Origin: Novosphingobium resinovorum
GTDB lineage: Bacteria > Pseudomonadota > Alphaproteobacteria > Sphingomonadales > Sphingomonadaceae
Direction of reading: 5' to 3'
Assembly: GCF_001742225.1 (NCBI RefSeq)
Contig: NZ_CP017075.1
Coordinates: forward strand, 2,604,001-2,668,000
DNA length: 64,000 nt
Both the position numbers and the translations under genes were made by a program. Below, piece by piece: positions 1-64,000 of the stretch (position 1 is its first letter; each line of letters begins with the position of its first letter). The notes under the pieces are model-generated. The model had not been told where the DNA came from and made no database searches. It saw only the letters and a program-made list of their open reading frames with translations.

Positions 1-128
1 CCGGCCATCATGGTGGCGTGGCGGACCTCTGGCGCAATGGCGACTTCGCCGCGTTTGCGGGCGTCGTCGAGCTTCTTCTGCGTAGGCTCGTGTGTGCGCT
101 GGTCCTTGTCGAGGGCGTCATCGGCCAT
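1..128 (-). CDS. flhB: FlhB, flagellar export gate switch protein (5' part only)
   Basis: Only the first 42 or so codons lie in the window; the gene runs off the left edge. FlhB is the membrane protein of the flagellar type III export gate that switches substrate specificity from hook to filament. The reading from the ATG at 126-128 begins MADDALDKDQRTHEPTQKKL and continues with DDARKRGEVA, the conserved N-terminal FlhB pattern (EPTxKKLxDARKKGxVA). It follows fliR on the same strand with a 1-nt gap, giving the common order fliQ-fliR-flhB. The autocleavage NPTH site would lie outside the window. Confidence 0.93.
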   Translation of the reverse strand, partial: MADDALDKDQRTHEPTQKKLDDARKRGEVAIAPEVRHATMMA

Positions 129-129
129 G

Positions 130-909
130 TCAGAGGGTCCACCCGCTCTGCATGAACGTGGCCATGGCGTTGGCGAAAGCGGTGAGCATCGCCCCCAGCG
201 TCATCGCCAGCACCGAGAGGCCGAGCAGCAGGTTCGCCGGCTGCATGATGAAGAACACCTGGATCGAGGGCGCCACCCGCGCCGCCAACCCCTGCCCCAG
301 ATTGAACAGCATGCCGTAGAGGATCAGCGGCGCGCACAGGCTCAGCCCCAGCGCCGTCGCCTGCCCCATGACCGCGACGGCAAGGTGCGCAAAGTCGGCC
401 GCCGGGGGCATCCCGCCGACCGGGAAGCTGGCGTAGGACTTGAAGATCGAGGCGATCCACAAGTGATGCACGCCCGTCGAGAGGCACACCACGATCGCCG
501 CGACACCGACGAACCGCGCCAGCAGCGGCACCTGCCCGCCCATCGCCGCATCGACCACCAGCGCGGAGGACAACCCCACCTGCTGCGAGGCCAGCGCTCC
601 GGCAATGGCGGCGGCGCTGAACAGGATGCGCACGATCATGCCGAGCGCAAGGCCGATCATGACCTCGCCGATCACCAGCAGCGGCATCGACAGGCCGGAC
701 TGCAGCGCAGGCGTCACGTGCGGCTCCAGCATGCCGTACATCCCGAAGGTGAAGGCCAGCGCCATGACGAGGCGGATCTGCATCGGCAATCCGTCGTCAG
801 AGAAGGCGGGCAGCAGCATGATGACGCTGCCGACGCGGCAGAACAGCAGCAGGAACGCCGCCGTATCGATCGGCAGGCGCAGCAGGGTCGCGAGGTCGAT
901 GGCGTTCAT
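130..909 (-). CDS. fliR: FliR, flagellar export gate membrane protein
   Basis: FliR forms, with FliP and FliQ, the helical core of the flagellar type III export gate in the inner membrane. The 259-residue product starts MNAIDLATLL and has six or so hydrophobic segments, including LLLFCRVGSVIMLLPAFSD near the N terminus, typical of FliR. I chose the ATG at 907-909 rather than an in-frame ATG 27 nt upstream, because the family starts just before the first hydrophobic segment. It lies between fliQ and flhB. About 180 nt separate it from fliQ, and that gap holds an inverted repeat, so the two may be only loosely coupled. Confidence 0.95.
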   Translation of the reverse strand: MNAIDLATLLRLPIDTAAFLLLFCRVGSVIMLLPAFSDDGLPMQIRLVMALAFTFGMYGMLEPHVTPALQSGLSMPLLVIGEVMIGLALGMIVRILFSAAAIAGALASQQVGLSSALVVDAAMGGQVPLLARFVGVAAIVVCLSTGVHHLWIASIFKSYASFPVGGMPPAADFAHLAVAVMGQATALGLSLCAPLILYGMLFNLGQGLAARVAPSIQVFFIMQPANLLLGLSVLAMTLGAMLTAFANAMATFMQSGWTL

Positions 910-939
910 GCGGTCGTGCCCGCGCGGTACACCCAACTG

Positions 940-1023
940 GTCATTCCCGCGAAGGCGGGAACCCAGCTGGTGACATTGCGTGTTGCACCGGCATCAGTTG
1001 GGTCCCCGCCTTCGCGGGGATGA
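940..1023. repeat. Intergenic inverted repeat, family A (GCGAAGGCGGG)
   Basis: Two arms of about 32 nt (940-972 and 993-1023) are reverse complements with few mismatches, built on the core CCCGCGAAGGCGGGAACCCA. The same unit recurs at 6797-6882, 16141-16168 and 24483-24602. It fits a REP-like dispersed palindrome between fliR and fliQ and could form a hairpin in the transcript. Confidence 0.85.
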
Positions 1024-1086
1024 CGGATCGGATTTTGATGCCCCAGCTCTCGCCTATGCGGGCTTCGATCAAGCACGATCTGCGGC

Positions 1087-1350
1087 CTAATGCGCGACGA
1101 TGGCGTCGGCCACGCGGTCCATGAAATTGCTCAGGGCATGGCCGATCATCGGCAGGCTGAGCAGCATCACCACGCCCAGCACCAGCAGCTTGGGCACGAA
1201 AGTCAGCGTCATTTCCTGCACTTGCGTCAGCGCCTGCAGCAGACCGATGAGCACGCCGACGATCAGCGCGGCGATCAGCATCGGCCCGCAGATGGTCAGC
1301 ATCAGCACCAGCGCGGCGCGGGCGAGTTCTATGGCGGCGTCGGGGGTCAT
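1087..1350 (-). CDS. fliQ: FliQ, flagellar export gate membrane protein
   Basis: FliQ is a small two-helix component of the FliPQR core of the flagellar export gate. The 87-residue product begins MTPDAAIELARAALVLMLTI and contains two long hydrophobic helices separated by GLLQALTQVQEMTLTFVPK, the family signature (LLQAxTQIQExTLxFxPK). Length matches the usual 87-90 residues. The ATG at 1348-1350 is chosen. The longer open frame upstream is translated repeat DNA (a palindrome reading LILSLSKDG), so it is not coding. Confidence 0.96.
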   Translation of the reverse strand: MTPDAAIELARAALVLMLTICGPMLIAALIVGVLIGLLQALTQVQEMTLTFVPKLLVLGVVMLLSLPMIGHALSNFMDRVADAIVAH

Positions 1351-1381
1351 GGGGCCATGATCATGGGGCTGTGTGGGCCTC

Positions 1382-1500
1382 CCATCCTTCGACAAGCTCA
1401 GGATGAGCGGAGTGAGCGGAGGATAGGCAAAAGGGTTCCGAGTAAAGGGCCAAAGCCCCCCGACCCCGCTCAAGCTGAGTGCTGAGCTTGTCGAAGCATC
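1382..1500. repeat. Intergenic inverted repeat, family B (CTTCGACAAGCTCAG)
   Basis: Arms at about 1382-1412 (CCTTCGACAAGCTCAGGATG) and 1466-1500 (GCTGAGCTTGTCGAAGC) face each other between fliE and fliQ. The same pair occurs at 3867-3959, 25803-25957 and 45384-45467. It is a dispersed palindrome, not a coding sequence. Confidence 0.85.
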
Positions 1501-1536
1501 GAAGCCCCCCGGACAGGGCGCAACACCCGCTCATCC

Positions 1537-1878
1537 CTAGATCTGCATCTTCATGATGTCGGAGTAGGCCGAGACCACCCGGTCGCGCACCGCCACTACC
1601 GTATCGAGCGCGGTTTCCGCCGCGCCGATGGCGGTGACGACGTCGATCAGGTCGCCCTTGCCGCCGATCTGCTTGATGCTCTGCGTCTCGGCATTGCGCA
1701 GCGCGTCGCCGGTCTGCGAGACCATGCTCTCGACCATCGAGCCGAACCCACCGCCGCTCGGCGCGAGACCGCCGGAGGGCGCAAGGCCGCCACTCTTCTG
1801 TCCGGTATCGGACAGCGGATTGGTGGCCCGGGCCGCCCGGGCGTAAGCGGAAAGCCCGTCGAGGGAGCCGATCGACAT
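1537..1878 (-). CDS. fliE: FliE, MS ring-rod junction protein
   Basis: FliE joins the MS ring to the proximal rod and is the first substrate of the flagellar exporter. The 113-residue product ends SDIMKMQI, close to the family C terminus, and has the central pattern MVSQTGDALRNAETQS followed by AETALDTVVAVRDRVVSAY. It lies 10 nt downstream of flgC, as in many alphaproteobacteria. An oddity is a perfect tandem duplication GGLAPSGGLAPSGG around residue 31, visible in the DNA as a 15-nt direct repeat. It lies in the poorly conserved linker, so function is probably not affected. Confidence 0.93.
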   Translation of the reverse strand: MSIGSLDGLSAYARAARATNPLSDTGQKSGGLAPSGGLAPSGGGFGSMVESMVSQTGDALRNAETQSIKQIGGKGDLIDVVTAIGAAETALDTVVAVRDRVVSAYSDIMKMQI

Positions 1879-1888
1879 TGCCTCGCCC

Positions 1889-2299
1889 TTACTTCAGCAG
1901 ATCGACGGTGCGCATGGTCATGCCGCGCGCCGCCTCGATGGCGTTGAGGTTGGCCTCGTAGGACCGCTGCGCCGCCTTCATGTCGGCGGCCTCGATCAGC
2001 GGATTGACGTTGGGCTGCTCGACATACCCTTGCGCGTCGGCGACGGGATTGCCGGGCTGATAGATGCGACCGAAGGCACTCTTGTCCGCTTCGATAGACT
2101 TCACGGTAACTTGCGTGGCGCCGGTATTCCGATCGACCTCCGCTGCGAAACTGGCGACGCGGCGGCGATAGGGATCGCCCTCGGCCGTCGTGGCGATGGA
2201 GTCCGAATTGGCGAGGTTCTCGGCGATGACGCGCATCCGCAGCGCCTGCGCGCGCAGGCCCGATGCCGAGACGTCGATCGAATTGCCCAGTTCCGCCAC
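1889..2299 (-). CDS. flgC: FlgC, proximal rod protein
   Basis: FlgC is a rod subunit of the flagellar basal body in the periplasm. The motif DVSASGLRAQALRMRVIAEN followed by LANSDS matches the FlgC N terminus (DISASGLxAQRxRMxVIAxNLAN). The C terminus has NPLIEAADMKAAQRSYEANL, also typical. No ATG is available. I prefer the GTG at 2297-2299, which has GGGGA upstream at good spacing. A GTG at 2324-2326 is possible, but it abuts the promoter-like motif at 2326-2335. flgB, usually just upstream, is absent; the neighbour is a divergent fliN. Confidence 0.9.
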   Translation of the reverse strand: MAELGNSIDVSASGLRAQALRMRVIAENLANSDSIATTAEGDPYRRRVASFAAEVDRNTGATQVTVKSIEADKSAFGRIYQPGNPVADAQGYVEQPNVNPLIEAADMKAAQRSYEANLNAIEAARGMTMRTVDLLK

Positions 2300-2325
2300 A
2301 CGTGGTCCCCAGATGCCCTTAACCA

Positions 2326-2384
2326 CCTTATAGGCAACTTTTTCCTAGTGTCGCACTACTCCTATAAACTTTTCCCCTATAAAG
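2326..2384. promoter_or_regulatory. Divergent promoter region with CCTATAA motifs (flgC / fliN)
   Basis: Between flgC and fliN the plus strand carries TCCTATAAA (2360-2368) and CCCTATAAA (2375-2383). The minus strand carries GCCTATAAGG (2326-2335). The motifs lie 24-40 nt before the GTG of fliN and about 27 nt before the preferred GTG of flgC. The same motif recurs ahead of most flagellar operons in the window. The promoter role is inferred. Confidence 0.55.
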
Positions 2385-2407
2385 CTGCCAGTGAAAGGAG
2401 ACGCGCG

Positions 2408-2641
2408 GTGTCCGTCCTCGAAGGCATTCCCATCGACCTGCAGATCGTGCTGGGCTCCACCAGCATCCCGGTCCGCCAGGTGCTCAAGATGAGCCGCGGC
2501 GCGATGATCCAGCTCGACTGCGGGCAGGACGATCCGACGCGCCTCTACGTCAACGACCGCCTCGTCGCCGAGGGCCGCATCCTCGTCAACGGCGAGGCCA
2601 TGTCGCTTGAAATCACCCGTGTGGTCCAGGCCGAGCGCTGA
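2408..2641 (+). CDS. fliN: FliN, flagellar motor switch protein (short form)
   Basis: FliN is a C-ring subunit working with FliM and FliG in rotor assembly and switching. The 77-residue product is essentially a single SpoA domain: GIPIDLQIVLGSTSIPVRQV then RLYVNDRLVAEGRILVNGEA, the FliN signature. Start is the GTG at 2408 with AAGGAG 7 nt upstream. It is at the short end for FliN (often 100-150 residues), lacking the acidic N-terminal extension. The fliO GTG follows after 3 nt, giving a fliN-fliO-fliP operon. Confidence 0.93.
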   Translation: MSVLEGIPIDLQIVLGSTSIPVRQVLKMSRGAMIQLDCGQDDPTRLYVNDRLVAEGRILVNGEAMSLEITRVVQAER

Positions 2642-2644
2642 AAG

Positions 2645-3067
2645 GTGGACCTGTTCTCGCTTGTGCGCATGCTGGGTGCCCTTATGGTCGTGTTGGGTGC
2701 CCTTGTCTGCGCTTTGTGGGCGGTCAAGCGCTACGACCTGACCATGCCGCGCAAGTGGCTGGAAAAGCTGGGTAATACTGGTTCTGACAAGCGTTTGCAG
2801 GTGGTCGAGCGGCTTGCCGTGGACCAGCGCCGCTCGCTGGTGCTGCTGCGCCGTGACGATACCGAATTCAGCGTCCTGATCGGCCCGGAAGGGGTGACGG
2901 TGCTGGACAGCGCGGTCGCTCCGAAGGTGGTCGAGATTGTCAAACAAAATGATGAAAATCAGATATTTGATAAGGAACCGGAAGCACAGAAAGCCTCCTT
3001 CGCGGCCCGCATTCCAGTGCTCCCGGACGTCTGGTTCACGCAGGACGTGAAGACGGAACTGCACTGA
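2645..3067 (+). CDS. fliO: FliO, flagellar export accessory membrane protein
   Basis: FliO is a single-pass inner membrane protein that helps assemble the FliP ring. The 140-residue product starts at a GTG with AAAGG adjacent and opens with one hydrophobic helix (LGALMVVLGALVCALWAVKRY). A basic region and KRLQVVERLAVDQRRSLVLL follow, matching FliO (LxVxExxxLxxxxxLxLV). Its TGA overlaps the ATG of fliP by 1 nt (TGATG), indicating translational coupling. Recognition rests on this pattern and on position between fliN and fliP. Confidence 0.88.
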   Translation: MDLFSLVRMLGALMVVLGALVCALWAVKRYDLTMPRKWLEKLGNTGSDKRLQVVERLAVDQRRSLVLLRRDDTEFSVLIGPEGVTVLDSAVAPKVVEIVKQNDENQIFDKEPEAQKASFAARIPVLPDVWFTQDVKTELH

Positions 3068-3852
3068 TGAGCGCCCCTGCCACCCCTGCCGGTTTCCCCG
3101 GGGAAACCGTGCTTCGGCGCATTCTGGCCGTTCTCGCGGTTCTGGTGGTGCTCGCCCTGCCCGTCGCGGCGATGGCCCAGAGTGCTGGCGCCGCAGGCGC
3201 AGCGAGCGCCCTGACCGGCGGCGGCACGATGTCGGGCCGGGTGCTGCAGCTGGTGATGGTGCTGACGGTGCTCAGCCTGGCGCCAGGCATCCTGATGACG
3301 ATTACCTCGTTCACCCGCATCGTCGTGGCGCTCTCGCTGCTGCGCTCGGGGATGGGCGTGCAGGGCGTGCCGCCCAATCCGATCGTCATTTCGCTGGCGC
3401 TGTTCCTTAGCTTCTTCGTCATGGCGCCGACGTTCGACGCAGCGTGGAAGCAGGGGATGGGGCCCTACAACGCCGGGCAGATCAACGAAACCGAGGCCCT
3501 GTCCCGCGCCAGCAAGCCGTTCCACACCTTCATGCTGAAGCAAGTGCGCGACGACGACGTGAAGCTGTTCGTCAGCCTCTCGGGCAAAGTCCCGAAGAGC
3601 CGCGCGGAACTGCCGATGACGACGCTGATGCCCGCCTTCATGATCTCCGAACTGCGCCGCGCCTTCGAGATCGGCTTCCTGCTGCTGCTGCCGTTCCTGG
3701 TGATCGATCTTGCGGTGGCGGCGGTGCTGATGGCCATGGGCATGATGATGCTGCCGCCCGCGACGGTCTCGCTGCCGATGAAGATCATCTTCTTCGTGCT
3801 GGTCGATGGCTGGGCGCTGGTCGCGGGGTCTCTGGTGAAGAGTTTCGGGTAG
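3067..3852 (+). CDS. fliP: FliP, flagellar export gate membrane protein
   Basis: FliP forms the pentameric core of the flagellar export channel. The 261-residue protein has a cleavable-type signal sequence (RRILAVLAVLVVLALPVAAM then AQ), then SFTRIVVALSLLRSGMGVQG, PPNPIVISLALFLSFFVMAP and a C-terminal MMMLPPATVSLPMKIIFFVL block. All are FliP family signatures. Last gene of the fliN-fliO-fliP operon; a family B palindrome follows immediately. Confidence 0.97.
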   Translation: MSAPATPAGFPGETVLRRILAVLAVLVVLALPVAAMAQSAGAAGAASALTGGGTMSGRVLQLVMVLTVLSLAPGILMTITSFTRIVVALSLLRSGMGVQGVPPNPIVISLALFLSFFVMAPTFDAAWKQGMGPYNAGQINETEALSRASKPFHTFMLKQVRDDDVKLFVSLSGKVPKSRAELPMTTLMPAFMISELRRAFEIGFLLLLPFLVIDLAVAAVLMAMGMMMLPPATVSLPMKIIFFVLVDGWALVAGSLVKSFG

Positions 3853-3866
3853 CGCCTTGCCGCAAG

Positions 3867-3959
3867 GGGCTTCGACAAGCTCAGCCTGAGCGGGTTGAGG
3901 GCGTTTGTCTCCCTGCGCGCGCCCCACACTCCGCTCATCCTGAGCTTGTCGAAGGATGG
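3867..3959. repeat. Intergenic inverted repeat, family B
   Basis: Arms at 3867-3895 (CTTCGACAAGCTCAGCCTGA) and 3930-3959 (TCATCCTGAGCTTGTCGAAG) are near-perfect reverse complements. They lie between the convergent ends of fliP and the fliL-like gene, where they could act as a bidirectional transcription stop. Same unit as at 1382-1500, 25803-25957 and 45384-45467. Confidence 0.85.
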
Positions 3960-3975
3960 GGTTCCAGCGCAGCCC

Positions 3976-4419
3976 CTACCCCGGCGACGCCTTCGTCACC
4001 GCCACGGAGCGTACCGCGTCCTTGCCGTAAACCTCCAGCGCGGCGTCCATCACCACCTTGCGGAAGGCATCGAGCCCCGGCAGCATCCCGTCCGGCCCGC
4101 TGGCCATCGGCGTGCGATAGGTCCGCAGGTTCACCGCGTTCATCAATAGCGGCAGCTTCGCGCCCACTTCCTCGGTCGTGCCCTGCGGCACCTCAAGCTG
4201 GATCTCGAAGGTTTCGTAGCCCGAAAGCCGCCCGTCGGCGAAGACCAGCGGCGCCAGCACTTCCACCGGCGGCACGAACTCGGTCGGGCCTTTGCCGGGC
4301 TTCTTCGCATGGCCCGTCACCAGTTGCGGCGCGAAGTGGAGCACGCCCCAGGCCCCCGCCCCGCCGACGCCGAGCCCCGCCACGGTGGCGAACAGGCCCA
4401 TCACGATGCGCTTGATCAT
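3976..4419 (-). CDS. FliL-like stator-associated membrane protein
   Basis: The 147-residue product has one N-terminal membrane helix (IVMGLFATVAGLGVGGAGAW) followed by a periplasmic domain. The domain has the FliL shape: a beta segment SGYETFEIQLEVPQG, then KLPLLMNAVNLRTYRTPMA and a helix FRKVVMDAALEVYG ending VRSVAVTKA. FliL surrounds the stator and stabilises it. The gene follows motB by 12 nt in a motA-motB-fliL-like operon. A second, more typical FliL is encoded at 20905-21492. Assignment is by pattern, so the exact family is moderately certain. Confidence 0.7.
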   Translation of the reverse strand: MIKRIVMGLFATVAGLGVGGAGAWGVLHFAPQLVTGHAKKPGKGPTEFVPPVEVLAPLVFADGRLSGYETFEIQLEVPQGTTEEVGAKLPLLMNAVNLRTYRTPMASGPDGMLPGLDAFRKVVMDAALEVYGKDAVRSVAVTKASPG

Positions 4420-4431
4420 GCCGCCCTCCGC

Positions 4432-5295
4432 TCAGAACTTGAAGCTGGCGTCATGCGGCAGCGCGCCCGCCTCGGCCATGACGACGATGGTGATGCGGCG
4501 GTTCTCGGGGCGATCGGGCTGGTCGGGATAGACCGGCTCGGTGCCCGCCTTGCCGACGACCTCCGCAAAGCGGTCAGCCGGCAGCCCCGCCGCCACCAGC
4601 GCCGCCCGCGCGGCAAGGGCGCGATCAGCCGAAAGCTGCCAGTTTGCGTCGCTGTTCCCGCCCGCGCCATCGGTATGGCCCTCGATGGCGATGCGCGCGT
4701 CGATCCCGGCAAGCTGCTTCGCCGCCCGCGTCAGCAGCGCCCGCGCGAATTCGTTGAGCTGCGCGGTGCTGCCCTTGAACATCGAACGCTGCGCATTGTC
4801 GACGAGGTGGATACGCATCCCCTCGCGGCTCGGCCGCACGTCGACATTGGCGCGGCCCTGGCTGTCCATCGGCGGCTGCAGCGCGACCTGCATCTCTTGC
4901 GCCATGACGCGCAGCGAAGCCGCGGGCACTTCGGCCGTGCCCCCGCGCGCGGTGCCCACGGTCCCGGCCTCCGATGCGGGCTGCCCTTCAGGCTCTTCCT
5001 TGTCGCCCTGATTGTTGCGCCCGTGGCCGCCCGATCCCGGCTGCATGCCGGGGTCCTTGGTCAGCGTGGTCGCGGGGTTGGCCTTCTCGGAATCGGCGGA
5101 GAAGTATTCGGCAAGGCCCTTGAGCTGCACTTCGTCCGGATTGGCGAGCAGCCACAGCAGCATGAAGAAGGCCATCATCGCGGTCACGAAGTCGGCATAG
5201 GCGACCTTCCATGCGCCGCCATGGTGGCCGCCGCCGACCACCTTCTTGACCTTGCGGATGACGATGGGGCGCTTGTCGTTGCCCTTGGTGGCCAT
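4432..5295 (-). CDS. motB: MotB, flagellar stator protein
   Basis: MotB anchors the stator to peptidoglycan and carries the proton-binding aspartate. The 287-residue protein has a basic cytoplasmic tail, one membrane helix VAYADFVTAMMAFFMLLWLL (residues 31-50, with Asp35 as the ion-binding residue), and a C-terminal OmpA-like domain. That domain includes IAIEGHTDGAG and a downstream ENRRITIVVM strand, the peptidoglycan-binding core. It follows motA by 13 nt. The aspartate and surrounding residues suggest a proton-driven rather than sodium-driven motor (inference). Confidence 0.96.
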   Translation of the reverse strand: MATKGNDKRPIVIRKVKKVVGGGHHGGAWKVAYADFVTAMMAFFMLLWLLANPDEVQLKGLAEYFSADSEKANPATTLTKDPGMQPGSGGHGRNNQGDKEEPEGQPASEAGTVGTARGGTAEVPAASLRVMAQEMQVALQPPMDSQGRANVDVRPSREGMRIHLVDNAQRSMFKGSTAQLNEFARALLTRAAKQLAGIDARIAIEGHTDGAGGNSDANWQLSADRALAARAALVAAGLPADRFAEVVGKAGTEPVYPDQPDRPENRRITIVVMAEAGALPHDASFKF

Positions 5296-5308
5296 GGGTC
5301 AGCGCGCC

Positions 5309-6193
5309 TTAGGCCGGAGCGGCATTGAGCTGTTCCTTCACCGCCTCCAGCGCCGTCTCCATCTCCTGGAAGCTGGGAGCGTAGTTCGACGGCGTCATGC
5401 GGCGGGCCAGTTCGATGGCGATCTCGGTGGGCTGCTCCTGCGCGTGGCCGACGATGGCGGTCTTGACCAGCGTGTAGGGCTTGAAATCAGCGTCGATGAT
5501 CTGCTGCAGCTTCTGCGCGATCGGGCCGACGAGGCAGTAGGCGAGCAGAACGCCGAGGAACGTGCCGACCAGCGCGCCGCCGATCATCGCGCCGAGGATC
5601 TCGGTGGGCTGGTCGATCGAGCTCATAGTCTTGATCACGCCCAGAACCGCCGCGACGATGCCGATCGCGGGCAGGCCGTCGGCCATCATCTGGATCGCGT
5701 GCTGGGGGCCGAGTTCCTCGTGGTGATGGCGCTCCATGTCGCCCTCCATCGCCTCGGCCAGCTGGTGCGGGTCCTCGAAGTTGACGGTCATCATGCGCAG
5801 GTAGTCGCAGATGAACTCGATCAGCTCGTGGTCCGCCAGCAGGCGCGGATAGCGGGAGAACAGCGCGCTTTCCTCCGGCCGGTCGAGATGCGGTTCGATG
5901 GCGTTGGCGCCGCCCTTGCGGAAAGTGGCGAGCAGCGCGAACAGCAGTGCGAGGAGGTCGCGGTAGTCCGCCTCCTTCCAGCGCTCGCCCTTGAACACGC
6001 GGGCGATGCCCTTGCCCGCCTTCTTCAGCGTGGTCATCGAATTGCCCAGCGCGAATGCGCCCAGCGCGGCTCCGCCGATCGCCATCATCTCATGCGGCAG
6101 GGCGTGGAAGATGACGCCCATGCTGCCGCCCGACATCAGGAAGCTGCCGAAGACGCACACCAGAATGACGACGAGGCCGACGATATTGAGCAT
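5309..6193 (-). CDS. motA: MotA, flagellar stator proton channel protein
   Basis: MotA forms the ion channel with MotB and applies torque to FliG. The 294-residue product starts MLNIVGLVVILVCVFGSFLM, with SGGSMGVIFHALPHEMMAIG, and contains the conserved MADGLPAIGIVAAVLGVIKT then GGALVGTFLGVLLAYCLVGP, which are MotA helices 3 and 4. I use the ATG at 6191-6193; the longer frame has no ribosome site. The promoter-like TCCTATAATT lies 48 nt upstream. Stator genes inside the structural cluster are a feature of many polar and lateral systems. Confidence 0.97.
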   Translation of the reverse strand: MLNIVGLVVILVCVFGSFLMSGGSMGVIFHALPHEMMAIGGAALGAFALGNSMTTLKKAGKGIARVFKGERWKEADYRDLLALLFALLATFRKGGANAIEPHLDRPEESALFSRYPRLLADHELIEFICDYLRMMTVNFEDPHQLAEAMEGDMERHHHEELGPQHAIQMMADGLPAIGIVAAVLGVIKTMSSIDQPTEILGAMIGGALVGTFLGVLLAYCLVGPIAQKLQQIIDADFKPYTLVKTAIVGHAQEQPTEIAIELARRMTPSNYAPSFQEMETALEAVKEQLNAAPA

Positions 6194-6240
6194 GGAAATT
6201 TCCGAGAAAGCTATGCCCGCGAGAGACGGGACCTTTGCTG

Positions 6241-6250
6241 AATTATAGGA
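6241..6250 (-). promoter_or_regulatory. TCCTATAAT motif before motA
   Basis: On the minus strand the sequence GCGTCCTATAATTC ends at 6241, 48 nt ahead of the motA ATG. It matches the motif before flbT (CATCCTATAATGG) and others in the cluster. I see no clear -35 element at the expected distance. The promoter role is inferred from position and recurrence. Confidence 0.55.
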
Positions 6251-6316
6251 CGCCGTGCTGCATCGCGGTGGTGGCTCGCGCATTTTTCGCAGGCGCGACC
6301 GGGCGACGGCCGGGCG

Positions 6317-6324
6317 TCCTATAT
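6317..6324 (+). promoter_or_regulatory. TCCTATAT motif before flaF
   Basis: GCGTCCTATATG lies 44 nt before the flaF ATG and shares its first ten bases with the motA-facing motif on the opposite strand 70 nt away. The intergenic region therefore carries one motif for each divergent gene. Confidence 0.5.
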
Positions 6325-6367
6325 GACTCGGGCGACGCTATTTGCCCCACCCCGCCCGGGAGCCCCG

Positions 6368-6736
6368 ATGTCCGTTAACGCCTACGTCCGCGCCCGCAAG
6401 GTCGCCGAGACGCCCCGCAGCACCGAATTCCGGCTGATGACCGAGATCACCGCGCAGATGATCGCCGCGCGCGATGCCGGGTTTTCGGGCGTGCAACTGG
6501 CTCCCGCGCTTCACCGCAACCGCGAGGTCTGGGGCGCCTTCCGCACGCTGTGCATCGATTCCGCCAACGCCCTGCCCGACGAATTGCGCGCCGGGATCAT
6601 CTCGCTGAGCCTGTGGGTGGACAAGTACACCTCGCAGGTCATCACCGGGCGCGAGAGCGTGGACGAACTGATCACCGTCAACCGCACCGTGATGGCCGGG
6701 CTGGCGAACGAGAACGGCGCGGTGCCGGTGGGGTGA
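6368..6736 (+). CDS. flaF: FlaF, flagellin synthesis regulator
   Basis: FlaF works with FlbT in alphaproteobacteria to couple flagellin translation and secretion to hook completion. The 122-residue product starts MSVNAYVRARKVAETPRSTE and contains a central FRTLCIDSANALPDELRAGI followed by ISLSLWVDKYT, the FlaF signature. The ATG at 6368-6370 is preferred over an upstream in-frame ATG, because conservation begins at MSVNAY. It stands alone on the plus strand, about 4.5 kb from its usual partner flbT at 10872-11276. Confidence 0.93.
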   Translation: MSVNAYVRARKVAETPRSTEFRLMTEITAQMIAARDAGFSGVQLAPALHRNREVWGAFRTLCIDSANALPDELRAGIISLSLWVDKYTSQVITGRESVDELITVNRTVMAGLANENGAVPVG

Positions 6737-6796
6737 GGACGTAGCGTGTGAGCACGATGCGCCCGATTGAAATACGTCCCCCTCAATCCCTGTGAA

Positions 6797-6882
6797 GTCA
6801 TCCCCGCGAAGGCGGGGACCCAACTGATGCCGGTGCAACAGGCACCTTCGGGAGATAGGCTCTCGCTTTTGCGGGAATGACG
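6797..6882. repeat. Degenerate inverted repeat, family A
   Basis: The left arm, TCATCCCCGCGAAGGCGGGG then ACCCAACTGATGCCGGTGCA, is nearly identical to the reverse complement of the right arm at 993-1023 and its flank. The right arm here (about 6850-6882) is decayed. It lies between the convergent ends of flaF and the sigma factor gene. Confidence 0.75.
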
Positions 6883-6919
6883 ATGATGGAGTCAGGTGCC
6901 TTCGCCGGCATCGTGACGC

Positions 6920-7777
6920 TCAGTGCGCTGCGACCATCGCCTCGCGGTATTCGGCCATGAGCGCGAAGCGCGGGTCGGCGACGGCGAGGTCGCCCATCGT
7001 CTTGGCGGCGCGCTTGGCGATCTGGCGCATGCGTTCGCGGGCAGTCTCGTCCTCGCAACCATCGAGCGCCGAAGTCTCGAACAGGCGGCCCTCAACGACC
7101 TGGCGGTTGTGCTGGAGGCGCTGTTCCAGCTCTCCGACCTCTCCGGTATCGAGCACCGGACGGCGCTGCGCCACCGCCCCGGCGGCGCGCTCGGCGCGAG
7201 TCAGCTTGCGGGGCTGGGCGCGGCGGCGGATGCGGTCGAGCCCGGAATTGCGCATGTGCTCGACATAGCTGTCGGTCAGCGCGCTCATCGCCGAATGGGC
7301 GAGGTAGTCGCTGGCCCCGGCCTCGGTGCGGCCGAGCGCATCCTCGTCGGCGATAGCCGCCAGGATCGACAGCCCCTCCCCGTCCTCGCCCCCGGTGATG
7401 GCGTCGAGCGAGACGGTGGTGGCTTCCACCTTGCGCGCGGAGGGGCGCTGGTCGGTCATGACGCGGAAGCGCAGGCTCTGCAGTTCGCCGCGGATCTGCC
7501 AGTTCACGAACGTGGTGAACTGCGCCTTCTCCGGCTCGTAAGCCAGGATCGCGCGGTGGACGGCGATCGCGCAGCACTGCTCCGCATCGTCCCAGTGGCC
7601 GACGAGGCCATACTGGCGGATGAAATGGCGAATGCGCGGCGCGATCAGCTTGAGGATGCAGGCGAAAGCGCGGTCCACCTCGGCCCGCTGCCGCCGGGTC
7701 TGCTCGGTGCCTTCCGGCGGCGTATTGGCGCTGACCGCAGCAACCGCAGCCTCAAGCGCGACAGTGATCTTCGACAT
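6920..7777 (-). CDS. Atypical sigma-70 family factor in the flagellar cluster
   Basis: The 285-residue product has a recognisable sigma region 2: residues 36-110 include APRIRHFIRQYGLVGHWDDA and AIAVHRAILAYEPEKAQFTT then FVNWQIRGEL. These match core-binding helix 2.2 and the -10-recognition helix 2.3/2.4 (FDPEKGxFxTYAxWWIRxxI). Regions 3 and 4 are not evident, except RERMRQIAKRAAKTM (residues 247-261), which resembles the region 4.2 recognition helix (SRERVRQIExRAL). It sits alone among flagellar operons, so it may be the flagellar sigma factor or a specialised relative. It is much more diverged than ordinary FliA. Start ATG 7775-7777. Confidence 0.75.
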   Translation of the reverse strand: MSKITVALEAAVAAVSANTPPEGTEQTRRQRAEVDRAFACILKLIAPRIRHFIRQYGLVGHWDDAEQCCAIAVHRAILAYEPEKAQFTTFVNWQIRGELQSLRFRVMTDQRPSARKVEATTVSLDAITGGEDGEGLSILAAIADEDALGRTEAGASDYLAHSAMSALTDSYVEHMRNSGLDRIRRRAQPRKLTRAERAAGAVAQRRPVLDTGEVGELEQRLQHNRQVVEGRLFETSALDGCEDETARERMRQIAKRAAKTMGDLAVADPRFALMAEYREAMVAAH

Positions 7778-7835
7778 GGCGAACCCCGATGGCACGCGCA
7801 GCCCCTTGCAACGCATCCATGGGCTCGGAATCTAT

Positions 7836-7866
7836 TCCTATAAATTGGGAACCAACAATCCTATAC
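7836..7866. promoter_or_regulatory. Paired TCCTATA motifs upstream of the sigma factor gene
   Basis: Two copies, TCCTATAAA (7836-7844) and TCCTATAC (7859-7866), lie 59-89 nt before the sigma factor ATG. They read in the plus direction, opposite to the gene, so on its strand they appear as TATAGGA. This orientation fits an operator or a palindromic element better than a simple -10. Confidence 0.4.
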
Positions 7867-7926
7867 GAGAGTTATCCACTGATGCGGCAAATTTTGCCGC
7901 GCAGATGGAGCGATTTTCCTAGTCGT

Positions 7927-8034
7927 CGTCCCGGACTTGATCCGGCACAGCTGGCCGAGAACGGCCTATCTTGCCGCGCGCGCAGCCCGGCCTCGCCTAA
8001 AGACAGCCACCGGTCCCGGATCAAGTCCGGGACG
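7927..8034. repeat. Inverted repeat, family D (CCCGGACTTGATCCGG)
   Basis: Perfect 19-nt arms CGTCCCGGACTTGATCCGG (7927-7945) and its reverse complement (8016-8034) are separated by a 70-nt loop. They lie between the transglycosylase gene and the sigma factor gene. Only one copy of this family is in the window. It may serve as a transcript 3' end or be a small dispersed element. Confidence 0.8.
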
Positions 8035-8051
8035 AAGCAATTGATATAGGA

Positions 8052-8996
8052 TCAGGCAAATCTTTCCGGCCGGACATGTTTGCCGACATAGTCCATCAGC
8101 CACGAACGGTGCGCCGCGACCGCACTTCCGGCCTGTGCGATCCGCCGTTCCGCCGCCGCCGAACCGACTTGCGCGCCCAGCAACTTGCGCGCGCGGTCGG
8201 GTGAGAGGCCGCCCGCAAGAAACCGCTTCGCATCGCCGACGCCGAGGTGATGGCCAAGGTACGCCGCCTGCGCGACCTCGGTGGTGCCCGCACCGATCGT
8301 CGCGCCCGAGCGGCGCAGCGCCGCGACATTGGCGCTGGCATAGTCGGCGACCGCCTCGATCGAGGCGCGCGGATCGTAGCGCAGCGCCAGCAGCGCGCCC
8401 CGGCTCTCGGCCTTGACCTGCCCGCGTGCGTCGAGCCAGCCGTTGGCCTCGGCCGTGCTGTTGAGCCAGGTGCCGGAGCGCTCCGCCTCGCCTTCCCACG
8501 TCCCGTTGAGGAACTGGCCGAGCCCCGCCGCGCTCGAACGCGGGTTACGCGAATAGGGCTGCCAAGTCCCGCCCGCGCCCTTGGCCGCCTCGGCATCGAC
8601 GATCGCCGCCAGCGCGGAGGCCGGAAGCCCGGTCCGCTCCGCCGCCGCATCGAGCATCCCGGCATAGCGCGCATTCGGGCCGCCGCCCATGGCGGACACC
8701 GCATCGCCGCTCGTCTCGGCCGGAGCCTCGGCCTGCGGCACAGCGGCCGTGTCCAGCGCCGCCTTCGAGTCCGGATCGAGGATCGCCAGCAACCGGTCGA
8801 GCCCGATCGGATCGCTCTGGCTGATGGCGGTAATGGAGGACTTGCCCTCGCCTTCCGTCTCTTCCGTCGAGCCCAGCGCCGCGCGCCACAGACGGCCGGA
8901 CATCTCCGAACGCGCCGTGTCATAGATCAACCGCGCCTTCTGCGACGCCGACAGATTCGCTGCCGTCAGGTTCGAAGAGGCGGTCTTGTCGATCAT
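8052..8996 (-). CDS. Flagellar lytic transglycosylase-like protein
   Basis: The 314-residue product has a lysozyme/SLT-like C-terminal half. ALAAIVDAEAAKG carries the likely catalytic glutamate, followed by NPRSSAAGLGQFLNGTWEGE, the usual SSAxGxxQFxxxTW motif of phage-type and soluble transglycosylases. The N-terminal 120 residues are low in conservation and rich in small residues. In an operon with fliI and fliJ (ATGA overlap with fliJ), it probably opens peptidoglycan for rod growth, the role of the FlgJ C-terminal domain elsewhere. No FlgJ rod-binding motif is recognisable, so I do not use that symbol. Confidence 0.72.
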   Translation of the reverse strand: MIDKTASSNLTAANLSASQKARLIYDTARSEMSGRLWRAALGSTEETEGEGKSSITAISQSDPIGLDRLLAILDPDSKAALDTAAVPQAEAPAETSGDAVSAMGGGPNARYAGMLDAAAERTGLPASALAAIVDAEAAKGAGGTWQPYSRNPRSSAAGLGQFLNGTWEGEAERSGTWLNSTAEANGWLDARGQVKAESRGALLALRYDPRASIEAVADYASANVAALRRSGATIGAGTTEVAQAAYLGHHLGVGDAKRFLAGGLSPDRARKLLGAQVGSAAAERRIAQAGSAVAAHRSWLMDYVGKHVRPERFA

Positions 8997-9412
8997 CGCG
9001 CGCGCAGGGTCCGCAGGAAGGCGGCGGCGCTGATGTCGTCGGTGGCGGACTGCTCGGCCGCAGCCTCGCTGCGCAGGGCTTCGGCGCGGTAATCGTCGGC
9101 GGCATTCTCGATCCCGCGCAGGACGCCGTAGGCGTCCACGGCGACTTCGCGCAGGGCATCGAGGCGCGCCTGCAGCTGCGTCTCGCGGGCCGAAAGCGCC
9201 TGCCGCTCGCCGCGCATGCGCCGCTGCCAGCCCGGCGAGACGAGGGTGAGATCGGTGGCGGCAAGGTCCGCCTCGCGCACCAGCGCAGCGGCGACGCGCA
9301 TCCGCTCCTGCTCGACCGCGCCCAAGGCGCCCGCCTCGGTGCGGATGGCGCTGCTCACTTCGTCCAGTTCGCGCTGCCGCACGCGCAATGCGGCGTCATA
9401 GGGCGTTTTCAT
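8993..9412 (-). CDS. fliJ: FliJ-like flagellar export chaperone
   Basis: The 139-residue product is predicted to be nearly all helix with heptad-like patterns (coiled coil), as expected for FliJ. FliJ is the stalk that inserts into the FliI hexamer and escorts chaperones to FlhA. It begins MKTPYDAALRVRQRELDEV. It overlaps the fliI end by 17 nt and the next gene by an ATGA. Sequence conservation in FliJ is weak, so the call depends on size, coiled coil and position after fliI. Confidence 0.75.
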   Translation of the reverse strand: MKTPYDAALRVRQRELDEVSSAIRTEAGALGAVEQERMRVAAALVREADLAATDLTLVSPGWQRRMRGERQALSARETQLQARLDALREVAVDAYGVLRGIENAADDYRAEALRSEAAAEQSATDDISAAAFLRTLRAR

Positions 9413-10730
9413 GAATTTCCTCCAGAATACCCAAGAGCGCCGCGAAGTCCTCGGCGGCGAAGCTGCGGATGCGCTTGTCCTGGTTGAGCAGCGCCTCGAT
9501 GCGCGGGGCGAGAGCGACGGCGCGGTCCACTTCGGCATTGGCCCCGGCGCGATAGGCGCCGAGGCGCACCATCTCCTCCATGTCCTTCCACGTCGCCAGT
9601 TCGGCGCGCGCGGCAAGGCGGGTGGCGTTGTCCTGCGGTTCCAGACACTGCGGCAAAGTGCGCGAGACCGAACGCAGCACATCGATGGCGGGATAGCGCC
9701 CGCGCTCGGCAATCTTGCGGGTGATGACGACGTGGCCGTCGAGGATGCCGCGCACCGCGTCGGCGACCGGCTCGTTGTGGTCGTCGCCGTCGACCAGTAC
9801 GGTGAACAGCCCCGTGATCGCCCCCTGCCCCGGAGTTCCCGGCCCGGCGCGCTCCAGCAGGCGCGGAAGTTCGGCGAAGACGGTGGGGGTATAGCCCTTG
9901 GTCGCGGGCGGCTCGCCTGCCGCAAGGCCGATCTCGCGCTGGGCCATGGCGAAGCGGGTGACCGAGTCCATCAGGCACAGCACGTCGAGCCCTTCGTCGC
10001 GGAAATGCTCGGCGACGGCGAGCGTGGTCCAGGCGGCCTGCCGGCGCAGCAGCGCGGGCTCGTCCGAGGTGGCGACGACGACGACGCTGCGCGCCAGCCC
10101 CTCCTCGCCAAGGTCATCCTGGATGAATTCCTGCACTTCGCGGCCGCGCTCGCCGATGAGGCCGATGACGGCGACGTCGCACTCGGTCCAGCGCGCCAGC
10201 ATGGACAGGAGCGTGGACTTGCCCACGCCCGAGCCCGCGAAAAGGCCGAGGCGCTGGCCCCGGCACAACGGCGCGAAAAGGTCCAGCGCGCGCACCCCGG
10301 TCTCGATCCGCGCACCGACGCGGGCGCGCGCGGATGCGGGCGGCGGCGCGGACTTTATGCGGCGCTGCTCGCGTCCTTGCGGCAGCGGACCCTTGCCGTC
10401 CACCGGGCGGCCGAGCCCGTCCACCACCCGGCCCAGCCAGCCCGAGGAGACACGCAGGCCCAGTTGCCCGGCGGACAAGTCCGCACGCGATCCGGAAGCG
10501 ATGCCCTCTGGCTCGTTGAAGGGCATGCAGTGGGCGATGCCGTGGTCGAGGCCCACCACTTCCGCCTCGATCGCCCCCACGGGAGAGCGCAAGGTTATCC
10601 GCGAGCCGATCCGCGCGGCCCCGGCCAGCCCGTCCACCTCGATCAGCGCACCGCGCACCGCGACGACCCGGCCATACCGCTGGTCGGGCGCAAGCATGCG
10701 CAGGCCGGAAGCGGCGGCGGCTAGGGGCAT
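9396..10730 (-). CDS. fliI: FliI, flagellar export ATPase
   Basis: FliI is the hexameric ATPase that energises flagellar export. The 444-residue protein has a Walker A GSGVGKST at residues 166-173, GLIGERGREVQEFIQDDL, a Walker B region DVLCLMDSVTRFAMAQREIG, and the FliI/SctN signatures GEPPATKGYTPTVFAELPRL and GRYPAIDVLRS. Length is standard. fliH is not upstream: the region before fliI holds a family C palindrome and then flbT. Downstream fliJ overlaps its end. Confidence 0.97.
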   Translation of the reverse strand: MPLAAAASGLRMLAPDQRYGRVVAVRGALIEVDGLAGAARIGSRITLRSPVGAIEAEVVGLDHGIAHCMPFNEPEGIASGSRADLSAGQLGLRVSSGWLGRVVDGLGRPVDGKGPLPQGREQRRIKSAPPPASARARVGARIETGVRALDLFAPLCRGQRLGLFAGSGVGKSTLLSMLARWTECDVAVIGLIGERGREVQEFIQDDLGEEGLARSVVVVATSDEPALLRRQAAWTTLAVAEHFRDEGLDVLCLMDSVTRFAMAQREIGLAAGEPPATKGYTPTVFAELPRLLERAGPGTPGQGAITGLFTVLVDGDDHNEPVADAVRGILDGHVVITRKIAERGRYPAIDVLRSVSRTLPQCLEPQDNATRLAARAELATWKDMEEMVRLGAYRAGANAEVDRAVALAPRIEALLNQDKRIRSFAAEDFAALLGILEEIHENAL

Positions 10731-10771
10731 GGCCTCAAGACCGTGCCCCGACCATCAACCTTCCCTCCGTT

Positions 10772-10848
10772 CGTCATTGCGAGCGCAGCGAAGCAATCCA
10801 GGGCGGTGTTAAGCTGCCCTGGATTGCTTCGCTGCGCTCGCAATGACG
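10772..10848. repeat. Inverted repeat, family C (CATTGCGAGCGCAGCGAAGC)
   Basis: Perfect 33-nt arms (10772-10804 and 10816-10848) flank an 11-nt loop, so the RNA would form a very stable hairpin. A second copy is at 18819-18894. It lies between flbT and fliI, read on the minus strand, where it could end flbT transcription. Confidence 0.9.
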
Positions 10849-10871
10849 AGGTTGGGGGTGGCATTGCGCGC

Positions 10872-11276
10872 TCAGTCGGCTGCGGGCGCCAAGCGGGCCA
10901 GCGCCTCGGCTTCGTAGGCGATCAGCCAGCGGCAGTCGGAAAGCGCCTGGTAGAACTGGCCGACCGAGACCTTGTTGGCGAAGGCGACACAGACCGCCTT
11001 CGCCTCCGGCGCCTGCAGCGCGCCGAGCAGGACTTCGAGCTTCTCCAGCAAGGTCTGCTGGTGGCGTTCGAGATCGGCCGGGTCGATATAGGCCATCATG
11101 CACGCGAAATAGAGCTGCTTAGCCGGCGAGGTCGCATCCTGCGGCTTCATGACGTCGCGCCCGCGCAGGATCGTGGCGTCGTTTTCCAGCACGAGATCGG
11201 TGCGACCGACCGCGCGCAGAACCGCGCCGTTCACGATGACCGGCTCGCCGTTGCGAAGCGAAATACGAAGCGTCAT
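10872..11276 (-). CDS. flbT: FlbT, flagellin translation regulator
   Basis: FlbT binds the leader of flagellin mRNA and limits flagellin translation until the hook is finished. The 134-residue product starts MTLRISLRNGEPVIVNGAVL, with RAVGRTDLVLENDATILRGR and a central AKQLYFACMMAYID, all FlbT signatures. Start ATG 11274-11276 follows a 28-nt leader after the promoter-like CATCCTATAATGG. It is monocistronic. Its partner flaF lies at 6368-6736. Confidence 0.95.
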   Translation of the reverse strand: MTLRISLRNGEPVIVNGAVLRAVGRTDLVLENDATILRGRDVMKPQDATSPAKQLYFACMMAYIDPADLERHQQTLLEKLEVLLGALQAPEAKAVCVAFANKVSVGQFYQALSDCRWLIAYEAEALARLAPAAD

Positions 11277-11303
11277 GTCCCAGAATGTCCCAGTTAGACC
11301 GCC

Positions 11304-11312
11304 ATTATAGGA
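11304..11312 (-). promoter_or_regulatory. TCCTATAAT motif before flbT
   Basis: The minus strand reads CCCCCAAACCATCCTATAAT ending at 11304, 28 nt before the flbT ATG. The flgE region on the plus strand has the close relative CCCCAATTCATCCTACAATG, so similarity here extends about 8 nt upstream of the core motif. Confidence 0.55.
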
Positions 11313-11364
11313 TGGTTTGGGGGTGATCCGGTCATGGCAGGCAATTTTTGCCGGGGTCGCGCAT

Positions 11365-11506
11365 GCCCACCGCGCTGCGACTAGGGCCTGCGGCCCAAGT
11401 CTCGCTGCCCCTCCCACAAGCGGGCGGGGCAAACCATGTCAGCCCGCCCGCTTGCGGAAGGGCCGGGAGGCTTGAGAGCGAAGCGAACTAGCCGGACGGG
11501 GTGGGC
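11365..11506. repeat. Dispersed element, family E, copy 1
   Basis: A 142-nt stretch upstream of flgE begins GCCCACCGCGCTGCGACTAG and ends AGCCGGACGGGGTGGGC, so its ends are roughly inverted. An internal palindrome CCCGCCCGCTTGCGG pairs with CAAGCGGGCGGGG. The second copy, at 25754-25913, shares the ends, the order and the CTGCGACTAGG...CCAAGTCTCGCT segment. It is a small non-coding dispersed element. Confidence 0.8.
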
Positions 11507-11563
11507 GCCGTTTCGAGCATCCGCGAATTTTTCCCGCGCCCAAAACCACTCCTCCCCAATTCA

Positions 11564-11572
11564 TCCTACAAT
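11564..11572 (+). promoter_or_regulatory. TCCTACAAT motif before flgE
   Basis: TTCATCCTACAATGCC lies 74 nt before the flgE ATG and is one mismatch from the flbT motif. It probably drives flgE-flgK-flgL. The role is inferred from recurrence across the cluster. Confidence 0.5.
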
Positions 11573-11645
11573 GCCTGTGTCCGGTGCGTGGGTGCGCAGC
11601 CCCGCGACGCCAATATTGCCGCATGGACGGCACAGGAGACATGCA

Positions 11646-13001
11646 ATGAGCCTCTATTCCGCTCTCTATGCCGGCGTTTCGGGCCTCAGCGCGCAGTCGA
11701 GCGCGATGGCGACCGTCGCGGACAACATCACCAACGTGAACACCATCGGTTACAAGGGCACTTCGGCGCAATTCCAGTCGCTCGTCACCGGCGGCAGCCT
11801 GACCTCCAGCTATTCGGCCGGCGGCGTCGCGGCGACGCCCAAGGCGCTGATCTCCAAGCAGGGCCTGCTGCAGGCCTCGTCGAGCCTCACCGACATCGGC
11901 ATCGACGGCTCGGGCTTCTTCGTCGTGCGCTCCAGCGCCGACGCGAACGGCGCGATCGCCTATACCCGCGCCGGGTCGTTCACCACCGACAGCTCGGGCT
12001 ATCTGCGCAACACCGCAGGCTACTACCTGATGGGCTGGCCGCTCGATACCTCGGGCAACTACGTCAACAACGGCAGCATGGACTCGCTGCAGCCGATCCG
12101 TCCGACCGCGCTGACCGGCGCTGCAGCGCCGACGACGTCGATCCAGCTGCGCGCGAACCTCGATTCCACGGCCGAGGCAGTGACCGGCTACGTCTCGGGC
12201 AGCATGGCGAACGGCACGACGACGCCGCAGTTCGCCCGCTCGATCCAGGTCTACGATTCGCAGGGCACCGCACACACCCTGACGATGAACTTCGTCAAGA
12301 CCGGCGCGAACACCTGGCAAGCCGAGATCACCGGCAATTCCGCCGACATCGGCAAATTCAACGGCACCGACATCACCGCCCCGGCCGACGGCGCCGAAGG
12401 ATCGCAGGTCCTGCTCGCCAGCGCCACCGTCAGCTTCAACGCCGACGGCAGCCTCAAGCTGACGACGCGCGATGGCCAGACCACCCCGGACCCGCTGTTC
12501 CAACCGCTCGACATCCAGTGGCGCAACCAGGCCGATTCCGAGCCGATCACGCTCGACCTCGGCGCGAACGGGCAGCTCAACGGCCTGACCCAGTTCGGCA
12601 GCACGTCCGCCCTGCTCTCCTCGACCATCGACGGCGGTATGCTGGGCACGGTGTCGTCGGTGAGCATCTCGGACACCGGCGTCGTCAGCGCAGTGTTCGA
12701 CGACGGCACCTCGCGCCCGATCTACCAGCTGCCGATCGCCACCTTCCAGAACCCGGACGGCCTGACCCGCATCAGCGGCAATGCCTACATCGTCTCGCAG
12801 CAGTCGGGCAACGCGGCGATCAACGAGCCGGGCACCGTGGGCGGCGGCACCCTGTCGGCCAGCATGCTCGAAGCGTCCAACGTCGATCTGGCGGCGGAGT
12901 TCTCGAACATGATCCTGTTCCAGCGCGCCTACAGCGCCTCGTCCAAGATCATCACCACGGTCGACGACATGCTGCAGGAAGTGAGCAACCTGAAGCGCTG
13001 A
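11646..13001 (+). CDS. flgE: FlgE, flagellar hook protein
   Basis: FlgE polymerises into the hook that joins rod and filament. The 451-residue protein starts MSLYSALYAGVSGLSAQSSA then MATVADNITNVNTIGYKGTS, the flagellar rod/hook N terminus. It ends ASMLEASNVDLAAEFSNMIL followed by FQRAYSASSKIITTVDDMLQ, the matching C terminus; the D1/D2 regions between are variable. The ATG at 11646 is chosen because the longer open frame upstream contains the family E repeat. FlgE, FlgK and FlgL are in one operon. The hook cap gene flgD and hook-length gene fliK are not nearby. Confidence 0.95.
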   Translation: MSLYSALYAGVSGLSAQSSAMATVADNITNVNTIGYKGTSAQFQSLVTGGSLTSSYSAGGVAATPKALISKQGLLQASSSLTDIGIDGSGFFVVRSSADANGAIAYTRAGSFTTDSSGYLRNTAGYYLMGWPLDTSGNYVNNGSMDSLQPIRPTALTGAAAPTTSIQLRANLDSTAEAVTGYVSGSMANGTTTPQFARSIQVYDSQGTAHTLTMNFVKTGANTWQAEITGNSADIGKFNGTDITAPADGAEGSQVLLASATVSFNADGSLKLTTRDGQTTPDPLFQPLDIQWRNQADSEPITLDLGANGQLNGLTQFGSTSALLSSTIDGGMLGTVSSVSISDTGVVSAVFDDGTSRPIYQLPIATFQNPDGLTRISGNAYIVSQQSGNAAINEPGTVGGGTLSASMLEASNVDLAAEFSNMILFQRAYSASSKIITTVDDMLQEVSNLKR

Positions 13002-13024
13002 CGCCCTCGCTGTCCGGCTAGCCC

Positions 13025-15121
13025 GTGTCCATCAACTCGATCCTCAGCTCCGCGATCTCGGGGCTCTCCGCCTCGCAGGCGGGGATGCAGGTCGTCTCGA
13101 CCAACATCGCCAATGTCGGCACCGTCGGCTATGCGCGCCAGACGGTGTCGCAGAGCGCATCGGTGGCGGCGGGCCAGGTCAATGGCGTGGTGGTGGGCGA
13201 GCCTTCGCGCGTGGCCGACAAGTTCCTCGAGAACGCGGTCTACAAGCGCGCGGGCACCGCCGGGCGGGCGGAAGCGGCGGCCAATTACCTCGACCGGCTG
13301 CAATCGCTGCTGGGCTCGCCCAGTTCGGCCAGCGGACTGACCGCGCGGCTTTCGGCGATCGCCAGCTCGGTCTCGCAGGTCACCGGTCTGCAGGGCTCGG
13401 CGGAGTCCGTCGCGCTGTTCACCGGCAACGTCGATGACACGATCGACACCCTGCAGGGCCTCCAGTCCGACGTCACCAACTTGCGCGCCGACGTGGAAAG
13501 CGAGGTCTCCGACACCGTCGACCGCGTGAACGTGCTGCTGCAGAAGATCCACGGCCTCAACGCCGACGTCTCGCGCCTGCAGGGCCTCGGCCTCAGCACT
13601 TCCGGCCCGGCAGACGAGCGGATGAGCGCGCTGCAGGAACTGAGCGGCCTCGTCGAAGTGAGCGTGCGCGAACAGCCCGATGGGCGTGTCACGATCGACA
13701 CCGCATCGGGGCAGGTCCTGCTCGACAAGCGTCTGCGCCAGCTGAGCTATGCGGACCAGGGCGCCACCACGGCGCAGACCAGCTATTCGGCCATCGATAT
13801 CCGCTTCGCCAGCGACAACGGCACGATGCAGGCGTCCACCGGCGAGACGATCGCATCCACCGCCGTCGGCGGCAAGCTCGGCGGCCTGCTCGACATGCGC
13901 GACCGCGTGCTGCCGGGCTTTTCCGAGCAGCTCGGCCAGCTGTTCACCGGTCTTGCCCAGACATTGAACGCGGTGTCGAACGCGGGCACCACCCTGCCCG
14001 CGCCTCAGACCCTGACCGGGCAGGCCAACGGCCTTGTCGGCTCCGACCGCCTCGGCTTCACCGGCAAGGCGACGTTCGCGGTCGTGTCGAGCGACGGGAC
14101 GATGGTGGCCAAGACCACCGTGGACTTCGGCGCGCTTCCCGCAAACGCTACGGTGGACGACGCGGTCGCCGCGATCAACGCCGGGCTCTCGCCTGCCGCC
14201 ACCGCCAGCTTCAAGGACGGCGTGCTGTCGATCAGCGCCGCTTCCAGCGCCAACGGCGTGGCCATCGCACAGGACGCAGAAGCGCCTAGCGACCGCGCGG
14301 GCGTCGGGTTCTCGCAGTTTTTCGGGCTCAACAACCTTGTTCGCTCGGGCACCAGCGGGCTCGTTCCTTCGGGCTTCACCGCCAGCGACCCGACCGGCTT
14401 CACTGCAGGCGAAACGACCAGGCTGGTCCTGCGCGATTCCTCGGGCAAGATCCTCACCAGCCAGACCCTGACCGCTGCTGATGGCGACACCTGGGGCGAC
14501 GTCATCTCCCAGCTCAACGGCGGCGATCTGGCGAAATACGGCAGCTTCGCGCTCGACGACACCGGCCGTGTCGCCTTCACACCCAAGGTCGGCAATTCCG
14601 GCGCGACGATCGAAGTGCCGGTGGACAGCACCGACCGCTACGGCACCGGCTTGTCGTTCTCGGCACTTTCGGGCCTGACCGGCGCAGCGAGCGGGCTGTC
14701 CACCGCGCAAGTCTCGGCCGACATGCTGAACGACACCTCGCGCGTACCGCTGGCCCAGCTGCAGACGGGCGCGGCAGTGGGCGAGAAGGCAATCGGCGCG
14801 GGCGACATCCGCAATGCCACCGCCTTCGTCGATGCCCTCGCGGGGTCGGCGAATTTCGGCAAGGACGGCAAGGCCACCGTCACCGCCTTCGCCAACCGCC
14901 TGCTGGGCAACGTCGGCGCGCAGGCCGCTCTGGCGAAGACCACTTACGACGACGCCTCCGCCCGCCTGACCGATGCTGCGACGCGGCGCGATTCCTACTC
15001 CGGCGTCAATATCGACGAGGAACTGGCGCAAATGGTCGTGCTGCAGAACAGCTATTCCGCCGCCGCGCGGGTGATTAGCACCGCCTCGCAGATGTACGAC
15101 GCCCTGCTCAACATGGTGTGA
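13025..15121 (+). CDS. flgK: FlgK, hook-filament junction protein (HAP1)
   Basis: FlgK is the first of the two junction proteins between hook and filament. The 698-residue product starts at a GTG (13025): MSINSILSSAISGLSASQAG then MQVVSTNIANVGTVGYARQT, with TVS following. It ends with VNIDEELAQMVVLQNSYSAA then ARVISTASQMYDALLNMV, the family signature. The central region is larger than in enteric FlgK (about 550 residues), with a Thr/Ser/Ala-rich insertion near residues 330-560. There is no strong ribosome site before the GTG; coupling to flgE, 23 nt upstream, is likely. Confidence 0.94.
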   Translation: MSINSILSSAISGLSASQAGMQVVSTNIANVGTVGYARQTVSQSASVAAGQVNGVVVGEPSRVADKFLENAVYKRAGTAGRAEAAANYLDRLQSLLGSPSSASGLTARLSAIASSVSQVTGLQGSAESVALFTGNVDDTIDTLQGLQSDVTNLRADVESEVSDTVDRVNVLLQKIHGLNADVSRLQGLGLSTSGPADERMSALQELSGLVEVSVREQPDGRVTIDTASGQVLLDKRLRQLSYADQGATTAQTSYSAIDIRFASDNGTMQASTGETIASTAVGGKLGGLLDMRDRVLPGFSEQLGQLFTGLAQTLNAVSNAGTTLPAPQTLTGQANGLVGSDRLGFTGKATFAVVSSDGTMVAKTTVDFGALPANATVDDAVAAINAGLSPAATASFKDGVLSISAASSANGVAIAQDAEAPSDRAGVGFSQFFGLNNLVRSGTSGLVPSGFTASDPTGFTAGETTRLVLRDSSGKILTSQTLTAADGDTWGDVISQLNGGDLAKYGSFALDDTGRVAFTPKVGNSGATIEVPVDSTDRYGTGLSFSALSGLTGAASGLSTAQVSADMLNDTSRVPLAQLQTGAAVGEKAIGAGDIRNATAFVDALAGSANFGKDGKATVTAFANRLLGNVGAQAALAKTTYDDASARLTDAATRRDSYSGVNIDEELAQMVVLQNSYSAAARVISTASQMYDALLNMV

Positions 15122-15125
15122 TCCG

Positions 15126-16034
15126 ATGACCCGCGTAGCCACCATTCCCCTCCAGCAGACCCTCTCCAGCGCCATCCAGCGCTCCCAGCAGAGCCTCGCC
15201 ACCAGCCAGCTGCAACTGGCCACCGAGAAGAAGGTCAACGACTACGCCGGGCTCGGCCTCGATGCGGTTCGCACGCTGTCGGCCAAGTCGATGCTGGCGA
15301 CGCAGGAGACCTACAAGACCAACATCAGCCGCGTCTCCACCACGCTCTCGCTCTATCAGGCGAACATCGAGGCAGTGGACAGCTCCATGAGCAGCCTGCG
15401 CGACGAACTGTTCAGCGCCGTCGGCACCGGCAATTCGCCGGGCCTGCAGGACATCATCAAGGACGCCTTCGGCGACTTGCGCAACGCGCTCAACGCCAAG
15501 GAGGCGGGCGTGCCGCTGTTCGCCGGATCGCAGACCGCGAGCACGCCGTTCGCACCGACTTCGCTCGACGATCTGGCGAACTACGATCCCACCACAGCCT
15601 TCACCAACGATTCCGTGCGCCTCTCCACCCGCGCGGGCGACGGGCTCGACGTGGACTACGGCATCGGCGCCAGCGACATCGGCAGCTCGCTGATCCCCGC
15701 CTTCCAGGCCCTCGCAGCCGCCGGTCCCTTCGGCGACACGCTGACCGGGGAACAGACACAGGCGATCAACGACGCGCTCGGCCTGCTCGACAAGGGGATC
15801 ACGCAAGTCCAGTCGGCCAACGCGCGCAACGGCCGGATGCAGGCCAAGGTCGAGACCCTGAGCACCCGCGCCGACGACCGCGTGACGCTGCTGACGAACG
15901 TGATCGGTTCGGTGGAGGACGCAGACCTCGGGCAGGTGGCGATCGACATCTCGCAGCGGCAGACGATCCTGCAGGCGAGTTATTCGGTGTTCTCGCAATT
16001 GAACTCGATGTCGTTGGTGAACTTCCTCGGTTGA
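15126..16034 (+). CDS. flgL: FlgL, hook-filament junction protein (HAP3)
   Basis: FlgL sits between FlgK and flagellin. The 302-residue product has a flagellin-like N terminus (TRVATIPLQQTLSSAIQRSQ, then SLATSQLQLATEKKVNDYAG) and C terminus (AIDISQRQTILQASYSVFSQ then LNSMSLVNFLG). Its ATG is 4 nt after the flgK stop, so it is the last gene of flgE-flgK-flgL. It is longer than flagellin relatives only in the middle domain. Confidence 0.92.
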   Translation: MTRVATIPLQQTLSSAIQRSQQSLATSQLQLATEKKVNDYAGLGLDAVRTLSAKSMLATQETYKTNISRVSTTLSLYQANIEAVDSSMSSLRDELFSAVGTGNSPGLQDIIKDAFGDLRNALNAKEAGVPLFAGSQTASTPFAPTSLDDLANYDPTTAFTNDSVRLSTRAGDGLDVDYGIGASDIGSSLIPAFQALAAAGPFGDTLTGEQTQAINDALGLLDKGITQVQSANARNGRMQAKVETLSTRADDRVTLLTNVIGSVEDADLGQVAIDISQRQTILQASYSVFSQLNSMSLVNFLG

Positions 16035-16266
16035 TTTTCGCAGGGGTTTACCACCCCTGCACCCGGTATACCGTCGAGATCACGCGCGCAGCTTCGTCAG
16101 GCGCACTTGGCGAGGTAGCTGCTTAATATATATTACTTTTCGTCATCCCCGCGAAGGCGGGGATGACGATGGAGGCCTGCGGCGCAATGTAGGATTGAAC
16201 CTGCTGCACGCGCAACGACGGCAGTACGGGGGTCTGGGGCGCCAAAGCTCTCTGGGTCCCTAGGAC
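16035..16266. repeat. Intergenic region between convergent genes with a minimal family A palindrome
   Basis: The 232-nt gap after flgL holds the perfect palindrome CGTCATCCCCGCGAAGGCGG then GGATGACG at 16141-16168, the smallest family A unit in the window. I see no gene. The location between convergent genes fits a bidirectional transcription stop. Confidence 0.7.
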
Positions 16267-18030
16267 TCACTTCTTCCCCGCTTCCAGCAAATCCGCAAAA
16301 TCCCCTGCCGGACTGGCCGAGGGAATAGCCGCCATGGCCTGCGCCAGCTTCCCCGGATCGACCGCCCCGGCAGTCCCGGTCAGCATCTCGAACACCGGCG
16401 CCGACGACAGCCCCTTGAACGCCCCCGCATAGCGCGCGTGGAGTCCGGAAAGCGCGTCCTCCCGCCCCAGCATCGCCTGCGAGATCGCATGGCGCAGCAC
16501 TTGCGCCTGCGCCACCGGATCGAGAACACGCCCCTTCGGTAGAGCGCCCGCCGAGAACGCCGCATAGCGTGCCCAGTCGCGCCGCTGCCAAAGGATTTCC
16601 GCCTGCAGCGCCGAGGTTCCGGGCAAGTCCTGCAGCACTGCCAGAGCCTCGTCGGCACGGCCGACTTGCGTGAGGGCAGCCGCCTCGACGCGCTTGCGTT
16701 CGGCGATCATCGCGTCGGGCAGGCCGGGATCGTCGGTTTCGCGCAAGGTGCGCAAAGCCCGCCCGGGCCTGCCGGCAAGGATGTAGAGCCCCGCCACCCG
16801 CGCCGAAAGCGGCCCGCGGGCAAGGTCTCCGGCACGCTGCGTCAGCTGGTAGGAAAGGAGGTCCGCCGCACGCTCGTAGAGGCCCGCCTGCTGCAGCCGC
16901 GCGGCAAGCTGGCTCGCCATGAGGTCGCCCTCGGCGCCGTTCGGGGCGAGGTCGCGATAATCCCAGTAGAGCCCGGCCGCCTTATCCAGCGGCAGCTTGC
17001 GGGCGGGGTCAAGCGCGGCCGTCAGCTTCGCGCGCAGGCCGGGCAGGAACTCCGGCCCGAGGTCGGCGACATCGTGGAAGCGCACCAGCGCCGCTCCGGC
17101 GGACAGCGTCCCGGACAAGTCGCCGCGCGCGTCGGCAAGGCGGTAGGACAGGCGCAGCGCGCGTTCCTCGATACCGTCGCCGCGCCAGGAATAACGGATG
17201 GCGTCGACTTCCTTCAGCGCCGCCCCGGGGCGGATCGCGCCCCGGGCAACGTCGCCCTCCAGCTTGCTGAGGCGGGCGTCCATGCGCTCGACCGGGTCGC
17301 CGGACTGCACGACGCGGGCGAAGCGCAGGCGGGCTTCGTCGGCGTGGCCCAGCGCCTGCTGCGCACGGGCGCGCAGCAGGTTGGCGGCGGGTTCGCGGTC
17401 GGGGAGCCAGGAAAGCCAGTGCAGCGCCTTGTCCGGCGCACCGCCCTCCACACCCGCGCGCGCGGCGGCGAGGACGAACGGCGCGCCGCGTGGGCTGGCG
17501 AGTGCGGGTCCGGCGCAGTCCAGCTGCGCCAGCGCCTGCTCGGCAAGGCCCTCCTGCGCCAGCGCGCGCAGGCGCCACAGGCATGCCTCGGGATTGGCGC
17601 GAAGGCCCGGCATGTCGAGTTCGGCCATCGCATCCTCGGAGCGGCCGAGCTGCGTCAACGCCGCGCCGTGGGCCAGCCTCCACGCATCGACCATGCCGAG
17701 GTCGGGGTCGTCCTGCCGCATGACTTCCAGTACGCCCAGCGCTTCCGGCCCGCGCTCGGCGGCGATCAGGCTTCGAGCATAGTCCCAGCGCACCGCCTGC
17801 CGCTGCGGGTTCGGCGCGGTGGAGAGGCGGCGCCATGCCTCGGCCTCGGCCAGCGGGGTCCAGGCACCGACACCGGTAAGCGGCGGGCGCTGCGCCAGTT
17901 CGGCCGCGAAGCCCGGCAGCCGCGCACCCACGCCGGGGTCGAGCGTACCGTAGGGCAGCGGCGGCGCGCCGGTCGTACCGCACAACAGCGAGGCGCCCAG
18001 CACCAGCGCCGCGCCCGGCAGCAGCCGCAT
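16267..18030 (-). CDS. Large repeat-rich exported protein of unknown function (flagellar cluster)
   Basis: The 587-residue product begins MRLLPGAALVLGASLLCGTT, a signal sequence with a poor lipobox (SLLC). The body is helical, with many degenerate 34-residue-like units (LxxLGRSEDAMAEL, AQQALGHADEARLRFARVV, AALTQVGRADEALAVLQDL), so it probably folds as TPR/Sel1-type solenoid repeats in the periplasm. It lies between flgL and a small membrane protein, on the strand opposite flgL. It may be a scaffold for the motor or secretion apparatus, but I do not recognise a named family. Start ATG 18028-18030. Confidence 0.7.
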   Translation of the reverse strand: MRLLPGAALVLGASLLCGTTGAPPLPYGTLDPGVGARLPGFAAELAQRPPLTGVGAWTPLAEAEAWRRLSTAPNPQRQAVRWDYARSLIAAERGPEALGVLEVMRQDDPDLGMVDAWRLAHGAALTQLGRSEDAMAELDMPGLRANPEACLWRLRALAQEGLAEQALAQLDCAGPALASPRGAPFVLAAARAGVEGGAPDKALHWLSWLPDREPAANLLRARAQQALGHADEARLRFARVVQSGDPVERMDARLSKLEGDVARGAIRPGAALKEVDAIRYSWRGDGIEERALRLSYRLADARGDLSGTLSAGAALVRFHDVADLGPEFLPGLRAKLTAALDPARKLPLDKAAGLYWDYRDLAPNGAEGDLMASQLAARLQQAGLYERAADLLSYQLTQRAGDLARGPLSARVAGLYILAGRPGRALRTLRETDDPGLPDAMIAERKRVEAAALTQVGRADEALAVLQDLPGTSALQAEILWQRRDWARYAAFSAGALPKGRVLDPVAQAQVLRHAISQAMLGREDALSGLHARYAGAFKGLSSAPVFEMLTGTAGAVDPGKLAQAMAAIPSASPAGDFADLLEAGKK

Positions 18031-18035
18031 GCGCC

Positions 18036-18317
18036 TCACAGCGATTCCGCCGATGCAATGCCCGAGATCACCAGCAAGGCCCCGCCGATCGCACAGCCGA
18101 CGAGGAACAGCACCAGCGCGCCGAACACCCACAAGAGGCTCCCGCCCTGCCGGGTCGGAGCCGCGAGCACAGCGGCAGCCACCGCCTCGGCGTCCTCATC
18201 CGGCCGATCGCCGCGACGGCGCCCCGGATTAACGCCGGGATTTTCCTGTGCGGACGCACCCTCGCCCTGGTTCGCGGATACCACGCGGACCTTGGCTGGA
18301 CGCCGATCGCTGCTCAT
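18036..18317 (-). CDS. Small single-pass membrane protein (flagellar cluster)
   Basis: The 93-residue product has a charged, low-complexity N-terminal half and one C-terminal helix LLWVFGALVLFLVGCAIGGA followed by LLVISGIASA. It ends 5 nt before the ATG of the repeat-rich protein, so the two are probably co-transcribed and may interact. No family is recognised. A GAGTCC-type weak ribosome site precedes the ATG at 18315-18317. Confidence 0.6.
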   Translation of the reverse strand: MSSDRRPAKVRVVSANQGEGASAQENPGVNPGRRRGDRPDEDAEAVAAAVLAAPTRQGGSLLWVFGALVLFLVGCAIGGALLVISGIASAESL

Positions 18318-18341
18318 CTCAACGGGACTCCTCGAATTTCA

Positions 18342-18352
18342 TCCTATTATAG
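18342..18352 (+). promoter_or_regulatory. TCCTATTATAG motif between divergent genes
   Basis: TTTCATCCTATTATAG lies 28 nt before the ATG of the plus-strand exported protein and 25-35 nt before the minus-strand small membrane protein (read there as TATAATAGGA). It fits the cluster-wide motif with one extra base. Confidence 0.45.
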
Positions 18353-18379
18353 AGGCGTCGCCCGCCCACCGGAGTTCGC

Positions 18380-18793
18380 ATGCCCCGCTTCCGTTTCTTT
18401 GTTCCGGCCCTGCTGCTCTGCGCGGCACCGGCGTTCGCCGCGAACACCGATCCGCGCAAGGCGGTGGAACTGCCGCCGCCCGATCCCACGTTCCTGGCGA
18501 TGGAGCAGATCGACGCGCCGATCGTCGATGGCGGCCGGGTGGACGGGGTGCTCCACGTCTCGATCACGCTGCAGGCGAAGACCGCCGACGATGCCGCCGC
18601 GCTCGGCAAGCGGATGCCGGAACTGCGTGCCGCAGCGCTCCCCGCCGCGATCGAGTTCGCCCGCCTGCGCGCCTCGCGCTTCGCGCCGGTGGATGTGGAA
18701 CGTCTGGCGGGGATGATCGCGCCGTCAGTGAAGCAGGTGGACCCGGCCATCGACAAGGTCCTGATCGTGAAGGTTTCCGCGACGGAGCGGTGA
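18380..18793 (+). CDS. Small exported protein, possibly FliL-related (flagellar cluster)
   Basis: The 137-residue product has a clear signal peptide (FRFFVPALLLCAAPAFAAN) and a compact domain with DGVLHVSITLQAKTADDAAA, LGKRMPELRAAALPAAIEFA and a final KVLIVKVSATER. The arrangement (strand, helix with RxPxLR, terminal strand) is like the FliL periplasmic domain without the membrane anchor. It is monocistronic, divergent from the small membrane protein. A third FliL-like protein would be unusual, so I give this only as a possibility. Confidence 0.6.
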   Translation: MPRFRFFVPALLLCAAPAFAANTDPRKAVELPPPDPTFLAMEQIDAPIVDGGRVDGVLHVSITLQAKTADDAAALGKRMPELRAAALPAAIEFARLRASRFAPVDVERLAGMIAPSVKQVDPAIDKVLIVKVSATER

Positions 18794-18818
18794 GGTCGGG
18801 AACCGCTACTGCCCCATT

Positions 18819-18894
18819 CGTCATTGCGAGCGCAGCGAAGCAATTCAGGGCCGCGCAAATCGCCCTGGATTGCTTCGCTGCGCTCGCAATGACG
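18819..18894. repeat. Inverted repeat, family C, second copy
   Basis: Arms 18819-18851 and 18862-18894 match the copy at 10772-10848 with one change (CAATTCAGG versus CAATCCAGG). It lies between convergent genes, where it could end both transcripts. Confidence 0.9.
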
Positions 18895-18904
18895 AGGGGT
18901 GGGG

Positions 18905-19459
18905 TTACTTCCCCGCCTTCGCCACCGCAGGCACCACCTTGCGCCCGGCCAGCGCCATCGACAGCGCCACGGCGCCCTGCGGCGACATGTTCGCCATGAT
19001 CTGCGCCGTCGCGCGTTCGCGCATGCGGGTGGCAACTTCGCGCTGGACCTCGATATCGAGCTTCTCGAAGATCGGCCCGGCCCGGTTCGGCTTCATCGTC
19101 TGGTAGATCCGCGCGAGGTTGTCGTAAGGCACCGAGGGCGCCCCTGCTCCGCCCCCTGCACCGCCTTGGGCCCCAGCCTTCGCGGCGGCGGCCTGTTGTT
19201 CCTGCTGCTGGCGCACCTGTCCCGCAAGCCGCGCCTCGCTGGCCTTCACCGCCTGCTCGCGCATTTCCAGCCTGCGCTTCTCGGCGGCCGAAGTGCTGTC
19301 CCGCCGCGCTGCCGAATCCTGCAGCGAGGCCCCGAGGCGGCTCGTCGGCGCGCCGCCGGCAATGTCCGCCGAAGCGGCAAAGGCGATGGCATTCGCCACC
19401 GCCGCCGCCGCCGCGACGCCCAGCATCAACCGGGTTGGCTTGGTCAAAGCCCTGATCAT
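18905..19459 (-). CDS. MotE-like flagellar protein (MgtE N-terminal type domain)
   Basis: The 184-residue product has an N-terminal membrane/signal helix (LMLGVAAAAAVANAIAFAAS), a coiled-coil stretch (EKRRLEMREQAVKASEARLA), a Gly/Ala linker, and a C-terminal domain LARIYQTMKPNRAGPIFEKL then DIEVQREVATRMRERATAQI. That domain is the MotE/MgtE-N pattern. In rhizobia MotE is a chaperone-like periplasmic motility protein for MotC. It is the last gene of fliL-fliM-DUF6468-motE, in line with alphaproteobacterial order. Confidence 0.82.
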   Translation of the reverse strand: MIRALTKPTRLMLGVAAAAAVANAIAFAASADIAGGAPTSRLGASLQDSAARRDSTSAAEKRRLEMREQAVKASEARLAGQVRQQQEQQAAAAKAGAQGGAGGGAGAPSVPYDNLARIYQTMKPNRAGPIFEKLDIEVQREVATRMRERATAQIMANMSPQGAVALSMALAGRKVVPAVAKAGK

Positions 19460-19472
19460 GCCACGCGCCCAG

Positions 19473-19970
19473 TCATGCTACCCGATTGCCGCGCTTCGAG
19501 GTCAGGTCGAACACGATGCGGCTGAGTTCGCGCGCCTCGTCCGCCACCGGCGCGGGCGCAGGCGCTGCGGGCCGCGTCTCCGCCTCGGCACGCAGCACCG
19601 CGTCGGCCTCGTCGCGCCAGCGCGCGGTACGACGACGCACGCCCGCCTCGGCCGCGCGCGCCTTGTCAGCGGCATCGACGATGCGCTCCGCCACCGAGTT
19701 GCCCACGCCGACCATTACCGAAAGCTCGTCACGCAACTCGCGCGAGGCTTGCAGAATCTCGCCCTGCGCCGCCGCGTCGGTGGAGAGCACGCGCTTCAGC
19801 TCCGCCAGCACCAGACGCGCCTGATGCGTGGCGTTGTCCAGCTTCTCCACCGCCTGATCGAGGTGGCCGTCGCGCAGCGCCCGGATGCGGCGGTCCATGC
19901 GGATCGCCTGCACCATGACCACAAGGCACATCAGCACGAGAGCGAGGTTGATCCCGGTAGCAAGCGTCAT
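19473..19970 (-). CDS. DUF6468-type flagellar protein
   Basis: The 165-residue product has one N-terminal helix LATGINLALVLMCLVVMVQA and a long amphipathic cytoplasmic or periplasmic region (MDRRIRALRDGHLDQAVEKL, then LRDELSVMVGVGNSVAERIV). This is the arrangement I associate with the DUF6468 proteins encoded between fliM and motE in alphaproteobacteria. Function is unknown. Its ATG overlaps the fliM stop (ATGA). The family assignment is from memory and context. Confidence 0.65.
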   Translation of the reverse strand: MTLATGINLALVLMCLVVMVQAIRMDRRIRALRDGHLDQAVEKLDNATHQARLVLAELKRVLSTDAAAQGEILQASRELRDELSVMVGVGNSVAERIVDAADKARAAEAGVRRRTARWRDEADAVLRAEAETRPAAPAPAPVADEARELSRIVFDLTSKRGNRVA

Positions 19971-20908
19971 TTCGGATACCCCTTGGCGATGTCGGTGGCC
20001 ATGCGGATGGCGATGTTGCTGGAACGCTGGCCGATGTGCGCGCGGCCCAGCGGCACCCCGCCGCAATGGACCTGCAGCGCGTCGTCCGGGCTGTTGCTGA
20101 GCGAGATGGTATCGCCCACCTTCAGCCCCCGCACGTCGCGCAGGGGCATCATCTTCTCGCCCAGCACCACGTCGACGACGACTTGCGTGTTGTAGAGTTC
20201 GCTCGCCATGTGGTCGGCCCAGATGCGGTCGCGGCCCGCCTTCTCGCCCATGAAGCGCTGCAGCAGCTTCTCGCGCACCGGCTCCAGCGTGGCATAGGGC
20301 AGCAGCACCGAGAACACCCCGCCGCGCCCTTCCATGTTGACCGAATAAGTCGCGACGGCGGCGACGTTGCTCGGCTCGGCGATGGCGGCGAAGCGCGGGC
20401 TCAGTTCCATGCGCTCCAGCCCCATGGCGACCGGTGCGATCTCCTCGAAGGCGCTGGCGAAGTCGTCCAGCGCCATCTGCACCACGCGCGAGACGAGGCT
20501 GGATTCGATGGTCGTAAAGGTCCGCCCCTCCGGCGGCAGCGAGCGCGTGCCGCCCCGCCCGCCGAGCAGCGCATCGACGATGCCGTAGATCAACCCAGCG
20601 TCCACCGTGACGACGCCGTAGCTTTCCCAGGGCTTGACCTGGAACACGCCGAACATCGCGGGCAGCGCGATGTTGTCCATGAAATCGCCGAAGCGGACCG
20701 AGGTGATCCGCTCCAGGTTCACTTCGATCGCGTCGGAGGTGAGGTTGCGCATCGAGGTTGCGAAGATCCGCACCATGCGCTCGCACACCACCTCGAGCAT
20801 CGGCAGTCGCTCGTGGTTGATGACGTTGGATTCAAGGACTGCCTTCAGGCCCTTGCGCGGAACCGCCTCGCCATCGACGGCGGCGAGCCTGATGGGGTCG
20901 TCGCTCAC
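19967..20908 (-). CDS. fliM: FliM, flagellar motor switch protein
   Basis: FliM is the C-ring protein that links FliG and FliN. The 313-residue protein contains ERITSVRFGDFMDNIALPAM, FGVFQVKPWESYGVVTVDAG with LIYGIVDALLGGRGG, and a C-terminal SpoA domain (VVVDVVLGEKMMPLRDVRGL then KVGDTISLSNSPDDALQVHC). The usual N-terminal CheY-binding motif (LSQxEIDALL) is not present in MSDDPIRLAAVDGEAVPRKG. Its start overlaps the fliL end by 4 nt. Confidence 0.94.
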   Translation of the reverse strand: MSDDPIRLAAVDGEAVPRKGLKAVLESNVINHERLPMLEVVCERMVRIFATSMRNLTSDAIEVNLERITSVRFGDFMDNIALPAMFGVFQVKPWESYGVVTVDAGLIYGIVDALLGGRGGTRSLPPEGRTFTTIESSLVSRVVQMALDDFASAFEEIAPVAMGLERMELSPRFAAIAEPSNVAAVATYSVNMEGRGGVFSVLLPYATLEPVREKLLQRFMGEKAGRDRIWADHMASELYNTQVVVDVVLGEKMMPLRDVRGLKVGDTISLSNSPDDALQVHCGGVPLGRAHIGQRSSNIAIRMATDIAKGYPK

Positions 20909-21492
20909 TGCTGGATCAGGTCCTGAATGAGGATGTCGCGCACCATGCCCTTGCCGAGCGCCTCGGTGGAGCGGCGGATCATCTCCTCCTTTATGCGGAA
21001 CACGGCGGCCGAACCGTTGAGGTCCTCGGGCCGCAGTTCGCGCAGGAAAGGCTGCAGCGCATCGAGGATCACCGGCAGGCGCGCCTTGACCGCGTCGGTC
21101 TTGCCGTCTGCGGCGACGACGACGAAGCGCAGCTTGACGAACTTGGCCTGAGCCCCGCCGCCACGCAGGTTCACCATCATCGGCGCGACTTCGATGTACG
21201 AGGCGGACGGATCGGCGTCGGCCGAGTGACCGCCCTCCCCGCCTTCTTCCGGCGCCGCCTCGGCCTGCTTCTCCTCGGCGTGATCGGGGCTGCCCTTCTG
21301 CATGTACCAGTAGACGCCGCCCGCGCCCGCCAGCATGCCGACCGCGACGACGGCGATCGCGATCAGGCGGACCTTGCCGCCCTTCTTCGCTCCGGCCTCA
21401 TCGACCCCCGCCTTTTCGACCGACGTATCGTCGGTCTTTTCGTCGCTCACGTTCCGCGTACCCCGTTCGAAAATTCCCGCTTGCTTGTCCAT
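20905..21492 (-). CDS. fliL: FliL, stator-associated flagellar membrane protein
   Basis: FliL encircles the stator and supports motor output. The 195-residue protein has a charged cytoplasmic tail, one membrane helix (VRLIAIAVVAVGMLAGAGGV), an acidic linker, and a periplasmic domain ASYIEVAPMMVNLRGGGAQA, with KARLPVILDALQPFLRELRP and DLNGSAAVFRIKEEMIRRST at the C terminus. That is the full FliL pattern. First gene of fliL-fliM-DUF6468-motE. Start ATG 21490-21492, 25 nt from the palindromic CCTATATAGG. Confidence 0.93.
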   Translation of the reverse strand: MDKQAGIFERGTRNVSDEKTDDTSVEKAGVDEAGAKKGGKVRLIAIAVVAVGMLAGAGGVYWYMQKGSPDHAEEKQAEAAPEEGGEGGHSADADPSASYIEVAPMMVNLRGGGAQAKFVKLRFVVVAADGKTDAVKARLPVILDALQPFLRELRPEDLNGSAAVFRIKEEMIRRSTEALGKGMVRDILIQDLIQQ

Positions 21493-21516
21493 GTGCGTCC
21501 GCGCGCGCGGTTTCAA

Positions 21517-21530
21517 TCCTATATAGGGGA
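21517..21530. promoter_or_regulatory. Palindromic CCTATATAGG between fliL and flgF
   Basis: The region holds TTTCAATCCTATATAGGGGA, with the perfect 10-nt palindrome CCTATATAGG at 21518-21527. It is 25 nt from the fliL ATG (minus) and 53 nt from the flgF ATG (plus). A symmetric copy of the cluster motif between two divergent operons could serve both. Confidence 0.55.
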
Positions 21531-21580
21531 TTAAGAGCCCTTTCCGGGTTCGCCCAAGATTTTTGCGAAAAGGTCCGCCG

Positions 21581-22324
21581 ATGGACGTTTCTTCCTTCGT
21601 CCTCCTCAGCCACGAGCAGGCCCTGCGCCGCCAGCTGGACGTGGCCGCGAACAACATGGCGAACGTTTCGACCGCGGGATACAAGCGCGAGCAGGCGGTG
21701 TTCCACGAATATGTCGAGAACGCGCAGGAAGCCCCGGTGCAGGACGCGCGGAAAACCTCCTACGTGCTCGATTACGGGCAGGTCCACGACATCGCCCAGG
21801 GCGCGTTCCAGTCCACCGGCAACCCGCTCGACGTGATGATCGAGGGGCGGGGCTATCTCAACGTCGAGATGCCCGACGGCTCCACCGGCTACACCCGCGC
21901 GGGCTTCGTGAAAGTGCTGGAAAGCGGCGAGCTGGCGACCTCCGGCGGCCAGCGCCTGCTCGACGAGAACGGCCGCCCGATCGCCATTCCCGCCGACCAG
22001 CTGGCGCAAGTCTCAATCACCGCCGACGGCACCGTCATGGCGGGCCAGGACCCGGTCGGCCGCCTCGCGGTGACGGGCTTCGCCGACGAGAACATGCTCG
22101 AGGCGCGCGGCGACGGCGTCCTCACCGGCAGCGGCGGCACCGTGATGACCGCCGCCCAGACCCGCTTGCGCAGCGGCGGCGTCGAGGCCTCCAACGTCGA
22201 GCCGATTTCCGAGACCACCCGCATGGTCGAGGTGCTGCGCTCCTATCAGGTCAGCCAGCGCCTTTCGGCCGACCTTTCCGACATGCGCCGCAAGGCCATC
22301 GACCGCCTCAGCAGGATCGGCTGA
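21581..22324 (+). CDS. flgF: FlgF, proximal rod protein
   Basis: FlgF is a rod subunit of the basal body. The 247-residue product begins MDVSSFVLLSHEQALRRQLD, then VAANNMANVSTAGYKREQAV, and contains GNPLDVMIEGRGYLNVEMPD and a C terminus VEPISETTRMVEVLRSYQVS. All belong to the FlgF/FlgG family; the shorter length and MxxSxxVLLS start favour FlgF. I chose the ATG at 21581 over an upstream in-frame ATG at 21563, because the conserved start is there and AAGG lies 8-11 nt upstream. First gene of flgF-flgG-flgA-flgH. Confidence 0.94.
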   Translation: MDVSSFVLLSHEQALRRQLDVAANNMANVSTAGYKREQAVFHEYVENAQEAPVQDARKTSYVLDYGQVHDIAQGAFQSTGNPLDVMIEGRGYLNVEMPDGSTGYTRAGFVKVLESGELATSGGQRLLDENGRPIAIPADQLAQVSITADGTVMAGQDPVGRLAVTGFADENMLEARGDGVLTGSGGTVMTAAQTRLRSGGVEASNVEPISETTRMVEVLRSYQVSQRLSADLSDMRRKAIDRLSRIG

Positions 22325-22402
22325 TCGATGCCACTGCCCGCGCAAAACCCTGTCCGTCATTCCAGCCCGACCGCGCCGCTCTAAGTCCGAAGGAAACCGC
22401 CC

Positions 22403-23188
22403 ATGCGTTCGCTCTCCATCGCCTCGACCGGCATGCTGGCCCAGCAAACCAACGTCGACGTCATCTCGAACAACATCGCCAACATGAACACCACCGGCTT
22501 CAAGCGGCAGCGGGCGGAATTCCAGGATCTGCTCTACCAGCAGGAAACCCGCCCCGGCGCCTCGACCAGCTCGGACGGGACCAAGGTGCCTACCGGCATC
22601 CAGATCGGCGCGGGCGTGAAGACCGGCGGCGTCTATCGCATCACCGAGCAGGGCGCACTGACCAGCACCGGCAACCAGTACGACATGGCCATCGACGGCG
22701 AGGGCTATTTCCAGGTCATGCTGCCTTCGGGCGACCTCGCCTATACCCGCGCGGGCTCGTTCCAGCTGTCCGATCAGGGCGAGCTGGTGACCACCGACGG
22801 CTACCGCGTGCAGCCCGACATCACCATCCCGCAGGGCGCGGTGGCGGTCTCGGTCTCCAAGACCGGCGAGGTGCAGGTGAAGCTCGACGGGCAGGCGCAG
22901 ATGCAGACCGTGGGCCAGCTCGAACTGGCCACCTTCATCAATCAGGCGGGCCTCGAAGCCATCGGCGACAGCCTGTTCCAGGAAACCGGCGCATCGGGCC
23001 AGCCCATCGTCTCGACCCCCGGCCAGCCCGGCTACGGCACGCTGAGCCAGGGCTTCATCGAAGCCTCGAACGTCAACCCGGTCTCGGAAATCACCGCGCT
23101 GATCACCGCCCAGCGCGCCTACGAGATGAACAGCCGCGTGCTCAAGACCGCCGACGAGATGCTCCAGACCTCGACGCAGACCGTCTGA
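22403..23188 (+). CDS. flgG: FlgG, distal rod protein
   Basis: FlgG builds the distal rod. The 261-residue protein starts MRSLSIASTGMLAQQTNVDV then ISNNIANMNTTGFKRQRAEF, with QDLLYQQETRPGASTSSDGT (the FlgG-specific loop) and a C terminus GFIEASNVNPVSEITALITA then QRAYEMNSRVLKTADEML. AAGGAAA precedes the ATG by 7 nt. The stop overlaps the start of flgA (TGATG). Length is the usual 260-262 residues. Confidence 0.97.
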   Translation: MRSLSIASTGMLAQQTNVDVISNNIANMNTTGFKRQRAEFQDLLYQQETRPGASTSSDGTKVPTGIQIGAGVKTGGVYRITEQGALTSTGNQYDMAIDGEGYFQVMLPSGDLAYTRAGSFQLSDQGELVTTDGYRVQPDITIPQGAVAVSVSKTGEVQVKLDGQAQMQTVGQLELATFINQAGLEAIGDSLFQETGASGQPIVSTPGQPGYGTLSQGFIEASNVNPVSEITALITAQRAYEMNSRVLKTADEMLQTSTQTV

Positions 23189-23613
23189 TGCTGTCGGCGT
23201 TGCTCGTCCTCGCCGTCGCCGCCGCGCCCGCGGGGGAACCCACGCCGGTGCTCGCCCGCACGGTGGAGCGCGGGGAGGTGCTGGCGCGCGCCGATTTCGA
23301 GACGCAGCGCGTCCCCGCCGCCGTCGCGCGCGGCGCCCTCTCCCCGGCCGACGCCGCCGGGCAGGAAGCGACCCGCCGCATCATGGCGGGCTCCGCCGTC
23401 CGCGCTGCCGACGTCGCCGCGCCGCGCCTCGTGCGGCGGGGGGAAAACGTGACGATCGCGCTCGTTTCCGGAGCCTTGCGCATCACCTCGCCCGGCCGCG
23501 CGCTTGCCGATGCCGGGCGCGGCGAGCCGGTGCGCGTCCTCAATCTCGCCACCAACCGCACGCTCGAAGGCACCGCCGCCGCGACGGGCGAAGTGCGCAT
23601 CGCGCTTCCGTAG
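23188..23613 (+). CDS. flgA: FlgA, P-ring assembly chaperone
   Basis: FlgA is a periplasmic chaperone for FlgI polymerisation into the P ring. The 141-residue product has a signal peptide (MLSALLVLAVAAAPAGEPTP) and an SAF-type domain with VERGEVLARADFETQRVPAA and AVRAADVAAPRLVRRGENVT, then ITSPGRALADAGRGEPVRVL. This matches the C-terminal domain of FlgA; the N-terminal domain of longer FlgA proteins is absent. Overlaps flgG by 1 nt. flgI, its client, is not in the window. Confidence 0.92.
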   Translation: MLSALLVLAVAAAPAGEPTPVLARTVERGEVLARADFETQRVPAAVARGALSPADAAGQEATRRIMAGSAVRAADVAAPRLVRRGENVTIALVSGALRITSPGRALADAGRGEPVRVLNLATNRTLEGTAAATGEVRIALP

Positions 23614-23621
23614 GAACCCTC

Positions 23622-24398
23622 ATGAACAAGCGTCTCGCCGCCCTCACCTGCGCCCTTCTCTCGGCCAGCCTGCTGGCGGGCTGCGGCTCGGTCGGCCGCC
23701 TCAAGAACGTCGGAAAAGCGCCGAAAATGAGCGATCCCGGCGCCCCCGTGGCCCCGCGCATCGAACCCTCTCTGGGCAACCACGCGAGCGGCGATCGCGC
23801 GCCCGACGGCAGCGATCCCAAGGTCGCCGAGGCCGATCGCGGCGCCTCCCTCTTCCGCACCGGCGGCGGCGCGTTCTTCCGCGACCAGCGCGCCTCGCGC
23901 GTCGGCGACATCGTCACGATCCGCATCAACATCGCCGACAACGCCCAGGTCGCCAACAGCACCACGCGCACCCGCAACGGCAGCGAAGGCGGCGGAATTG
24001 CGGCACTTCTGGGCCTCGAGAGCCAGATCGGCAAAGTCCTTCCCGGCAACCCGGACCCGGGCAACCTCGTCAGCACCAATTCGAAGTCGAGCGCGGTCGG
24101 CGTCGGCAACACCACCCGGTCCGAGCAGATCAACATGACCGTGGCCGCCACCGTGATCGGCGTCCTGCCCAACGGCAACCTCGCCATTCGCGGCAAGCAG
24201 GAAGTGCGCGTCAACTTCGAACTGCGCGAACTGGTGGTTTCCGGCGTGATCCGGCCCGAAGACATCGCCCGCGACAACTCGATCCGCCACAGCCAGATCG
24301 CCGAGGCGCGCATCAGCTACGGCGGCCGCGGCCAGCTGACCGACGCGCAGCAGGCCCGCTGGGGCCAGCAGATCTACGACGCGCTGTTCCCGTTCTGA
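23622..24398 (+). CDS. flgH: FlgH, flagellar L-ring lipoprotein
   Basis: FlgH forms the outer-membrane L ring. The 258-residue protein has a lipoprotein signal (ALLSASLLAGCGSVGRL, Cys21 lipobox LAGC). Its FlgH signatures include ASLFRTGGGAFFRDQRASRV then GDIVTIRINIADNAQVAN, and a C terminus ISYGGRGQLTDAQQARWGQQ. Start ATG 23622 after AGGAA. Last gene of flgF-flgG-flgA-flgH; flgI, usually next, is missing here. Confidence 0.96.
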   Translation: MNKRLAALTCALLSASLLAGCGSVGRLKNVGKAPKMSDPGAPVAPRIEPSLGNHASGDRAPDGSDPKVAEADRGASLFRTGGGAFFRDQRASRVGDIVTIRINIADNAQVANSTTRTRNGSEGGGIAALLGLESQIGKVLPGNPDPGNLVSTNSKSSAVGVGNTTRSEQINMTVAATVIGVLPNGNLAIRGKQEVRVNFELRELVVSGVIRPEDIARDNSIRHSQIAEARISYGGRGQLTDAQQARWGQQIYDALFPF

Positions 24399-24756
24399 GG
24401 GGTACCTAACGGCACCCAACGGGGGTTTAAGGAGGGGCTAACCGGTACACAAGGGGTGCCGGAGCGGCGTCGAAGCACAGCACCCGTCATCCCAGCGAAG
24501 GCTGGGACCGCTGGCCGTGTACAGCCCCCTCGCGCTGAAGGGCTCCTCGGCAAGCTCGCGTCTAAAGACCGATAGCGGTCCCAGCCTTCGCTGGGATGAC
24601 GGGCTTTTGTCGGAGAGCCCGGGAAAGCATTCCTATAGTTTTTCCACAGGCCGCAACCATCCTTTAACGACTCCTCCTAGAATAAAGTCGCACCCGTATC
24701 TTTCGGGATTGCGAGAGGCCGCAGAATCGGCCGGTAACCTAGAAGGGAAAATTGAA
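24399..24756. repeat. flgH-flagellin intergenic region with family A palindrome and flagellin leader
   Basis: The 358-nt gap contains perfect 30-nt inverted arms CCGTCATCCCAGCGAAGGCT-type (24483-24512 and 24573-24602), a diverged family A unit with a 60-nt loop. After that comes the flagellin promoter region with TCCTATAGT at 24631 and a leader of about 115 nt to the flagellin ATG. No gene is evident in the gap. Confidence 0.85.
24631..24638 (+). promoter_or_regulatory. TCCTATAG motif and long leader before flagellin
   Basis: GCATTCCTATAGTTTTTCC lies 119 nt before the flagellin ATG. If it marks the promoter, the mRNA has a leader of about 110 nt. That is long enough for a FlbT-binding structure, and it is the longest leader behind any copy of the motif here. 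The ribosome site AGAAGGGA is 8 nt before the ATG. Confidence 0.5.
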
Positions 24757-25641
24757 ATGGCGTTTTCGGTCAACACCAACAGCGGCGCGATGGCAGCTCT
24801 CCAGAGCCTCAACGCGACGAACAAGTCGATGGAAACCACCCAGAGCCGTATCACCACGGGTCTGAACGTTGCCTCGACCAAGGACGACTCGGCGAAGTAC
24901 ACGGTCGCCCAGACGCTCCGCGGCGATCTTGGCAAGCTGGGCGCGGTCACCACCTCGCTCAACAACGCCAAGTCCGTCACGGACGTCGCCGTCGCCGGTG
25001 CGGAACAGATCTCCGACCTCGTCAACCAGATGAAGTCGAAGGCTCTCGAAGCATCGGATGCCGGTCTCGACAACGAAAGCCGCAAGGCGATCTCCAACGA
25101 TCTGCTGACCCTCAAGAAGCAGATCAACACGGTGATCGAAGGTTCGAGCTTCAACGGCACGAACCTGCTCAAGGGCACTGCGGCCACCGTGGCAACGGAC
25201 GGCAAGGTCAGTGCACTGCAGTCGATCAACGGCGATACGCTGACGGTCGCCAACCAGGCACTGAGCGAAGCGGCGACCACCGCGTTCGGCGATTCCTCGA
25301 CCGACACCGACATCACCAATGTCGGCGTCGTCGATGACGGTACGGCAACGACCGGCTCGGGTGCGGCAGATGCGCTCCTGACCAAGCTCGACACCATGTT
25401 CGACACGGTCAAGACCAGCCTCTCCGACCTCGGCGCCGGTTCGCGTCAGATCGAAGGTCAGCTCAGCTTCAACAGCAACCTGAGCGACGTGATCACGACC
25501 GGCATCGGCAGCCTTGTCGATGCGGACCTCGCCAAGGAGTCGGCGAACCTTCAGGCTCTCCAGGTCCAGCAGCAGCTGGGCGTGCAGGCCCTGTCGATCG
25601 CCAACCAGTCGCCGCAGACGCTCCTGTCGCTGTTCCGCTAA
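24757..25641 (+). CDS. Flagellin
   Basis: The 294-residue filament subunit starts MAFSVNTNSGAMAALQSLNA then TNKSMETTQSRITTGLNVAS, the D0/D1 N terminus. It ends SANLQALQVQQQLGVQALSI then ANQSPQTLLSLFR, the matching C terminus. The middle (residues 150-210) is short and lacks large D2/D3 domains, as in Caulobacter-type flagellins of 270-300 residues. Codon use is very regular, suggesting high expression. The only flagellin gene in the window, with its own promoter region and terminator. Confidence 0.96.
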   Translation: MAFSVNTNSGAMAALQSLNATNKSMETTQSRITTGLNVASTKDDSAKYTVAQTLRGDLGKLGAVTTSLNNAKSVTDVAVAGAEQISDLVNQMKSKALEASDAGLDNESRKAISNDLLTLKKQINTVIEGSSFNGTNLLKGTAATVATDGKVSALQSINGDTLTVANQALSEAATTAFGDSSTDTDITNVGVVDDGTATTGSGAADALLTKLDTMFDTVKTSLSDLGAGSRQIEGQLSFNSNLSDVITTGIGSLVDADLAKESANLQALQVQQQLGVQALSIANQSPQTLLSLFR

Positions 25642-25685
25642 GGACGGCGCCAGGCCCCTTCCGCTTGCGGGAGGGGACCATTTCG

Positions 25686-25722
25686 AAAGGCCGGGACGGT
25701 TCGCCGCCCCGGCCTTTCTTTA
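25686..25722 (+). terminator. Rho-independent terminator of flagellin
   Basis: The hairpin has AAAGGCCGGG paired with CCCGGCCTTT, an inner CGG-TTCG-CCG stem-loop with a UUCG tetraloop, and a following CTTT run. It begins 45 nt after the flagellin stop and is the clearest intrinsic terminator in the window. Confidence 0.9.
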
Positions 25723-25753
25723 TGGGGTGGCGAGAGCGGGGCGGCGCGGAGAG

Positions 25754-25913
25754 GCCCACCCCGCTGCGACTAGGACCTGCGGTCCAAGTCTCGCTCCCCT
25801 CCCTCCTTCGACAAGCTCAGGATGAACGGGAGGGGAAACATGCGCCTCGCCCTCCCGCCTGCGGGAGGGCCGGAAGGCTTATGAGCGCAGCGAATCAGCC
25901 GGACGGGGTGGGC
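25754..25913. repeat. Dispersed element, family E, copy 2, with a family B half inside
   Basis: It shares with 11365-11506 the start GCCCACC(C/G)CGCTGCGACTAG, the middle CCAAGTCTCGCT and the end AGCCGGACGGGGTGGGC. Between them sits CTTCGACAAGCTCAGGATGA, the core of family B, which copy 1 lacks. A family B half facing the other way follows at about 25931-25957. No gene is seen in 25723-25956. Confidence 0.8.
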
Positions 25914-25956
25914 CTGCCGCCCTTCCCTCCCCACTCATCCTGAGCCTGTCGAAGGA

Positions 25957-27078
25957 TCACTTCGCCGCCACCGCCTTCACGATCACCTCGTCCAGCTTGC
26001 GCGGATCGACCGACATCACCACGCGCGCCTTCTGCTCGCCGAGGCCGGGCTGGTAATGCTCGCGCCAGCTGAGCGTATCGCCGTAAGTCGCGCCGAACGC
26101 CGCGTCGTAATCGACGTAGAGGTCCTCCGCCCCGGTCACCACCGAGGGATCGAGCAGCACGGCGGCGACGATCTCGTCCCACAGCGGGAAGCCCGGCTCG
26201 AAGCCCGCGATCACCTTGCCCAGTTCCGGCTTCGCGCCCTTCGCGGCGCGGTCGAGCAGCTTGCGGCTCAGCTGCGTCGCGGTCGAGGGATCGACCGGGA
26301 TCACGGTGATCTGCTTCCACGGCGCGCGGCTGACGATGCTGGCGGCCTCGGGGTCGAGGCGGATGTTGAATTCGCGGCGCGGCGAATTGGCGAACTCGCG
26401 CGCGAACTCGACGGCCGAGCGGTCATCGAGCACGCGGTGCGGGTTGAAGCTGCCGCCCATGTAGATCAAGCCTTTGGCAAGGCTCGCAAATTCTGGATCG
26501 AGACGCTGCGCCAGCGCAAGGTTGGTCATCGGACCACCCTCGACGATGGTGATCTGGCCGGGGTACTTGCGGACCATCTCGATCATGAAGACGGCGGCCA
26601 TCTTCGAGGCGACCTTGGTGGTCGGCGCGCCCCAGGGCAGGTTCGAAAGGTCGTAGGGGGTGTAATAAGGCGGCGTCGACTGCTGCGTGGGCTCGACCCA
26701 CTGCTTCATCCACGCGCCCTTCCATGTCAGCTTGCCGTAAAGCGCTTCCCAGCGCTCGGTCGCCTTTTCGGTGTTCATGAGGGGATAGACCGCGCCCTGC
26801 GCCACCGGGACGTCAGTGCGCCCCATCAGTTCTAGCCCCCGAAGCTGCAGCGCCGCGCCGCGCGGTGCCCACCAGTTGCCGGTTACGCTGGTCACGCCCA
26901 CCACGTCGATCTGCGGCGAATTGAGCAACATCATGTGCATGAGCGAGAAGCCCTCGTCATCGATGATGACTTTCTGCGGGGCGGGCTTGTCCTCGGCCCG
27001 CACAGGCAGGGCGAAACAGACCGCCGCCGCCGTCAGCAGCGAGGAGACAGCGCGGATCACGGCATTCAGGGGGGGCAT
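25957..27078 (-). CDS. Secreted nucleoside hydrolase-family protein
   Basis: The 373-residue protein has a signal peptide (VSSLLTAAAVCFALPVRAED) and a fold matching inosine-uridine preferring nucleoside hydrolases: VDVVGVTSVTGNWWAPRGAA-type strands, VEGGPMTNLALAQRLDPEFA, IYMGGSFNP, AVEFAREFANSPRREFNI and EPGFPLWDEIVAAVLLDP, which holds the late calcium-ligand aspartate. The N-terminal calcium motif DxDxxxDD is altered to VIIDDEGFSLMHMM, so catalysis on ordinary nucleosides is uncertain. The TonB receptor gene lies 65 nt upstream on the same strand, so uptake and hydrolysis may be linked. Confidence 0.85.
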   Translation of the reverse strand: MPPLNAVIRAVSSLLTAAAVCFALPVRAEDKPAPQKVIIDDEGFSLMHMMLLNSPQIDVVGVTSVTGNWWAPRGAALQLRGLELMGRTDVPVAQGAVYPLMNTEKATERWEALYGKLTWKGAWMKQWVEPTQQSTPPYYTPYDLSNLPWGAPTTKVASKMAAVFMIEMVRKYPGQITIVEGGPMTNLALAQRLDPEFASLAKGLIYMGGSFNPHRVLDDRSAVEFAREFANSPRREFNIRLDPEAASIVSRAPWKQITVIPVDPSTATQLSRKLLDRAAKGAKPELGKVIAGFEPGFPLWDEIVAAVLLDPSVVTGAEDLYVDYDAAFGATYGDTLSWREHYQPGLGEQKARVVMSVDPRKLDEVIVKAVAAK

Positions 27079-27142
27079 CGGTTATCCTTGTTGGCAGACC
27101 ATACGAAAAGGGCGCCGGTTTGACCCGGCGCCCTTCGCTTCA

Positions 27143-29347
27143 TCAGAAGTTGAAGCGGACTTCGCCGCCGATGATGCGCGGTTCGTTGAGCATCGCCGTC
27201 AGGTTGTTGAAGTCGATCGCGCCGACGACGCGGATCTGGTTGGTGATGTTGCGGGCGAACGCCGCAACCTCGTAGCCGCGCTTGTTGTCGCGGTAGCCGA
27301 CGCGCGCGCCGCCCTCGAGGTAGGCCTTACCCGTGAACTCGATCGAGTCGTACAGGAACAGGTTGATCTTCGAGCGGTACGACCAGTCGGTGTAGGCGAA
27401 GATCTCGTTGTCGTTGCCCAGCGGCACGGCGTAGCGCAGCGTCGCGTTGCCGATCCAGCGCGGAGCCTGCGGCAGACGGTTGCCGTCGATCGCGGCCAGC
27501 GTAGTGCCGTTCACGGTCACCAGCGGATCGGTCACGGTGCAGCCGCCGCCGCAAGGCGCGACGTAGAGGTCCTTGTCCTTCAGTTCGGTGTAGTTGTAGC
27601 TGCCGCCCAGCGTCAGCACGAGGTTTTCGACCGGGGTGGCCGAGAATTCCGCCTCGACGCCGTAGCCGATCGCCTTCTTCGCGTTCATCAGCTGCGTGAC
27701 GTTCGAACCACCGCCAACGGCGGTCAGCTGGATGTTCTTGGTGTCGAAGTAGTAACCATCGACCGAGAAGTTGAACAGTCCGGGCTGCTCGGTCTTGAAG
27801 CCGACTTCGTAGGAGGTCGTCGTCTGCGGCTTGGCCATCGTCGCGACACCGGCGGCGGTGTCGTTCTTGAGCGCCGCGCCGAGGTAGCCCGATGCCACGC
27901 GGGCGTAGATGCTGCTCGACGAGGAGAGCTTGAACGTCGCGCTGCCGTCCCAAGACAGCTTCGAACCGTTGGCGCGGCCGGTGGAACGCGCGGCGGTCGT
28001 CGAATCGATGTCGGCGCCACTGACGAGGACGCCATAGCGCTTGTCATGCGACCAGCGCAGGCCGCCACGCAGGATCAGCGAATCCACCGGCGTGTACTCG
28101 ACCGAGCCGAAGGCCGCATACGTCTCGTTGTCGAGGTGCGAGACGCTGGTGGGCGAATAGGCGTTGGTGTTGGACCACGAACCGCTCGCGCTCTCGAGGT
28201 TCTGGTTGAAGTAGTATGCGCCCGCCTGGAAGCTGACGTCGCCGAACTTCTTCGAAGCGAAGCGCAGTTCCTGGCTGAACTCCTTCGGCGTGGTGTCGCC
28301 GCCGGTCTGGACCTGGAACGGGACGTTGCCGACGTAGCCGCCGTCGATGTCGCCGCGCGAGAAGACGCTGGCGCGCTCCCATGCGGTGATCGAGTAGAGC
28401 GAACCGGCGCCGTCGAACTCATAGCTGGTCTGGATGTTGGCGCCCCAGCTTTCCAGGGTCTGCGGGTTCGAGCCGTTCTGCGCCGTATGCTCGATGTCGT
28501 AGCCGGCGACGAGGTCGTTGGTGCCCTTCTGGATCGCGTTCGCACGGAACAGGCGCGCGGTGCCCTTCAGCGAGCGGGCGTGCGCGTTGACGAGGATGTC
28601 GAGCGGACCGTCCTCGTACTCCAGCTGGAAGCGACCGGCGTAGTCCTGGTAGCCTTCGAACTTCTTCTCGTTAATGGTCGCGGCGTAGTCGTTCTTGACC
28701 CAGTCGTCACGGCGCTGGACGAGGCCCGCGACGCGGAAGCGCAGCTTGTCGGTCAGCGGCGCGCCGACGGCGGCTTCCAGGTTGACGGTGTTGTAGGTCG
28801 CCCACGAAGCGCTGACGTGACCGTCCACTTCCTCGGTCGGACGCTTGGAGGTCAACTTGACCACGCCTGCCGGCGTGTTGCGGCCGAACAGCGTGCCCTG
28901 CGGTCCCTTCAGAACTTCGACGTTCTCGAGGTCGAAGGCCGGGAAAGCCTTGAGCATCGGGCTTTCGAGCGCAACGTTGTCGTACACCACCGAAACCGGC
29001 TGCGCCGCGTCAGCGCTGAAGTCGGTGTTGCCAAGGCCGCGGATGTAGAAGCGCGGAAAGGTGCGGCCGAACGAGGATTCGATCTGCAGGCTGGGCACGC
29101 GCGCGGCAAGGAAGCGGATGTCCTGGCCGCTGGAGTTCAGCACGGCCAGCTTCTCGCCCGAAAGCGTCGAAACCGCGACCGGCACGTCCAGCGCACGCTC
29201 TTCGCGGCGCAGCGCGGTCACGACGATTGCGTTGTCTCCCTCTTCGGCCACCGGAGCGCCGCTCTGCGCAAGGGCAGGCGCGGCGAACGAAGCGGAAATC
29301 GCGAGGACCGAAACCGCCGTAAAACGGCGCAAACGAGCAGAATTCAA
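27143..29347 (-). CDS. TonB-dependent outer membrane receptor
   Basis: The 734-residue protein has a signal peptide (FTAVSVLAISASFAAPALAQ), a plug domain with AIVVTALRREERALDVPVAV near the N terminus (TonB box-like segment) and FGRNTPAGVVKLTSKRPTEE, and a C-terminal beta-barrel ending LNEPRIIGGEVRFNF. The final aromatic residue is typical. The likely start is the TTG at 29345-29347, with AGGGGG 6 nt upstream; an in-frame ATG 63 nt further upstream has no good ribosome site. The ligand is unknown: sphingomonads carry dozens of these receptors, often for aromatic or sterol-like compounds. The downstream nucleoside hydrolase suggests a nucleoside-like ligand. Confidence 0.9.
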   Translation of the reverse strand: MNSARLRRFTAVSVLAISASFAAPALAQSGAPVAEEGDNAIVVTALRREERALDVPVAVSTLSGEKLAVLNSSGQDIRFLAARVPSLQIESSFGRTFPRFYIRGLGNTDFSADAAQPVSVVYDNVALESPMLKAFPAFDLENVEVLKGPQGTLFGRNTPAGVVKLTSKRPTEEVDGHVSASWATYNTVNLEAAVGAPLTDKLRFRVAGLVQRRDDWVKNDYAATINEKKFEGYQDYAGRFQLEYEDGPLDILVNAHARSLKGTARLFRANAIQKGTNDLVAGYDIEHTAQNGSNPQTLESWGANIQTSYEFDGAGSLYSITAWERASVFSRGDIDGGYVGNVPFQVQTGGDTTPKEFSQELRFASKKFGDVSFQAGAYYFNQNLESASGSWSNTNAYSPTSVSHLDNETYAAFGSVEYTPVDSLILRGGLRWSHDKRYGVLVSGADIDSTTAARSTGRANGSKLSWDGSATFKLSSSSSIYARVASGYLGAALKNDTAAGVATMAKPQTTTSYEVGFKTEQPGLFNFSVDGYYFDTKNIQLTAVGGGSNVTQLMNAKKAIGYGVEAEFSATPVENLVLTLGGSYNYTELKDKDLYVAPCGGGCTVTDPLVTVNGTTLAAIDGNRLPQAPRWIGNATLRYAVPLGNDNEIFAYTDWSYRSKINLFLYDSIEFTGKAYLEGGARVGYRDNKRGYEVAAFARNITNQIRVVGAIDFNNLTAMLNEPRIIGGEVRFNF

Positions 29348-30030
29348 AATTACCCCCTGAGGTAGCCATGTTTTGGGATGGGGGGCCGATAAGCTGACCA
29401 GCGCTGTCATTCAACAGCAATGAACCGCACAGCGCGTTGCGAAAAATGGCGCGGCAATTTTGCAACGCAACATGGCAACCGGGCTCGGAGTCGCGCGCAA
29501 AGGCGGCTTGCGGGTTCACCAAGAAACCGCAGCGTCAGCAACGGTTAAAGACGTTATCACGGACTTCGTTAAAGAGGTTAAGGCTTCCTGCGACCGCACT
29601 GCAGCAAGCATATTTGGCGAGACTGGTGAAATGTCCGTGTTTGCCGTGCCCCGGCGCGTTCCCGTAGTGTCGAGGCCGCATGGCATCGCACGATTTTTGC
29701 ATCAGGTTTTGCCGAACCTGTGCCAGCGACGTTCAACCAGGCAAGCTTTTACGGGAGCAATGATTCTGTCGTCCCGGTTCGGACACGACACTTCCGGAAC
29801 GCGCCTCGCCCACTTGATCGGCGATGGTGCCTTGCCCGACGACGCCGCCCCCGGATAGCCAACGACTTTTCTTTATCGGTGAAGTGCTTGCCTGATAGGC
29901 ACGATACCAACGCTTGAACCGTTCATGAGGCGCGCAAACCTTGCTTCGGCTACCCCGACCAGTAAACTTCTTGCCCGAGTCCGTGACGTCGCGGACGGAG
30001 AGCTCGCACATCCTCAGGTTTGCTTCGCAA
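29348..30030. other. Long gene-poor region with a 13-nt direct repeat
   Basis: No confident gene in about 680 nt. It contains a direct repeat GTTAAAGACGTTA (29544-29556) and GTTAAAGAGGTTA (29568-29580), start to start 24 nt. Spacing near two helical turns suggests a regulator site for the TonB receptor about 200 nt away. Open frames here (about 29460-29858 plus, 29733-30011 minus) lack family features and normal codon use. Confidence 0.5.
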
Positions 30031-30480
30031 TCACACCCCTTTCTTCAGCAGCACGGTCCGGAGCATCGATAGAGCCACTTCCCCGCGCTGGTTGGTCAAC
30101 TCGTGCCGGAACACGACGATCCCTTGTCCGGGCCGCGACCTGCTCTCGCGCATCTCGACCACTTCGCTCGCGCAGGTCAGGGTATCGCCGATGAAGGTCG
30201 GCTTGGGCGTAATCACTTTGTCGAAGCCGAGGTTGGCGACGAGCGTGCCGACTGTCGTGTCCGCGATCGACAGGCCCACCGCCAGGCTGAAGGTGAAGGT
30301 CGAATTGACCAGGATCTGCCCGAACTCGCTGGCTTTCGCGGCCTCAGCGTCGAGGTGCAGGGGCTGCATGTTGTGGGTCATCGCCGAGAACAGCAGGTTG
30401 TCGGTCTCGGTGACGGTACGGCTCGGCTGATGCGTCAGGCGGTCACCGACCTGCCATTCATCGAAAAAACGTCCGGGCAT
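30031..30480 (-). CDS. MaoC-family hydratase/dehydratase
   Basis: The 149-residue product (start MPGRFFDEWQVGDRLTHQPS) has a hot-dog fold of MaoC type: TETDNLLFSAMTHNMQPLHL then DAEAAKASEFGQILVNSTFT matches the hydratase 2 motif (D...H..N..H.D...A). Function: hydration or dehydration of an acyl-CoA. It lies 1 nt after the carboxylase alpha gene and is the last gene of a four-gene carboxylase operon. The catalytic Asp/His pair is plausible (THNMQPLHLD) but not verified. Confidence 0.85.
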   Translation of the reverse strand: MPGRFFDEWQVGDRLTHQPSRTVTETDNLLFSAMTHNMQPLHLDAEAAKASEFGQILVNSTFTFSLAVGLSIADTTVGTLVANLGFDKVITPKPTFIGDTLTCASEVVEMRESRSRPGQGIVVFRHELTNQRGEVALSMLRTVLLKKGV

Positions 30481-30481
30481 C

Positions 30482-32332
30482 CTAGTCGGTCTCCTCGATC
30501 TGCACGAGTAGGGCATCGACCTGCACCTGCTGGCCGGGGGTCGCCGCGAGCGCCCTGACGGTGCCATCGAACGGCGCGGTCAAGGTGTGCTCCATCTTCA
30601 TGGCTTCGAGGGTCAGGAGTTTCTGTCCCTTGGTCACCGTCTCGCCCTGTTTCACCTCGACGGCGATGACCTTGCCCGGCATGGGTGCAACGATCGCGCC
30701 GGAACTGTCTGCCGCGCCATGCGCGCCGTCGCGTCGCCATGGCGCCAGCAGCCAGGCCTGCCCCTGTTCGGTGACGAGGACGCTGCTGGCAGGCTCGTCG
30801 CTCCCATCGTCAATCTCGAGCTCGATCTTCTCGCCTTCGAGCAGGAACCACGCGGTTCGCCGCGGCGGCGCGTTCAGCCGCAGGCCCGGCGCGATGCCGG
30901 CCGGAACGAGTGACGAAGCGCCCGCACGAAGGGTATCGGCCGAAGGCACCGGCGGCTGCGCCAGAGCCTCGCCGTCGCGCCCGATCAGACCGGTATCGAC
31001 TTTGCCTGCCGCGAAGTCGGGGTGCTGCAGCGCTTTGACGAGGAACGAGGCATTGGTACGTACCGGCCAGACGGCGGTGTCCTCGAGCATCGCGCCGAGC
31101 CGTTCCCGCGCCTCGTCGCGGTCGTCGCCCCAGGCGATGATCTTGGCGATCATGGGATCGTAGAAGGGCGAGACTTCGGCGCCTTGCGTGACGCCGGTGT
31201 CGATGCGCCCTGTTTCCTTGGCGCCCTCGGATTCGCCGAACTGCAGCAGTTCTAGGCGGCCGATGCTGGGAAGGAAGCCCTTCGCCGGGTCTTCGGCATA
31301 GAGGCGCGCCTCCATCGCCCAGCCGTCGATGCTCAGGTCGTGCTGCGCCAGAGGCAGCGGCTCGCCGCTGGCAACGCGCAGCTGCCATTCGACGAGATCG
31401 ACCCCGGTGATCGCCTCGGTGACCGGGTGCTCCACCTGCAGGCGGGTGTTCATCTCCATGAACCAGATGCGATCGGCGGAGAGTGCGCCAGAGCCGTCGG
31501 CGATGAACTCGATGGTCCCGGCGCCGACATAGTCCACGGCCTTTGCGGCGCGCACGGCGGCGGCGCACAGCGCCTCGCGCGTGGCCAAGTCCATGCCCGG
31601 CGCGGGGGCTTCCTCGATGACCTTCTGGTGGCGGCGCTGAAGCGAGCAGTCGCGCTCGAACAAGTGGACGACGTTGCCGTGCCGGTCGCCGAAGACCTGC
31701 ACCTCGATGTGGCGGGGAGAGGCTATGTACTTCTCGATCAGCACGTGGTCGTTGCCGAACGAAGCGGCCGCCTCGCGCTTGCAGGAGGCGAGCGCGTCGG
31801 CGAAGGCGTCGGCACTCTCGACGAGGCGCATGCCTTTGCCGCCGCCGCCCGCGACGGCCTTGATGAGCACCGGGTAGCCGACCTTGTCGGCCTCCTGGCG
31901 TAGCAAGTCGGGTTCCTGGTTCGCGCCCATGTAGCCCGGCGTCACCGGAACTCCGGCCTCAGCCATGAGCGTCTTGGCGGCGTCCTTCAGACCCATTGCC
32001 GTGATCGAGGACGGGTTCGGACCGACCCAGACCAGCCCCGCGTCGATGACGGCCTGCGCGAACTCGGCGTTCTCGGACAGGAAGCCGTAACCCGGGTGAA
32101 TGGCCTCGGCCCCGGTCGCCTTCGCGGCGGCGAGAATTTTCTCGCCCACAAGGTAGCTCTCGCGCGTGGGCGAGGGGCCGATGTGGACGGCCTCGTCGGC
32201 CTCGCGAACGTGGAGGGCCTGTGCATCGGCGTCGGAAAAGACCGCGATGGTGCGGATGCCCATGGCCCGCGCGGTACGGATGATGCGGCAGGCGATCTCG
32301 CCGCGATTGGCGATGAGCAGAGAAGTGATCAT
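30482..32332 (-). CDS. Acyl-CoA carboxylase biotin carboxylase/BCCP subunit
   Basis: The 616-residue protein starts [20 protein letters not shown] (biotin carboxylase N domain), has an ATP-grasp with KAVAGGGGKGMRLVESADAF and EVQVFGDRHGNVVHLFERDC, the EMNTRLQVEHPVTEAITGVD motif, a C-terminal carboxylase domain, a linker, and a biotinyl domain with LEAMKMEHTL (biotinyl-lysine near residue 579). It belongs to the propionyl/methylcrotonyl/geranyl-CoA carboxylase alpha group. It makes carboxybiotin for the partner encoded at 32634-34235. Start overlaps the DUF3088 gene. Confidence 0.93.
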   Translation of the reverse strand: MITSLLIANRGEIACRIIRTARAMGIRTIAVFSDADAQALHVREADEAVHIGPSPTRESYLVGEKILAAAKATGAEAIHPGYGFLSENAEFAQAVIDAGLVWVGPNPSSITAMGLKDAAKTLMAEAGVPVTPGYMGANQEPDLLRQEADKVGYPVLIKAVAGGGGKGMRLVESADAFADALASCKREAAASFGNDHVLIEKYIASPRHIEVQVFGDRHGNVVHLFERDCSLQRRHQKVIEEAPAPGMDLATREALCAAAVRAAKAVDYVGAGTIEFIADGSGALSADRIWFMEMNTRLQVEHPVTEAITGVDLVEWQLRVASGEPLPLAQHDLSIDGWAMEARLYAEDPAKGFLPSIGRLELLQFGESEGAKETGRIDTGVTQGAEVSPFYDPMIAKIIAWGDDRDEARERLGAMLEDTAVWPVRTNASFLVKALQHPDFAAGKVDTGLIGRDGEALAQPPVPSADTLRAGASSLVPAGIAPGLRLNAPPRRTAWFLLEGEKIELEIDDGSDEPASSVLVTEQGQAWLLAPWRRDGAHGAADSSGAIVAPMPGKVIAVEVKQGETVTKGQKLLTLEAMKMEHTLTAPFDGTVRALAATPGQQVQVDALLVQIEETD

Positions 32333-32637
32333 GGATGACGCTCCGGGAAGCCGTGGCGGGTATGGAGCGCTGCCAACAGCGGCTCGATTGCGTTGACGAA
32401 GCCGCCTTCGGCAAAGGCCAGCGCAGGCAGGTTCTGGTTGTCTTTGCCCAGTACCGCGACGACTTCGCTGCGGGGGCGCGGCCATCCGACGCGCACGACC
32501 TCGATATTCGCGGCGCGATCGGGGAACAGCGCAAGCAGGCCCTCCACCGTGACACTGTCCTTGCAGTAGAAATGGCGCCCTTCGTAGGCCGGGTCCGGCC
32601 AGTCGAAGTCGAGCACGAACAGAGTATCCTTGCTCAC
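32329..32637 (-). CDS. DUF3088-type small protein in carboxylase operon
   Basis: The 102-residue product begins at a [23 protein letters not shown], continues [20 protein letters not shown] and [20 protein letters not shown] then NQNLPALAF. This matches the DUF3088 pattern I remember (DxLFLLxPDFxD, EGLL, VxFPRPRxxV, NQxLPVL), a thioredoxin-fold-like small protein of unknown function. It overlaps both neighbours by 4 nt (GTGA and ATGA). Embedding between the two carboxylase subunits suggests a chaperone or assembly role, but no experiment supports this here. The usual CxxC of this group is not present; one Cys is visible (FYCKD). Confidence 0.72.
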
Positions 32638-34235
32638 ATCCGGAACACCCCGAAGCGGGGCGCCTCCTCGATCGGGGCTTCGAGGCACGCGGAGAGTGCC
32701 AGACCCAGCACGTCGCGGGTCTGCACGGGGTCGATCACCCCGTCGTCCCACAGCCGCGCGGTGGCGTAGTAGGGGTTGCCCTCGTCCTCGTACTTCTGGC
32801 GGATCGGGGCCTTGAAGGCTTCGGCATCCTCGGGGCTCCAGTTGGCGGCATCGCGATGGACCGTCGCCAGTACCGACGCCGCCTGCTCGCCGCCCATCAC
32901 CGAGATGCGCGCATTGGGCCAGGTGAACATGAAGCGCGGGTCGTAGGCGCGCCCGCACATCCCGTAATTGCCCGCACCGAACGAGCCGCCGATCAAGACC
33001 GTCAGCTTAGGCACTTGCGCGGTGGCGACAGCGGTGACCAGCTTGGCGCCGTGCTTGGCGATGCCCTCCGCCTCGTACTTGCCGCCGACCATGAAGCCCG
33101 AGATGTTCTGCAGGAACAGCAGCGGGATGCCGCGCTGGCAGGCCAGTTCGATGAAATGCGCGCCCTTCTGCGCGCTCTCGGAGAAAAGCACGCCGTTGTT
33201 GGCGAGGATCGCCACGGGCAGCCCGTGGATGTGCGCGAAACCGCAGACCAGCGTGGAGCCGTAGAGCGCCTTGAACTCGTGGAACTCGGACCCGTCGACG
33301 ATGCGGGCGATAACCTCGTGGACATCGTAAGGCGCGCGCACGTCCTCGGGGACGATCGAATAGAGTTCCTCGGCCGCGTATCTGGGCGGCCGGGGGTCCT
33401 GCACCGCAAGGCGATGGCGATGCGCAGGGCCAAGGTGGCTGACGATGTCGCGCACGATGGTCAGCGCATGCTCGTCATCCTGCGCCAGATGATCGGTGAC
33501 GCCCGACTTGCGCGAATGGAGATCGCCGCCGCCCAGATCCTCGGCGCTGATGACTTCTCCGGTCGCGGCCTGCACCAGCGGCGGCCCGGCGAGGAAGATC
33601 GTGCCCTGATCCTTCACGATCACGCTTTCGTCACTCATGGCCGGAACATAGGCGCCGCCTGCCGTGCAACTGCCCATGACGCTGGCGATCTGCGGGATGC
33701 CCCGCGCGCTCATCTGCGCCTGGTTGAAGAAGAAGCGCCCGAAGTGGTCGCGGTCGGGGAAGACCTCGGCCTGGTTGGGCAGGTTGGCGCCGCCGCTGTC
33801 GACGAGGTAAATGCAGGGCAGACGATTGGTCGCCGCGATCTCCTGCGCGCGGATGTGCTTCTTGACGGTCAGCGGAAAGTAGGTGCCGCCTTTCACCGTC
33901 GCGTCGTTGGCGAAGATCATGCATTGCCGTCCCGACACACGGCCGATTCCGGCAATGATCCCGGCGCCGGGCACCTCGTCCCCATAGAGACCATTGGCGG
34001 CAAGCTGGCCGATTTCGAGAAAGGGCGAGCCGGGATCGAGGAGCCGCTCGACACGGTCGCGCGGCAGCAGCTTGCCCCTGCCTATGTGCCGCTCACGTGC
34101 CCTTGCGTCCCCCCCAAGTGCCGCTTTCGCCACCCGTTCGTGCAACTCGGCGGCGAGCGCGCGGTTGTGCGCGTCGCGTGCCCGGGCTTCAGGGCTGTCG
34201 AGATTCAGGGTGGTCTGCAGGACCGGCGCGCTCAT
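32634..34235 (-). CDS. Acyl-CoA carboxylase carboxyltransferase subunit (methylcrotonyl-CoA carboxylase beta type)
   Basis: The 533-residue protein carries [80 protein letters not shown] and [20 protein letters not shown], the signature blocks of methylcrotonyl- and geranyl-CoA carboxylase beta subunits. It transfers CO2 from carboxybiotin to the gamma carbon of a 3-methyl-2-enoyl-CoA. The isovaleryl-CoA dehydrogenase and AU-type enoyl-CoA hydratase that usually accompany leucine degradation are absent, so a related branched substrate such as an isoprenoid is possible. First gene of the operon. Start ATG 34233-34235. Confidence 0.92.
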
Positions 34236-34351
34236 GCCTCTTCCTTCCGTGCGGGCGGCGCCAGTTTGCCTTGGGCCTGCCTTGTCGATTTGCCGCATCT
34301 ATCTAGACAGCAGTAATGAAAAGCGGAAATTGAAAGTTTCCGCACCTCGTC

Positions 34352-34366
34352 ATAGACAGTATCTAT
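34352..34366 (+). promoter_or_regulatory. T-N11-A LysR-type box at the regulator start
   Basis: ATAGACAGTATCTAT is an interrupted palindrome with T-N11-A geometry, overlapping the LysR gene start codon. A second half-site-like TATCTAGACAG is at about 34309-34319. A separate palindrome GCGGAAA-N7-TTTCCGC lies at 34323-34343. These sit in the divergent region between the regulator and the carboxylase operon, and binding by the regulator is inferred. Confidence 0.6.
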
Positions 34367-35255
34367 GATTGATCAGTATCTCCTGCGCTACTTCCTGGCC
34401 GTGGCAGAGACCGGCAACTTCAGCCGCGCGGCCAGGCGCGTGAGCGTGACTCAGCCTACCTTGTCTGTAGGGATCGCCAAGCTGGAGCGCGAACTGGGGG
34501 CGAGGCTGTTTGACCGCGACCGCCAGCGCGTGGCCCTGACCCCCGCCGGCAGCCGCTTTCTCGTACGCGCCCGCCGCATCGCCGCCGAATACGAGCATGC
34601 TCTTGTCGAACTCAGTGAAGTCACCGATCCCACCTTGCTGCGCGTTGGCGTGCTCAACACGATTCCCACGCGCCTCGTTGAACGCTGGCTCACCGCGCAC
34701 CGCGCGCTAGGTTCAGGCGAGACGCTAGAGATACTCGACGGGTCTGAGCGCGACATCGCCGAGCGGCTAGAGCGCGGCCGCATCGACCTGGCGCTAAGCG
34801 TGATCCGCCCACACCATCCCCGATTCGCACCCGAAGTGCTTGCCCGCGAACGCTACATGATGGTCCTGCCGCCCGATCATCCGCTAGCGAACGAGAGTGA
34901 AGTGCAGGCCGAACAGCTCGCCCGCGATCGCATGGCCCTGCGCCGCCACTGCGAGGCCCTGCCCGAGATCAACCGCTTCTTCGTGGAGCGCGGCGTGAGA
35001 CCGCGTTTCGTCCTCAAGACCACAAGCGACGAGCGAGTGCTGGCCGTTGTGCGTAGCGGTGCCGGGATCGGCATGATGCCCGAAAGCTTCGCCGCGGGTC
35101 CCGAGCGCTTCGTGCCGGTGCGCGATTTCAAACTTGTGCGCGAGATCGGACTGCTGCACGCCGGAGCGGCATGCGTGGAACAAGGCAGAGCAAGCCCGCT
35201 CATTGCGATGGTCAGAGCCCATTACGGCACAACTGATCTGAGGAGGTCAATCTGA
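34365..35255 (+). CDS. LysR-family transcriptional regulator
   Basis: The 296-residue protein has an N-terminal winged helix: LLRYFLAVAETGNFSRAARR then VSVTQPTLSVGIAKLERELG, with ARLFDRDRQRVALTPAG, the LysR signature. The rest is a periplasmic-binding-like effector domain. It is divergent from the acyl-CoA carboxylase operon and most likely controls it and itself. The T-N11-A box overlaps its own start codon, which would give strong autorepression. The inducer is unknown; a CoA thioester or the free acid is the usual case in this family. Confidence 0.92.
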   Translation: MIDQYLLRYFLAVAETGNFSRAARRVSVTQPTLSVGIAKLERELGARLFDRDRQRVALTPAGSRFLVRARRIAAEYEHALVELSEVTDPTLLRVGVLNTIPTRLVERWLTAHRALGSGETLEILDGSERDIAERLERGRIDLALSVIRPHHPRFAPEVLARERYMMVLPPDHPLANESEVQAEQLARDRMALRRHCEALPEINRFFVERGVRPRFVLKTTSDERVLAVVRSGAGIGMMPESFAAGPERFVPVRDFKLVREIGLLHAGAACVEQGRASPLIAMVRAHYGTTDLRRSI

Positions 35256-35352
35256 TCGCCAGCTGTCGACCGTCTGCCGCACGGCACAGACCACCACCTT
35301 TGGGCTGTACCGCCGGATACGCCACCTTGCCAAAAAGCTCTGCCAAGCTCCT

Positions 35353-36393
35353 CTACGAAAGCTGTAGGCGCGGATCGACGACAGTCCGTACCGACGTTCC
35401 AGGGCCGGAGAGATTGGCGATAGCTGCGGCCACGGAGCCGAGCCCGATACGCTCGCCAAGCCACGGCGCCACGTCGATCCGGCCCTCGGCTATACTGCGC
35501 ATCGCGAGGTCCATGTCCTGCGGCTCCTCGCCGCCGGCGAACTGGATGTTGAGCCGCTTGTTCTGCGCGGCGAAGACGTAGAGCGGCTCGGGCTCCATGC
35601 AGTAGCCGCCCATGACGAGGCGGCCGTCGAACGGCATGCTCTCGATGATCCGCTGCAACATGCCGGGCACGCCGACGTTCTCGTAGACGAGATTGACGCG
35701 CCGCCCGCCGAGATCGGGCAGCGGCCCGTAGGGATCGACTTCGCGCGGGTCGATGGCGATGTGCGCGCCCGCCTTCAGCGCCAGTTCGCGCCGGTCGGCG
35801 TGGAAGTCGGCCGCGACGATCGGCACCGCTCCCGCCAGAGCCAGACCCGCGACAACGCCCAGGCCTATCGCCCCGCAGCCCAGCACCAGCGCTACGTCGT
35901 CCTTGCCGGGGCGGCCGCGCCGCGCATGTTCGAGGCCCACGGCAAGCGGTTCGATCAGGGCCGCATGATCATCCGGCAGACCCTCGGGCACTTCGAGCAG
36001 GAAGTCCTCGTCGAGCAACATCAGTTCTCCGCACCCGCCCGGACAATCGTGGCTGAAACCGACGACGGCGTGCGCTCCACCCTGCCGCATGATCGGCACC
36101 GACGTCACCCGCCGTCCGGGCGCGACCGGGCGGCGGCTACCGGCACCGTAGTCGATGACCTCGCCGACGAACTCGTGGCCCGGCACGAAGGGACGCGTCT
36201 CGTCGAGACCCGCATAAGGCCCGCCCATGCGGCGCGACAGCTCGATGACGTGACGACCACCGGTCAGGAAGTGGGCGTCCGATGCGCACAATCCGCAGGA
36301 ATGCGTGCGCACCAGCGCCTGCCCCCGACGCGGTTCCGGGTCGGGCAATTCGCGCACATGCACCGCGCCGTTCTCGATACAGGCCGCCTTCAT
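35353..36393 (-). CDS. Zinc-dependent alcohol dehydrogenase-family protein (MDR)
   Basis: The 346-residue protein has the medium-chain dehydrogenase layout: CGLCASDAHFL (first zinc Cys), PGHEFVGEVIDYG (GHE motif), a later Glu (ALIEPLAVGLEH) and a Rossmann motif VLGCGAIGLGVVAG. The four-Cys structural zinc lobe is not present; SHDCPGGCGE keeps only two Cys. It resembles sorbitol- or threonine-dehydrogenase-like members. It is the last gene of an SDR, NTF2-like, LLM and ADH operon and overlaps the LLM gene by 4 nt (ATGA). It probably oxidises a secondary alcohol intermediate. Confidence 0.87.
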   Translation of the reverse strand: MKAACIENGAVHVRELPDPEPRRGQALVRTHSCGLCASDAHFLTGGRHVIELSRRMGGPYAGLDETRPFVPGHEFVGEVIDYGAGSRRPVAPGRRVTSVPIMRQGGAHAVVGFSHDCPGGCGELMLLDEDFLLEVPEGLPDDHAALIEPLAVGLEHARRGRPGKDDVALVLGCGAIGLGVVAGLALAGAVPIVAADFHADRRELALKAGAHIAIDPREVDPYGPLPDLGGRRVNLVYENVGVPGMLQRIIESMPFDGRLVMGGYCMEPEPLYVFAAQNKRLNIQFAGGEEPQDMDLAMRSIAEGRIDVAPWLGERIGLGSVAAAIANLSGPGTSVRTVVDPRLQLS

Positions 36394-37403
36394 GCCGCAA
36401 TCGCCTCGCGCAGCGCCGGCATCGTCGCGGCAAGCAGCCTCAGGTTCTTCCACCCCTCCTCAGGCGCGAGGCCGCCAAGCAGGGGCTGGAAGCCGATGTT
36501 GCCCCCTTCTGCCGCGCCCACCTTGTCGAGCAGCATCTGCGGCGTCCACGCCGCGAAGAGCCCGGCGTGCCGCAGCTTGGCGGGATCGGTGAGACCCTTG
36601 AAGGGCGAGTTGGAGCCGTCGCCCTCGGCTTCGGCCCACTTCGCGTATTCGGTGATCACGTGAACGGCATGCGGCGCGATGGCGTCCCAGCCCTGGTCCG
36701 GGTCCTCACACAAGTGGATCGCCATCGGCATGCCGGGACGCGGGCGGAAATACCGGCGCGGTGCATGGCCGAGCCGCGCGCATTCGGCGAGGTAGATCTC
36801 GACGAGTTCGCCCTTCATCGGCCCGAACCCGACCCCGAACTTCGCCGCGCGCTTCGCGGACGCCGGCACGCCGCCGCCGACGAGGATGATGTCCTCCGGC
36901 TCCTGCACCGGCAGCGGGCGCACGAAGATCGGCCGCGCGCCGCTTCCGTCGTCATGCTCGAAGCGCTCGCCCCTGAGCGCGCGCAGGATGATCTCCAGCC
37001 CCTCGTCCATCCGCTTCGCCCGGTCCTTGAGCGACTGGCGGAACATCGCGAATTCGTACGGCACGTAGCCCGCGCCGAAGATCACCCCCAGCCGCCCGTT
37101 CGCCATGTTGTCGAGCACCGCGATCTGCTCGGCCAGTTCGAGCGGATCGTGCAGCGGCAGGATCACCGCGCCCAGCAGGAAACGGATGCGCCTGGTCACC
37201 GCCGCCATGCCGCCCGCGAGGACGAAAGGCTGCGGCAGGTAGCCGTCCTGCGAGCCGTGATGCTGCATCAGGCCGATCTGGTCGGCGCCGATCTCGTCGG
37301 CAAAGGCGGCCATCTCGATCGCGGCGCGGTAAAGCTGCGGCGTCGGGCTCGCCCATTGCGGCGAGCGCATGTCGAACGACACCGAAATCGTGAAGTCCTT
37401 CAT
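36390..37403 (-). CDS. Luciferase-like flavin-dependent monooxygenase (LLM class)
   Basis: The 337-residue protein begins MKDFTISVSFDMRSPQWASP and has the luciferase-like TIM barrel pattern: ADQIGLMQHHGSQDGYLPQP, VTRRIRFLLGAVILPLHDPL then ELAEQIAVLDNMANGRLGVI. These enzymes use FMNH2 and O2 to hydroxylate or carry out Baeyer-Villiger-type oxidation. Start ATG 37401-37403, overlapping the upstream stop by 1 nt (TGATG). A GTG just before it is an alternative. No flavin reductase partner is next to it. Confidence 0.88.
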   Translation of the reverse strand: MKDFTISVSFDMRSPQWASPTPQLYRAAIEMAAFADEIGADQIGLMQHHGSQDGYLPQPFVLAGGMAAVTRRIRFLLGAVILPLHDPLELAEQIAVLDNMANGRLGVIFGAGYVPYEFAMFRQSLKDRAKRMDEGLEIILRALRGERFEHDDGSGARPIFVRPLPVQEPEDIILVGGGVPASAKRAAKFGVGFGPMKGELVEIYLAECARLGHAPRRYFRPRPGMPMAIHLCEDPDQGWDAIAPHAVHVITEYAKWAEAEGDGSNSPFKGLTDPAKLRHAGLFAAWTPQMLLDKVGAAEGGNIGFQPLLGGLAPEEGWKNLRLLAATMPALREAIAA

Positions 37404-37906
37404 CACGCCTCTCCCTGCAGGCCATGGGCGAGCGCCGCGTAGGAAGGGTCGGACCCGTCCCGGCGCGCGCGGTCATGGCGGTACATCTCGGTGACGTCGC
37501 GCACGCAATCGTAGTCGGTGACGGTGTCGCGGCGGTCGATGCGCCAGGTCCCATCGCGCCGCGACCAGCGGTCGCAATAGCGCGACCACACTTCCATCTG
37601 CACAAGCCTGCCTTCGCGCTCCATCCGCAGCGTCGCGGTGACGTAGGCCTCGCTTCCGGCCCGGTCACCATCCACCTCGATCAACACGTTGGAGATCTGG
37701 TGCGAATGCGCCAGCAGCCCGCCGTGCGCGGCGCAAATCCAGTCGATCGCCGCGCGCCCGCTGCCCTTGAAGCCGCGCTCTCCGTAATCGACCGCCGCGT
37801 CCTCATGAAACACCCCGTGGCCGAGCGCGATGTCGAGACGGTCGACGCTGCGGCAGTAACGATAGAGCTGCTCGGTGATGGCCTGTTTGTCTGCCAGTTC
37901 GGTCAT
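37403..37906 (-). CDS. NTF2-like (SnoaL-type) protein
   Basis: The 167-residue product starts MTELADKQAITEQLYRYCRS then VDRLDIALGHGVFHEDAAVD, a pattern of the SnoaL-like family with the cone-shaped NTF2 fold. It has SRYCDRWSRRDGTWRIDRRD near the C terminus, the usual family end (YxDxWxRxDGxWRIxxR). Members include dehydratases, isomerases and small subunits of ring-hydroxylating enzymes. Here it sits between an SDR and a luciferase-like monooxygenase, so a dehydratase or isomerase of the same pathway is likely. Confidence 0.82.
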   Translation of the reverse strand: MTELADKQAITEQLYRYCRSVDRLDIALGHGVFHEDAAVDYGERGFKGSGRAAIDWICAAHGGLLAHSHQISNVLIEVDGDRAGSEAYVTATLRMEREGRLVQMEVWSRYCDRWSRRDGTWRIDRRDTVTDYDCVRDVTEMYRHDRARRDGSDPSYAALAHGLQGEA

Positions 37907-37910
37907 CGCT

Positions 37911-38714
37911 TCACCCTTTCGCATAAGCAGCGGAGATGGCCGCGATCCGGCGAATTCGCTCGCGGCGCTGCGCGGCCGAGGACGCGGACATCACCGCCTC
38001 GTCGTCCGCCTCACCCCAATTGCAGACGGGGCCGAACGGCAGACGGGCCAGGCCGAGCCGGGCGACCTCTTCGGCATCGGCAAGGCCGTCAGGCACCGCG
38101 ATACCCCGCGCCGCCATCAGTTCTCGGTGCGCGGGCGTGTCGGTCCGGCCGAGCACGAAGCTGAGCACGTCGACGCCGTGCGGTTCCAGTTCGGCCCAGA
38201 GCGCCTCGCACAGCACGAGATCGAACGCCTTGGTCGCCGCGTAGACGTTGATGCCCGGAAGCCCGCCGTAGCAGGCCCCCGAGCCCACCACCATCAGCCC
38301 GCCCCGCCCGCGTGCGCGCATCGGCGCGGCGAAGGCATGGAGCGCGCGGGTCACCGTCACCACATTGCGGGCGACAAGCGCGTCCCAGTTGAAAACCTCG
38401 GTATCGAGGAACATCGCCCCGTTGGGATCGGCGCCGGCGTTGAGGATCAGCAACCCGACCTCGCGCCCGGCGGCGGCATCCTGCAACTGTTCGGTCGCAT
38501 CCATTGCAGCCAGATCGATCGATGCAGTCACGCATTCCACCTTGCTGCGCAGTTCTGCGGCCAGCGCCTCCAACGGCCCCTCGCGGCGGGCGACGAGGAT
38601 GAGGTTCACCCCCATCTGCGCAAGCTGGCGCGCAAAGGCCGCGCCGGTCCCTTCGGATGCTCCGGCGATCAGCGCCCAGGGGCCGTATCGCGTGGTGAAC
38701 GCCTGCTGCTCCAT
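37911..38714 (-). CDS. Short-chain dehydrogenase/reductase
   Basis: The 267-residue protein begins MEQQAFTTRYGPWALIAGAS, has a cofactor motif GASEGTGAAFA, LILNAGAD (the NAG motif), the catalytic triad region MVVGSGACYGGLPGINVYAA then TKAF (Ser, Tyr, Lys), and ends AAYAKG. It is the first gene of a four-gene operon with the NTF2-like protein, LLM and ADH, divergent from the GbsR/MarR-like regulator at 38832. Confidence 0.88.
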   Translation of the reverse strand: MEQQAFTTRYGPWALIAGASEGTGAAFARQLAQMGVNLILVARREGPLEALAAELRSKVECVTASIDLAAMDATEQLQDAAAGREVGLLILNAGADPNGAMFLDTEVFNWDALVARNVVTVTRALHAFAAPMRARGRGGLMVVGSGACYGGLPGINVYAATKAFDLVLCEALWAELEPHGVDVLSFVLGRTDTPAHRELMAARGIAVPDGLADAEEVARLGLARLPFGPVCNWGEADDEAVMSASSAAQRRERIRRIAAISAAYAKG

Positions 38715-38831
38715 GTCATCGTCTCCCTCGGGTAACGGACGGCCATCGCCTGCACGCCGCACGCACGCTCATCGAATCCGGCGCTTGCATTTGCGCTGGC
38801 ACCCGACACTCAAATTCAGTAAATCCAGAAT

Positions 38832-39317
38832 ATGTCGAACTTCAAGCCATCACAGCAGGACGAAGCCTTTCTTGACGCCATGGCGATGTTGATGGCCCCC
38901 TGGGGCTGGCCCCGGCCGGTCGGGCGCATCTACGCCTACCTGCTCCTGCGCGAGGAACCGGCGACTCTCGACGAGATCGCAGCCGACCTCGGCATGAGCA
39001 AAAGCAACGCCAGCGTGGCCGCCCGCACGCTCGAGCATTGCGGCAACGCCCGCAGGCAGGGAGAGCCGGGGAGTCGCCGCATCTACTACTCAGTGCCGTC
39101 CGAGTTCAGTGGCCCATTCTTCGAAAAGGCGCAGTTGCTCGATCGGCAGGTGCGCCTGTTCGCCGGGCAGCGTGAGCGCGACATTAGCGCCCCCGTTGCC
39201 GACCGCTTCGCCCGTATCAGCGCCTTCTACACCGCGATGCGCGAAGCGATCGAGGGCGTGATCGCCGAACCACAATCCGAGGCCGAGGCCGAGCGAACCG
39301 CAACGCGTACGCGGTAA
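38832..39317 (+). CDS. GbsR/MarR-type transcriptional regulator
   Basis: The 161-residue product has a winged helix: PWGWPRPVGRIYAYLLLREE then PATLDEIAADLGMSKSNASV and GSRRIYYSVP. This matches the GbsR family (MxxPRxxGRIYGLLLL, SLDEIAxxLxxSKGxxSxxL). It probably represses the divergent SDR operon and acts as a dimer. A near-palindrome ATTCAG-N6-CAGAAT spans 38814-38831 just before its ATG and could be its operator. The C-terminal region is helical, without a known ligand domain. Confidence 0.85.
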   Translation: MSNFKPSQQDEAFLDAMAMLMAPWGWPRPVGRIYAYLLLREEPATLDEIAADLGMSKSNASVAARTLEHCGNARRQGEPGSRRIYYSVPSEFSGPFFEKAQLLDRQVRLFAGQRERDISAPVADRFARISAFYTAMREAIEGVIAEPQSEAEAERTATRTR

Positions 39318-39321
39318 TCCG

Positions 39322-40383
39322 TCAGCCTGACACCGAACCCTCGATCCGCGCTGCCAACGCCGGTACGTCGGCCAGCGCCCGCAGCGCGTCGTTGAGGTGC
39401 GTGCAGCCTTCCGGCCCGCGCAGCTGCGCCAGCACGTCCTCGCGAATCTCGGCAAGGTTGCAGCCGACCAGCCGCTGCGTATTCGCGGTCGCCCCCGGGC
39501 ATTCGGAGAACGGCAGTATCCGCGCCTCGGGCTCGAGTGAGAGCACTTCCAGCGTCTGCGCATCGACGCGGGCGGTAAGGCGGTATTCGTGGATCGCCAC
39601 GCGGCCGCCGTCGCGGCGCTTTGCGCTGTCCTGGAAAGCGGAATCGATGAGGATCACCCCTGCTTCCGCGTCCCGCGTCACATCGATCCGGCGCGCGCGG
39701 CGAAAGCCCGGGCCATCATCTTCGGCAAGATCGTGCCACCCCAGCGGGTCGGCAGGGTTGCGCAGATCGCCCGCGTCCGCGCTCGCGACCTTTTCCGGAT
39801 CGACATCGCCGGACACGCCGCTGTTCCCCTCCTGCAGCCCCCAGCACACGTTGACGCGCTGGGCCATCATCTGCGCGTGCTGCGCCTCGCCGAGCTTTTC
39901 ACGCAACCGGTCAGCCCAGTCGGGATGCCACTGCGACCACGCGAAGGAACTGACCAATGCCGTGCCGGACAAGTCGTCGAGCACGATGTAAAGCGGGTGG
40001 GCGGCGGCGACCATGTCCGGCATGACCTCGCGCAGCAGGCCGCGCAGGTGACCGCCCGCGCGCGCGCCGACGAGATGGGCGATCGCCTCGCAGTCCGGCT
40101 GCGCCGCGATTGCGGTGATCGTCTTGTCCTCGCTCATGCGCGCCTCGTAGCGCGCCTCGGCAAGGGTCAGGCCGTCCTCGCCCGCCAGCGGCGTCCACAA
40201 GTCGCGCGCGGCGCCCACGAAGCGGCGCTGGCCGTCGAGGCCGTCGGGCCAGGAAACGTCGATGCTGGTCGTGCGGCGGACCGAGCCCGCCGTGCGCTGC
40301 GGGGCGGGATTGGCGGTGCTGCGCGGCGGCGGCGGAAGCGTGCTCGTGACCATGACAAATGACGCTGCACCCTCCGGTCCCAT
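39322..40383 (-). CDS. DUF2889-type protein
   Basis: The 353-residue product has the DUF2889 pattern: SIDVSWPDGLDGQRRFVGAA in the N-terminal part, a middle region EYRLTARVDAQTLEVLSLEP, and the distinctive C-terminal ILPFSECPGATANTQRLVGC then LRGPEGCTHLNDALRALADV. Function is unknown. The protein appears in catabolic clusters of sphingomonads. It follows the CurA-like reductase by 3 nt and ends the operon, close to the end of the regulator gene. AGGG lies 8 nt before the ATG at 40381-40383. An internal ATG at 40351-40353 is a less likely start. Confidence 0.8.
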   Translation of the reverse strand: MGPEGAASFVMVTSTLPPPPRSTANPAPQRTAGSVRRTTSIDVSWPDGLDGQRRFVGAARDLWTPLAGEDGLTLAEARYEARMSEDKTITAIAAQPDCEAIAHLVGARAGGHLRGLLREVMPDMVAAAHPLYIVLDDLSGTALVSSFAWSQWHPDWADRLREKLGEAQHAQMMAQRVNVCWGLQEGNSGVSGDVDPEKVASADAGDLRNPADPLGWHDLAEDDGPGFRRARRIDVTRDAEAGVILIDSAFQDSAKRRDGGRVAIHEYRLTARVDAQTLEVLSLEPEARILPFSECPGATANTQRLVGCNLAEIREDVLAQLRGPEGCTHLNDALRALADVPALAARIEGSVSG

Positions 40384-40386
40384 CGA

Positions 40387-41424
40387 TCAACCCTGCGCGG
40401 CAACCCGCACCAGCAGCTTGCCGACGTGGTCATGGCCCGAAAACACGCTGGAAAAGGCCGCAGGCGCCGCCTCGATGCCTTCGACGACGGACTCGGCGAA
40501 ACGGATGCGGCCTTCCTTCATCCACCGGGCGATATCCTCCAGCCCCTGCTGCCCGGCCAGCATTCCGGCAAAGCCCCGGATCTCGAGTCCCTTGTTCATG
40601 ATCAGCCGATAGAAACCGGGCAGGCGATCCGGCCCCGGACCTTCCATGCCCACCCCGTAATAGGCGATGAACCCGCACATCGCCATGCGTGCACCGCGCT
40701 TGAGGAGCGGCAGGACGGTCATCGTCACCTCGCCGCCGACATTGTCGAGATAGACCTCCGCCCCATCGGGCATCGCGGCCCTGAGCTGGTCGGCAAAATC
40801 CGGCGCCTTGTAATCGGCCGCCGCATCGAAGCCGAGATCGAGCAGCGCCGCGCACTTGGCCGCACCGCCCGCAATACCGACCGCCCGCCCGCCGAGCACC
40901 TTGACGATCTGCCCGGCGATCGAGCCCACCGCGCCCGCCGCCGCCGAGATCACCACCGTCTCGCCCGCCTTGACCCGGCCGACCTTGACGATGCCCTCGT
41001 ACGCGGTCTGCCCCGGCCCGCCGAGCACGCCAAGCGCGGTAGAGACCGGCGCCAGCGACCTGTCCAATTTGCGCGGCGGGCCGCGATAGTCGCTGAGGTC
41101 CGGCGCGAGCACGGCATATTCCTGCCAGCCTGAACGCCCTTCGACCACGTCGCCCACCGCGTAATCGGGATGGCTGGAGGCGATGACCTCGCTGACCACC
41201 GGCCCAACCATGGGCTGGCCCAGTTCCATGCGCCCCGCGCCGGTCAGCACCGTCTCGTCCACCGAGAAGCGCAGCAGGGGATCGACGGCGATGTAGAGCG
41301 TCTTCAGCAGGATCTCGCACTCGCCGGCCTCCGGCACGGGCACTTCCTCGATGCGAAAGTCGCCGGGCTTCGGATTGCCCTGCGCATAAGCGGCAAGGAC
41401 AACCTGCTTCATCGTCGCGGCCAT
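40387..41424 (-). CDS. NADP-dependent CurA-like oxidoreductase (MDR)
   Basis: The 345-residue protein begins MAATMKQVVLAAYAQGNPKP, has VDPLLRFSVDE and GRVKAGETVVISAAAGAVGS then IAGQIVKVLGGRAVGIAG, and the signature MCGFIAYYGVGMEG. Zinc ligands are absent. It belongs to the prostaglandin reductase/CurA group that reduces the 2,3-double bond of conjugated ketones with NADPH. GGGAGG lies 6 nt before the ATG at 41422-41424. It overlaps no gene but is only 1 nt from the SDR end. Likely role: reduction of an enone intermediate. Confidence 0.88.
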   Translation of the reverse strand: MAATMKQVVLAAYAQGNPKPGDFRIEEVPVPEAGECEILLKTLYIAVDPLLRFSVDETVLTGAGRMELGQPMVGPVVSEVIASSHPDYAVGDVVEGRSGWQEYAVLAPDLSDYRGPPRKLDRSLAPVSTALGVLGGPGQTAYEGIVKVGRVKAGETVVISAAAGAVGSIAGQIVKVLGGRAVGIAGGAAKCAALLDLGFDAAADYKAPDFADQLRAAMPDGAEVYLDNVGGEVTMTVLPLLKRGARMAMCGFIAYYGVGMEGPGPDRLPGFYRLIMNKGLEIRGFAGMLAGQQGLEDIARWMKEGRIRFAESVVEGIEAAPAAFSSVFSGHDHVGKLLVRVAAQG

Positions 41425-41425
41425 C

Positions 41426-42241
41426 TCAGCCTCCCGTCTTGCGACCGGCGGAGAGCCCGCCATCGACCGGAAGGTTGACGCCGGTGATATTGCCCGCAAG
41501 ATCGGAGGCGAGAAACAGCGCGGCGCTGGCTGTATCGCGCGGGTCGATCGCCTTGCCCAGCGGGTGCGCCTTGCCCATGCCTTGCAGGATGCGCTCACGG
41601 TTGTCGCTGTCGGGATCCATCCCGGCGTAGTGCGTGAGCATCCCGGCGGGGCAGACGGCGTTGACGCGAATACCCTTGTCCGCGACCTCGATGGCGAGAG
41701 CGCGCGTGAGCTGCACGACCGCGCCCTTGGTCGCGCCGTAGAGCACGCCGCCGTAGCCCATCAGCCCCGCGACCGATGCGGTGGAGACGATCGCGCCGCC
41801 GCTCCCTAGTCCTTCCCCGGCCTGCTTCTCGAACTGCCGAATCGCCGCCTGACAGCCGTAGACCACGCCGTTGATGTTGACGTCCTCGACCCGCTTCATT
41901 TCCTCGGGTTCGCATTCGACGAGTGAGCGCAGGCCCTTGCCGGGGACCGGGCTGATGGTGATGCCGGCGTTGTTGTAGATGATGTCGAGCCGCCCGAAGC
42001 GCTCCACGGCCTGCGCCACGGCGGCATCGACGCTGGCCGGATCGGCGACATTGCAGGTGACCGCCAGCGCCTCGCCGCCCGCCGCTTTCGCAAGCGCCGC
42101 GGTTTCCTCGGCGTTGTCGCCGTCGATGTCGGCGGCGACGACCTTCGCGCCATGCTCGCAGAACAGCAGCACTGCCGCGCGGCCGAGACCCGAGCCCGCG
42201 CCTGTGATGAGGGCGACCTTACCTTGGACCAGTCCTTCCAT
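41426..42241 (-). CDS. Short-chain dehydrogenase/reductase
   Basis: The 271-residue protein starts MEGLVQGKVALITGAGSGLG (TGxxxGxG), then VVAADIDGD, DIIYNNAGI (NNAG motif), IVSTASVAGLMGYGGVLYGA then TKGA (Ser, Tyr, Lys). It has the C-terminal ASDLAGNITGVNLPVDGGLS common to NAD-preferring SDRs. It is second in the aldehyde dehydrogenase, SDR, CurA-like, DUF2889 operon. Oxidation of a secondary alcohol to the ketone used by the next enzyme is a likely role. Confidence 0.9.
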   Translation of the reverse strand: MEGLVQGKVALITGAGSGLGRAAVLLFCEHGAKVVAADIDGDNAEETAALAKAAGGEALAVTCNVADPASVDAAVAQAVERFGRLDIIYNNAGITISPVPGKGLRSLVECEPEEMKRVEDVNINGVVYGCQAAIRQFEKQAGEGLGSGGAIVSTASVAGLMGYGGVLYGATKGAVVQLTRALAIEVADKGIRVNAVCPAGMLTHYAGMDPDSDNRERILQGMGKAHPLGKAIDPRDTASAALFLASDLAGNITGVNLPVDGGLSAGRKTGG

Positions 42242-42260
42242 CGTCCTTGCTCCCGTTCCC

Positions 42261-43718
42261 TCAGCCACCGATGTTCAAGGTGGTCATCATCTGGAATTCG
42301 CGCAGGCCCTCGACCCCGCGTTCGCGGCCGAGGCCGCTCATTTTGATGCCGCCGCCGCTGGCGTAGCTCGACATCACCGCGCCGTTGACGTTGACCGCCC
42401 CGCTACGGATTTTCAGCCCGACCTCCAGCGCCTTGACCTTGTCCGTCCCGTGGACCCAGCCGGAGAGGCCGAAGCGGCTGTCGTTGGCCATCTCCACCGC
42501 GTGATCGAGATCACGGTAGCCGATCACGCCGACCACCGGTCCGAAGATCTCCTCCTGCGCGGCGGGGTTGGAATTGTCCGGCAGGTCGAGCACCGTGGGC
42601 TCCCAGTAGAAGCCCTTGGCGATACCCTCCGGCCGCTTGCCGCCGCACACCACGCGGCCGCCCGCTTCCACCGCAGCCTGGGTGAAGTGCGTGCAGCGGT
42701 CGCGCTGGGCGGCGCTGATGACCGGGCCGAGCTGGGTTGCCGGATCGCTCGCCGGCCCGATCTTCACGTCCGCAAGCAATTTGGCCATGGCGTCGAGGAC
42801 TTCGGCCTTGGTCTCCTGCGGCACGAAAACCCGCGTCCCCAGCACACAGCCCTGTCCCGCGTGCGAAGTGCAGACCGAGAGCGCGGCAGAGGGTGCACGC
42901 GCAACCGCGTCGGGCAGGTAGATTTGCGCCGACTTGCCTCCCAGCTCCAGCACCAGCCGCTTGAGCGTCGGCGCTGCCTGCTCCGCCACCTTGGCCCCCA
43001 CAGAACACGAGCCGGTGAACGAGACCATATCGACGCGCGGATCGGTGGTCATCGCAAGGCCTCCCGCGAGGCCCGGCTCGACGATCACGTTCATGACCCC
43101 GGGCGGAAGGCCCGCTTCTTCGGCCGCTTCGGCGAAAATCATGGATGAGATGGGAGTCAGCGGATTGGGCCGCAGGACCACCGTGTTACCCGCCATGAGC
43201 GCGGGAACGACTTTCCAAAACGCGGTATAGAACGGCACGTTGTAGGCCGAAATCGCCGAGACCACGCCGAGCGGCGACCAGCGCTTGAGGCTCTGCACGA
43301 CGAAGTGCGGATTGACCCGCTCGTGGATCGGCAGAGGGTTTTCCTCCTGCTGCGGAAGGCGCAGGAACAGGTCGATGATCTCGTCGGTCATGCGCAGCGG
43401 CACGTGGACCTGCGCGCCCATGACCGTCGCCGAGACCGGGCATCCTGCTTCCTCGATTGCGCATTTCTTTAGGAAATCCGCCCGTTTGCGCATCGCCTCC
43501 CCGAAGCGCGCCATGATTTTTGCGCGCTCCTTCATCGACAGGCCCGACCATGCGCCGGAATCGAAGGCCTGCCGCGCGGCGCCGATCGCCGCGTCGGCCT
43601 GCGCTGCCGAAACGCCGACCACTTCGGCCACCACCGATTCGTCGGACGGGTTCTGCACCTCGAACCGCTCGCCTTCGCCGCGCACGAAGCTGCCGCCGAT
43701 ATACCCTGCGTATTCCAA
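42261..43718 (-). CDS. Aldehyde dehydrogenase
   Basis: The 485-residue protein is a standard NAD(P) aldehyde dehydrogenase: catalytic Cys291 in SHAGQGCVLGTR, general-base Glu258 in LVLELGGKSA, the cofactor motif FTGSCSVG and EEIFGPVVGVIGY near the C terminus. It is first of a four-gene operon. A perfect palindrome ATTCGC-N4-GCGAAT lies 18 nt upstream. It shares a 212-nt divergent region with the gabD-like gene but is only distantly similar to it. Substrate unknown. Confidence 0.92.
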   Translation of the reverse strand: MEYAGYIGGSFVRGEGERFEVQNPSDESVVAEVVGVSAAQADAAIGAARQAFDSGAWSGLSMKERAKIMARFGEAMRKRADFLKKCAIEEAGCPVSATVMGAQVHVPLRMTDEIIDLFLRLPQQEENPLPIHERVNPHFVVQSLKRWSPLGVVSAISAYNVPFYTAFWKVVPALMAGNTVVLRPNPLTPISSMIFAEAAEEAGLPPGVMNVIVEPGLAGGLAMTTDPRVDMVSFTGSCSVGAKVAEQAAPTLKRLVLELGGKSAQIYLPDAVARAPSAALSVCTSHAGQGCVLGTRVFVPQETKAEVLDAMAKLLADVKIGPASDPATQLGPVISAAQRDRCTHFTQAAVEAGGRVVCGGKRPEGIAKGFYWEPTVLDLPDNSNPAAQEEIFGPVVGVIGYRDLDHAVEMANDSRFGLSGWVHGTDKVKALEVGLKIRSGAVNVNGAVMSSYASGGGIKMSGLGRERGVEGLREFQMMTTLNIGG

Positions 43719-43736
43719 GCCCGCTCTCCTGAACTT

Positions 43737-43752
43737 ATTCGCATTGGCGAAT
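43737..43752. promoter_or_regulatory. Palindrome between two divergent aldehyde dehydrogenase genes
   Basis: ATTCGCATTGGCGAAT is a perfect 6-4-6 inverted repeat in the 212-nt region between the minus-strand aldehyde dehydrogenase and the plus-strand gabD-like gene, 18 nt before the former ATG. It may be an operator. No regulator gene is adjacent. Confidence 0.45.
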
Positions 43753-43930
43753 TATTGTTCACATCATAGACTAGCCGACACGCGGAGAGGCGTCAATCGC
43801 GCCACCCTCGCGCTTGTCGCAGGAGGCGCGGACGACTTGTAACCGCTAGGGCTCGTCCCTAGACCATGCCGGAACCCGCGAGTGTCCGTTCGAGACGCTC
43901 CACCGGCAACAACTGAGGAACCCGCACGAA

Positions 43931-45382
43931 ATGGCCTACACCGATTTCCTGAAGCAGCAGTGCTACATCGACGGCGCGTGGGTCGAAGCGGATTCGGGTG
44001 CTTCCTTCGAGGTCACCGACCCCGGCACCGGCAAGGTGCTGGGCACCGTTCCGAAGATGGGCGCCGACGAAACCGCCCGCGCGATCGACGCCGCCGAGGC
44101 CGCCCTCCCTGCATGGCGCGCCAAGACCGCCGGTGAGCGCGCGAAGCTGATGCGCAAGCTGTTCGAACTGATGCTCCAGCACCAGGACGACCTCGGCGAA
44201 CTGCTCAGCCGCGAACAGGGCAAGCCGCTGGCCGAGGGCAAGGGCGAGATCGCCTATGGCGCCAGCTTCATCGAGTGGTTCGCCGAAGAGGGCAAGCGCG
44301 CTTACGGCGACGTCATCCCCGGCCATGCCGCCGACCGCCGCATCGTTGTGATCAAGCAGGGCGTCGGCGTCGTCGCCGCGATCACGCCGTGGAACTTCCC
44401 CAATGCGATGATCACCCGCAAGCTAGGCCCGGCGCTTGCGGCGGGCTGCACCATCGTTATCAAGCCCGCTTCAGCCACGCCCTATTCGGCGCTGGCGATC
44501 GCGCAGTTGTGCGAGATGGCGGGCATCCCCAAGGGCGTCGTCAACGTCGTCACCGGCAGTGCAGGGCAGATCGGCTCGACCCTGACCGCCAGCCCCAAGG
44601 TCGCCAAGCTGACTTTCACGGGCTCGACCGAGATCGGCCGCGACCTGCTGCGCGAATGCGCCGAGACGATCAAGAAGTGCTCGATGGAACTGGGCGGCAA
44701 CGCCCCGTTCCTGGTCTTCGACGATGCCGATGTGGATGCCGCGATCGAAGGCGCGATGATCTCCAAATTCCGCAACGGCGGCCAGACCTGCGTGTGCACC
44801 AATCGCTTTTACGTGCAGGACGGTGTCTACGACGAGTTCGTCGAGAAACTGGCTGCGCGTGTCAGCGGCATGAAGGTCGGCTACGGCCTTGATGCCGGCA
44901 CCGAAGTTGGCCCTCTGATCGACGAGAAGGCGGTAGAGAAGGTCGAGGAACACCTGAAGGACGCGGTCGATGGCGGCGCGAAGGTGCTCGCAGGCGGCCA
45001 GCGCAATCCGCTCGGCGGCAGCTTCTTCAACCCCACCGTGGTGGCGGGCGTGAAGCCCGACATGAAGCTGGCCCGCGAGGAGACCTTCGGGCCGCTCGCC
45101 GGCGTGATCCGCTTCACCGACGAGGCCGACGCCATCCGCATGGCCAACGATACCGAGTTCGGCCTCGCCAGCTACTTCTACGCCAGCGACCTGAGCCGCG
45201 TATGGCGTGTGGCCGAGGCGCTGGAAGCGGGCATGGTCGGCATCAACACCGGCCTGATCTCCACCGAAGTTGCTCCGTTCGGCGGCGTCAAGCAGTCGGG
45301 CCTCGGCCGCGAAGGCTCGCACTACGGACTCGATGACTACATGGAGGTCAAGTACCTCTGCATGGGCATCAAGCCGGCCTGA
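43931..45382 (+). CDS. gabD: NAD(P)-dependent succinate-semialdehyde dehydrogenase type (GabD)
   Basis: The 483-residue protein has the GabD profile: ITPWNFPNAMITRKLGPALA, catalytic Cys287 in GGQTCVCTNRF, Glu253 in SMELGGNAPF, FTGSTEIGRDLL, and ends HYGLDDYMEVKYLCMGI. It oxidises succinate semialdehyde (or a similar semialdehyde) to succinate for the TCA cycle. Start ATG 43931 follows GAGGAA. Clear family motifs make the aldehyde dehydrogenase call firm; the substrate is inferred from similarity. A damaged copy of its last third lies at 46046-46493. Confidence 0.9.
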   Translation: MAYTDFLKQQCYIDGAWVEADSGASFEVTDPGTGKVLGTVPKMGADETARAIDAAEAALPAWRAKTAGERAKLMRKLFELMLQHQDDLGELLSREQGKPLAEGKGEIAYGASFIEWFAEEGKRAYGDVIPGHAADRRIVVIKQGVGVVAAITPWNFPNAMITRKLGPALAAGCTIVIKPASATPYSALAIAQLCEMAGIPKGVVNVVTGSAGQIGSTLTASPKVAKLTFTGSTEIGRDLLRECAETIKKCSMELGGNAPFLVFDDADVDAAIEGAMISKFRNGGQTCVCTNRFYVQDGVYDEFVEKLAARVSGMKVGYGLDAGTEVGPLIDEKAVEKVEEHLKDAVDGGAKVLAGGQRNPLGGSFFNPTVVAGVKPDMKLAREETFGPLAGVIRFTDEADAIRMANDTEFGLASYFYASDLSRVWRVAEALEAGMVGINTGLISTEVAPFGGVKQSGLGREGSHYGLDDYMEVKYLCMGIKPA

Positions 45383-45383
45383 C

Positions 45384-45467
45384 CCAAGGGCTTCGACAGG
45401 CTCAGCCTGAGCGGCGGCTTATGCTACCCCCGCTCATCCTGAGCTTGTCGAGGGATCAAGCCTTGGG
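45384..45467. repeat. Inverted repeat, family B
   Basis: Arms CTTCGACAGGCTCAGCCTGA (45391-45410 region) and TCATCCTGAGCTTGTCGAGG (45433-45452 region) pair, with outer AAGGGC/GCCTTG extending the stem. It lies between the convergent ends of gabD and the small exported protein, and the latter's stop codon is inside the right arm. Could end both transcripts. Confidence 0.85.
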
Positions 45468-45896
45468 CTTCCTGCACAAGCTGAACATGCGCGCCTGAAC
45501 CACCTGTATCATCGGTATGCCGATCGGGGTGCGCAGCGTATTGTCATGCGCGACCTGCAGCGCACCACGCCGTTCGCCGTCGTTGAACATCATGGTGACG
45601 GGGAAGTTGTCCCCGCCCCACTTGTCCTTGCCGTACTTGACCATGACCCAGACCTGGATGCCCTCGTAGCGCGCACCACCCGCGCAGCTGAAACAGACAT
45701 CGACCGGCAGCGGCCCTGCCTTACCTGCCACGGTTTCGAGGAAGACACCCGCCACGCTCGCAACCACTCGCGGCTGCCGGGAACAATCGCCACCCGGTGC
45801 ATACCTGCCATAAATCTCTTTCGGAACCGGCATCGACTGGCCCATCGCCTGTGTAGCGAACAGCAACGCGGCCAGGCCAGACGAACGACGCAGCAT
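45456..45896 (-). CDS. Small exported protein of unknown function
   Basis: The 146-residue product has a short signal peptide (MLRRSSGLAALLFATQAMGQ) and then SMPVPKEIYGRYAPGGDCSR, with four later cysteines (VCFSCAGG, LCRKPKA). The domain is unlike any family I know; VASVAGVFLETVAGKAGPLP suggests a compact periplasmic fold. The stop lies in the family B repeat. It is convergent with gabD, with no neighbour in operon. Function unknown. Confidence 0.6.
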   Translation of the reverse strand: MLRRSSGLAALLFATQAMGQSMPVPKEIYGRYAPGGDCSRQPRVVASVAGVFLETVAGKAGPLPVDVCFSCAGGARYEGIQVWVMVKYGKDKWGGDNFPVTMMFNDGERRGALQVAHDNTLRTPIGIPMIQVVQARMFSLCRKPKA

Positions 45897-46045
45897 CGAC
45901 GAATCCCCTCCTCGACATGGAAACCCGCAGCATCATCCCCGGTCGCGGCACGGCTGTCATCCGCAATACTCCCAAGGGCATTCCTGGACGATCGCGATGA
46001 ATCATCGGACTCGCGGTAATCGCGTTCTGCGTGCCAAGGCCAGAG

Positions 46046-46493
46046 CCAGCAGAAGTCGGAAGAAAGGAAGTCGATGAAGATTTCCCGAAGGAGCCGGTCG
46101 ACGGCGGCACGAAGATAGTCGCAGCCGGCCAGCGCAATCCGCTTCTGCAACCCGACCGTGGTGGCTGGCGTGAAGCCCGACATGAAGCTCGCGCGCGAGC
46201 AATCCTTCGAGCCGCTCGCAGGCGTTATCCGCTTCACCAGCGAGGCCGACGCCATCCGCATGACCAACGACACCGAGTTCGACCTTGCCTGCTATTTTTA
46301 CCTCTCGCGAGTTTCGCGCGTGGCCGAAGCGCTGGAAGGGGGCATGGCCGCCATCAACACCGGACTGATTTCCACCGAGGTCGCCCCCTTCAGCGGCGTC
46401 AAACAGTCGGGCCTCGGCCGCGACGGATCGCACTACGGCCTCGATGACTACATGGAGGTGAAATACCTTTGCATGGGCATCCAGCCAGCTTGA
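46046..46493 (+). pseudogene. Partial, frameshifted duplicate of the gabD 3' end
   Basis: From about 46046 the sequence matches the last third of the intact gabD-like gene: a first segment GGTKIVAAGQRNP aligns with GGAKVLAGGQRNP. An 11-nt deletion then changes frame, and from VVAGVKPDMKLAREQSFEPL to DGSHYGLDDYMEVKYLCMGI then QPA the match resumes in another frame. The N-terminal two-thirds, with the NAD site and catalytic Cys, is absent, so it cannot work. It lies 0.7 kb downstream, the same way round. It has diverged noticeably, so the duplication is not recent. Confidence 0.9.
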
Positions 46494-46649
46494 ACCGGGC
46501 GGAAAACATAAAACAAGCCTGAGAGGAAGCGGGTTCGAATCTCCACCGGGATTTGAACCCGACCGCCCTCGCGATTTGCCCACTGGCTTGTACATCCGGC
46601 CGCTAGGGGAAAAACCAGCACTTCAACGCTTGCTCACGATTCCCGTCCC

Positions 46650-47690
46650 TCAATCATCCATCGCAGTGCGCGTACCCACCGCGCGCCAAGGCTGGCCGAT
46701 GTGTTTCTCCAGCCTGTCGCGCGCGCGCCATACCCACTTCACGCGGCGTTCGGCCAGACCGGGCAGGCTAAACAGATCACCGCCCAGCCACGGCAAGAAC
46801 GGATTACGCCGCGCATAGGACCAGATTTCCACCCGCTCACCTCGCCGCACCGAGCGACCGCGGGCATGAAAGCCCACGGTGTCGGCGAGGACCAGTGTAT
46901 TGCCGGCCACTGTCAGCCCTTCGGGCTCAGGCAGGTTCATCGCAACGCGCTCCGCCTCCGAGATGCGAGGCGACCCTCGCGCCGACAGCCGGTCGATCGC
47001 GTGCGGGTCCGTCTGCGAGCGGCGCTGCTCCCAGGCGAGACGCGCCGGCGTGAACCGGTGCGAGCCGCGTACATACGTGAACGGGCCTTCTTCTGCAGAC
47101 ACCGGGTTTAGAAACAGCCAGGCCTTGAGCGACGAATGGAAGCTATCGGCATGCAAGGTTTCCTGGGGGTCGGGCTCATTGCCCGCCGAGTGGCTGACGA
47201 TGGTTTGAATGTAGTGCAACGGAGTCGTGCGGTAGCTCGCCACGTAATGAAACAATGCCACCACCTCCTTGCGGGTCAGCAGCGCTCGCAGCGCCGGGAT
47301 CGCCGAGAGCATCGCCGGGTCGATCGCCAGCCTGCGCGTTACGGCGTCACCCTGACGCATCTCTCGCGCGGGTCCCTTAAACGTTAGCAGGGCGTCCCGC
47401 AAAGCAGGGAATTCGGCTGGTGGCACAATGTCGGGAATGACCACGAATCCGTCGCGATCGAACGCCTCGCGCCACTCGGGCCGAACCCCGGATGCCAGGC
47501 GGCGCCTGCGCCATGCACACAGACCCGCCGCCAGTTTCACTCGTACCAGATGCAGTCCACGCGCGTTGAGACGGCGCGATCCGATAATCGGGTTATCAAG
47601 AAAGCTCTTGGCCCCCGTCAGCAATTGCAAAGCCCAGATGGGGCTCATCAGCGCTTTGCCGATCGTCATATTTCGGTCGTTTACGGCCAT
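46650..47690 (-). CDS. Phytanoyl-CoA dioxygenase-family protein (2-oxoglutarate/Fe(II))
   Basis: The 346-residue protein has the PhyH pattern: FVVIPDIVPPAEFPALRDAL, iron ligands in ETLHADSFHSSLKAWLFLNP (HxD) and ADTVGFHARGRS (distal His), with an Arg a few residues on to hold 2-oxoglutarate. It would hydroxylate an unactivated carbon. It follows kdsA by 49 nt on the same strand, so it is probably co-transcribed with Kdo synthesis. Kdo or a capsule sugar/lipid is a possible substrate. Alternatives are small-molecule or acyl hydroxylation. Family call firm, substrate inferred. Confidence 0.82.
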   Translation of the reverse strand: MAVNDRNMTIGKALMSPIWALQLLTGAKSFLDNPIIGSRRLNARGLHLVRVKLAAGLCAWRRRRLASGVRPEWREAFDRDGFVVIPDIVPPAEFPALRDALLTFKGPAREMRQGDAVTRRLAIDPAMLSAIPALRALLTRKEVVALFHYVASYRTTPLHYIQTIVSHSAGNEPDPQETLHADSFHSSLKAWLFLNPVSAEEGPFTYVRGSHRFTPARLAWEQRRSQTDPHAIDRLSARGSPRISEAERVAMNLPEPEGLTVAGNTLVLADTVGFHARGRSVRRGERVEIWSYARRNPFLPWLGGDLFSLPGLAERRVKWVWRARDRLEKHIGQPWRAVGTRTAMDD

Positions 47691-47739
47691 CCCGCGCGGG
47701 GTTGCGCCAACCCGCGCGGGGATGCAACCCGAAAGATGC

Positions 47740-48567
47740 TTATCCTTTCACGACCGCATCGATCGCCAGCAGCCGGGTCCATACTTCTTCGAACTGATCG
47801 AGGGGAAGAGCATTCGGGCCGTCGGACAAGGCCGCATCCGGGTCCGGATGAGTTTCCGTGAACACGCCTGCGACACCGGCTGCGACGGCGGCGCGCGCCA
47901 GCAGCGGCACGTACTCGCGCTGGCCACCCGATCGTTCGCCCAGACCACCTGGCTGTTGAACCGAATGCGTCGCGTCGAACACCACCGGGCAACCGGTATC
48001 GGCCATGATCGCCAGCCCTCGCATGTCGGACACTAGGGTGTTGTAACCGAAAGAGGTGCCGCGCTCGCACAGCAGGAAGGCATCAGGATCATGCCCTGCC
48101 GCCGTAGCTGCATTGCGCGCTTTCGCGACAACCTGTTTCATGTCGGCAGGTGCCATGAACTGCGCCTTCTTGATGTTCACGGGCTTGCCCGAAGCGGCTA
48201 CCGCAGCGATGAAATCGGTTTGCCGGGCCAGAAACGCCGGGGTCTGCAGCACGTCGACCACTTGCGCCACTGCGGAGACCTGCGCGGATTCGTGAACATC
48301 GGTAATGACCGGCAAGCCGGTTTCAGCACGCACTTTCTCGAGGATGCGCAATCCTTCATCCATGCCCAACCCGCGGAATGACTGGTCGGAACTGCGGTTG
48401 GCTTTGTCAAACGAACTCTTGAAAATGAGCAGAATGCCCAGCCGTTCAGCCACCCCGGCGAGCGTCTCGGCGACAAAAAGCGTCATTTCCTCGCTTTCAA
48501 TGACGCATGGCCCGGCAATGGCGAATAAGGGAGTCTTTTGGTGAATCGAACGTCCGCAAAGGATCAT
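47740..48567 (-). CDS. kdsA: KdsA, 3-deoxy-D-manno-octulosonate 8-phosphate synthase
   Basis: KdsA condenses arabinose-5-phosphate and phosphoenolpyruvate to Kdo-8-P. The 275-residue product contains [33 protein letters not shown] and [20 protein letters not shown], then [15 protein letters not shown], all KdsA signatures. Cys21 in AGPCVIES is the residue that binds a divalent metal in class II enzymes (metal-free forms have Asn there), so this one is predicted to be metal dependent. It is separate from the plus-strand kdsD-kdsB group, whose first gene starts 228 nt away. Confidence 0.95.
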
Positions 48568-48795
48568 GGGTGCAGCCTCGTCCTGCGAGTTGTGGGTTAA
48601 AATTTAGAAACAGGGTGGTCTTCCAACTTCCTGTGACTCCACAGCAGCGCCATAGGGTCAAGACTTTTGCTTGGCCGGTAAGGAACGGGCTGGCAATCCC
48701 TTCCGTAGTGGAATAGCGATGGCCACGCATTCATGTCCTGGCGGCGCATCTCGGTGCCGGCAGGTTGTTAAAAAGATGAACAATTTAAGGGCGGT

Positions 48796-49782
48796 ATGAA
48801 GAGCGCACTCCTCCAAACGCAGTATGCCGCATCTGCACTCAAGACGCTGGACATAGAGCTCGAGGCACTTGGGGCGCTGAAGGCGTCGCTGCAGTCTCCG
48901 GACCTGGGCGCCGCAGTCGATCGCGCGATCAAGGCCCTGGCATCCACGCGCGGGCGCGTGATCGTCACCGGCATGGGCAAGAGCGGCCACATCGCGCGCA
49001 AGATCGCCGCGACCATGAGATCTACCGGCACCTCGGCGCTCTATCTCCATCCCGGCGAGGCAAGCCATGGCGACCTTGGCGTCATCACCAAGAAGGACGT
49101 GGTCCTTGCCATTACCTGGTCGGGGGAAACCGCCGAACTGGGCGATATCCTCCACTACTGCAACTTCTACGGCGTAACTCTGATCGTCGCAACTTCGCAT
49201 GCCGACAGCACGGCCGGCCGCGCAGCAGACATCTGCCTGACAATGCCTCCGGTGCGCGAAGCCTGCCCCAACGCGTTGGCGCCCACCTCCTCGACGACGC
49301 TGCAACTGGTACTGGGCGATGCGCTGGCGGTCGCGTTGATCGAAGCGCGGGGCTTCACCTCGTCCGACTTCCGCGTCTTCCATCCAGGCGGAAAGCTGGG
49401 CGCGCAGTTGAGCACCGTGGGGGAGATAATGGGTGTGGGCGAAGCCATCCCCCGGGTCGGCCGCGATGCCTCGCTCACCAGCGCAACGCTCGAAATGAGC
49501 CGAAAACGCTACGGCTGCACCGCCGTTGTGGATGAAGACGACCGCCTCGTGGGAGCGTTTACCGATGGCGACCTGCGGCGTTGCATCGCCGTGCACGACT
49601 TATCGGACAACATTGGCCTGCACATGTCGATCAATCCCCTAAGCGTACAGCCCGACACGCTGTCTTCCGAGGCTTTGCGCATCCTCAACGGGAATGCCAT
49701 TTCAGTGCTCTTCGTCGAGGATCAGGGAAAGCTCGTCGGGATCGTCCATATCCACGACATCGTACGCACCGGCGTGGCCTGA
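48796..49782 (+). CDS. kdsD: KdsD/KpsF, D-arabinose-5-phosphate isomerase
   Basis: Converts ribulose-5-phosphate to arabinose-5-phosphate, the first step to Kdo. The 328-residue protein has an N-terminal SIS domain (VTGMGKSGHIARKIAATMRS, HPGEASHGDLGVI, LAITWSGETAELGDIL) and two CBS domains (SLTSATLEMSRKRYGCTAVV then DEDDRLVGAFTDGDLRR; ISVLFVEDQGKLVGIVHIHD). This is the standard layout and length. It starts the plus-strand capsule genes, divergent from kdsA. AAGG precedes the ATG by 5 nt. Confidence 0.96.
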   Translation: MKSALLQTQYAASALKTLDIELEALGALKASLQSPDLGAAVDRAIKALASTRGRVIVTGMGKSGHIARKIAATMRSTGTSALYLHPGEASHGDLGVITKKDVVLAITWSGETAELGDILHYCNFYGVTLIVATSHADSTAGRAADICLTMPPVREACPNALAPTSSTTLQLVLGDALAVALIEARGFTSSDFRVFHPGGKLGAQLSTVGEIMGVGEAIPRVGRDASLTSATLEMSRKRYGCTAVVDEDDRLVGAFTDGDLRRCIAVHDLSDNIGLHMSINPLSVQPDTLSSEALRILNGNAISVLFVEDQGKLVGIVHIHDIVRTGVA

Positions 49783-49976
49783 AGGACTTCCCGCCGATCC
49801 GCCGGGCTCGGACGATGTCCTTACGCCTCGAAAGCCCTGAATAGCGCAGCCCCTCCCCCGGCCCGGATCGCGCAAGCCTCCGCTGTCGAGCACGCTTTGG
49901 CGCTGCTTGTCGAAGCCGTCTGACAGGGGCACTAAGGCGTAAACTCATAAACGGCATCATCGAGGTTCGAGGCAAA

Positions 49977-50129
49977 ATGGCGCAGCGCAAGGAAGCAGGG
50001 CGAAGGAATATGTCGATACTTCAAGTCCTGCTGACGCGGCGCTGGGCCATGCTGGTCAAATCCTCCGGACGCCCGAATGGCGAACATATCGGGCGTCTCG
50101 ATGCTGCCATTTATGAGCTTATGTCCTAG
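49977..50129 (+). CDS. Possible small ORF before kdsB
   Basis: A 50-codon reading begins MAQRKEAGRRNMSILQVLLT and ends HIGRLDAAIYELMS, with GAGG 11 nt before the ATG and the stop 7 nt before the kdsB start. Base use is ordinary, but no family is recognised. It could be a translated leader that couples to kdsB or a chance frame. The rest of 49783-50136 holds no other candidate. Confidence 0.3.
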   Translation: MAQRKEAGRRNMSILQVLLTRRWAMLVKSSGRPNGEHIGRLDAAIYELMS

Positions 50130-50136
50130 TCTTCGG

Positions 50137-50958
50137 ATGACATCTATGCCTGCTCTCATCGTGGTTCCCGCACGCTTCGGGTCCACTCGCCTTCCGGGCA
50201 AGCCGCTGCTGGCGATCGCCGGGCGCACCTTGCTTGAACGCGTCGTTTCCGTGGCCCGCACAACTGCCGCGCTGGTGGGAGATTGCGAGGTGGTGGTCGC
50301 CACGGACGATGAGCGCATAGCCGACCATGCCACCGCGATCGGCACCGAGGCGGTGATGACGCCGGATTCCTGCGATTCCGGCTCTTCGCGCGCTTGCCTT
50401 GCGGCGCAGACACGGGCGGCAAAACCCGAACTCGTCATCAACCTCCAGGGCGATGCTCCGTTCGTGCCGCCTGCCGTCGTCGCGGGGCTGGTCCACACTC
50501 TGCGCGAAGGCCGGGCCGACGTGGCCACGCCGGTGTATCGTCTAGACTGGGCAAGGCTTGATCGGCTGCGCGCGCACAAGCGGACTGCTCCGTTCAGCGG
50601 CACCACTTGCGTGCGCGCGACAGACGGACGGGCCTTGTGGTTTTCAAAGACCATCCTACCCGCGATCCGTGATGAGACGAGATTGCGCGAAGCGGGCTCA
50701 TTTTCGCCGGTGTGGCAACACCTGGGTCTGTACGGCTATCGGATGGCCGCGCTGGAATGGTTCGCCGCGACCGCTCAAGGGGATTACGAGACCATCGAAG
50801 GGCTTGAACAACTGCGCTTCCTCGAGGCGGGTCACACCATCGCCACGGTCGAGGTCGAGCCGCCCAGCCACGCCATGTCGGGAATCGACACCCCCCAGGA
50901 CCTCAAACTGGCGGAAGAAACGATCGCACGACTGGGCGATCCGTTCGCGGCTCATTAG
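50137..50958 (+). CDS. kdsB: KdsB, CMP-Kdo synthetase
   Basis: KdsB activates Kdo with CTP to CMP-Kdo, the donor for capsule or lipid A transferases. The 273-residue product contains PALIVVPARFGSTRLPGKPL, VATDDERIADHATAIGTEAV, INLQGDAPFVPP and the final IDTPQDLKLAEE, all KdsB signatures. Start is ATG 50137 or, 9 nt later, ATG 50146. The latter has GGATG-type spacing; I keep the longer one. Its end is 10 nt before the histidine-phosphatase gene. Confidence 0.94.
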   Translation: MTSMPALIVVPARFGSTRLPGKPLLAIAGRTLLERVVSVARTTAALVGDCEVVVATDDERIADHATAIGTEAVMTPDSCDSGSSRACLAAQTRAAKPELVINLQGDAPFVPPAVVAGLVHTLREGRADVATPVYRLDWARLDRLRAHKRTAPFSGTTCVRATDGRALWFSKTILPAIRDETRLREAGSFSPVWQHLGLYGYRMAALEWFAATAQGDYETIEGLEQLRFLEAGHTIATVEVEPPSHAMSGIDTPQDLKLAEETIARLGDPFAAH

Positions 50959-50968
50959 CGTAACCGTC

Positions 50969-51556
50969 ATGTTCGTCATCGTCCGCCACGGCAATACCTT
51001 CGAAAACGGCGAGCCATCCCGCCGCGTCGGCGCGCGCACCGACTTGCCGCTTACTGCCGCAGGGCTGGCGCAGGCACGGGCGCTGGGTGCTCATTTCGCG
51101 GCGCAAGGACTTGCTTTCGAACAGGTTCTCGTCTCGCCCCTGACCCGCACGTGCCAGACCGCTGCGGAAATCCTTGACCACATGCCACAGGCGCCTGAAG
51201 CGCAAGTCGCCGAGTGGCTGCGCGAGATCGACCATGGCCCCGATGAAAACGCCACCGAGGACGTGGTGCTCGCACGTATCGGGACCGAAGCGCTTGCAGC
51301 CTGGGATGAACACGCAGTTCCCCCGCCGGGCTGGCGGGTCGACGGCAAGGCGAGGATCGCGGCATGGCGGGATCATTTCCTGTCCACCCGGGGTCCGGCC
51401 TTGCTGGTCACCAGCAACGGCGCGGCACGCTTCGCGCTCGTCGCCGCGGGGCTGAGTGCCGGTTCGAGCATGAAACTTCCCACCGGAGGCTATGGGGTCA
51501 TCCATCGGGACGAGGGAATGACGATGACACTCACCGAATGGGGCAGGCGTCCATGA
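50969..51556 (+). CDS. Histidine phosphatase-family protein, candidate Kdo-8-P phosphatase
   Basis: The 195-residue protein begins MFVIVRHGNTFENGEPSRRV, with the RHG motif (His7 as the phosphorylated residue), a second Arg in SPLTRTCQTAAEIL, and a late segment LLVTSNGAARFAL. In most relatives that last segment is xSHGG; here the second catalytic His is replaced by Asn. It sits between kdsB and the KpsC-like gene (ATGA overlap). kdsC, the HAD-type Kdo-8-P phosphatase, is not in the window, so this is a candidate replacement. The missing His argues for caution. Confidence 0.75.
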   Translation: MFVIVRHGNTFENGEPSRRVGARTDLPLTAAGLAQARALGAHFAAQGLAFEQVLVSPLTRTCQTAAEILDHMPQAPEAQVAEWLREIDHGPDENATEDVVLARIGTEALAAWDEHAVPPPGWRVDGKARIAAWRDHFLSTRGPALLVTSNGAARFALVAAGLSAGSSMKLPTGGYGVIHRDEGMTMTLTEWGRRP

Positions 51557-53208
51557 CCCCGCCCTCAGCCCCACCATTGTCCCTCCTGCGGGCGCCGCCA
51601 TTTCCCTGGCACGACGCAGCCATAACCCAGCCTGCCCCTTCCCGTACGTCGAAGCCCGTGCTCCATGACCGGGACACGCTGTTCGCGGCCATACGTCAAG
51701 CCCGCGTGGGCGGAGACTTCTGGGCCGATGATGCAGGTGTGAAACGCTTGGCCGCAACCGTGATACGGCCGGGAGAACCTTCTGAAGTCGAGGGTACCGA
51801 GCGGCCCGATACGATCTGGATTCCGCCCGTCGGGACCCCGCGCTGGACACATGCGCTTCGTGGCAGGACATGGTGCATCGATGTCGATCCATGGTCGGTT
51901 CTACCGGGTGCTTCGCGCTTGCTGGCCCATGGCGATGACGAATGGATCGCGCTCGCGCGCATTGCCGGGATCAAGGTGGACGTGCTCTCGACGGGCGGGT
52001 TCGGCGCCCCCGGGGACGATGCCGCCACCCTCGACGGGCGCGTTGCCGAATTGCTTGCGAACCAAGATTGGCGCGACCCTTTCACAGGGGGCTCTTCGAC
52101 GATCGAGGCAGTGGTGGATCTGCTGGCGCTATGGCGTCACACTCTGGATCTAAACCGTCCAATTGTCTCGACATGCGGGATGGCCTGGTGGAAACGGAAA
52201 GAAATCGGCCGTTTCCTCTGGCATCCGACACGCCACCTGGCGATGGTGCCATCACCGGCACAGGCGCTGCGCGTGGCCCGCAAGGAGGGCGGTGCAATCG
52301 CAGTCTGGCCTTCGCGCGTCTCGCCCGCTCTCATTGCTGCGGCAGGGCAGCAAGGCACCGCGCTGGTTCGCGTCGAAGATGGGTTCGTTCGGTCGGCTGG
52401 CCTCGGCGTCGATCTTGTGCCGCCCTCCTCAATAGTCGTGGACGCCTCGGGCATTCACTTCGACCCGGGCGCTCCGAGCGATCTGGAGGCAGTCCTGAAC
52501 GATGCGCAGATGTCCGCCCGGTTGCTTGGCCGCGCACGAAGTCTGCGCGAAATCATCGTCAGGGCAGGCATTAGCAAATATTCCGCCGACCAGGGACAAT
52601 CCGTGCCCGAACGGATACCAGGCAAACGCCTTGTCCTTGTCCCGGGGCAGGTGGAAGACGACATGTCGGTACGCGCAGGTGGCGGCGGCCTGACTTCGAA
52701 CCTCGAACTCCTTCGCCGCGCGCGCGACCTCGAACCCGATGCGCAAATCTGGTTTCGCCCCCATCCCGATGTCGATGCCGGCCATCGCAAGGGCAAGGTA
52801 CCCGATACAGACATCCTCGCCCACGCCGACCACATCGTGCGGGGTGGCGGCATGGCACCTCTGCTCCATGCGGTCGACGCGGTGCATGTGCTGACCTCGC
52901 TCACCGGCTTCGAAGCCCTGATGCGCGGCCGCGAGGTGACCTGCCACGGAACGCCATTCTATGCGGGCTGGGGGCTGACGCGCGATCTTGGTCCTGCAAC
53001 CCCGCGCAGGACGGCCAGGCTTTCGCTCGATGCGCTGGTTGCGGGAGTACTGATTCTCTATCCGCGCTACCTCGATCCGGTGACCGGACTTCCATGTCCG
53101 CCCGAAGTGCTGGTCTCACGCATGGCATCGGCGACCGCACACAATCGGCTGAAATGGATAGGGCCCCTGCGCCGCTGGCAGGGCAAGCTGATGAAAATGA
53201 TCAGATGA
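51553..53208 (+). CDS. kpsC: KpsC-like capsule beta-Kdo transferase
   Basis: The 551-residue protein has the Capsule_synth pattern: VRVEDGFVRSAGLG (near residue 272), IHFDPGAPSDLEAVLNDAQM, FRPHPDVDAGHRKGKVPDTD (near 420) and VLTSLTGFEALMRGREVTCH, then GTPFYAGWGLTRD. This is the domain KpsC uses to build the poly-Kdo linker on phosphatidylglycerol. KpsC usually has two such domains in about 670-700 residues; here one is complete and the N-terminal part looks reduced. Overlaps the phosphatase (ATGA) and the next gene. kpsS is not seen. Confidence 0.85.
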   Translation: MTPPSAPPLSLLRAPPFPWHDAAITQPAPSRTSKPVLHDRDTLFAAIRQARVGGDFWADDAGVKRLAATVIRPGEPSEVEGTERPDTIWIPPVGTPRWTHALRGRTWCIDVDPWSVLPGASRLLAHGDDEWIALARIAGIKVDVLSTGGFGAPGDDAATLDGRVAELLANQDWRDPFTGGSSTIEAVVDLLALWRHTLDLNRPIVSTCGMAWWKRKEIGRFLWHPTRHLAMVPSPAQALRVARKEGGAIAVWPSRVSPALIAAAGQQGTALVRVEDGFVRSAGLGVDLVPPSSIVVDASGIHFDPGAPSDLEAVLNDAQMSARLLGRARSLREIIVRAGISKYSADQGQSVPERIPGKRLVLVPGQVEDDMSVRAGGGGLTSNLELLRRARDLEPDAQIWFRPHPDVDAGHRKGKVPDTDILAHADHIVRGGGMAPLLHAVDAVHVLTSLTGFEALMRGREVTCHGTPFYAGWGLTRDLGPATPRRTARLSLDALVAGVLILYPRYLDPVTGLPCPPEVLVSRMASATAHNRLKWIGPLRRWQGKLMKMIR

Positions 53209-54395
53209 CGGTTATTCTTGACATTTCGCGCCTGATCTCGCGGCTGCGCTATTCCACCCCTTCGGGTGTCGATCGCGTGGAAATGGCCTATGCTCGCGGA
53301 CTGTTGGCCCGTTACGGAAACGCTCTTGCTTTTGCAGCCGTCCATCCCACCGGCCGCTACGGCCGCTTGCCGCGCCGAACGGCGCTGGCCTATCTAGACG
53401 AACTTGACCGACGCTGGGCGAGCGAGGCCAATGCACCGCGCCTGCGACCGCTTGCCTCTGTGCTACCGCAGCTGGCGGCGCTCATGCCCACGCGCCAGGG
53501 CGTAGGATCGAGCCAACGCGCGGTCTACGTTCAGGCATCTCCGCATCACCTCACCAAAGCGGCCAAGGTTCACAGCATCCTCGCGCGCGAGCGTGCGAAG
53601 TTCCTCTGCCTCGTACACGATCTCATCCCCATCGAATTTCCCGAGTATGCCCGCCCTTCGGGAGCGGAACTGCATCGGCAGCGGATCGAAACCATAGCCT
53701 CGGCGATCGCGGCGACGGGCGGGGCAGCCATCGTCAACTCCGCCGCGACCGGCCGCTCACTCAAACCCTGGCTGAAGCCCGGTACTGCAATCCATGTCGC
53801 CTTGCTGGGGACCGAACAGCTGCCTCCCGCTATACCGCATGCCGCGAAGGACGGCCGCCCATACTTCGTCTGTTTGGGCACGATAGAACCGCGCAAGAAC
53901 CACCTCCTGCTACTTCATCTGTGGCGCCATCTCGCTGAGACCATGCCTCCCGAACGCGTTCCCCGTCTGATCGTGGTCGGTCGCCGGGGCTGGGAAAACG
54001 AACAGATCGTCGACATGCTCGAAAGGTGCCCCGCCCTCGTCGGTCATGTCACCGAACTTGGCGGCTGTCCCGACGCGCATCTTTCCGCTCTGCTGCGCGG
54101 AAGCCGGGCACTGCTGATGCCTACCTTCGCGGAAGGCTACGGCATGCCGGTGGCAGAGGCGCTCTCCGTAGGCACGCCGGTCATTTGCAGCGACCTTGCC
54201 GCGCTGCGCGAAGCGGGCGGAACGGCACCCGACTATCTCGACCCGCTCGACGGACGAGGCTGGAAGGCGGCCGTCCTCGACCATGCCGCAGGCGGCCCGA
54301 TGCGCCTGGCCCAAATGGAACGCCTGCCTGGCTGGCACAACCCCACCTGGCCGGAGCACATCAAGATTGTGTCACACGCGATAACAGGCCTCTGA
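53205..54395 (+). CDS. Glycosyltransferase family 4-like protein
   Basis: The 396-residue protein begins [20 protein letters not shown] and has a GT-B fold: [20 protein letters not shown] (N lobe) and a C lobe with [40 protein letters not shown] then [18 protein letters not shown]. That last block is the family 4 EX7E motif. It adds a sugar in capsule repeat or linker synthesis. Its start overlaps the KpsC end (ATGA). A decayed transposase fragment follows. Donor and acceptor are unknown. Confidence 0.87.
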
Positions 54396-54479
54396 GCCTC
54401 GCAGCGCGCACTCGCTAACGACTATGAAAGCCGCCCGGTTCTCAAGATAAAACCAAAATATGCAAATATTTGAAGAGGC

Positions 54480-54640
54480 GCGACACTCACCGCCCAAGCA
54501 CAGGCGATCACGGATCAGGAATTCCTTCCGTTCATCGCTGACATTGTTCTGCGCCGCCAAAATCAGCACTTTGAACATGATCACCGGATCTTAAGACGGC
54601 TGACCCGCCCATTGCCCGGTCCGAACAGGCACTTCAGTTG
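54480..54640 (-). pseudogene. Decayed IS5-type transposase fragment
   Basis: On the minus strand, from about 54592 to 54490, the reading [20 protein letters not shown] then [10 protein letters not shown] matches the N-terminal region of IS5-family transposases (YDPVxMFKVLxLQxxxNxSDxxxEfxIRDRLSxMRFLG). The frame is broken by a stop just upstream (LFGPGNGRVSRL in another frame) and by divergence after RDRL, so only about 50 codons remain. No terminal inverted repeats are obvious. Gap region 54396-54665. Confidence 0.7.
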
Positions 54641-54665
54641 GAGCGCGGTATGCCTATAGAGCGCT

Positions 54666-55445
54666 TCAGCTGTCAGGCAGTCGCTTGCGGGCATAGATCG
54701 TTGCGCCGACGATGCCGCCGTGATCGCAGTGTTCGAGGTGCAGGCTAGTCATACCCGCCTGATAGAAAAGCGCGATCACGCGCGAAAGATCATAGTCGTG
54801 CATCAGCATAACGCCTTCCCGGAACCCGCGCGGGCTGCGGCTGCGCGTCGCCGGGGTCACATCCGTGCCGTCCAGGATCAGGCGACCGCCCGCTGAACGC
54901 GCATGCTGGGTGGTGCGGGCGAACATCAGCTGGACGGTAGCCCCGCCGTTTTCGGACACTCCAGCCAGCAGCTGCCTGAGGATTTTATAGCCGCGCTCTG
55001 GCGGGATGTGCTGAAGCACGATCAGCGACATGACCCACTCGAACGCGACATCGGGGATAGCATCGACAAAGGTCAACCCCGGCGTGGTGTGCAGGCGTGC
55101 TTCGGCCATCATCCCAGGCGATATGTCCACACCGGTGGCCTGCCCCGCGATTTCGGCCAACGGTACTGTGAGACGCCCCACGCCGCAGCCGAAGTCCAGC
55201 GCAGAACGCGGCTCGAACGCACCGAATAGCGCATTCATCCGGCTGAAATGATGGCGAACGTCGCCCCGGCCCGATGCGAAGAATCTCTCACGCGCCGCGT
55301 CGTCAAGATTGTCGCGCTTGAAAGTCTCAGACGTCAGAACGCCGAAGTACGGCTCCGTCTCACCGATCATCCGCCAGTCGCGATCCGTATCGCGCTGCCT
55401 TTCGAACTTTCGAAAAGGATTGACCCCCAGCAACCGTCGCAGCAT
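54666..55445 (-). CDS. Class I SAM-dependent methyltransferase
   Basis: The 259-residue protein has the SAM fold: SALDFGCGVGRLTVPLAEIA then GQATGVDISPGMMAEAR (motifs I and II), ATVQLMF near the fifth strand, and a C-terminal DYDLSRVIALFYQAGMTSLH. Substrate unknown; it may methylate a capsule sugar. It is encoded opposite to the preceding glycosyltransferase, next to another glycosyltransferase on the same strand. Confidence 0.85.
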   Translation of the reverse strand: MLRRLLGVNPFRKFERQRDTDRDWRMIGETEPYFGVLTSETFKRDNLDDAARERFFASGRGDVRHHFSRMNALFGAFEPRSALDFGCGVGRLTVPLAEIAGQATGVDISPGMMAEARLHTTPGLTFVDAIPDVAFEWVMSLIVLQHIPPERGYKILRQLLAGVSENGGATVQLMFARTTQHARSAGGRLILDGTDVTPATRSRSPRGFREGVMLMHDYDLSRVIALFYQAGMTSLHLEHCDHGGIVGATIYARKRLPDS

Positions 55446-55557
55446 TCCACACCCTCTTACCCGCCAATGGTAATCACCGGGCGGAAATAGTCGCTCTTTC
55501 GGAATTGTCTAAGTAATAAATTGAAATCGCATAGACCGCATGGTCAGGATGCCGGGC

Positions 55558-56853
55558 TTACCCGCCCTGTTCCAGCCCGGAGAGCAGTTCGGCGGCAGAT
55601 AGCGCCCAGGTCGCCTGCGACGGGGTGACAACCACGCGACCCGCAGCGACGTCTTCAGCCCATCGACCGATCGCCCGGGCCAGCGCAGGGGTGGCGGCAT
55701 CGGCGGGGAAGTAGTCGACGCCATTGCCTTCGTGCGGACGAAACACCGCAAGGTCACGGGCCAACACGGGCTTGCCATGCTCCAGCGCCTCGACCAGCGG
55801 CAGGCCGAACCCTTCAGCGTGCGACGCGATGATGACGCCCGCGCAACAGTCGTAGATGGCAGCCAGTTCCCGGTCGCCCACGTCGTCCAGCCACAGAAGC
55901 CTGCCACCATTCTCCGGGTGCGAGCGGATCCGCTCGGCCAGGGCGGATACCTGCCAGCCTTCCCGCCCCACCAGCACCAGACGCTGCGTGCCACCGTCAC
56001 GCCACAGCGCCTCGAAGGCAGCGACGATATCCTCGTGCCCCTTACGCGGCTCCAGCGTACCGACCATCAGGAAATAGGGCGCCGTCGTATCGAAGCGCGG
56101 AGCGTCGATCCCGGCATCGGGTTTGGCGGCAGGCGCAGTGGCGTCGAGGATGTTGCCCCCCATCGACACCACTTGCGTGCGATAACCGCCGGTCAGGCCG
56201 TAGCGCACATCGAACACCTCGCGCAGTTCCGTCTCGGTATGGCCGGAATTGCACACCAAGCCTTCGGCAAGCGCGGCCAGCATATCCAGCCAGATGCGAT
56301 AGCGCAGCACCGTATTGCGCGAAAACCATTCCGGCCTTTGCAATGGCAGCAAGTCATGGACGAGGAACCACAGCCGTCCGCCCTGGCGCCGGAACCGCGC
56401 CAGTTTGCGGCGGTGCCAGCGCAGCGTGTCGAGCGAATAGTCCAGGCCCAGGAAGACGTCGCCGGGGCCCGCCCGGATCGGGGTGAAGTCTGGCGACTGG
56501 CCCGCCAGTCGGTCAGGCCAGTTGATCTCGAAATAGCTGCGCTTGCGCGTAGCCGACACGAAGCGGATGTCCCAGCCCTGTTCCGGGGCCGCATCGCGCA
56601 GCGCCAGCGCCAGCGCGCGCACGACGCGCTGGATGCCGGTCCCCGCATCATCCTTGCTGATGACCGCCATGTCGATGAACAGCCGGGGACGCGGCCCGCC
56701 CGCTTCCGACCGAGCCTCCGGCCACGAGGCAGTCGTATCCTGCCTGAGACGGCGCTGCCGCGCCACGCGGAACCGGCGCCAACCACGCGTACCCACCGCC
56801 TCGTCGATACGCGCCGGCAGCAGGTCGAGGAAGACGGGCAGGCGCAGCTTCAT
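55558..56853 (-). CDS. Glycosyltransferase family 4-like protein
   Basis: The 431-residue protein has a basic N-terminal extension and a GT-B core: FIDMAVISKDDAGTGIQRVV then RALALALRDA (N lobe), FLVHDLLPLQRPEWFSRNTV, FLMVGTLEPRKGHEDIVAAF, and GVIIASHAEGFGLPLVEALE then HGKPVLARDLAVFRPHEG, the EX7E family 4 motif. It is similar in order of motifs to the protein at 53205-54395 and may be a paralogue acting on the same polysaccharide. Follows the export lipoprotein on the same strand after 43 nt. Confidence 0.87.
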   Translation of the reverse strand: MKLRLPVFLDLLPARIDEAVGTRGWRRFRVARQRRLRQDTTASWPEARSEAGGPRPRLFIDMAVISKDDAGTGIQRVVRALALALRDAAPEQGWDIRFVSATRKRSYFEINWPDRLAGQSPDFTPIRAGPGDVFLGLDYSLDTLRWHRRKLARFRRQGGRLWFLVHDLLPLQRPEWFSRNTVLRYRIWLDMLAALAEGLVCNSGHTETELREVFDVRYGLTGGYRTQVVSMGGNILDATAPAAKPDAGIDAPRFDTTAPYFLMVGTLEPRKGHEDIVAAFEALWRDGGTQRLVLVGREGWQVSALAERIRSHPENGGRLLWLDDVGDRELAAIYDCCAGVIIASHAEGFGLPLVEALEHGKPVLARDLAVFRPHEGNGVDYFPADAATPALARAIGRWAEDVAAGRVVVTPSQATWALSAAELLSGLEQGG

Positions 56854-56896
56854 CCGCGCGCCCGGGCGCGGTGGCGGGACTGCATCGGATGCCGCG

Positions 56897-58114
56897 TCAA
56901 TTGTTGTTGGACATCGCGGTCGCGGTTGTCGCCACCGGCAGCAATGTCGAATAGATGACGTTCACGAACTTCTGGATATCGGCCAGCGGCGCGTTGGAGA
57001 CATAGAGCACGTCCTTGTCGCGGATGGGGAAGCTCTGAGCGATGAAGAACGTGGCCGGATCCTTCATGTTGAGGCGGTAGATCACGGGCACCTTGCCGTC
57101 AGGCGTCAGCCTTGCGCCGGCTCGGGTGGCGGGGTCGAGGGCAGCGGGGTCTTCCAGCCTGAAGATGAAGACGCCCTTCACGTCCGCACGGGCGTCCTGC
57201 AGGCCGGCCACGCGGCCAAGCGCCTGCGCCATCGTCACGCCGGTGGCCTCGAAGGGGATTTCCTCGTTGCGGCCGGTAGCGCCCAGTGCGGTGAAGCTGA
57301 AAGGCTGGAACAGCACCGTCATGACATCGTCGGGACGAAGACGCACGTTCTGGCGGGGATCGCGGATGACGGATTCCAGCGGCAGCGCGCTGACCTTCAT
57401 CCCGCGCGTGATCTGGATCGTCATCTTGCCGACGGGCTGGCGCACCCCTCCGGCACTGGCCAGTACGTCGAGAATGCGCTCGCCCCGCGCGGTCAGGGGC
57501 ACGCGCGCGCTCGTCGCCACGTCGCCCACCACGGTGACGGTCGCGGCCGCATTACGAATCAGGCGCACCACGGTCTGCGGCTGATGGGCCTTCCCGCGCA
57601 GGCGTGCGCTGATCTCGCGCGCGATGTCTTGCGGGGTGCGGTCCGCCGCGCGCACAGTGCCGACGAACGGAATGGTGATCTGGCCATCGCTGTCCACCAT
57701 CTGCTCGGGCAGGGAGGTGCCGCGCGCCGTTGTCCCGCCCGAAAGCGCGGAGGATGCGGATGCGGTGGGGCTGGACAGACGGCTTTCGGCTCCCACGCTG
57801 CCGAATAGCGCGGCCGGCGGCGCTTCCCAGATGGCGATGTCGAGCACGTCGCCCCGGCCGATGACCGAGCCGATCGGCTGCCCGTCGCCCAGCTCCTCGG
57901 AGAACAGGGACTGGCGATTGCTGGCGAGCACCGTGCGCGCGACGGCATCCGTCACATCGATCACCTGGATCGCCCCTTCGGCCAAGCCCTGTTCCTCAAG
58001 CCTGCCTACCGCGCGCGCGGAAGGCCCGGCGGCAGGCGCCATGGCGCAGGCCCCCAGCGATGCCGCAAGAGCGCCACTTGCAATGAAGCGGGTGACGATA
58101 ACTGATATTTTCAT
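56897..58114 (-). CDS. BexD/CtrA/VexA-type capsule export lipoprotein
   Basis: The 405-residue protein has a lipoprotein signal (FIASGALAASLGAC, lipobox SLGAC). The polysaccharide-export domain includes VIGRGDVLDIAIWEAPPAAL and MVDSDGQITIPFVGTVRAAD then RTPQDIAREISARLRGKAHQ, followed by SLBB-type segments (VVGDVATSARVPLTARGERI, then LDVLASAGGV). Such proteins form the outer membrane capsule channel with KpsE. It is on the minus strand, divergent from kpsE, with 231 nt between. Start ATG 58112-58114. Confidence 0.92.
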   Translation of the reverse strand: MKISVIVTRFIASGALAASLGACAMAPAAGPSARAVGRLEEQGLAEGAIQVIDVTDAVARTVLASNRQSLFSEELGDGQPIGSVIGRGDVLDIAIWEAPPAALFGSVGAESRLSSPTASASSALSGGTTARGTSLPEQMVDSDGQITIPFVGTVRAADRTPQDIAREISARLRGKAHQPQTVVRLIRNAAATVTVVGDVATSARVPLTARGERILDVLASAGGVRQPVGKMTIQITRGMKVSALPLESVIRDPRQNVRLRPDDVMTVLFQPFSFTALGATGRNEEIPFEATGVTMAQALGRVAGLQDARADVKGVFIFRLEDPAALDPATRAGARLTPDGKVPVIYRLNMKDPATFFIAQSFPIRDKDVLYVSNAPLADIQKFVNVIYSTLLPVATTATAMSNNN

Positions 58115-58345
58115 GGGGAATTCAGCCAAATATTGGACGTGCTCGGGCGTCGGCATGTTGCGAGGACCTATGGCGCAATCCCCGGTGTAGATCAAGGCGG
58201 CAAGGACTGCGACGGCTCGCGCTCCCGGTGCGACGGCACGGTCTGCCGCAGCCTTTCTTCACTGGACGCAAATCGGACTTCCGGGTAGTGGCTGGCGCTT
58301 GCCTGCAACCTTCGCCGGCGGATATCAGCGCAAGGTTGTCGAGTG
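58115..58345. promoter_or_regulatory. Divergent promoter region for capsule export genes
   Basis: 231 nt separate the start of the export lipoprotein (minus) from kpsE (plus). No gene is seen. It must contain promoters for both, but I cannot assign -10/-35 elements with confidence. The kpsE start has AAGG 11 nt upstream. Confidence 0.4.
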
Positions 58346-59533
58346 ATGGACAAAGACGATGCGATCGCGCATCCAGCCAGCGGTGACGGTCAGGAAAATC
58401 TGGGCGCAGCATTACGGAACTCTCGAACTTTGAATATTCTAGACAAGATGCGCCGCATCAAGCCGCTGTTCTTCGTCACTGTGATCGTTCCGGTATTTCT
58501 GGCGATCCTCTATTACGGGGTCTTCGCCTCGAACGTGTACATCTCAGAATCCCGCTTCATCGTGCGCAGCCCGGACAAGCCGGCTACCACGGGTCTGGGC
58601 GTCCTGCTCAAGAGCACCGGCTTCGCCAATGCCGGGGACGAGATCTATGCGGCGCAAAGCTACGTGCTTTCGCGAGACGCACTACAGGCGCTGAACGGCA
58701 AGGACGCCTTCGTGAAGGCCTATACCGGGCCGGACGTCTCGATCTTCGACCGGTTCAATCCGACCGGCTTCTCCAGCTCGGGCGAGGATCTTTACGACTA
58801 CTACGAAAAGCAAGTGAAGATCGACCAGGACACCACGTCTTCGATCGTCACTATGACCGTGCGCGCCTTTACCCCACAGGACGCCCGCCGCTTTAACGAA
58901 CAGCTTCTCGAAATGGCGGAAGCCACCGTCAACAAACTGAATACGCGCGGCAAGCAGGATCTCATCCGCTTCGCCCAGACCGAAGTGGACGACGCCAAGG
59001 CCAAGTCGCAGGACGCCGCCGTGGCGCTGTCCTCCTACCGCAACCAGGCGGGCGTGGTCGATCCGGAGAAGCAGGCGCAGATCCAGATTCAGATGGTGTC
59101 CAAGCTGCAGGACGAACTGATCGCCACGCGCACCCAGCTGCGCCAGTTGCGCGCCTTCACGCCGCAGAACCCGCAGATCGAGGTGCTCGACGTCCGCGCC
59201 AAGGGCCTCGCCGCCGAGATCGACGACCAGCTCGGCCAGGTAGCGGGCAGCAGCAAGTCGCTGTCCTCGCGCGTGGCCCGCTACCAGCGGCTGTTCCTGG
59301 AAAGCCAGTTCGCCGACAAGCAGCTGGCCAGCGCGATGGCCTCCCTCGAGGAAGCCCGTAACGAGGCCCGCCGCAAGCAGGCTTACGTGGAACGCATCGT
59401 GCAGCCCAACCTGCCCGACGATCCGCTAGAACCGCGCCGCCTGCGCGGCATCCTCTCGACCCTGATCCTGGGCCTTGCCGCTTGGGCCATCATCAGCATG
59501 CTGGTTGCCGGAATGCTGGAGCACCGGGACTGA
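58346..59533 (+). CDS. kpsE: KpsE, capsule export inner membrane-periplasmic adaptor
   Basis: The 395-residue protein has an N-terminal membrane helix (FFVTVIVPVFLAILYYGVFA), an SESRFIVRSPDKPATTGLGV segment, a long coiled-coil middle with FTPQDARRFNEQLLEMAEAT and SKLQDELIATRTQLRQLRAF, then PQNPQIEVLDVRAKGLAAEI, and a second helix near the C terminus. This is the KpsE/BexC/CtrB layout. It bridges the ABC transporter to the outer membrane channel. A GTG precedes the ATG by 3 nt. Confidence 0.94.
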   Translation: MDKDDAIAHPASGDGQENLGAALRNSRTLNILDKMRRIKPLFFVTVIVPVFLAILYYGVFASNVYISESRFIVRSPDKPATTGLGVLLKSTGFANAGDEIYAAQSYVLSRDALQALNGKDAFVKAYTGPDVSIFDRFNPTGFSSSGEDLYDYYEKQVKIDQDTTSSIVTMTVRAFTPQDARRFNEQLLEMAEATVNKLNTRGKQDLIRFAQTEVDDAKAKSQDAAVALSSYRNQAGVVDPEKQAQIQIQMVSKLQDELIATRTQLRQLRAFTPQNPQIEVLDVRAKGLAAEIDDQLGQVAGSSKSLSSRVARYQRLFLESQFADKQLASAMASLEEARNEARRKQAYVERIVQPNLPDDPLEPRRLRGILSTLILGLAAWAIISMLVAGMLEHRD

Positions 59534-59543
59534 GTTGCGCACC

Positions 59544-60338
59544 ATGCGGTCACACCTTGCTGAAGTGGGTCGAAGCGCATCGGTGCAGGGGCGGGTGGTC
59601 TACGCCCTCCTCATGCGTGAGATCCTGACCCGCTACGGGCGGCACAACATCGGCTTCCTGTGGCTGTTCGTGGAGCCGATGCTGTTCACGACCGGCGTTA
59701 CCGTCTTGTGGACGCTGACCCAGGCGCTGCACGGATCGTCCCTGCCGATCGTCGCCTTCGCGCTCACCGGCTATTCCAGCGTGCTGCTCTGGCGCAACAT
59801 GCCCGCACGCTGCATCGGCGCAATCGATCCGAACCTGGCGCTGATGTATCACCGCAATGTGCGGGCGATCGACATCTTCCTGGCCCGCGTGCTGCTGGAA
59901 GCGGGCGGCGCTACGATATCGTTCGTCACGCTCAGCCTGTTCTACATCTACATCGGGTGGCTAGATCCGCCGGCGGACATCCTGACCGTCGCGGGGGGCT
60001 GGCTGATGATCGCGTGGTTCGGCGCCGCGCTGGGCATGACGCTTGGCGCGCTGTCGGAAAAGAGCGAGATGGTGGAGCGCCTCTGGCACCCCATCTCCTA
60101 CCTCGCATTCCCGCTGTCCGGCGCCGCCTTCATGGTCGATGCCCTGCCCCCGGCCGCGCGCAAGTACATCCTATATGTGCCGATGGTGAACGGGGTCGAG
60201 ATCGTCCGCCAGGGCTATTTCGGCGAGCAGGTGCGCGTGCACTACGACTTCTTCTACATGCTCGCCTGCTGCGTGGGCCTGACCTGGCTGGCGCTCTCGC
60301 AGATCGAGGTGGTGAACCGGGGGGTCACGCCGGAATGA
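59544..60338 (+). CDS. kpsM: KpsM, capsule ABC transporter permease
   Basis: The 264-residue protein has six hydrophobic segments and the family features VVYALLMREILTRYGRHNIG then FLWLFVEPMLFTTGVTVLWT, and a C-terminal LPPAARKYILYVPMVNGVEI then VRQGYFGEQV. It exports the polysaccharide across the inner membrane with KpsT. Start ATG 59544; a TTG 9 nt upstream is an alternative. The end overlaps kpsT by 4 nt (ATGA). Confidence 0.94.
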   Translation: MRSHLAEVGRSASVQGRVVYALLMREILTRYGRHNIGFLWLFVEPMLFTTGVTVLWTLTQALHGSSLPIVAFALTGYSSVLLWRNMPARCIGAIDPNLALMYHRNVRAIDIFLARVLLEAGGATISFVTLSLFYIYIGWLDPPADILTVAGGWLMIAWFGAALGMTLGALSEKSEMVERLWHPISYLAFPLSGAAFMVDALPPAARKYILYVPMVNGVEIVRQGYFGEQVRVHYDFFYMLACCVGLTWLALSQIEVVNRGVTPE

Positions 60339-60997
60339 TCTCGGTCGATAACGTGCACAAGATCTACCCCACCCGCGCGGGCGACCGGGTGGTGCTGAAG
60401 GATGTCTCGTTCACTCTCGCCCGGGGGGAAAAGCTGGGCGTGCTGGGCCGCAACGGCGCGGGCAAGTCCACGCTGGCACGCCTGATCAGCGGCGCGGAGC
60501 GGCCCACCTCCGGCACGGTCGAACAGGGCATGTCGGTATCCTGGCCGCTGGCTTTCGGCGGAGCGTTCCAGAACGCCCTCACCGGCCTCGACAACGTCCG
60601 CTTCATCAGCCGGATCTACAAGCAGGACTACCAAAGCAACATCGATTTCGTGGCCGATTTCACGGAACTGGGCCTCTACCTGCGCGAACCCGTGCGCTCC
60701 TATTCGCAGGGCATGCGCGCGCGCCTGGCCTTCGCGGTCTCGATGATAATCGAGTTCGACTGCTACCTGATCGACGAAGTGAGCGCGGTGGGCGATGCCC
60801 GCTTCCACGAGCGCTGCGAGGTGGAGCTGTTCCAGAAACGCGCTGACCGGGCGATGCTCATCATCTCCCACGATCCCGAATACGTGCGCAAGCACTGCGA
60901 CCGCTTCGCCGTGCTTCACGAAGGCGACATGACGTTCTACCCCGACTTCGAGCAGGCTTACGATCGCCACTTGCGCATCCTGCACGGAGAGGCGTGA
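60335..60997 (+). CDS. kpsT: KpsT, capsule ABC transporter ATPase
   Basis: The 220-residue protein has Walker A GRNGAGKST at residues 38-46, signature SYSQGMRARLAFAVSMII, Walker B CYLIDEVSAVGD and a switch His (ISHDPEYVR), typical of the KpsT/BexA group. It energises export through KpsM. It is third in the kpsE-kpsM-kpsT operon; 180 nt to the next gene. Confidence 0.95.
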   Translation: MISVDNVHKIYPTRAGDRVVLKDVSFTLARGEKLGVLGRNGAGKSTLARLISGAERPTSGTVEQGMSVSWPLAFGGAFQNALTGLDNVRFISRIYKQDYQSNIDFVADFTELGLYLREPVRSYSQGMRARLAFAVSMIIEFDCYLIDEVSAVGDARFHERCEVELFQKRADRAMLIISHDPEYVRKHCDRFAVLHEGDMTFYPDFEQAYDRHLRILHGEA

Positions 60998-61177
60998 CGA
61001 AGCGCCCGATTTCCGGGTCCGGGTGGCCCCTTCCGGTTCATTGATATCCTGCATCGGTTGTGGAATGGTGAACGCTCGCAGGAACGGAGGTCCCTCCGTG
61101 ACGTGCCGGCTGATACCCCCTGGCAGGCCCCGATCCCGCCGCGTCAATCATGCCGGAGCTGCAGCGAAGAGGCCGTG

Positions 61178-62692
61178 ATGAACCCAAGTACCCCCCCGCT
61201 GGAAATCGACTTTACCCGCCCCGGACCGGCATGGCCGGACTTTCTCCTTTCCCTCGACGGGTTCTCCGGAACCGAGCCCATCGGCCGCTGGACCGATGGC
61301 GAGACCGCCCGGATCGTCCTGGCCGCAGACCCGACGCGACCGCGCGATCTGGTGCTGGTACTGGACGCTTCCCCCTTCGTCGCCCCCGGCATCGGCACCC
61401 AGGGCATCACTGTTACCGTGAACGGCAGGAAGGCCGCCGATCTAACCTTCTCCCGGCACTTCCGGCGCGAGCGGATCGAGGTGCGGGTTTCGCTGGCCGA
61501 GGACGCCGCCGAAGCCCCGCTCGAGATCGGCATCGGCATCCGCCATCCCGCCCAGCCCTCGCAGCACGGCATGGGCGACGACGGGCGCCATCTGGGCCTG
61601 CTGATCGCCGGGCTGACGGTGAAGGCCACGCCGCCGCGCAGCACCAGTCCCTACAGCGGACTGCCCGCGCACCAGTTCTGGCGTCGGTCGATCTCCGCGG
61701 TCGAACACCATCGCATCGACCCCGTCACGCAGACCCGCTTCAAGATCGGGAAGAATGCCCGCGTCGGCACCGCCGGAAGCTGTTTTGCGCAGCATATCTC
61801 CCGCCGGATCATGGCATCGGGGTTCAACTACCTCGTCACCGAGGCGGGCGAGGGCATCGACGAGCCGCAGCGCGTCAGGAACAACTACGGCACGTTCTCG
61901 GCCCGCTACGGCAACGTCTACACTACCGTGCAACTGCTCCAGCTGTTCGAGGAGGCGTTCGGGCAGCGGGTGCCGCGCGATCGCGCCTGGCCCCGTCCCG
62001 ACGGCCGCTTCATCGACCCCTTCCGTCAGCAGATCGAGCCTGACGGCTTCGCCGACGAGGCGGCCGTCATCGCCGAGCGCGACCGGCACCTCGCTGCCGT
62101 GCGCCGCCTGTTCGAGGATACCGACATCTTCGTGTTCACGCTGGGGCTGACCGAAGCCTGGCGATCGCGCGAGGACGGTTCGGTGTTCTCCGCCGCCCCC
62201 GGCGTCGTGGGCGGAGCGTTCGACGAAAGCCGGCACGAATTCGTCAACTTCGACTTGGCCGAGACTTACGGCGCGCTGGAAACCTTCCTGGAGAAGTTCC
62301 ACGCCCTCAACCCCGGCGCGCGCGTTCTGCTGACCGTCTCGCCGGTGCCGCTGATCGCCACCTACGAGCCGCGCTCGGTCCTCGTGTCCACTACCTACAG
62401 CAAGTCCGTACTGCGCGTGGCCGCGGAAATGGCGCTGAAGCGTTTCGACTGGGTGGACTATTTCCCGTCCTACGAGATCATCACCGGCAGCTTCTCCGGG
62501 GGGCTCTATTACGAGGACGACCGCCGCGAAGTGAATGCGCTGGGCGTGTCCCACGCCATGCGCTGCTTCATGCAGAACTACATCGAAGGCCGCGATCCCA
62601 AAGCGGCGGCCGTCGCCCCCGAAGCCGTGCGCAAGGCGTCCGCCGCCGGCATCGTGTGCGACGAGGAAATCATGGACAGCGCAAGAGCATGA
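61178..62692 (+). CDS. GSCFA-domain protein, probable capsule esterase/acyltransferase
   Basis: The 504-residue protein has an N-terminal beta-rich domain (LVLVLDASPFVAPGIGTQGI, then TVTVNGRKAADLTFSRH), like a carbohydrate-binding or DUF7024-type module. A GSCFA domain of the SGNH superfamily follows: RVGTAGSCFAQHISRRIMAS with the nucleophile Ser in GSCFA, FVFTLGLTEAWRS, LLTVSPVPLIATY and VDYFPSYEIITG. GSCFA proteins are probably lipases/esterases or acyltransferases. Position after kpsT suggests O-acetyl addition to or removal from the capsule. Start ATG 61178, with GAGG 11 nt upstream. Confidence 0.82.
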   Translation: MNPSTPPLEIDFTRPGPAWPDFLLSLDGFSGTEPIGRWTDGETARIVLAADPTRPRDLVLVLDASPFVAPGIGTQGITVTVNGRKAADLTFSRHFRRERIEVRVSLAEDAAEAPLEIGIGIRHPAQPSQHGMGDDGRHLGLLIAGLTVKATPPRSTSPYSGLPAHQFWRRSISAVEHHRIDPVTQTRFKIGKNARVGTAGSCFAQHISRRIMASGFNYLVTEAGEGIDEPQRVRNNYGTFSARYGNVYTTVQLLQLFEEAFGQRVPRDRAWPRPDGRFIDPFRQQIEPDGFADEAAVIAERDRHLAAVRRLFEDTDIFVFTLGLTEAWRSREDGSVFSAAPGVVGGAFDESRHEFVNFDLAETYGALETFLEKFHALNPGARVLLTVSPVPLIATYEPRSVLVSTTYSKSVLRVAAEMALKRFDWVDYFPSYEIITGSFSGGLYYEDDRREVNALGVSHAMRCFMQNYIEGRDPKAAAVAPEAVRKASAAGIVCDEEIMDSARA

Positions 62693-63549
62693 ATTCTTCC
62701 ATGGAGCAGTGGCTCGTCATTTCGAACTGCCAGACCTTCGGCCTCGCCAACTGCCTGCAGGCGCAGGTGGCCGACGTGCAGGTAACCGGTGTGGATACTC
62801 TTCTCTTCAACTCCGACCCCGATCGCTTCAACGCGGACATGGACAAATACAGCACGCTGTTCATCTCCGATGGTGTGAAGGCCGAAATCCCGTCCGCGCG
62901 GATCGATGCCATCGCGGACCATGTCGCCCTGCCGATGCTCACCTTCCGGGCCTTCCATCCCGATCTGGTGTACCTCCAGCACGATGGCCGCCCGGTGGTA
63001 GGCCCGGTCGGCGATTATCACTCGGCGATCGCCTATGCCTGCTTCCGCGCCGGGTTGAGCGTTGCCGATACTGCGGCCCGGTTCAACGGCAGCTTCCTTG
63101 AGCGCTGCGGTTACATGGCCATGTGGGTGCCCGAGCGCGACCGCCTGGTGGACGAGATGGCAGACTTCGGCCTCGACATCGCCGCCCCGATCCGGACATG
63201 GGGGCGCCACGGCGCGTTCATGTTCAGCATCAACCATCCGTGCATTCACGTCTTGCATAACATCGCATCAGAACTGCTGCGCGCAGGCGGGCGCACTCCC
63301 GTTTCCGGTGGGATCGTGCCGCACGATAACCTCGCCACCGGCGCGGCCTTCGCGGTCTACCCGGAAATCGGAGAGGCACTGGGCGTGCCGGGAAGCTATG
63401 CATTCAAGGACGTCGGCAGCTATCGCCCCATCGACCTCGAAGACTTCATCGCCGGCTGCTTCGCAAGCTACGGGCGGATCGGTGCCGCCTCGATCGCCCC
63501 GCACCCCCAATTCGCGCAGCAGGTGGACTACGTCGAAGCGCTGATCTGA
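62689..63549 (+). CDS. WcbI-type polysaccharide biosynthesis protein
   Basis: The 286-residue protein begins MNSSMEQWLVISNCQTFGLA then NCLQAQVADVQVTGVDTLLF, the NCQ motif of the WcbI family. It continues with LTFRAFHPDLVYLQHDGRPV and RTWGRHGAFMFSINHPCIHV (a C-terminal HP motif typical of the family). WcbI is required for capsule assembly in Burkholderia and binds CoA or acetyl-CoA; an acetyltransferase role is proposed. Overlaps the GSCFA gene by 4 nt (ATGA), so the two likely work together. Confidence 0.82.
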   Translation: MNSSMEQWLVISNCQTFGLANCLQAQVADVQVTGVDTLLFNSDPDRFNADMDKYSTLFISDGVKAEIPSARIDAIADHVALPMLTFRAFHPDLVYLQHDGRPVVGPVGDYHSAIAYACFRAGLSVADTAARFNGSFLERCGYMAMWVPERDRLVDEMADFGLDIAAPIRTWGRHGAFMFSINHPCIHVLHNIASELLRAGGRTPVSGGIVPHDNLATGAAFAVYPEIGEALGVPGSYAFKDVGSYRPIDLEDFIAGCFASYGRIGAASIAPHPQFAQQVDYVEALI

Positions 63550-63558
63550 CGGGAGTCA

Positions 63559-63600
63559 TTCCGGCGCGGCCGCCCGGGCGACCCGCCGGAAGCGATTATT
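63559..63600 (+). terminator. Likely transcript end after the WcbI-type gene
   Basis: Perfect 8-nt arms TTCCGGCG (63559-63566) and CGCCGGAA (63584-63591) flank a 17-nt loop that can pair further (CGGCCGCCCGGGCG), followed by AT-rich GCGATTATTTAT. There is no long U run, so it is a probable rather than certain terminator. Confidence 0.45.
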
Positions 63601-63720
63601 TATAAATACATAATTGCCATAACAAGTAATTTCCTTGATTATACCGCCTATATAAAGATCGACGTCGGCATCGCTCCGTCATGCTATCTCGAATTCATAT
63701 GTCCGGCAGGCGGTGAATAT

Positions 63721-64000
63721 ATGATCAACATACCTCTCGAGAACAAGGAAGATGCTTCTAGGCTCATTGCTGATTACTTGTATTCCCTGCTAGCGGACGG
63801 GTCTCCCAATCCTGAATGGGGGAAGATCGCGTTCCTGCGCTCCATCGACCCTACGAGCCGCGTTCTCGATCTGGGCTGCGGTAACAACTCACCGAAATTC
63901 ACGAAGGATGTTATTCCCGAGTGCCACTACATCGGGATCGATGTGGAAAATTACAATCAGTCGTCCGAACGATTTGCGGACGAATACATGATCGTAAGGT
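63721..64000 (+). CDS. SAM-dependent methyltransferase (3' end outside window)
   Basis: The ATG at 63721 opens a frame that stays open to the window edge (93 codons): MINIPLENKEDASRLIADYL, YSLLADGSPNPEWGKIAFLR, then RVLDLGCGNNSPKFTKDVIP and IGIDVENYN. RVLDLGCGNN is motif I of class I SAM methyltransferases, and IGIDVE is motif II. A weak ribosome site (AGGCGG) lies 9-14 nt upstream. The sequence is less GC-rich than other genes in the window, and so is the gap before it, which suggests different ancestry. It may be a capsule-sugar methyltransferase. Confidence 0.8.
   Translation, partial: MINIPLENKEDASRLIADYLYSLLADGSPNPEWGKIAFLRSIDPTSRVLDLGCGNNSPKFTKDVIPECHYIGIDVENYNQSSERFADEYMIVR

What the first reader, a model, noticed from the sequence alone, without database searches (positions are those of the whole stretch)
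2326..24638. A shared TCCTATA-type motif precedes nearly every flagellar operon
Near-identical sites occur before fliN (2360), motA (6241, minus), flaF (6317), the sigma factor (7836 and 7859, reversed), flbT (11304, minus), flgE (11564, one mismatch), the exported protein (18342), fliL/flgF (21517, palindromic) and flagellin (24631). Most lie 25-75 nt from a start codon. Two (flbT, flgE) share additional upstream bases (CCCCAA...CATCCTAnAATG). I see no consistent -35 partner, no sigma54 GG-N10-GC and no enteric FliA TAAA-N15-GCCGATAA. Outside this cluster I noticed only one full copy, inside kpsM coding DNA. It may be the -10 for a dedicated sigma factor or an activator site.
Basis: partly seen in the sequence, partly recalled or inferred. 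Interest (0 to 1): 0.75.

Follow-up and report, generated by a model that had tools for sequence, protein, structure and literature searches.

The report
Promoter code of a dedicated flagellar sigma
A short DNA word repeated in front of the flagellum genes of this bacterium looks like the switch sequence read by a little-studied sigma factor encoded in the same gene cluster, which would give this group of bacteria its own way of turning on motility genes.

Summary
The motif is real: 10 exact TCCTATA in the window against 0.53 expected; 12 of the genome's 79 copies lie in the flagellar cluster. In 80 loci of relatives encoding the cluster's sigma-like protein, TCCTATAA is the most over-represented 8-mer (183 seen, 2.3 expected). 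It lies 17-38 nt before flbT in 50 of the 51 loci that have it, of 68. The flgE variant TCCTACAAT is conserved (39 of 68). So it is most likely a promoter -10. TCCTATAATG is in excess in 16 sigma-positive genomes (60 against 22 for the reversed word), not in 15 sigma-negative relatives (4 against 20). Best reading: a flagellum-dedicated sigma-70-family factor of sphingomonads, neither FliA nor sigma-54, reads it, helped at flbT by a FlbD-type protein. Recognition by this sigma is inferred, not shown. Two reversed sites at the sigma gene lack promoter features.

The parts
2360..2368 (+). TCCTATAAA, proposed -10 of the fliN promoter; GTG about 41 nt downstream
   Evidence: reverse-strand copy upstream of flgC, i.e. 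facing fliN, in 7 of 7 relatives that reach it; no CC at -18 in this class
6242..6250 (-). TCCTATAAT, -10 of motAB; ATG at 6193, about 50 nt downstream
   Evidence: exact word upstream of motA in 23 of 27 relatives
6266..6269 (-). ACCG, -35 of motAB
   Evidence: own alignment; pattern match G000:C1:2610244-2610269
6317..6323 (+). TCCTATA, -10 of flaF; ATG about 44 nt downstream
   Evidence: 14 of 27 relatives
6298..6301 (+). ACCG, -35 of flaF
6920..7777 (-). Sigma-70-family factor (P0001; start at M14 of the longest ORF by alignment), proposed reader of the motif
   Evidence: the window's copy itself has no Pfam hit
7836..7842 (+). TCCTATA reversed relative to the sigma gene; role unknown (autoregulation proposed)
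   Evidence: reverse copies in 46 of 68 relatives
7859..7865 (+). second reversed TCCTATA, 23 nt from the first
7886..7898 (.). palindrome GGCAAATTTTGCC upstream of the sigma gene
   Evidence: G000:C1:2611886-2611898; GGCAA-N3-TTGCC upstream of sig in only 5 of 68 relatives
8045..8051 (-). TCCTATA reading toward the sigma gene, about 267 nt before its ATG
   Evidence: forward copy upstream of sig in 27 of 68 relatives at 173-235 nt
11304..11312 (-). TCCTATAAT, -10 of the flbT operon; ATG about 29 nt downstream
   Evidence: exact word in 51 of 68 relatives
11329..11332 (-). ACCG, -35 of flbT (spacer one base longer than at motA)
11340..11352 (.). palindrome GGCAAAAATTGCC, proposed activator site centred about 34 nt before TCC
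   Evidence: G000:C1:2615340-2615352; palindrome-like at the same place in 35 of 51 relatives' flbT sites
11564..11572 (+). TCCTACAAT, variant -10 of flgE (with flgK and flgL behind it); ATG about 75 nt downstream
   Evidence: TCCTACAAT in 39 of 68 relatives
18342..18350 (+). TCCTATTAT, weaker match before the exported protein at 18380
   Evidence: not tested in relatives
21517..21525 (+). TCCTATATA (near-palindromic) between the fliL-fliM and flgF operons; could serve either side
   Evidence: not tested in relatives
24631..24637 (+). TCCTATA about 119 nt before fliC
   Evidence: not tested in relatives
24675..24683 (+). TCCTAGAAT, one-mismatch copy about 75 nt before fliC
   Evidence: sequence printed; not tested in relatives

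Best explanation
TCCTATAAT is the -10 element (TATAAT preceded by a strongly preferred TCC) of a flagellar promoter class of sphingomonads. Most members also have a weak -35 (ACCG, 17-bp spacer) and an A/T tract about 50 bp before the expected start. It is most likely read by the divergent sigma-70-family factor encoded in the cluster (window 6920-7777, minus). Region 2.4 of this factor is nearly invariant, while its region 4 is variable and shortened in the window's clade, which fits a promoter dominated by its -10. At flbT a FlbD-type Fis-HTH protein encoded beside fliN and flhA probably binds the GGCAA-N3-TTGCC palindrome as activator. Shown by computation: the motif, its positions, the co-occurring elements, and the co-occurrence with the sigma gene. 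Inferred: that it is a -10, that this sigma reads it, and that FlbD activates.
For: Top 8-mer in 80 relatives' loci. Exact word within 250 nt upstream: flbT 51/68, motA 23/27, flgI 6/6, flaF 14/27, against 0 for the reversed word ATATCCT in the same stretches (0-1); flgE TCCTANAA in 51/68 where about 1 is expected. flbT site to ATG 17-38 nt in 50 of 51. Class-balanced ACCG at -19..-16; CC at -18 in flbT 45%, motA 74%, flgI 67%, flaF 100%, post-sigma 61%, against class means of 11-20% at other positions. Purine as commonest base at +15 in flbT (A84), motA (A73), flaF (G92), flgI (G83), flgE (G90), sigF (A55) and post-sigma (A50). A weight matrix trained on relatives separates 12 cluster sites from 66 others with AUC 0.94, top five all cluster. 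TCCTATAATG genome-wide: 60 against 22 for the reversed word in 16 sigma-positive genomes, 4 against 20 in 15 sigma-negative ones. Sigma identity: Sigma70_r2 or r4 Pfam domains on many of the 120 listed homologs; family profile hits RpoS region 4 at E 7e-5 for the whole chain.
Against: No expression or start-site data. 67 of 79 own-genome copies lie outside the cluster. 17 of 68 relatives lack the exact word at flbT (14 keep CTATAA 21-33 nt before ATG, 3 do not) and 10 of 68 lack it in the whole locus, though 8 of those 10 have the commonest region 2.4. CC at -18 is absent in the fliN class and only 22% in sigF and in flgE (flgE 14% elsewhere); single other positions reach 41% (flbT), 46% (post-sigma) and 67% (flgI). 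The +15 signal is modest (class-balanced 0.22 bit; +11 and +16 are as strong) and fliN has mostly C. In the own genome the A/T tract is in only 4 of 10 forward cluster sites (others 10 of 66). Non-cluster sites rank 6th and 7th in the matrix test, and its upstream part alone gives AUC 0.73. Reverse sites at sig do not look like promoters. Foldseek finds no significant global match (best E 0.066). 12 of 80 sigma loci lack flbT plus flgE in view (at least 3 because the contig ends), and sigma homologs exist in genomes without a flagellin hit, so the sigma may have other jobs.
Confidence: 0.7

Rival explanations
1. The motif is a -10 element, but it is read by the housekeeping or another sigma factor (TATAAT is close to the general -10), with flagellar specificity given by an activator such as the FlbD-type protein at the A-tract or palindrome.
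For: The core TATAAT is the general sigma-70 -10 (recalled). Own genome has 30 Sigma70_r2 matches, none of them P0001. Activator-like palindrome and A tract lie upstream. In relatives that lost the exact word, 8 of 10 have an unchanged region 2.4.
Against: The TCC part is kept at flbT in 51 of 68 loci, and TCCTATAATG is in excess only in the tested genomes that have this sigma. The palindrome is largely confined to flbT (35/51; motA 0/23), so it cannot give specificity to all sites.
Confidence: 0.22
2. TCCTATA is the binding site of a transcription factor that works in both orientations, not a promoter element.
For: Conserved reverse copies upstream of the sigma gene in 46 of 68 relatives, two or three copies in 20 of those 46. 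As a class they lack the -35 (CC at -18 in 3%) and mostly the A tract (15 of 70).
Against: Elsewhere orientation is fixed: flbT 51 forward against 3 reverse. Distance to ATG is tight, there is a 17-bp-spaced weak -35, and a modest purine preference at +15.
Confidence: 0.06
3. Chance or compositional artefact.
For: 67 copies lie outside the cluster, and the reversed word is commoner genome-wide (410 against 79).
Against: Shuffle controls, reversed-word controls at the same places and conservation across genera.
Confidence: 0.02

Closest known systems
FliA (sigma-28)/FlgM flagellar regulon
   Same: A sigma-70-family factor dedicated to flagellar promoters and encoded with flagellar genes.
   Different: Different sequence family and different code (recalled FliA consensus TAAA-N15-GCCGATAA absent from the cluster). 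The genome also holds a frame that I take by eye for FliA, beside an orphan flagellin. S. wittichii has FliA and FlgM genes (PMC3238334, passages).
Caulobacter sigma-54/FlbD/FliX class III flagellar promoters
   Same: FlbD-type HTH, ftr-like palindrome GGCAA-N3-TTGCC (consensus recalled), FlbT and FlaF.
   Different: No -24/-12 elements with at most 1 mismatch at the five genes scanned. FlbD match lies in a short frame without room for AAA+ in 10 of 16 sigma-positive genomes tested, in a long frame in 6. No AAA+ activator in the own cluster.
ECF sigma RpoE6 of Azospirillum brasilense (minor flagellin fliC2 operon)
   Same: Alternative sigma factor encoded in an alphaproteobacterial flagellar cluster (PMC12826043, abstract and passages).
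   Different: In the passages seen RpoE6 serves the fliC2-fliD-fliS-rpoE6-asf6 operon and rpoE8. Here the code precedes hook, basal-body, motor and switch genes. I did not compare the two sigma sequences.
RpoH (sigma-32)
   Same: Some sources name homologs 'RNA polymerase sigma-32 factor'; alphaproteobacterial RpoH -10 (CCTATAT, recalled) resembles TCCTATA.
   Different: No CTTG-type -35 in the class-balanced profile; no RpoH family hit (NCBIfam at E 0.001; Pfam at E 10).
CtrA-controlled fla2 promoters of Rhodobacter sphaeroides
   Same: Alphaproteobacterial flagellar promoters with an activator site near -35 (PMC6180460, passages).
   Different: The CtrA-like word TTAACC (recalled) occurs upstream of the sigma gene (37/68) but not of flbT, flgE, fliI or flgK (0/68 each).

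Membership tests
sigma-70-family factor | region 2 (-10 recognition) | tested here: met
   PF04542 on several of the 120 listed homologs; model residues 16-121 resemble SigC region 2 (TMt 0.68-0.76, prob 0.96, but E above 1); the window's own copy has no Pfam hit
sigma-70-family factor | region 4 helix-turn-helix | tested here: met
   PF04545 on many ~350-aa homologs, RpoS region 4 with the family profile, E 7e-5 for the whole chain; shortened in the window's clade, 2-residue deletion
FliA (sigma-28) | FliA promoter consensus at flagellar genes | tested here: not met
   TAAA-N15-GCCGATAA 0 in 47 kb; relaxed form 0
FliA (sigma-28) | sequence family FliA | tested here: not met
   NCBIfam gives only PRK06759 (19.6 bits, cut-off 133)
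sigma-54/FlbD system | -24/-12 element upstream of hook and other operons | tested here: not met
   relatives, at most 1 mismatch: flgE, flbT, sig and fliI 0 of 68 each, motA 0 of 27; at most 2: 2, 2, 1, 0, 0; own cluster strict pattern 0 in 47 kb
sigma-54/FlbD system | FlbD with AAA+ domain | tested here: not met
   own FlbD-like protein 160 aa with HTH_8 only; no PF00158 in the cluster; but 6 of 16 sigma-positive genomes have a long FlbD frame with about 1 kb between its two matched ends (AAA+ there not scanned)
promoter -10/-35 of a sigma-70-type holoenzyme | two elements spaced about 17 bp and a purine start 6-8 nt after the -10 | tested here: inconclusive
   spacing and weak -35 met in most classes, not in fliN; +15 purine modest; no experimental start sites
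dedicated flagellar sigma regulon | transcription depends on the sigma factor | not testable with these tools
   co-occurrence only
ECF sigma (RpoE6 type) | ECF family membership and cognate anti-sigma | not tested
   no Pfam hit for the window's copy; anti-sigma not searched

The most novel reading that the evidence does not exclude
Part of the sphingomonads has rewired the Caulobacter-type flagellar hierarchy: sigma-54 control of hook and basal-body operons was replaced by a flagellum-dedicated, -10-dominated sigma-70-family factor with the code ACCG-N15-TCCTAYAAT. FlbD, freed from sigma-54, lost its AAA+ domain in some lineages and became a Fis-like activator at about -50. Genomes that keep a long FlbD beside the new code would be intermediates.
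Probability: 0.35. Interest if true: 0.75.

Novelty: new variant of a known kind. Interest (0 to 1): 0.6.

Why it matters
Dedicated flagellar sigma factors are known as FliA. A 2025 paper states that none is known in Alphaproteobacteria (abstract of PMC12826043), although S. wittichii has a FliA annotation (passages of PMC3238334). A second flagellar sigma of another family, with a readable promoter code, would let flagellar regulons be predicted from sequence across sphingomonads. It would question the view that FlbD there works as a sigma-54 activator (passages of PMC8921679), and it offers a natural series for how one regulatory circuit replaces another.

Tried and rejected
Rejected: 'the sigma lost region 4 in Novosphingobium' (first idea from protein lengths). 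The alignment shows region 4 present but shortened in the window's clade, and the extra length of Sphingomonas forms is a C-terminal tail. 'Sphingomonads lost rpoN': PF00309 is in 144 of 147 genomes of the order, own included. 'A second flagellar cluster at 2250 kb serves as control': only one FlhA is in the genome, and tblastn of the own cluster proteins on 2225-2285 kb found only a distant flagellin, so it is no control. 'AAA+-less FlbD always goes with the new code': 6 of 16 genomes have a long FlbD frame. 'The palindrome is the general activator site': it is nearly confined to flbT. 'Promoter drift follows region 2.4 changes': 8 of the 10 loci without the exact word share the commonest region 2.4. 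Global Foldseek matches were uninformative.

Limits of the counts. One search kept the best 80 of 101 confirmed stretches. One search merged near-identical sites (218 kept). One search trained without own, L079 and L080, and searches examined 78 of the 79 own sites (two overlapping ones at C3:729358 and 729361 were counted once); its 12 positives include the two reversed sites. Searches use the 68 of 80 loci with flbT and flgE; of the 12 dropped, L111, L140 and L152 are cut by contig ends near the sigma gene, so the orphan control (1 of 12 with the forward word, 1 of 12 with the reverse) includes them. I chose by hand 15 of the 80 sigma loci's genomes plus own, and 15 flagellin-positive, sigma-negative genomes of the own family. 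on the same 31 genomes (ACCS-N15-17-TCCTATA): 61 in 16 sigma-positive, 14 in 15 sigma-negative, but the reversed pattern is commoner than the pattern in all 31, so that test alone is weak. One search also counted 30 flbT loci of other families (TCCTATA 8 in 99.6 kb, reversed word 23); their GC is 51%, so they are no clean control. only admits proteins of 0.55-1.75 times the query length, so absence of AAA+ there proves nothing; searches are the test. Orthologous sites within a class are not independent, which is why class-wise results are given. Distances in the own cluster were counted by hand on printed sequence.


Full report
What is there. The window is G000:C1:2604001-2668000 of a 6.92-Mb genome. 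Its sigma-like protein is 98% identical to one in Novosphingobium resinovorum, so I take the genome to be a close relative. The flagellar cluster runs from about 21 kb left of the window (flgD, flhA, FlbD-like, fliN, fliF, fliG, flgI, flhB) to fliC at about 25.6 kb. TCCTATA occurs 10 times in the window where 0.53 is expected and 79 times in the genome, 12 of them in a 47-kb stretch covering the cluster. The reversed word is commoner in the genome (410).

Comparison. A search with the cluster's sigma-like protein kept the best 80 of 101 confirmed loci; 79 titles name sphingomonads and one an uncultured bacterium. An 8-mer count on all 80 ranked TCCTATAA first (183 against 2.3, in 58 of 80 loci). 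By gene, within 250 nt upstream, forward: flbT 51/68, motA 23/27, flaF 14/27, flgI 6/6, sig 27/68; fliI, flgK and flgL 0/68, gene 8052 0/67, motB 0/9, fliP 0/7. The reversed word ATATCCT gives 0 in the classes. flgE uses TCCTACAAT: TCCTANAA in 51 of 68 loci (39 TCCTACAAT) where about 1 is expected, 44-75 nt before ATG. At flbT the site lies 17-38 nt before ATG in 50 of 51 loci (the other at 144). Of the 17 loci without the exact word there, 14 keep CTATAA 21-33 nt before ATG; in L104, L138 and L151 the best variant lies elsewhere.

Promoter anatomy. With T of TCC as 0: an A/T tract at -40..-29 in flbT 49/51, motA 23/23, flgE 49/51, flgI 5/6, flaF 8/14, post-sigma 10/28, sigF 5/27; ACCG at -19..-16, 17 bp from TATAAT, with CC at -18 in flbT 45%, motA 74%, flgI 67%, flaF 100%, post-sigma 61%, but sigF 22%, flgE 22%, fliN 0%, where class means at other positions are 7-20% and single other positions reach 41% (flbT), 46% (post-sigma) and 67% (flgI). 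A purine is the commonest base at +15 in seven of eight forward classes (fliN is the exception), but the class-balanced signal is modest (0.22 bit; +11 and +16 are as strong). Among own-genome sites [ACG]CC[GC] at -20..-18 occurs in 6 of 10 forward cluster sites, 0 of 2 reverse ones and 8 of 66 others; the A/T tract in 4 of 10 forward cluster sites and 10 of 66 others. flgI sites lie 9-21 nt from ATG, so transcripts would be nearly leaderless.

Upstream palindrome. GGCAAAANTTGCC with up to 3 mismatches precedes 63 of 218 non-redundant sites, start peaked at -41, against 38 of 2000 random 70-mers. It is mainly an flbT feature (35 of 51 at -44..-38; sigF 7 of 27; motA 0 of 23). Own genome: 10 GGCAA-N3-TTGCC sites (7 for the reversed pattern), three in the cluster (fliF, sig, flbT). 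The cluster's FlbD-like protein (P0122, 160 aa) has a Fis-type HTH and no AAA+.

The sigma factor. P0001 has no Pfam hit itself, but many of the 120 listed relatives carry Sigma70_r2 or Sigma70_r4 and the family profile hits RpoS region 4. Region 2.4 is nearly invariant in the variants listed; region 4 varies and is shortened in the window's clade. The predicted structure is confident over region 2 (whole-model pLDDT 77, pTM 0.42), but no PDB match is significant.

Link between motif and sigma. TCCTATAATG occurs 60 times in 16 sigma-positive genomes (reversed word 22) and 4 times in 15 sigma-negative genomes of the family that have flagellin (reversed word 20). A matrix trained on relatives separates cluster from other own-genome sites (AUC 0.94; near part 0.90, upstream part 0.73; the two best non-cluster sites rank 6th and 7th). 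Where sigma homologs stand without flagellar genes the word is rare: 1 of 12 forward and 1 of 12 reverse, and one copy in the six such loci fetched. This is correlation: the sigma-negative genomes may also differ in their flagellar gene sets, which I did not compare.

Unsettled. Reverse copies upstream of the sigma gene are conserved in 46 of 68 loci, 61-129 nt before ATG, in two or three copies in 20 of the 46, without -35 (CC at -18 in 3%) and mostly without A tract (15 of 70). I propose autoregulation or a polymerase trap but have no evidence for either. TTAACC, a CtrA-like half-site (recalled), occurs upstream of sig in 37 of 68 loci and upstream of flbT, flgE, fliI and flgK in none, so CtrA may sit above the sigma gene.

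Literature. In the listings (20 of 54 papers listed; 20 of 40; 10 of 47; PMC open-licence papers only) I saw no paper on this motif or this sigma. PMC8921679 (passages) likens the Sphingomonas WG hierarchy to Caulobacter with FlbD as sigma-54 activator. PMC12826043 (abstract, passages) says no flagellum-specific sigma is known in Alphaproteobacteria. PMC3238334 (passages) lists FliA and FlgM in S. wittichii.

Verdict. A real, conserved promoter class; very probably a -10; probably read by the cluster's own sigma factor. A new variant of a known kind.

Noticed in passing
window 7836-7865 and L079-L158 upstream of sig: One to three reversed TCCTATA copies are conserved before the sigma gene in 46 of 68 loci but as a class lack promoter features.
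   Followed up: partly
L190:4094-7567 and L192:7223-8035 (own genome C1 about 2249-2253 kb and 405-406 kb): A sigma-70-like frame that I take by eye for FliA next to an orphan flagellin, and another orphan flagellin, with no second FlhA in the genome: perhaps remnants or extra filament genes of a FliA-type system.
   Followed up: partly
L114, L119, L120, L126, L129, L131, L148, L150, L153; L224, L226-L229: Paralogs or homologs of the sigma with no other own-type flagellar gene found nearby by tblastn; around L120 there are FUSC, GNAT, M14 peptidase and HAD genes.
   Followed up: partly
L225 (G138): A genome with no flagellin hit keeps the sigma gene beside a homolog of the window's gene 8052-8996, and no other own-type flagellar gene in the 19 kb seen.
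   Followed up: no
L079-L158: Second over-represented word family CTCTATTT/AAATAGAG (67 against 2.8, 57 of 80 loci); its location and meaning were not examined.
   Followed up: no
window 7920-8045: Inverted repeat-like copies of CCCGGACTTGATCCGGG in the long leader of the sigma gene; similar sequences lie upstream of the orphan flagellin in L190.
   Followed up: no
own genome C3:513565, C4:108103 and G151:C5:45817: A sequence ACCGATGTTCATGAG...TCCTATA outside the flagellar cluster is repeated on different contigs and in another genome.
   Followed up: no
window 16267-18132 minus: A 621-aa reading frame with weak TPR similarity inside the flagellar cluster.
   Followed up: no
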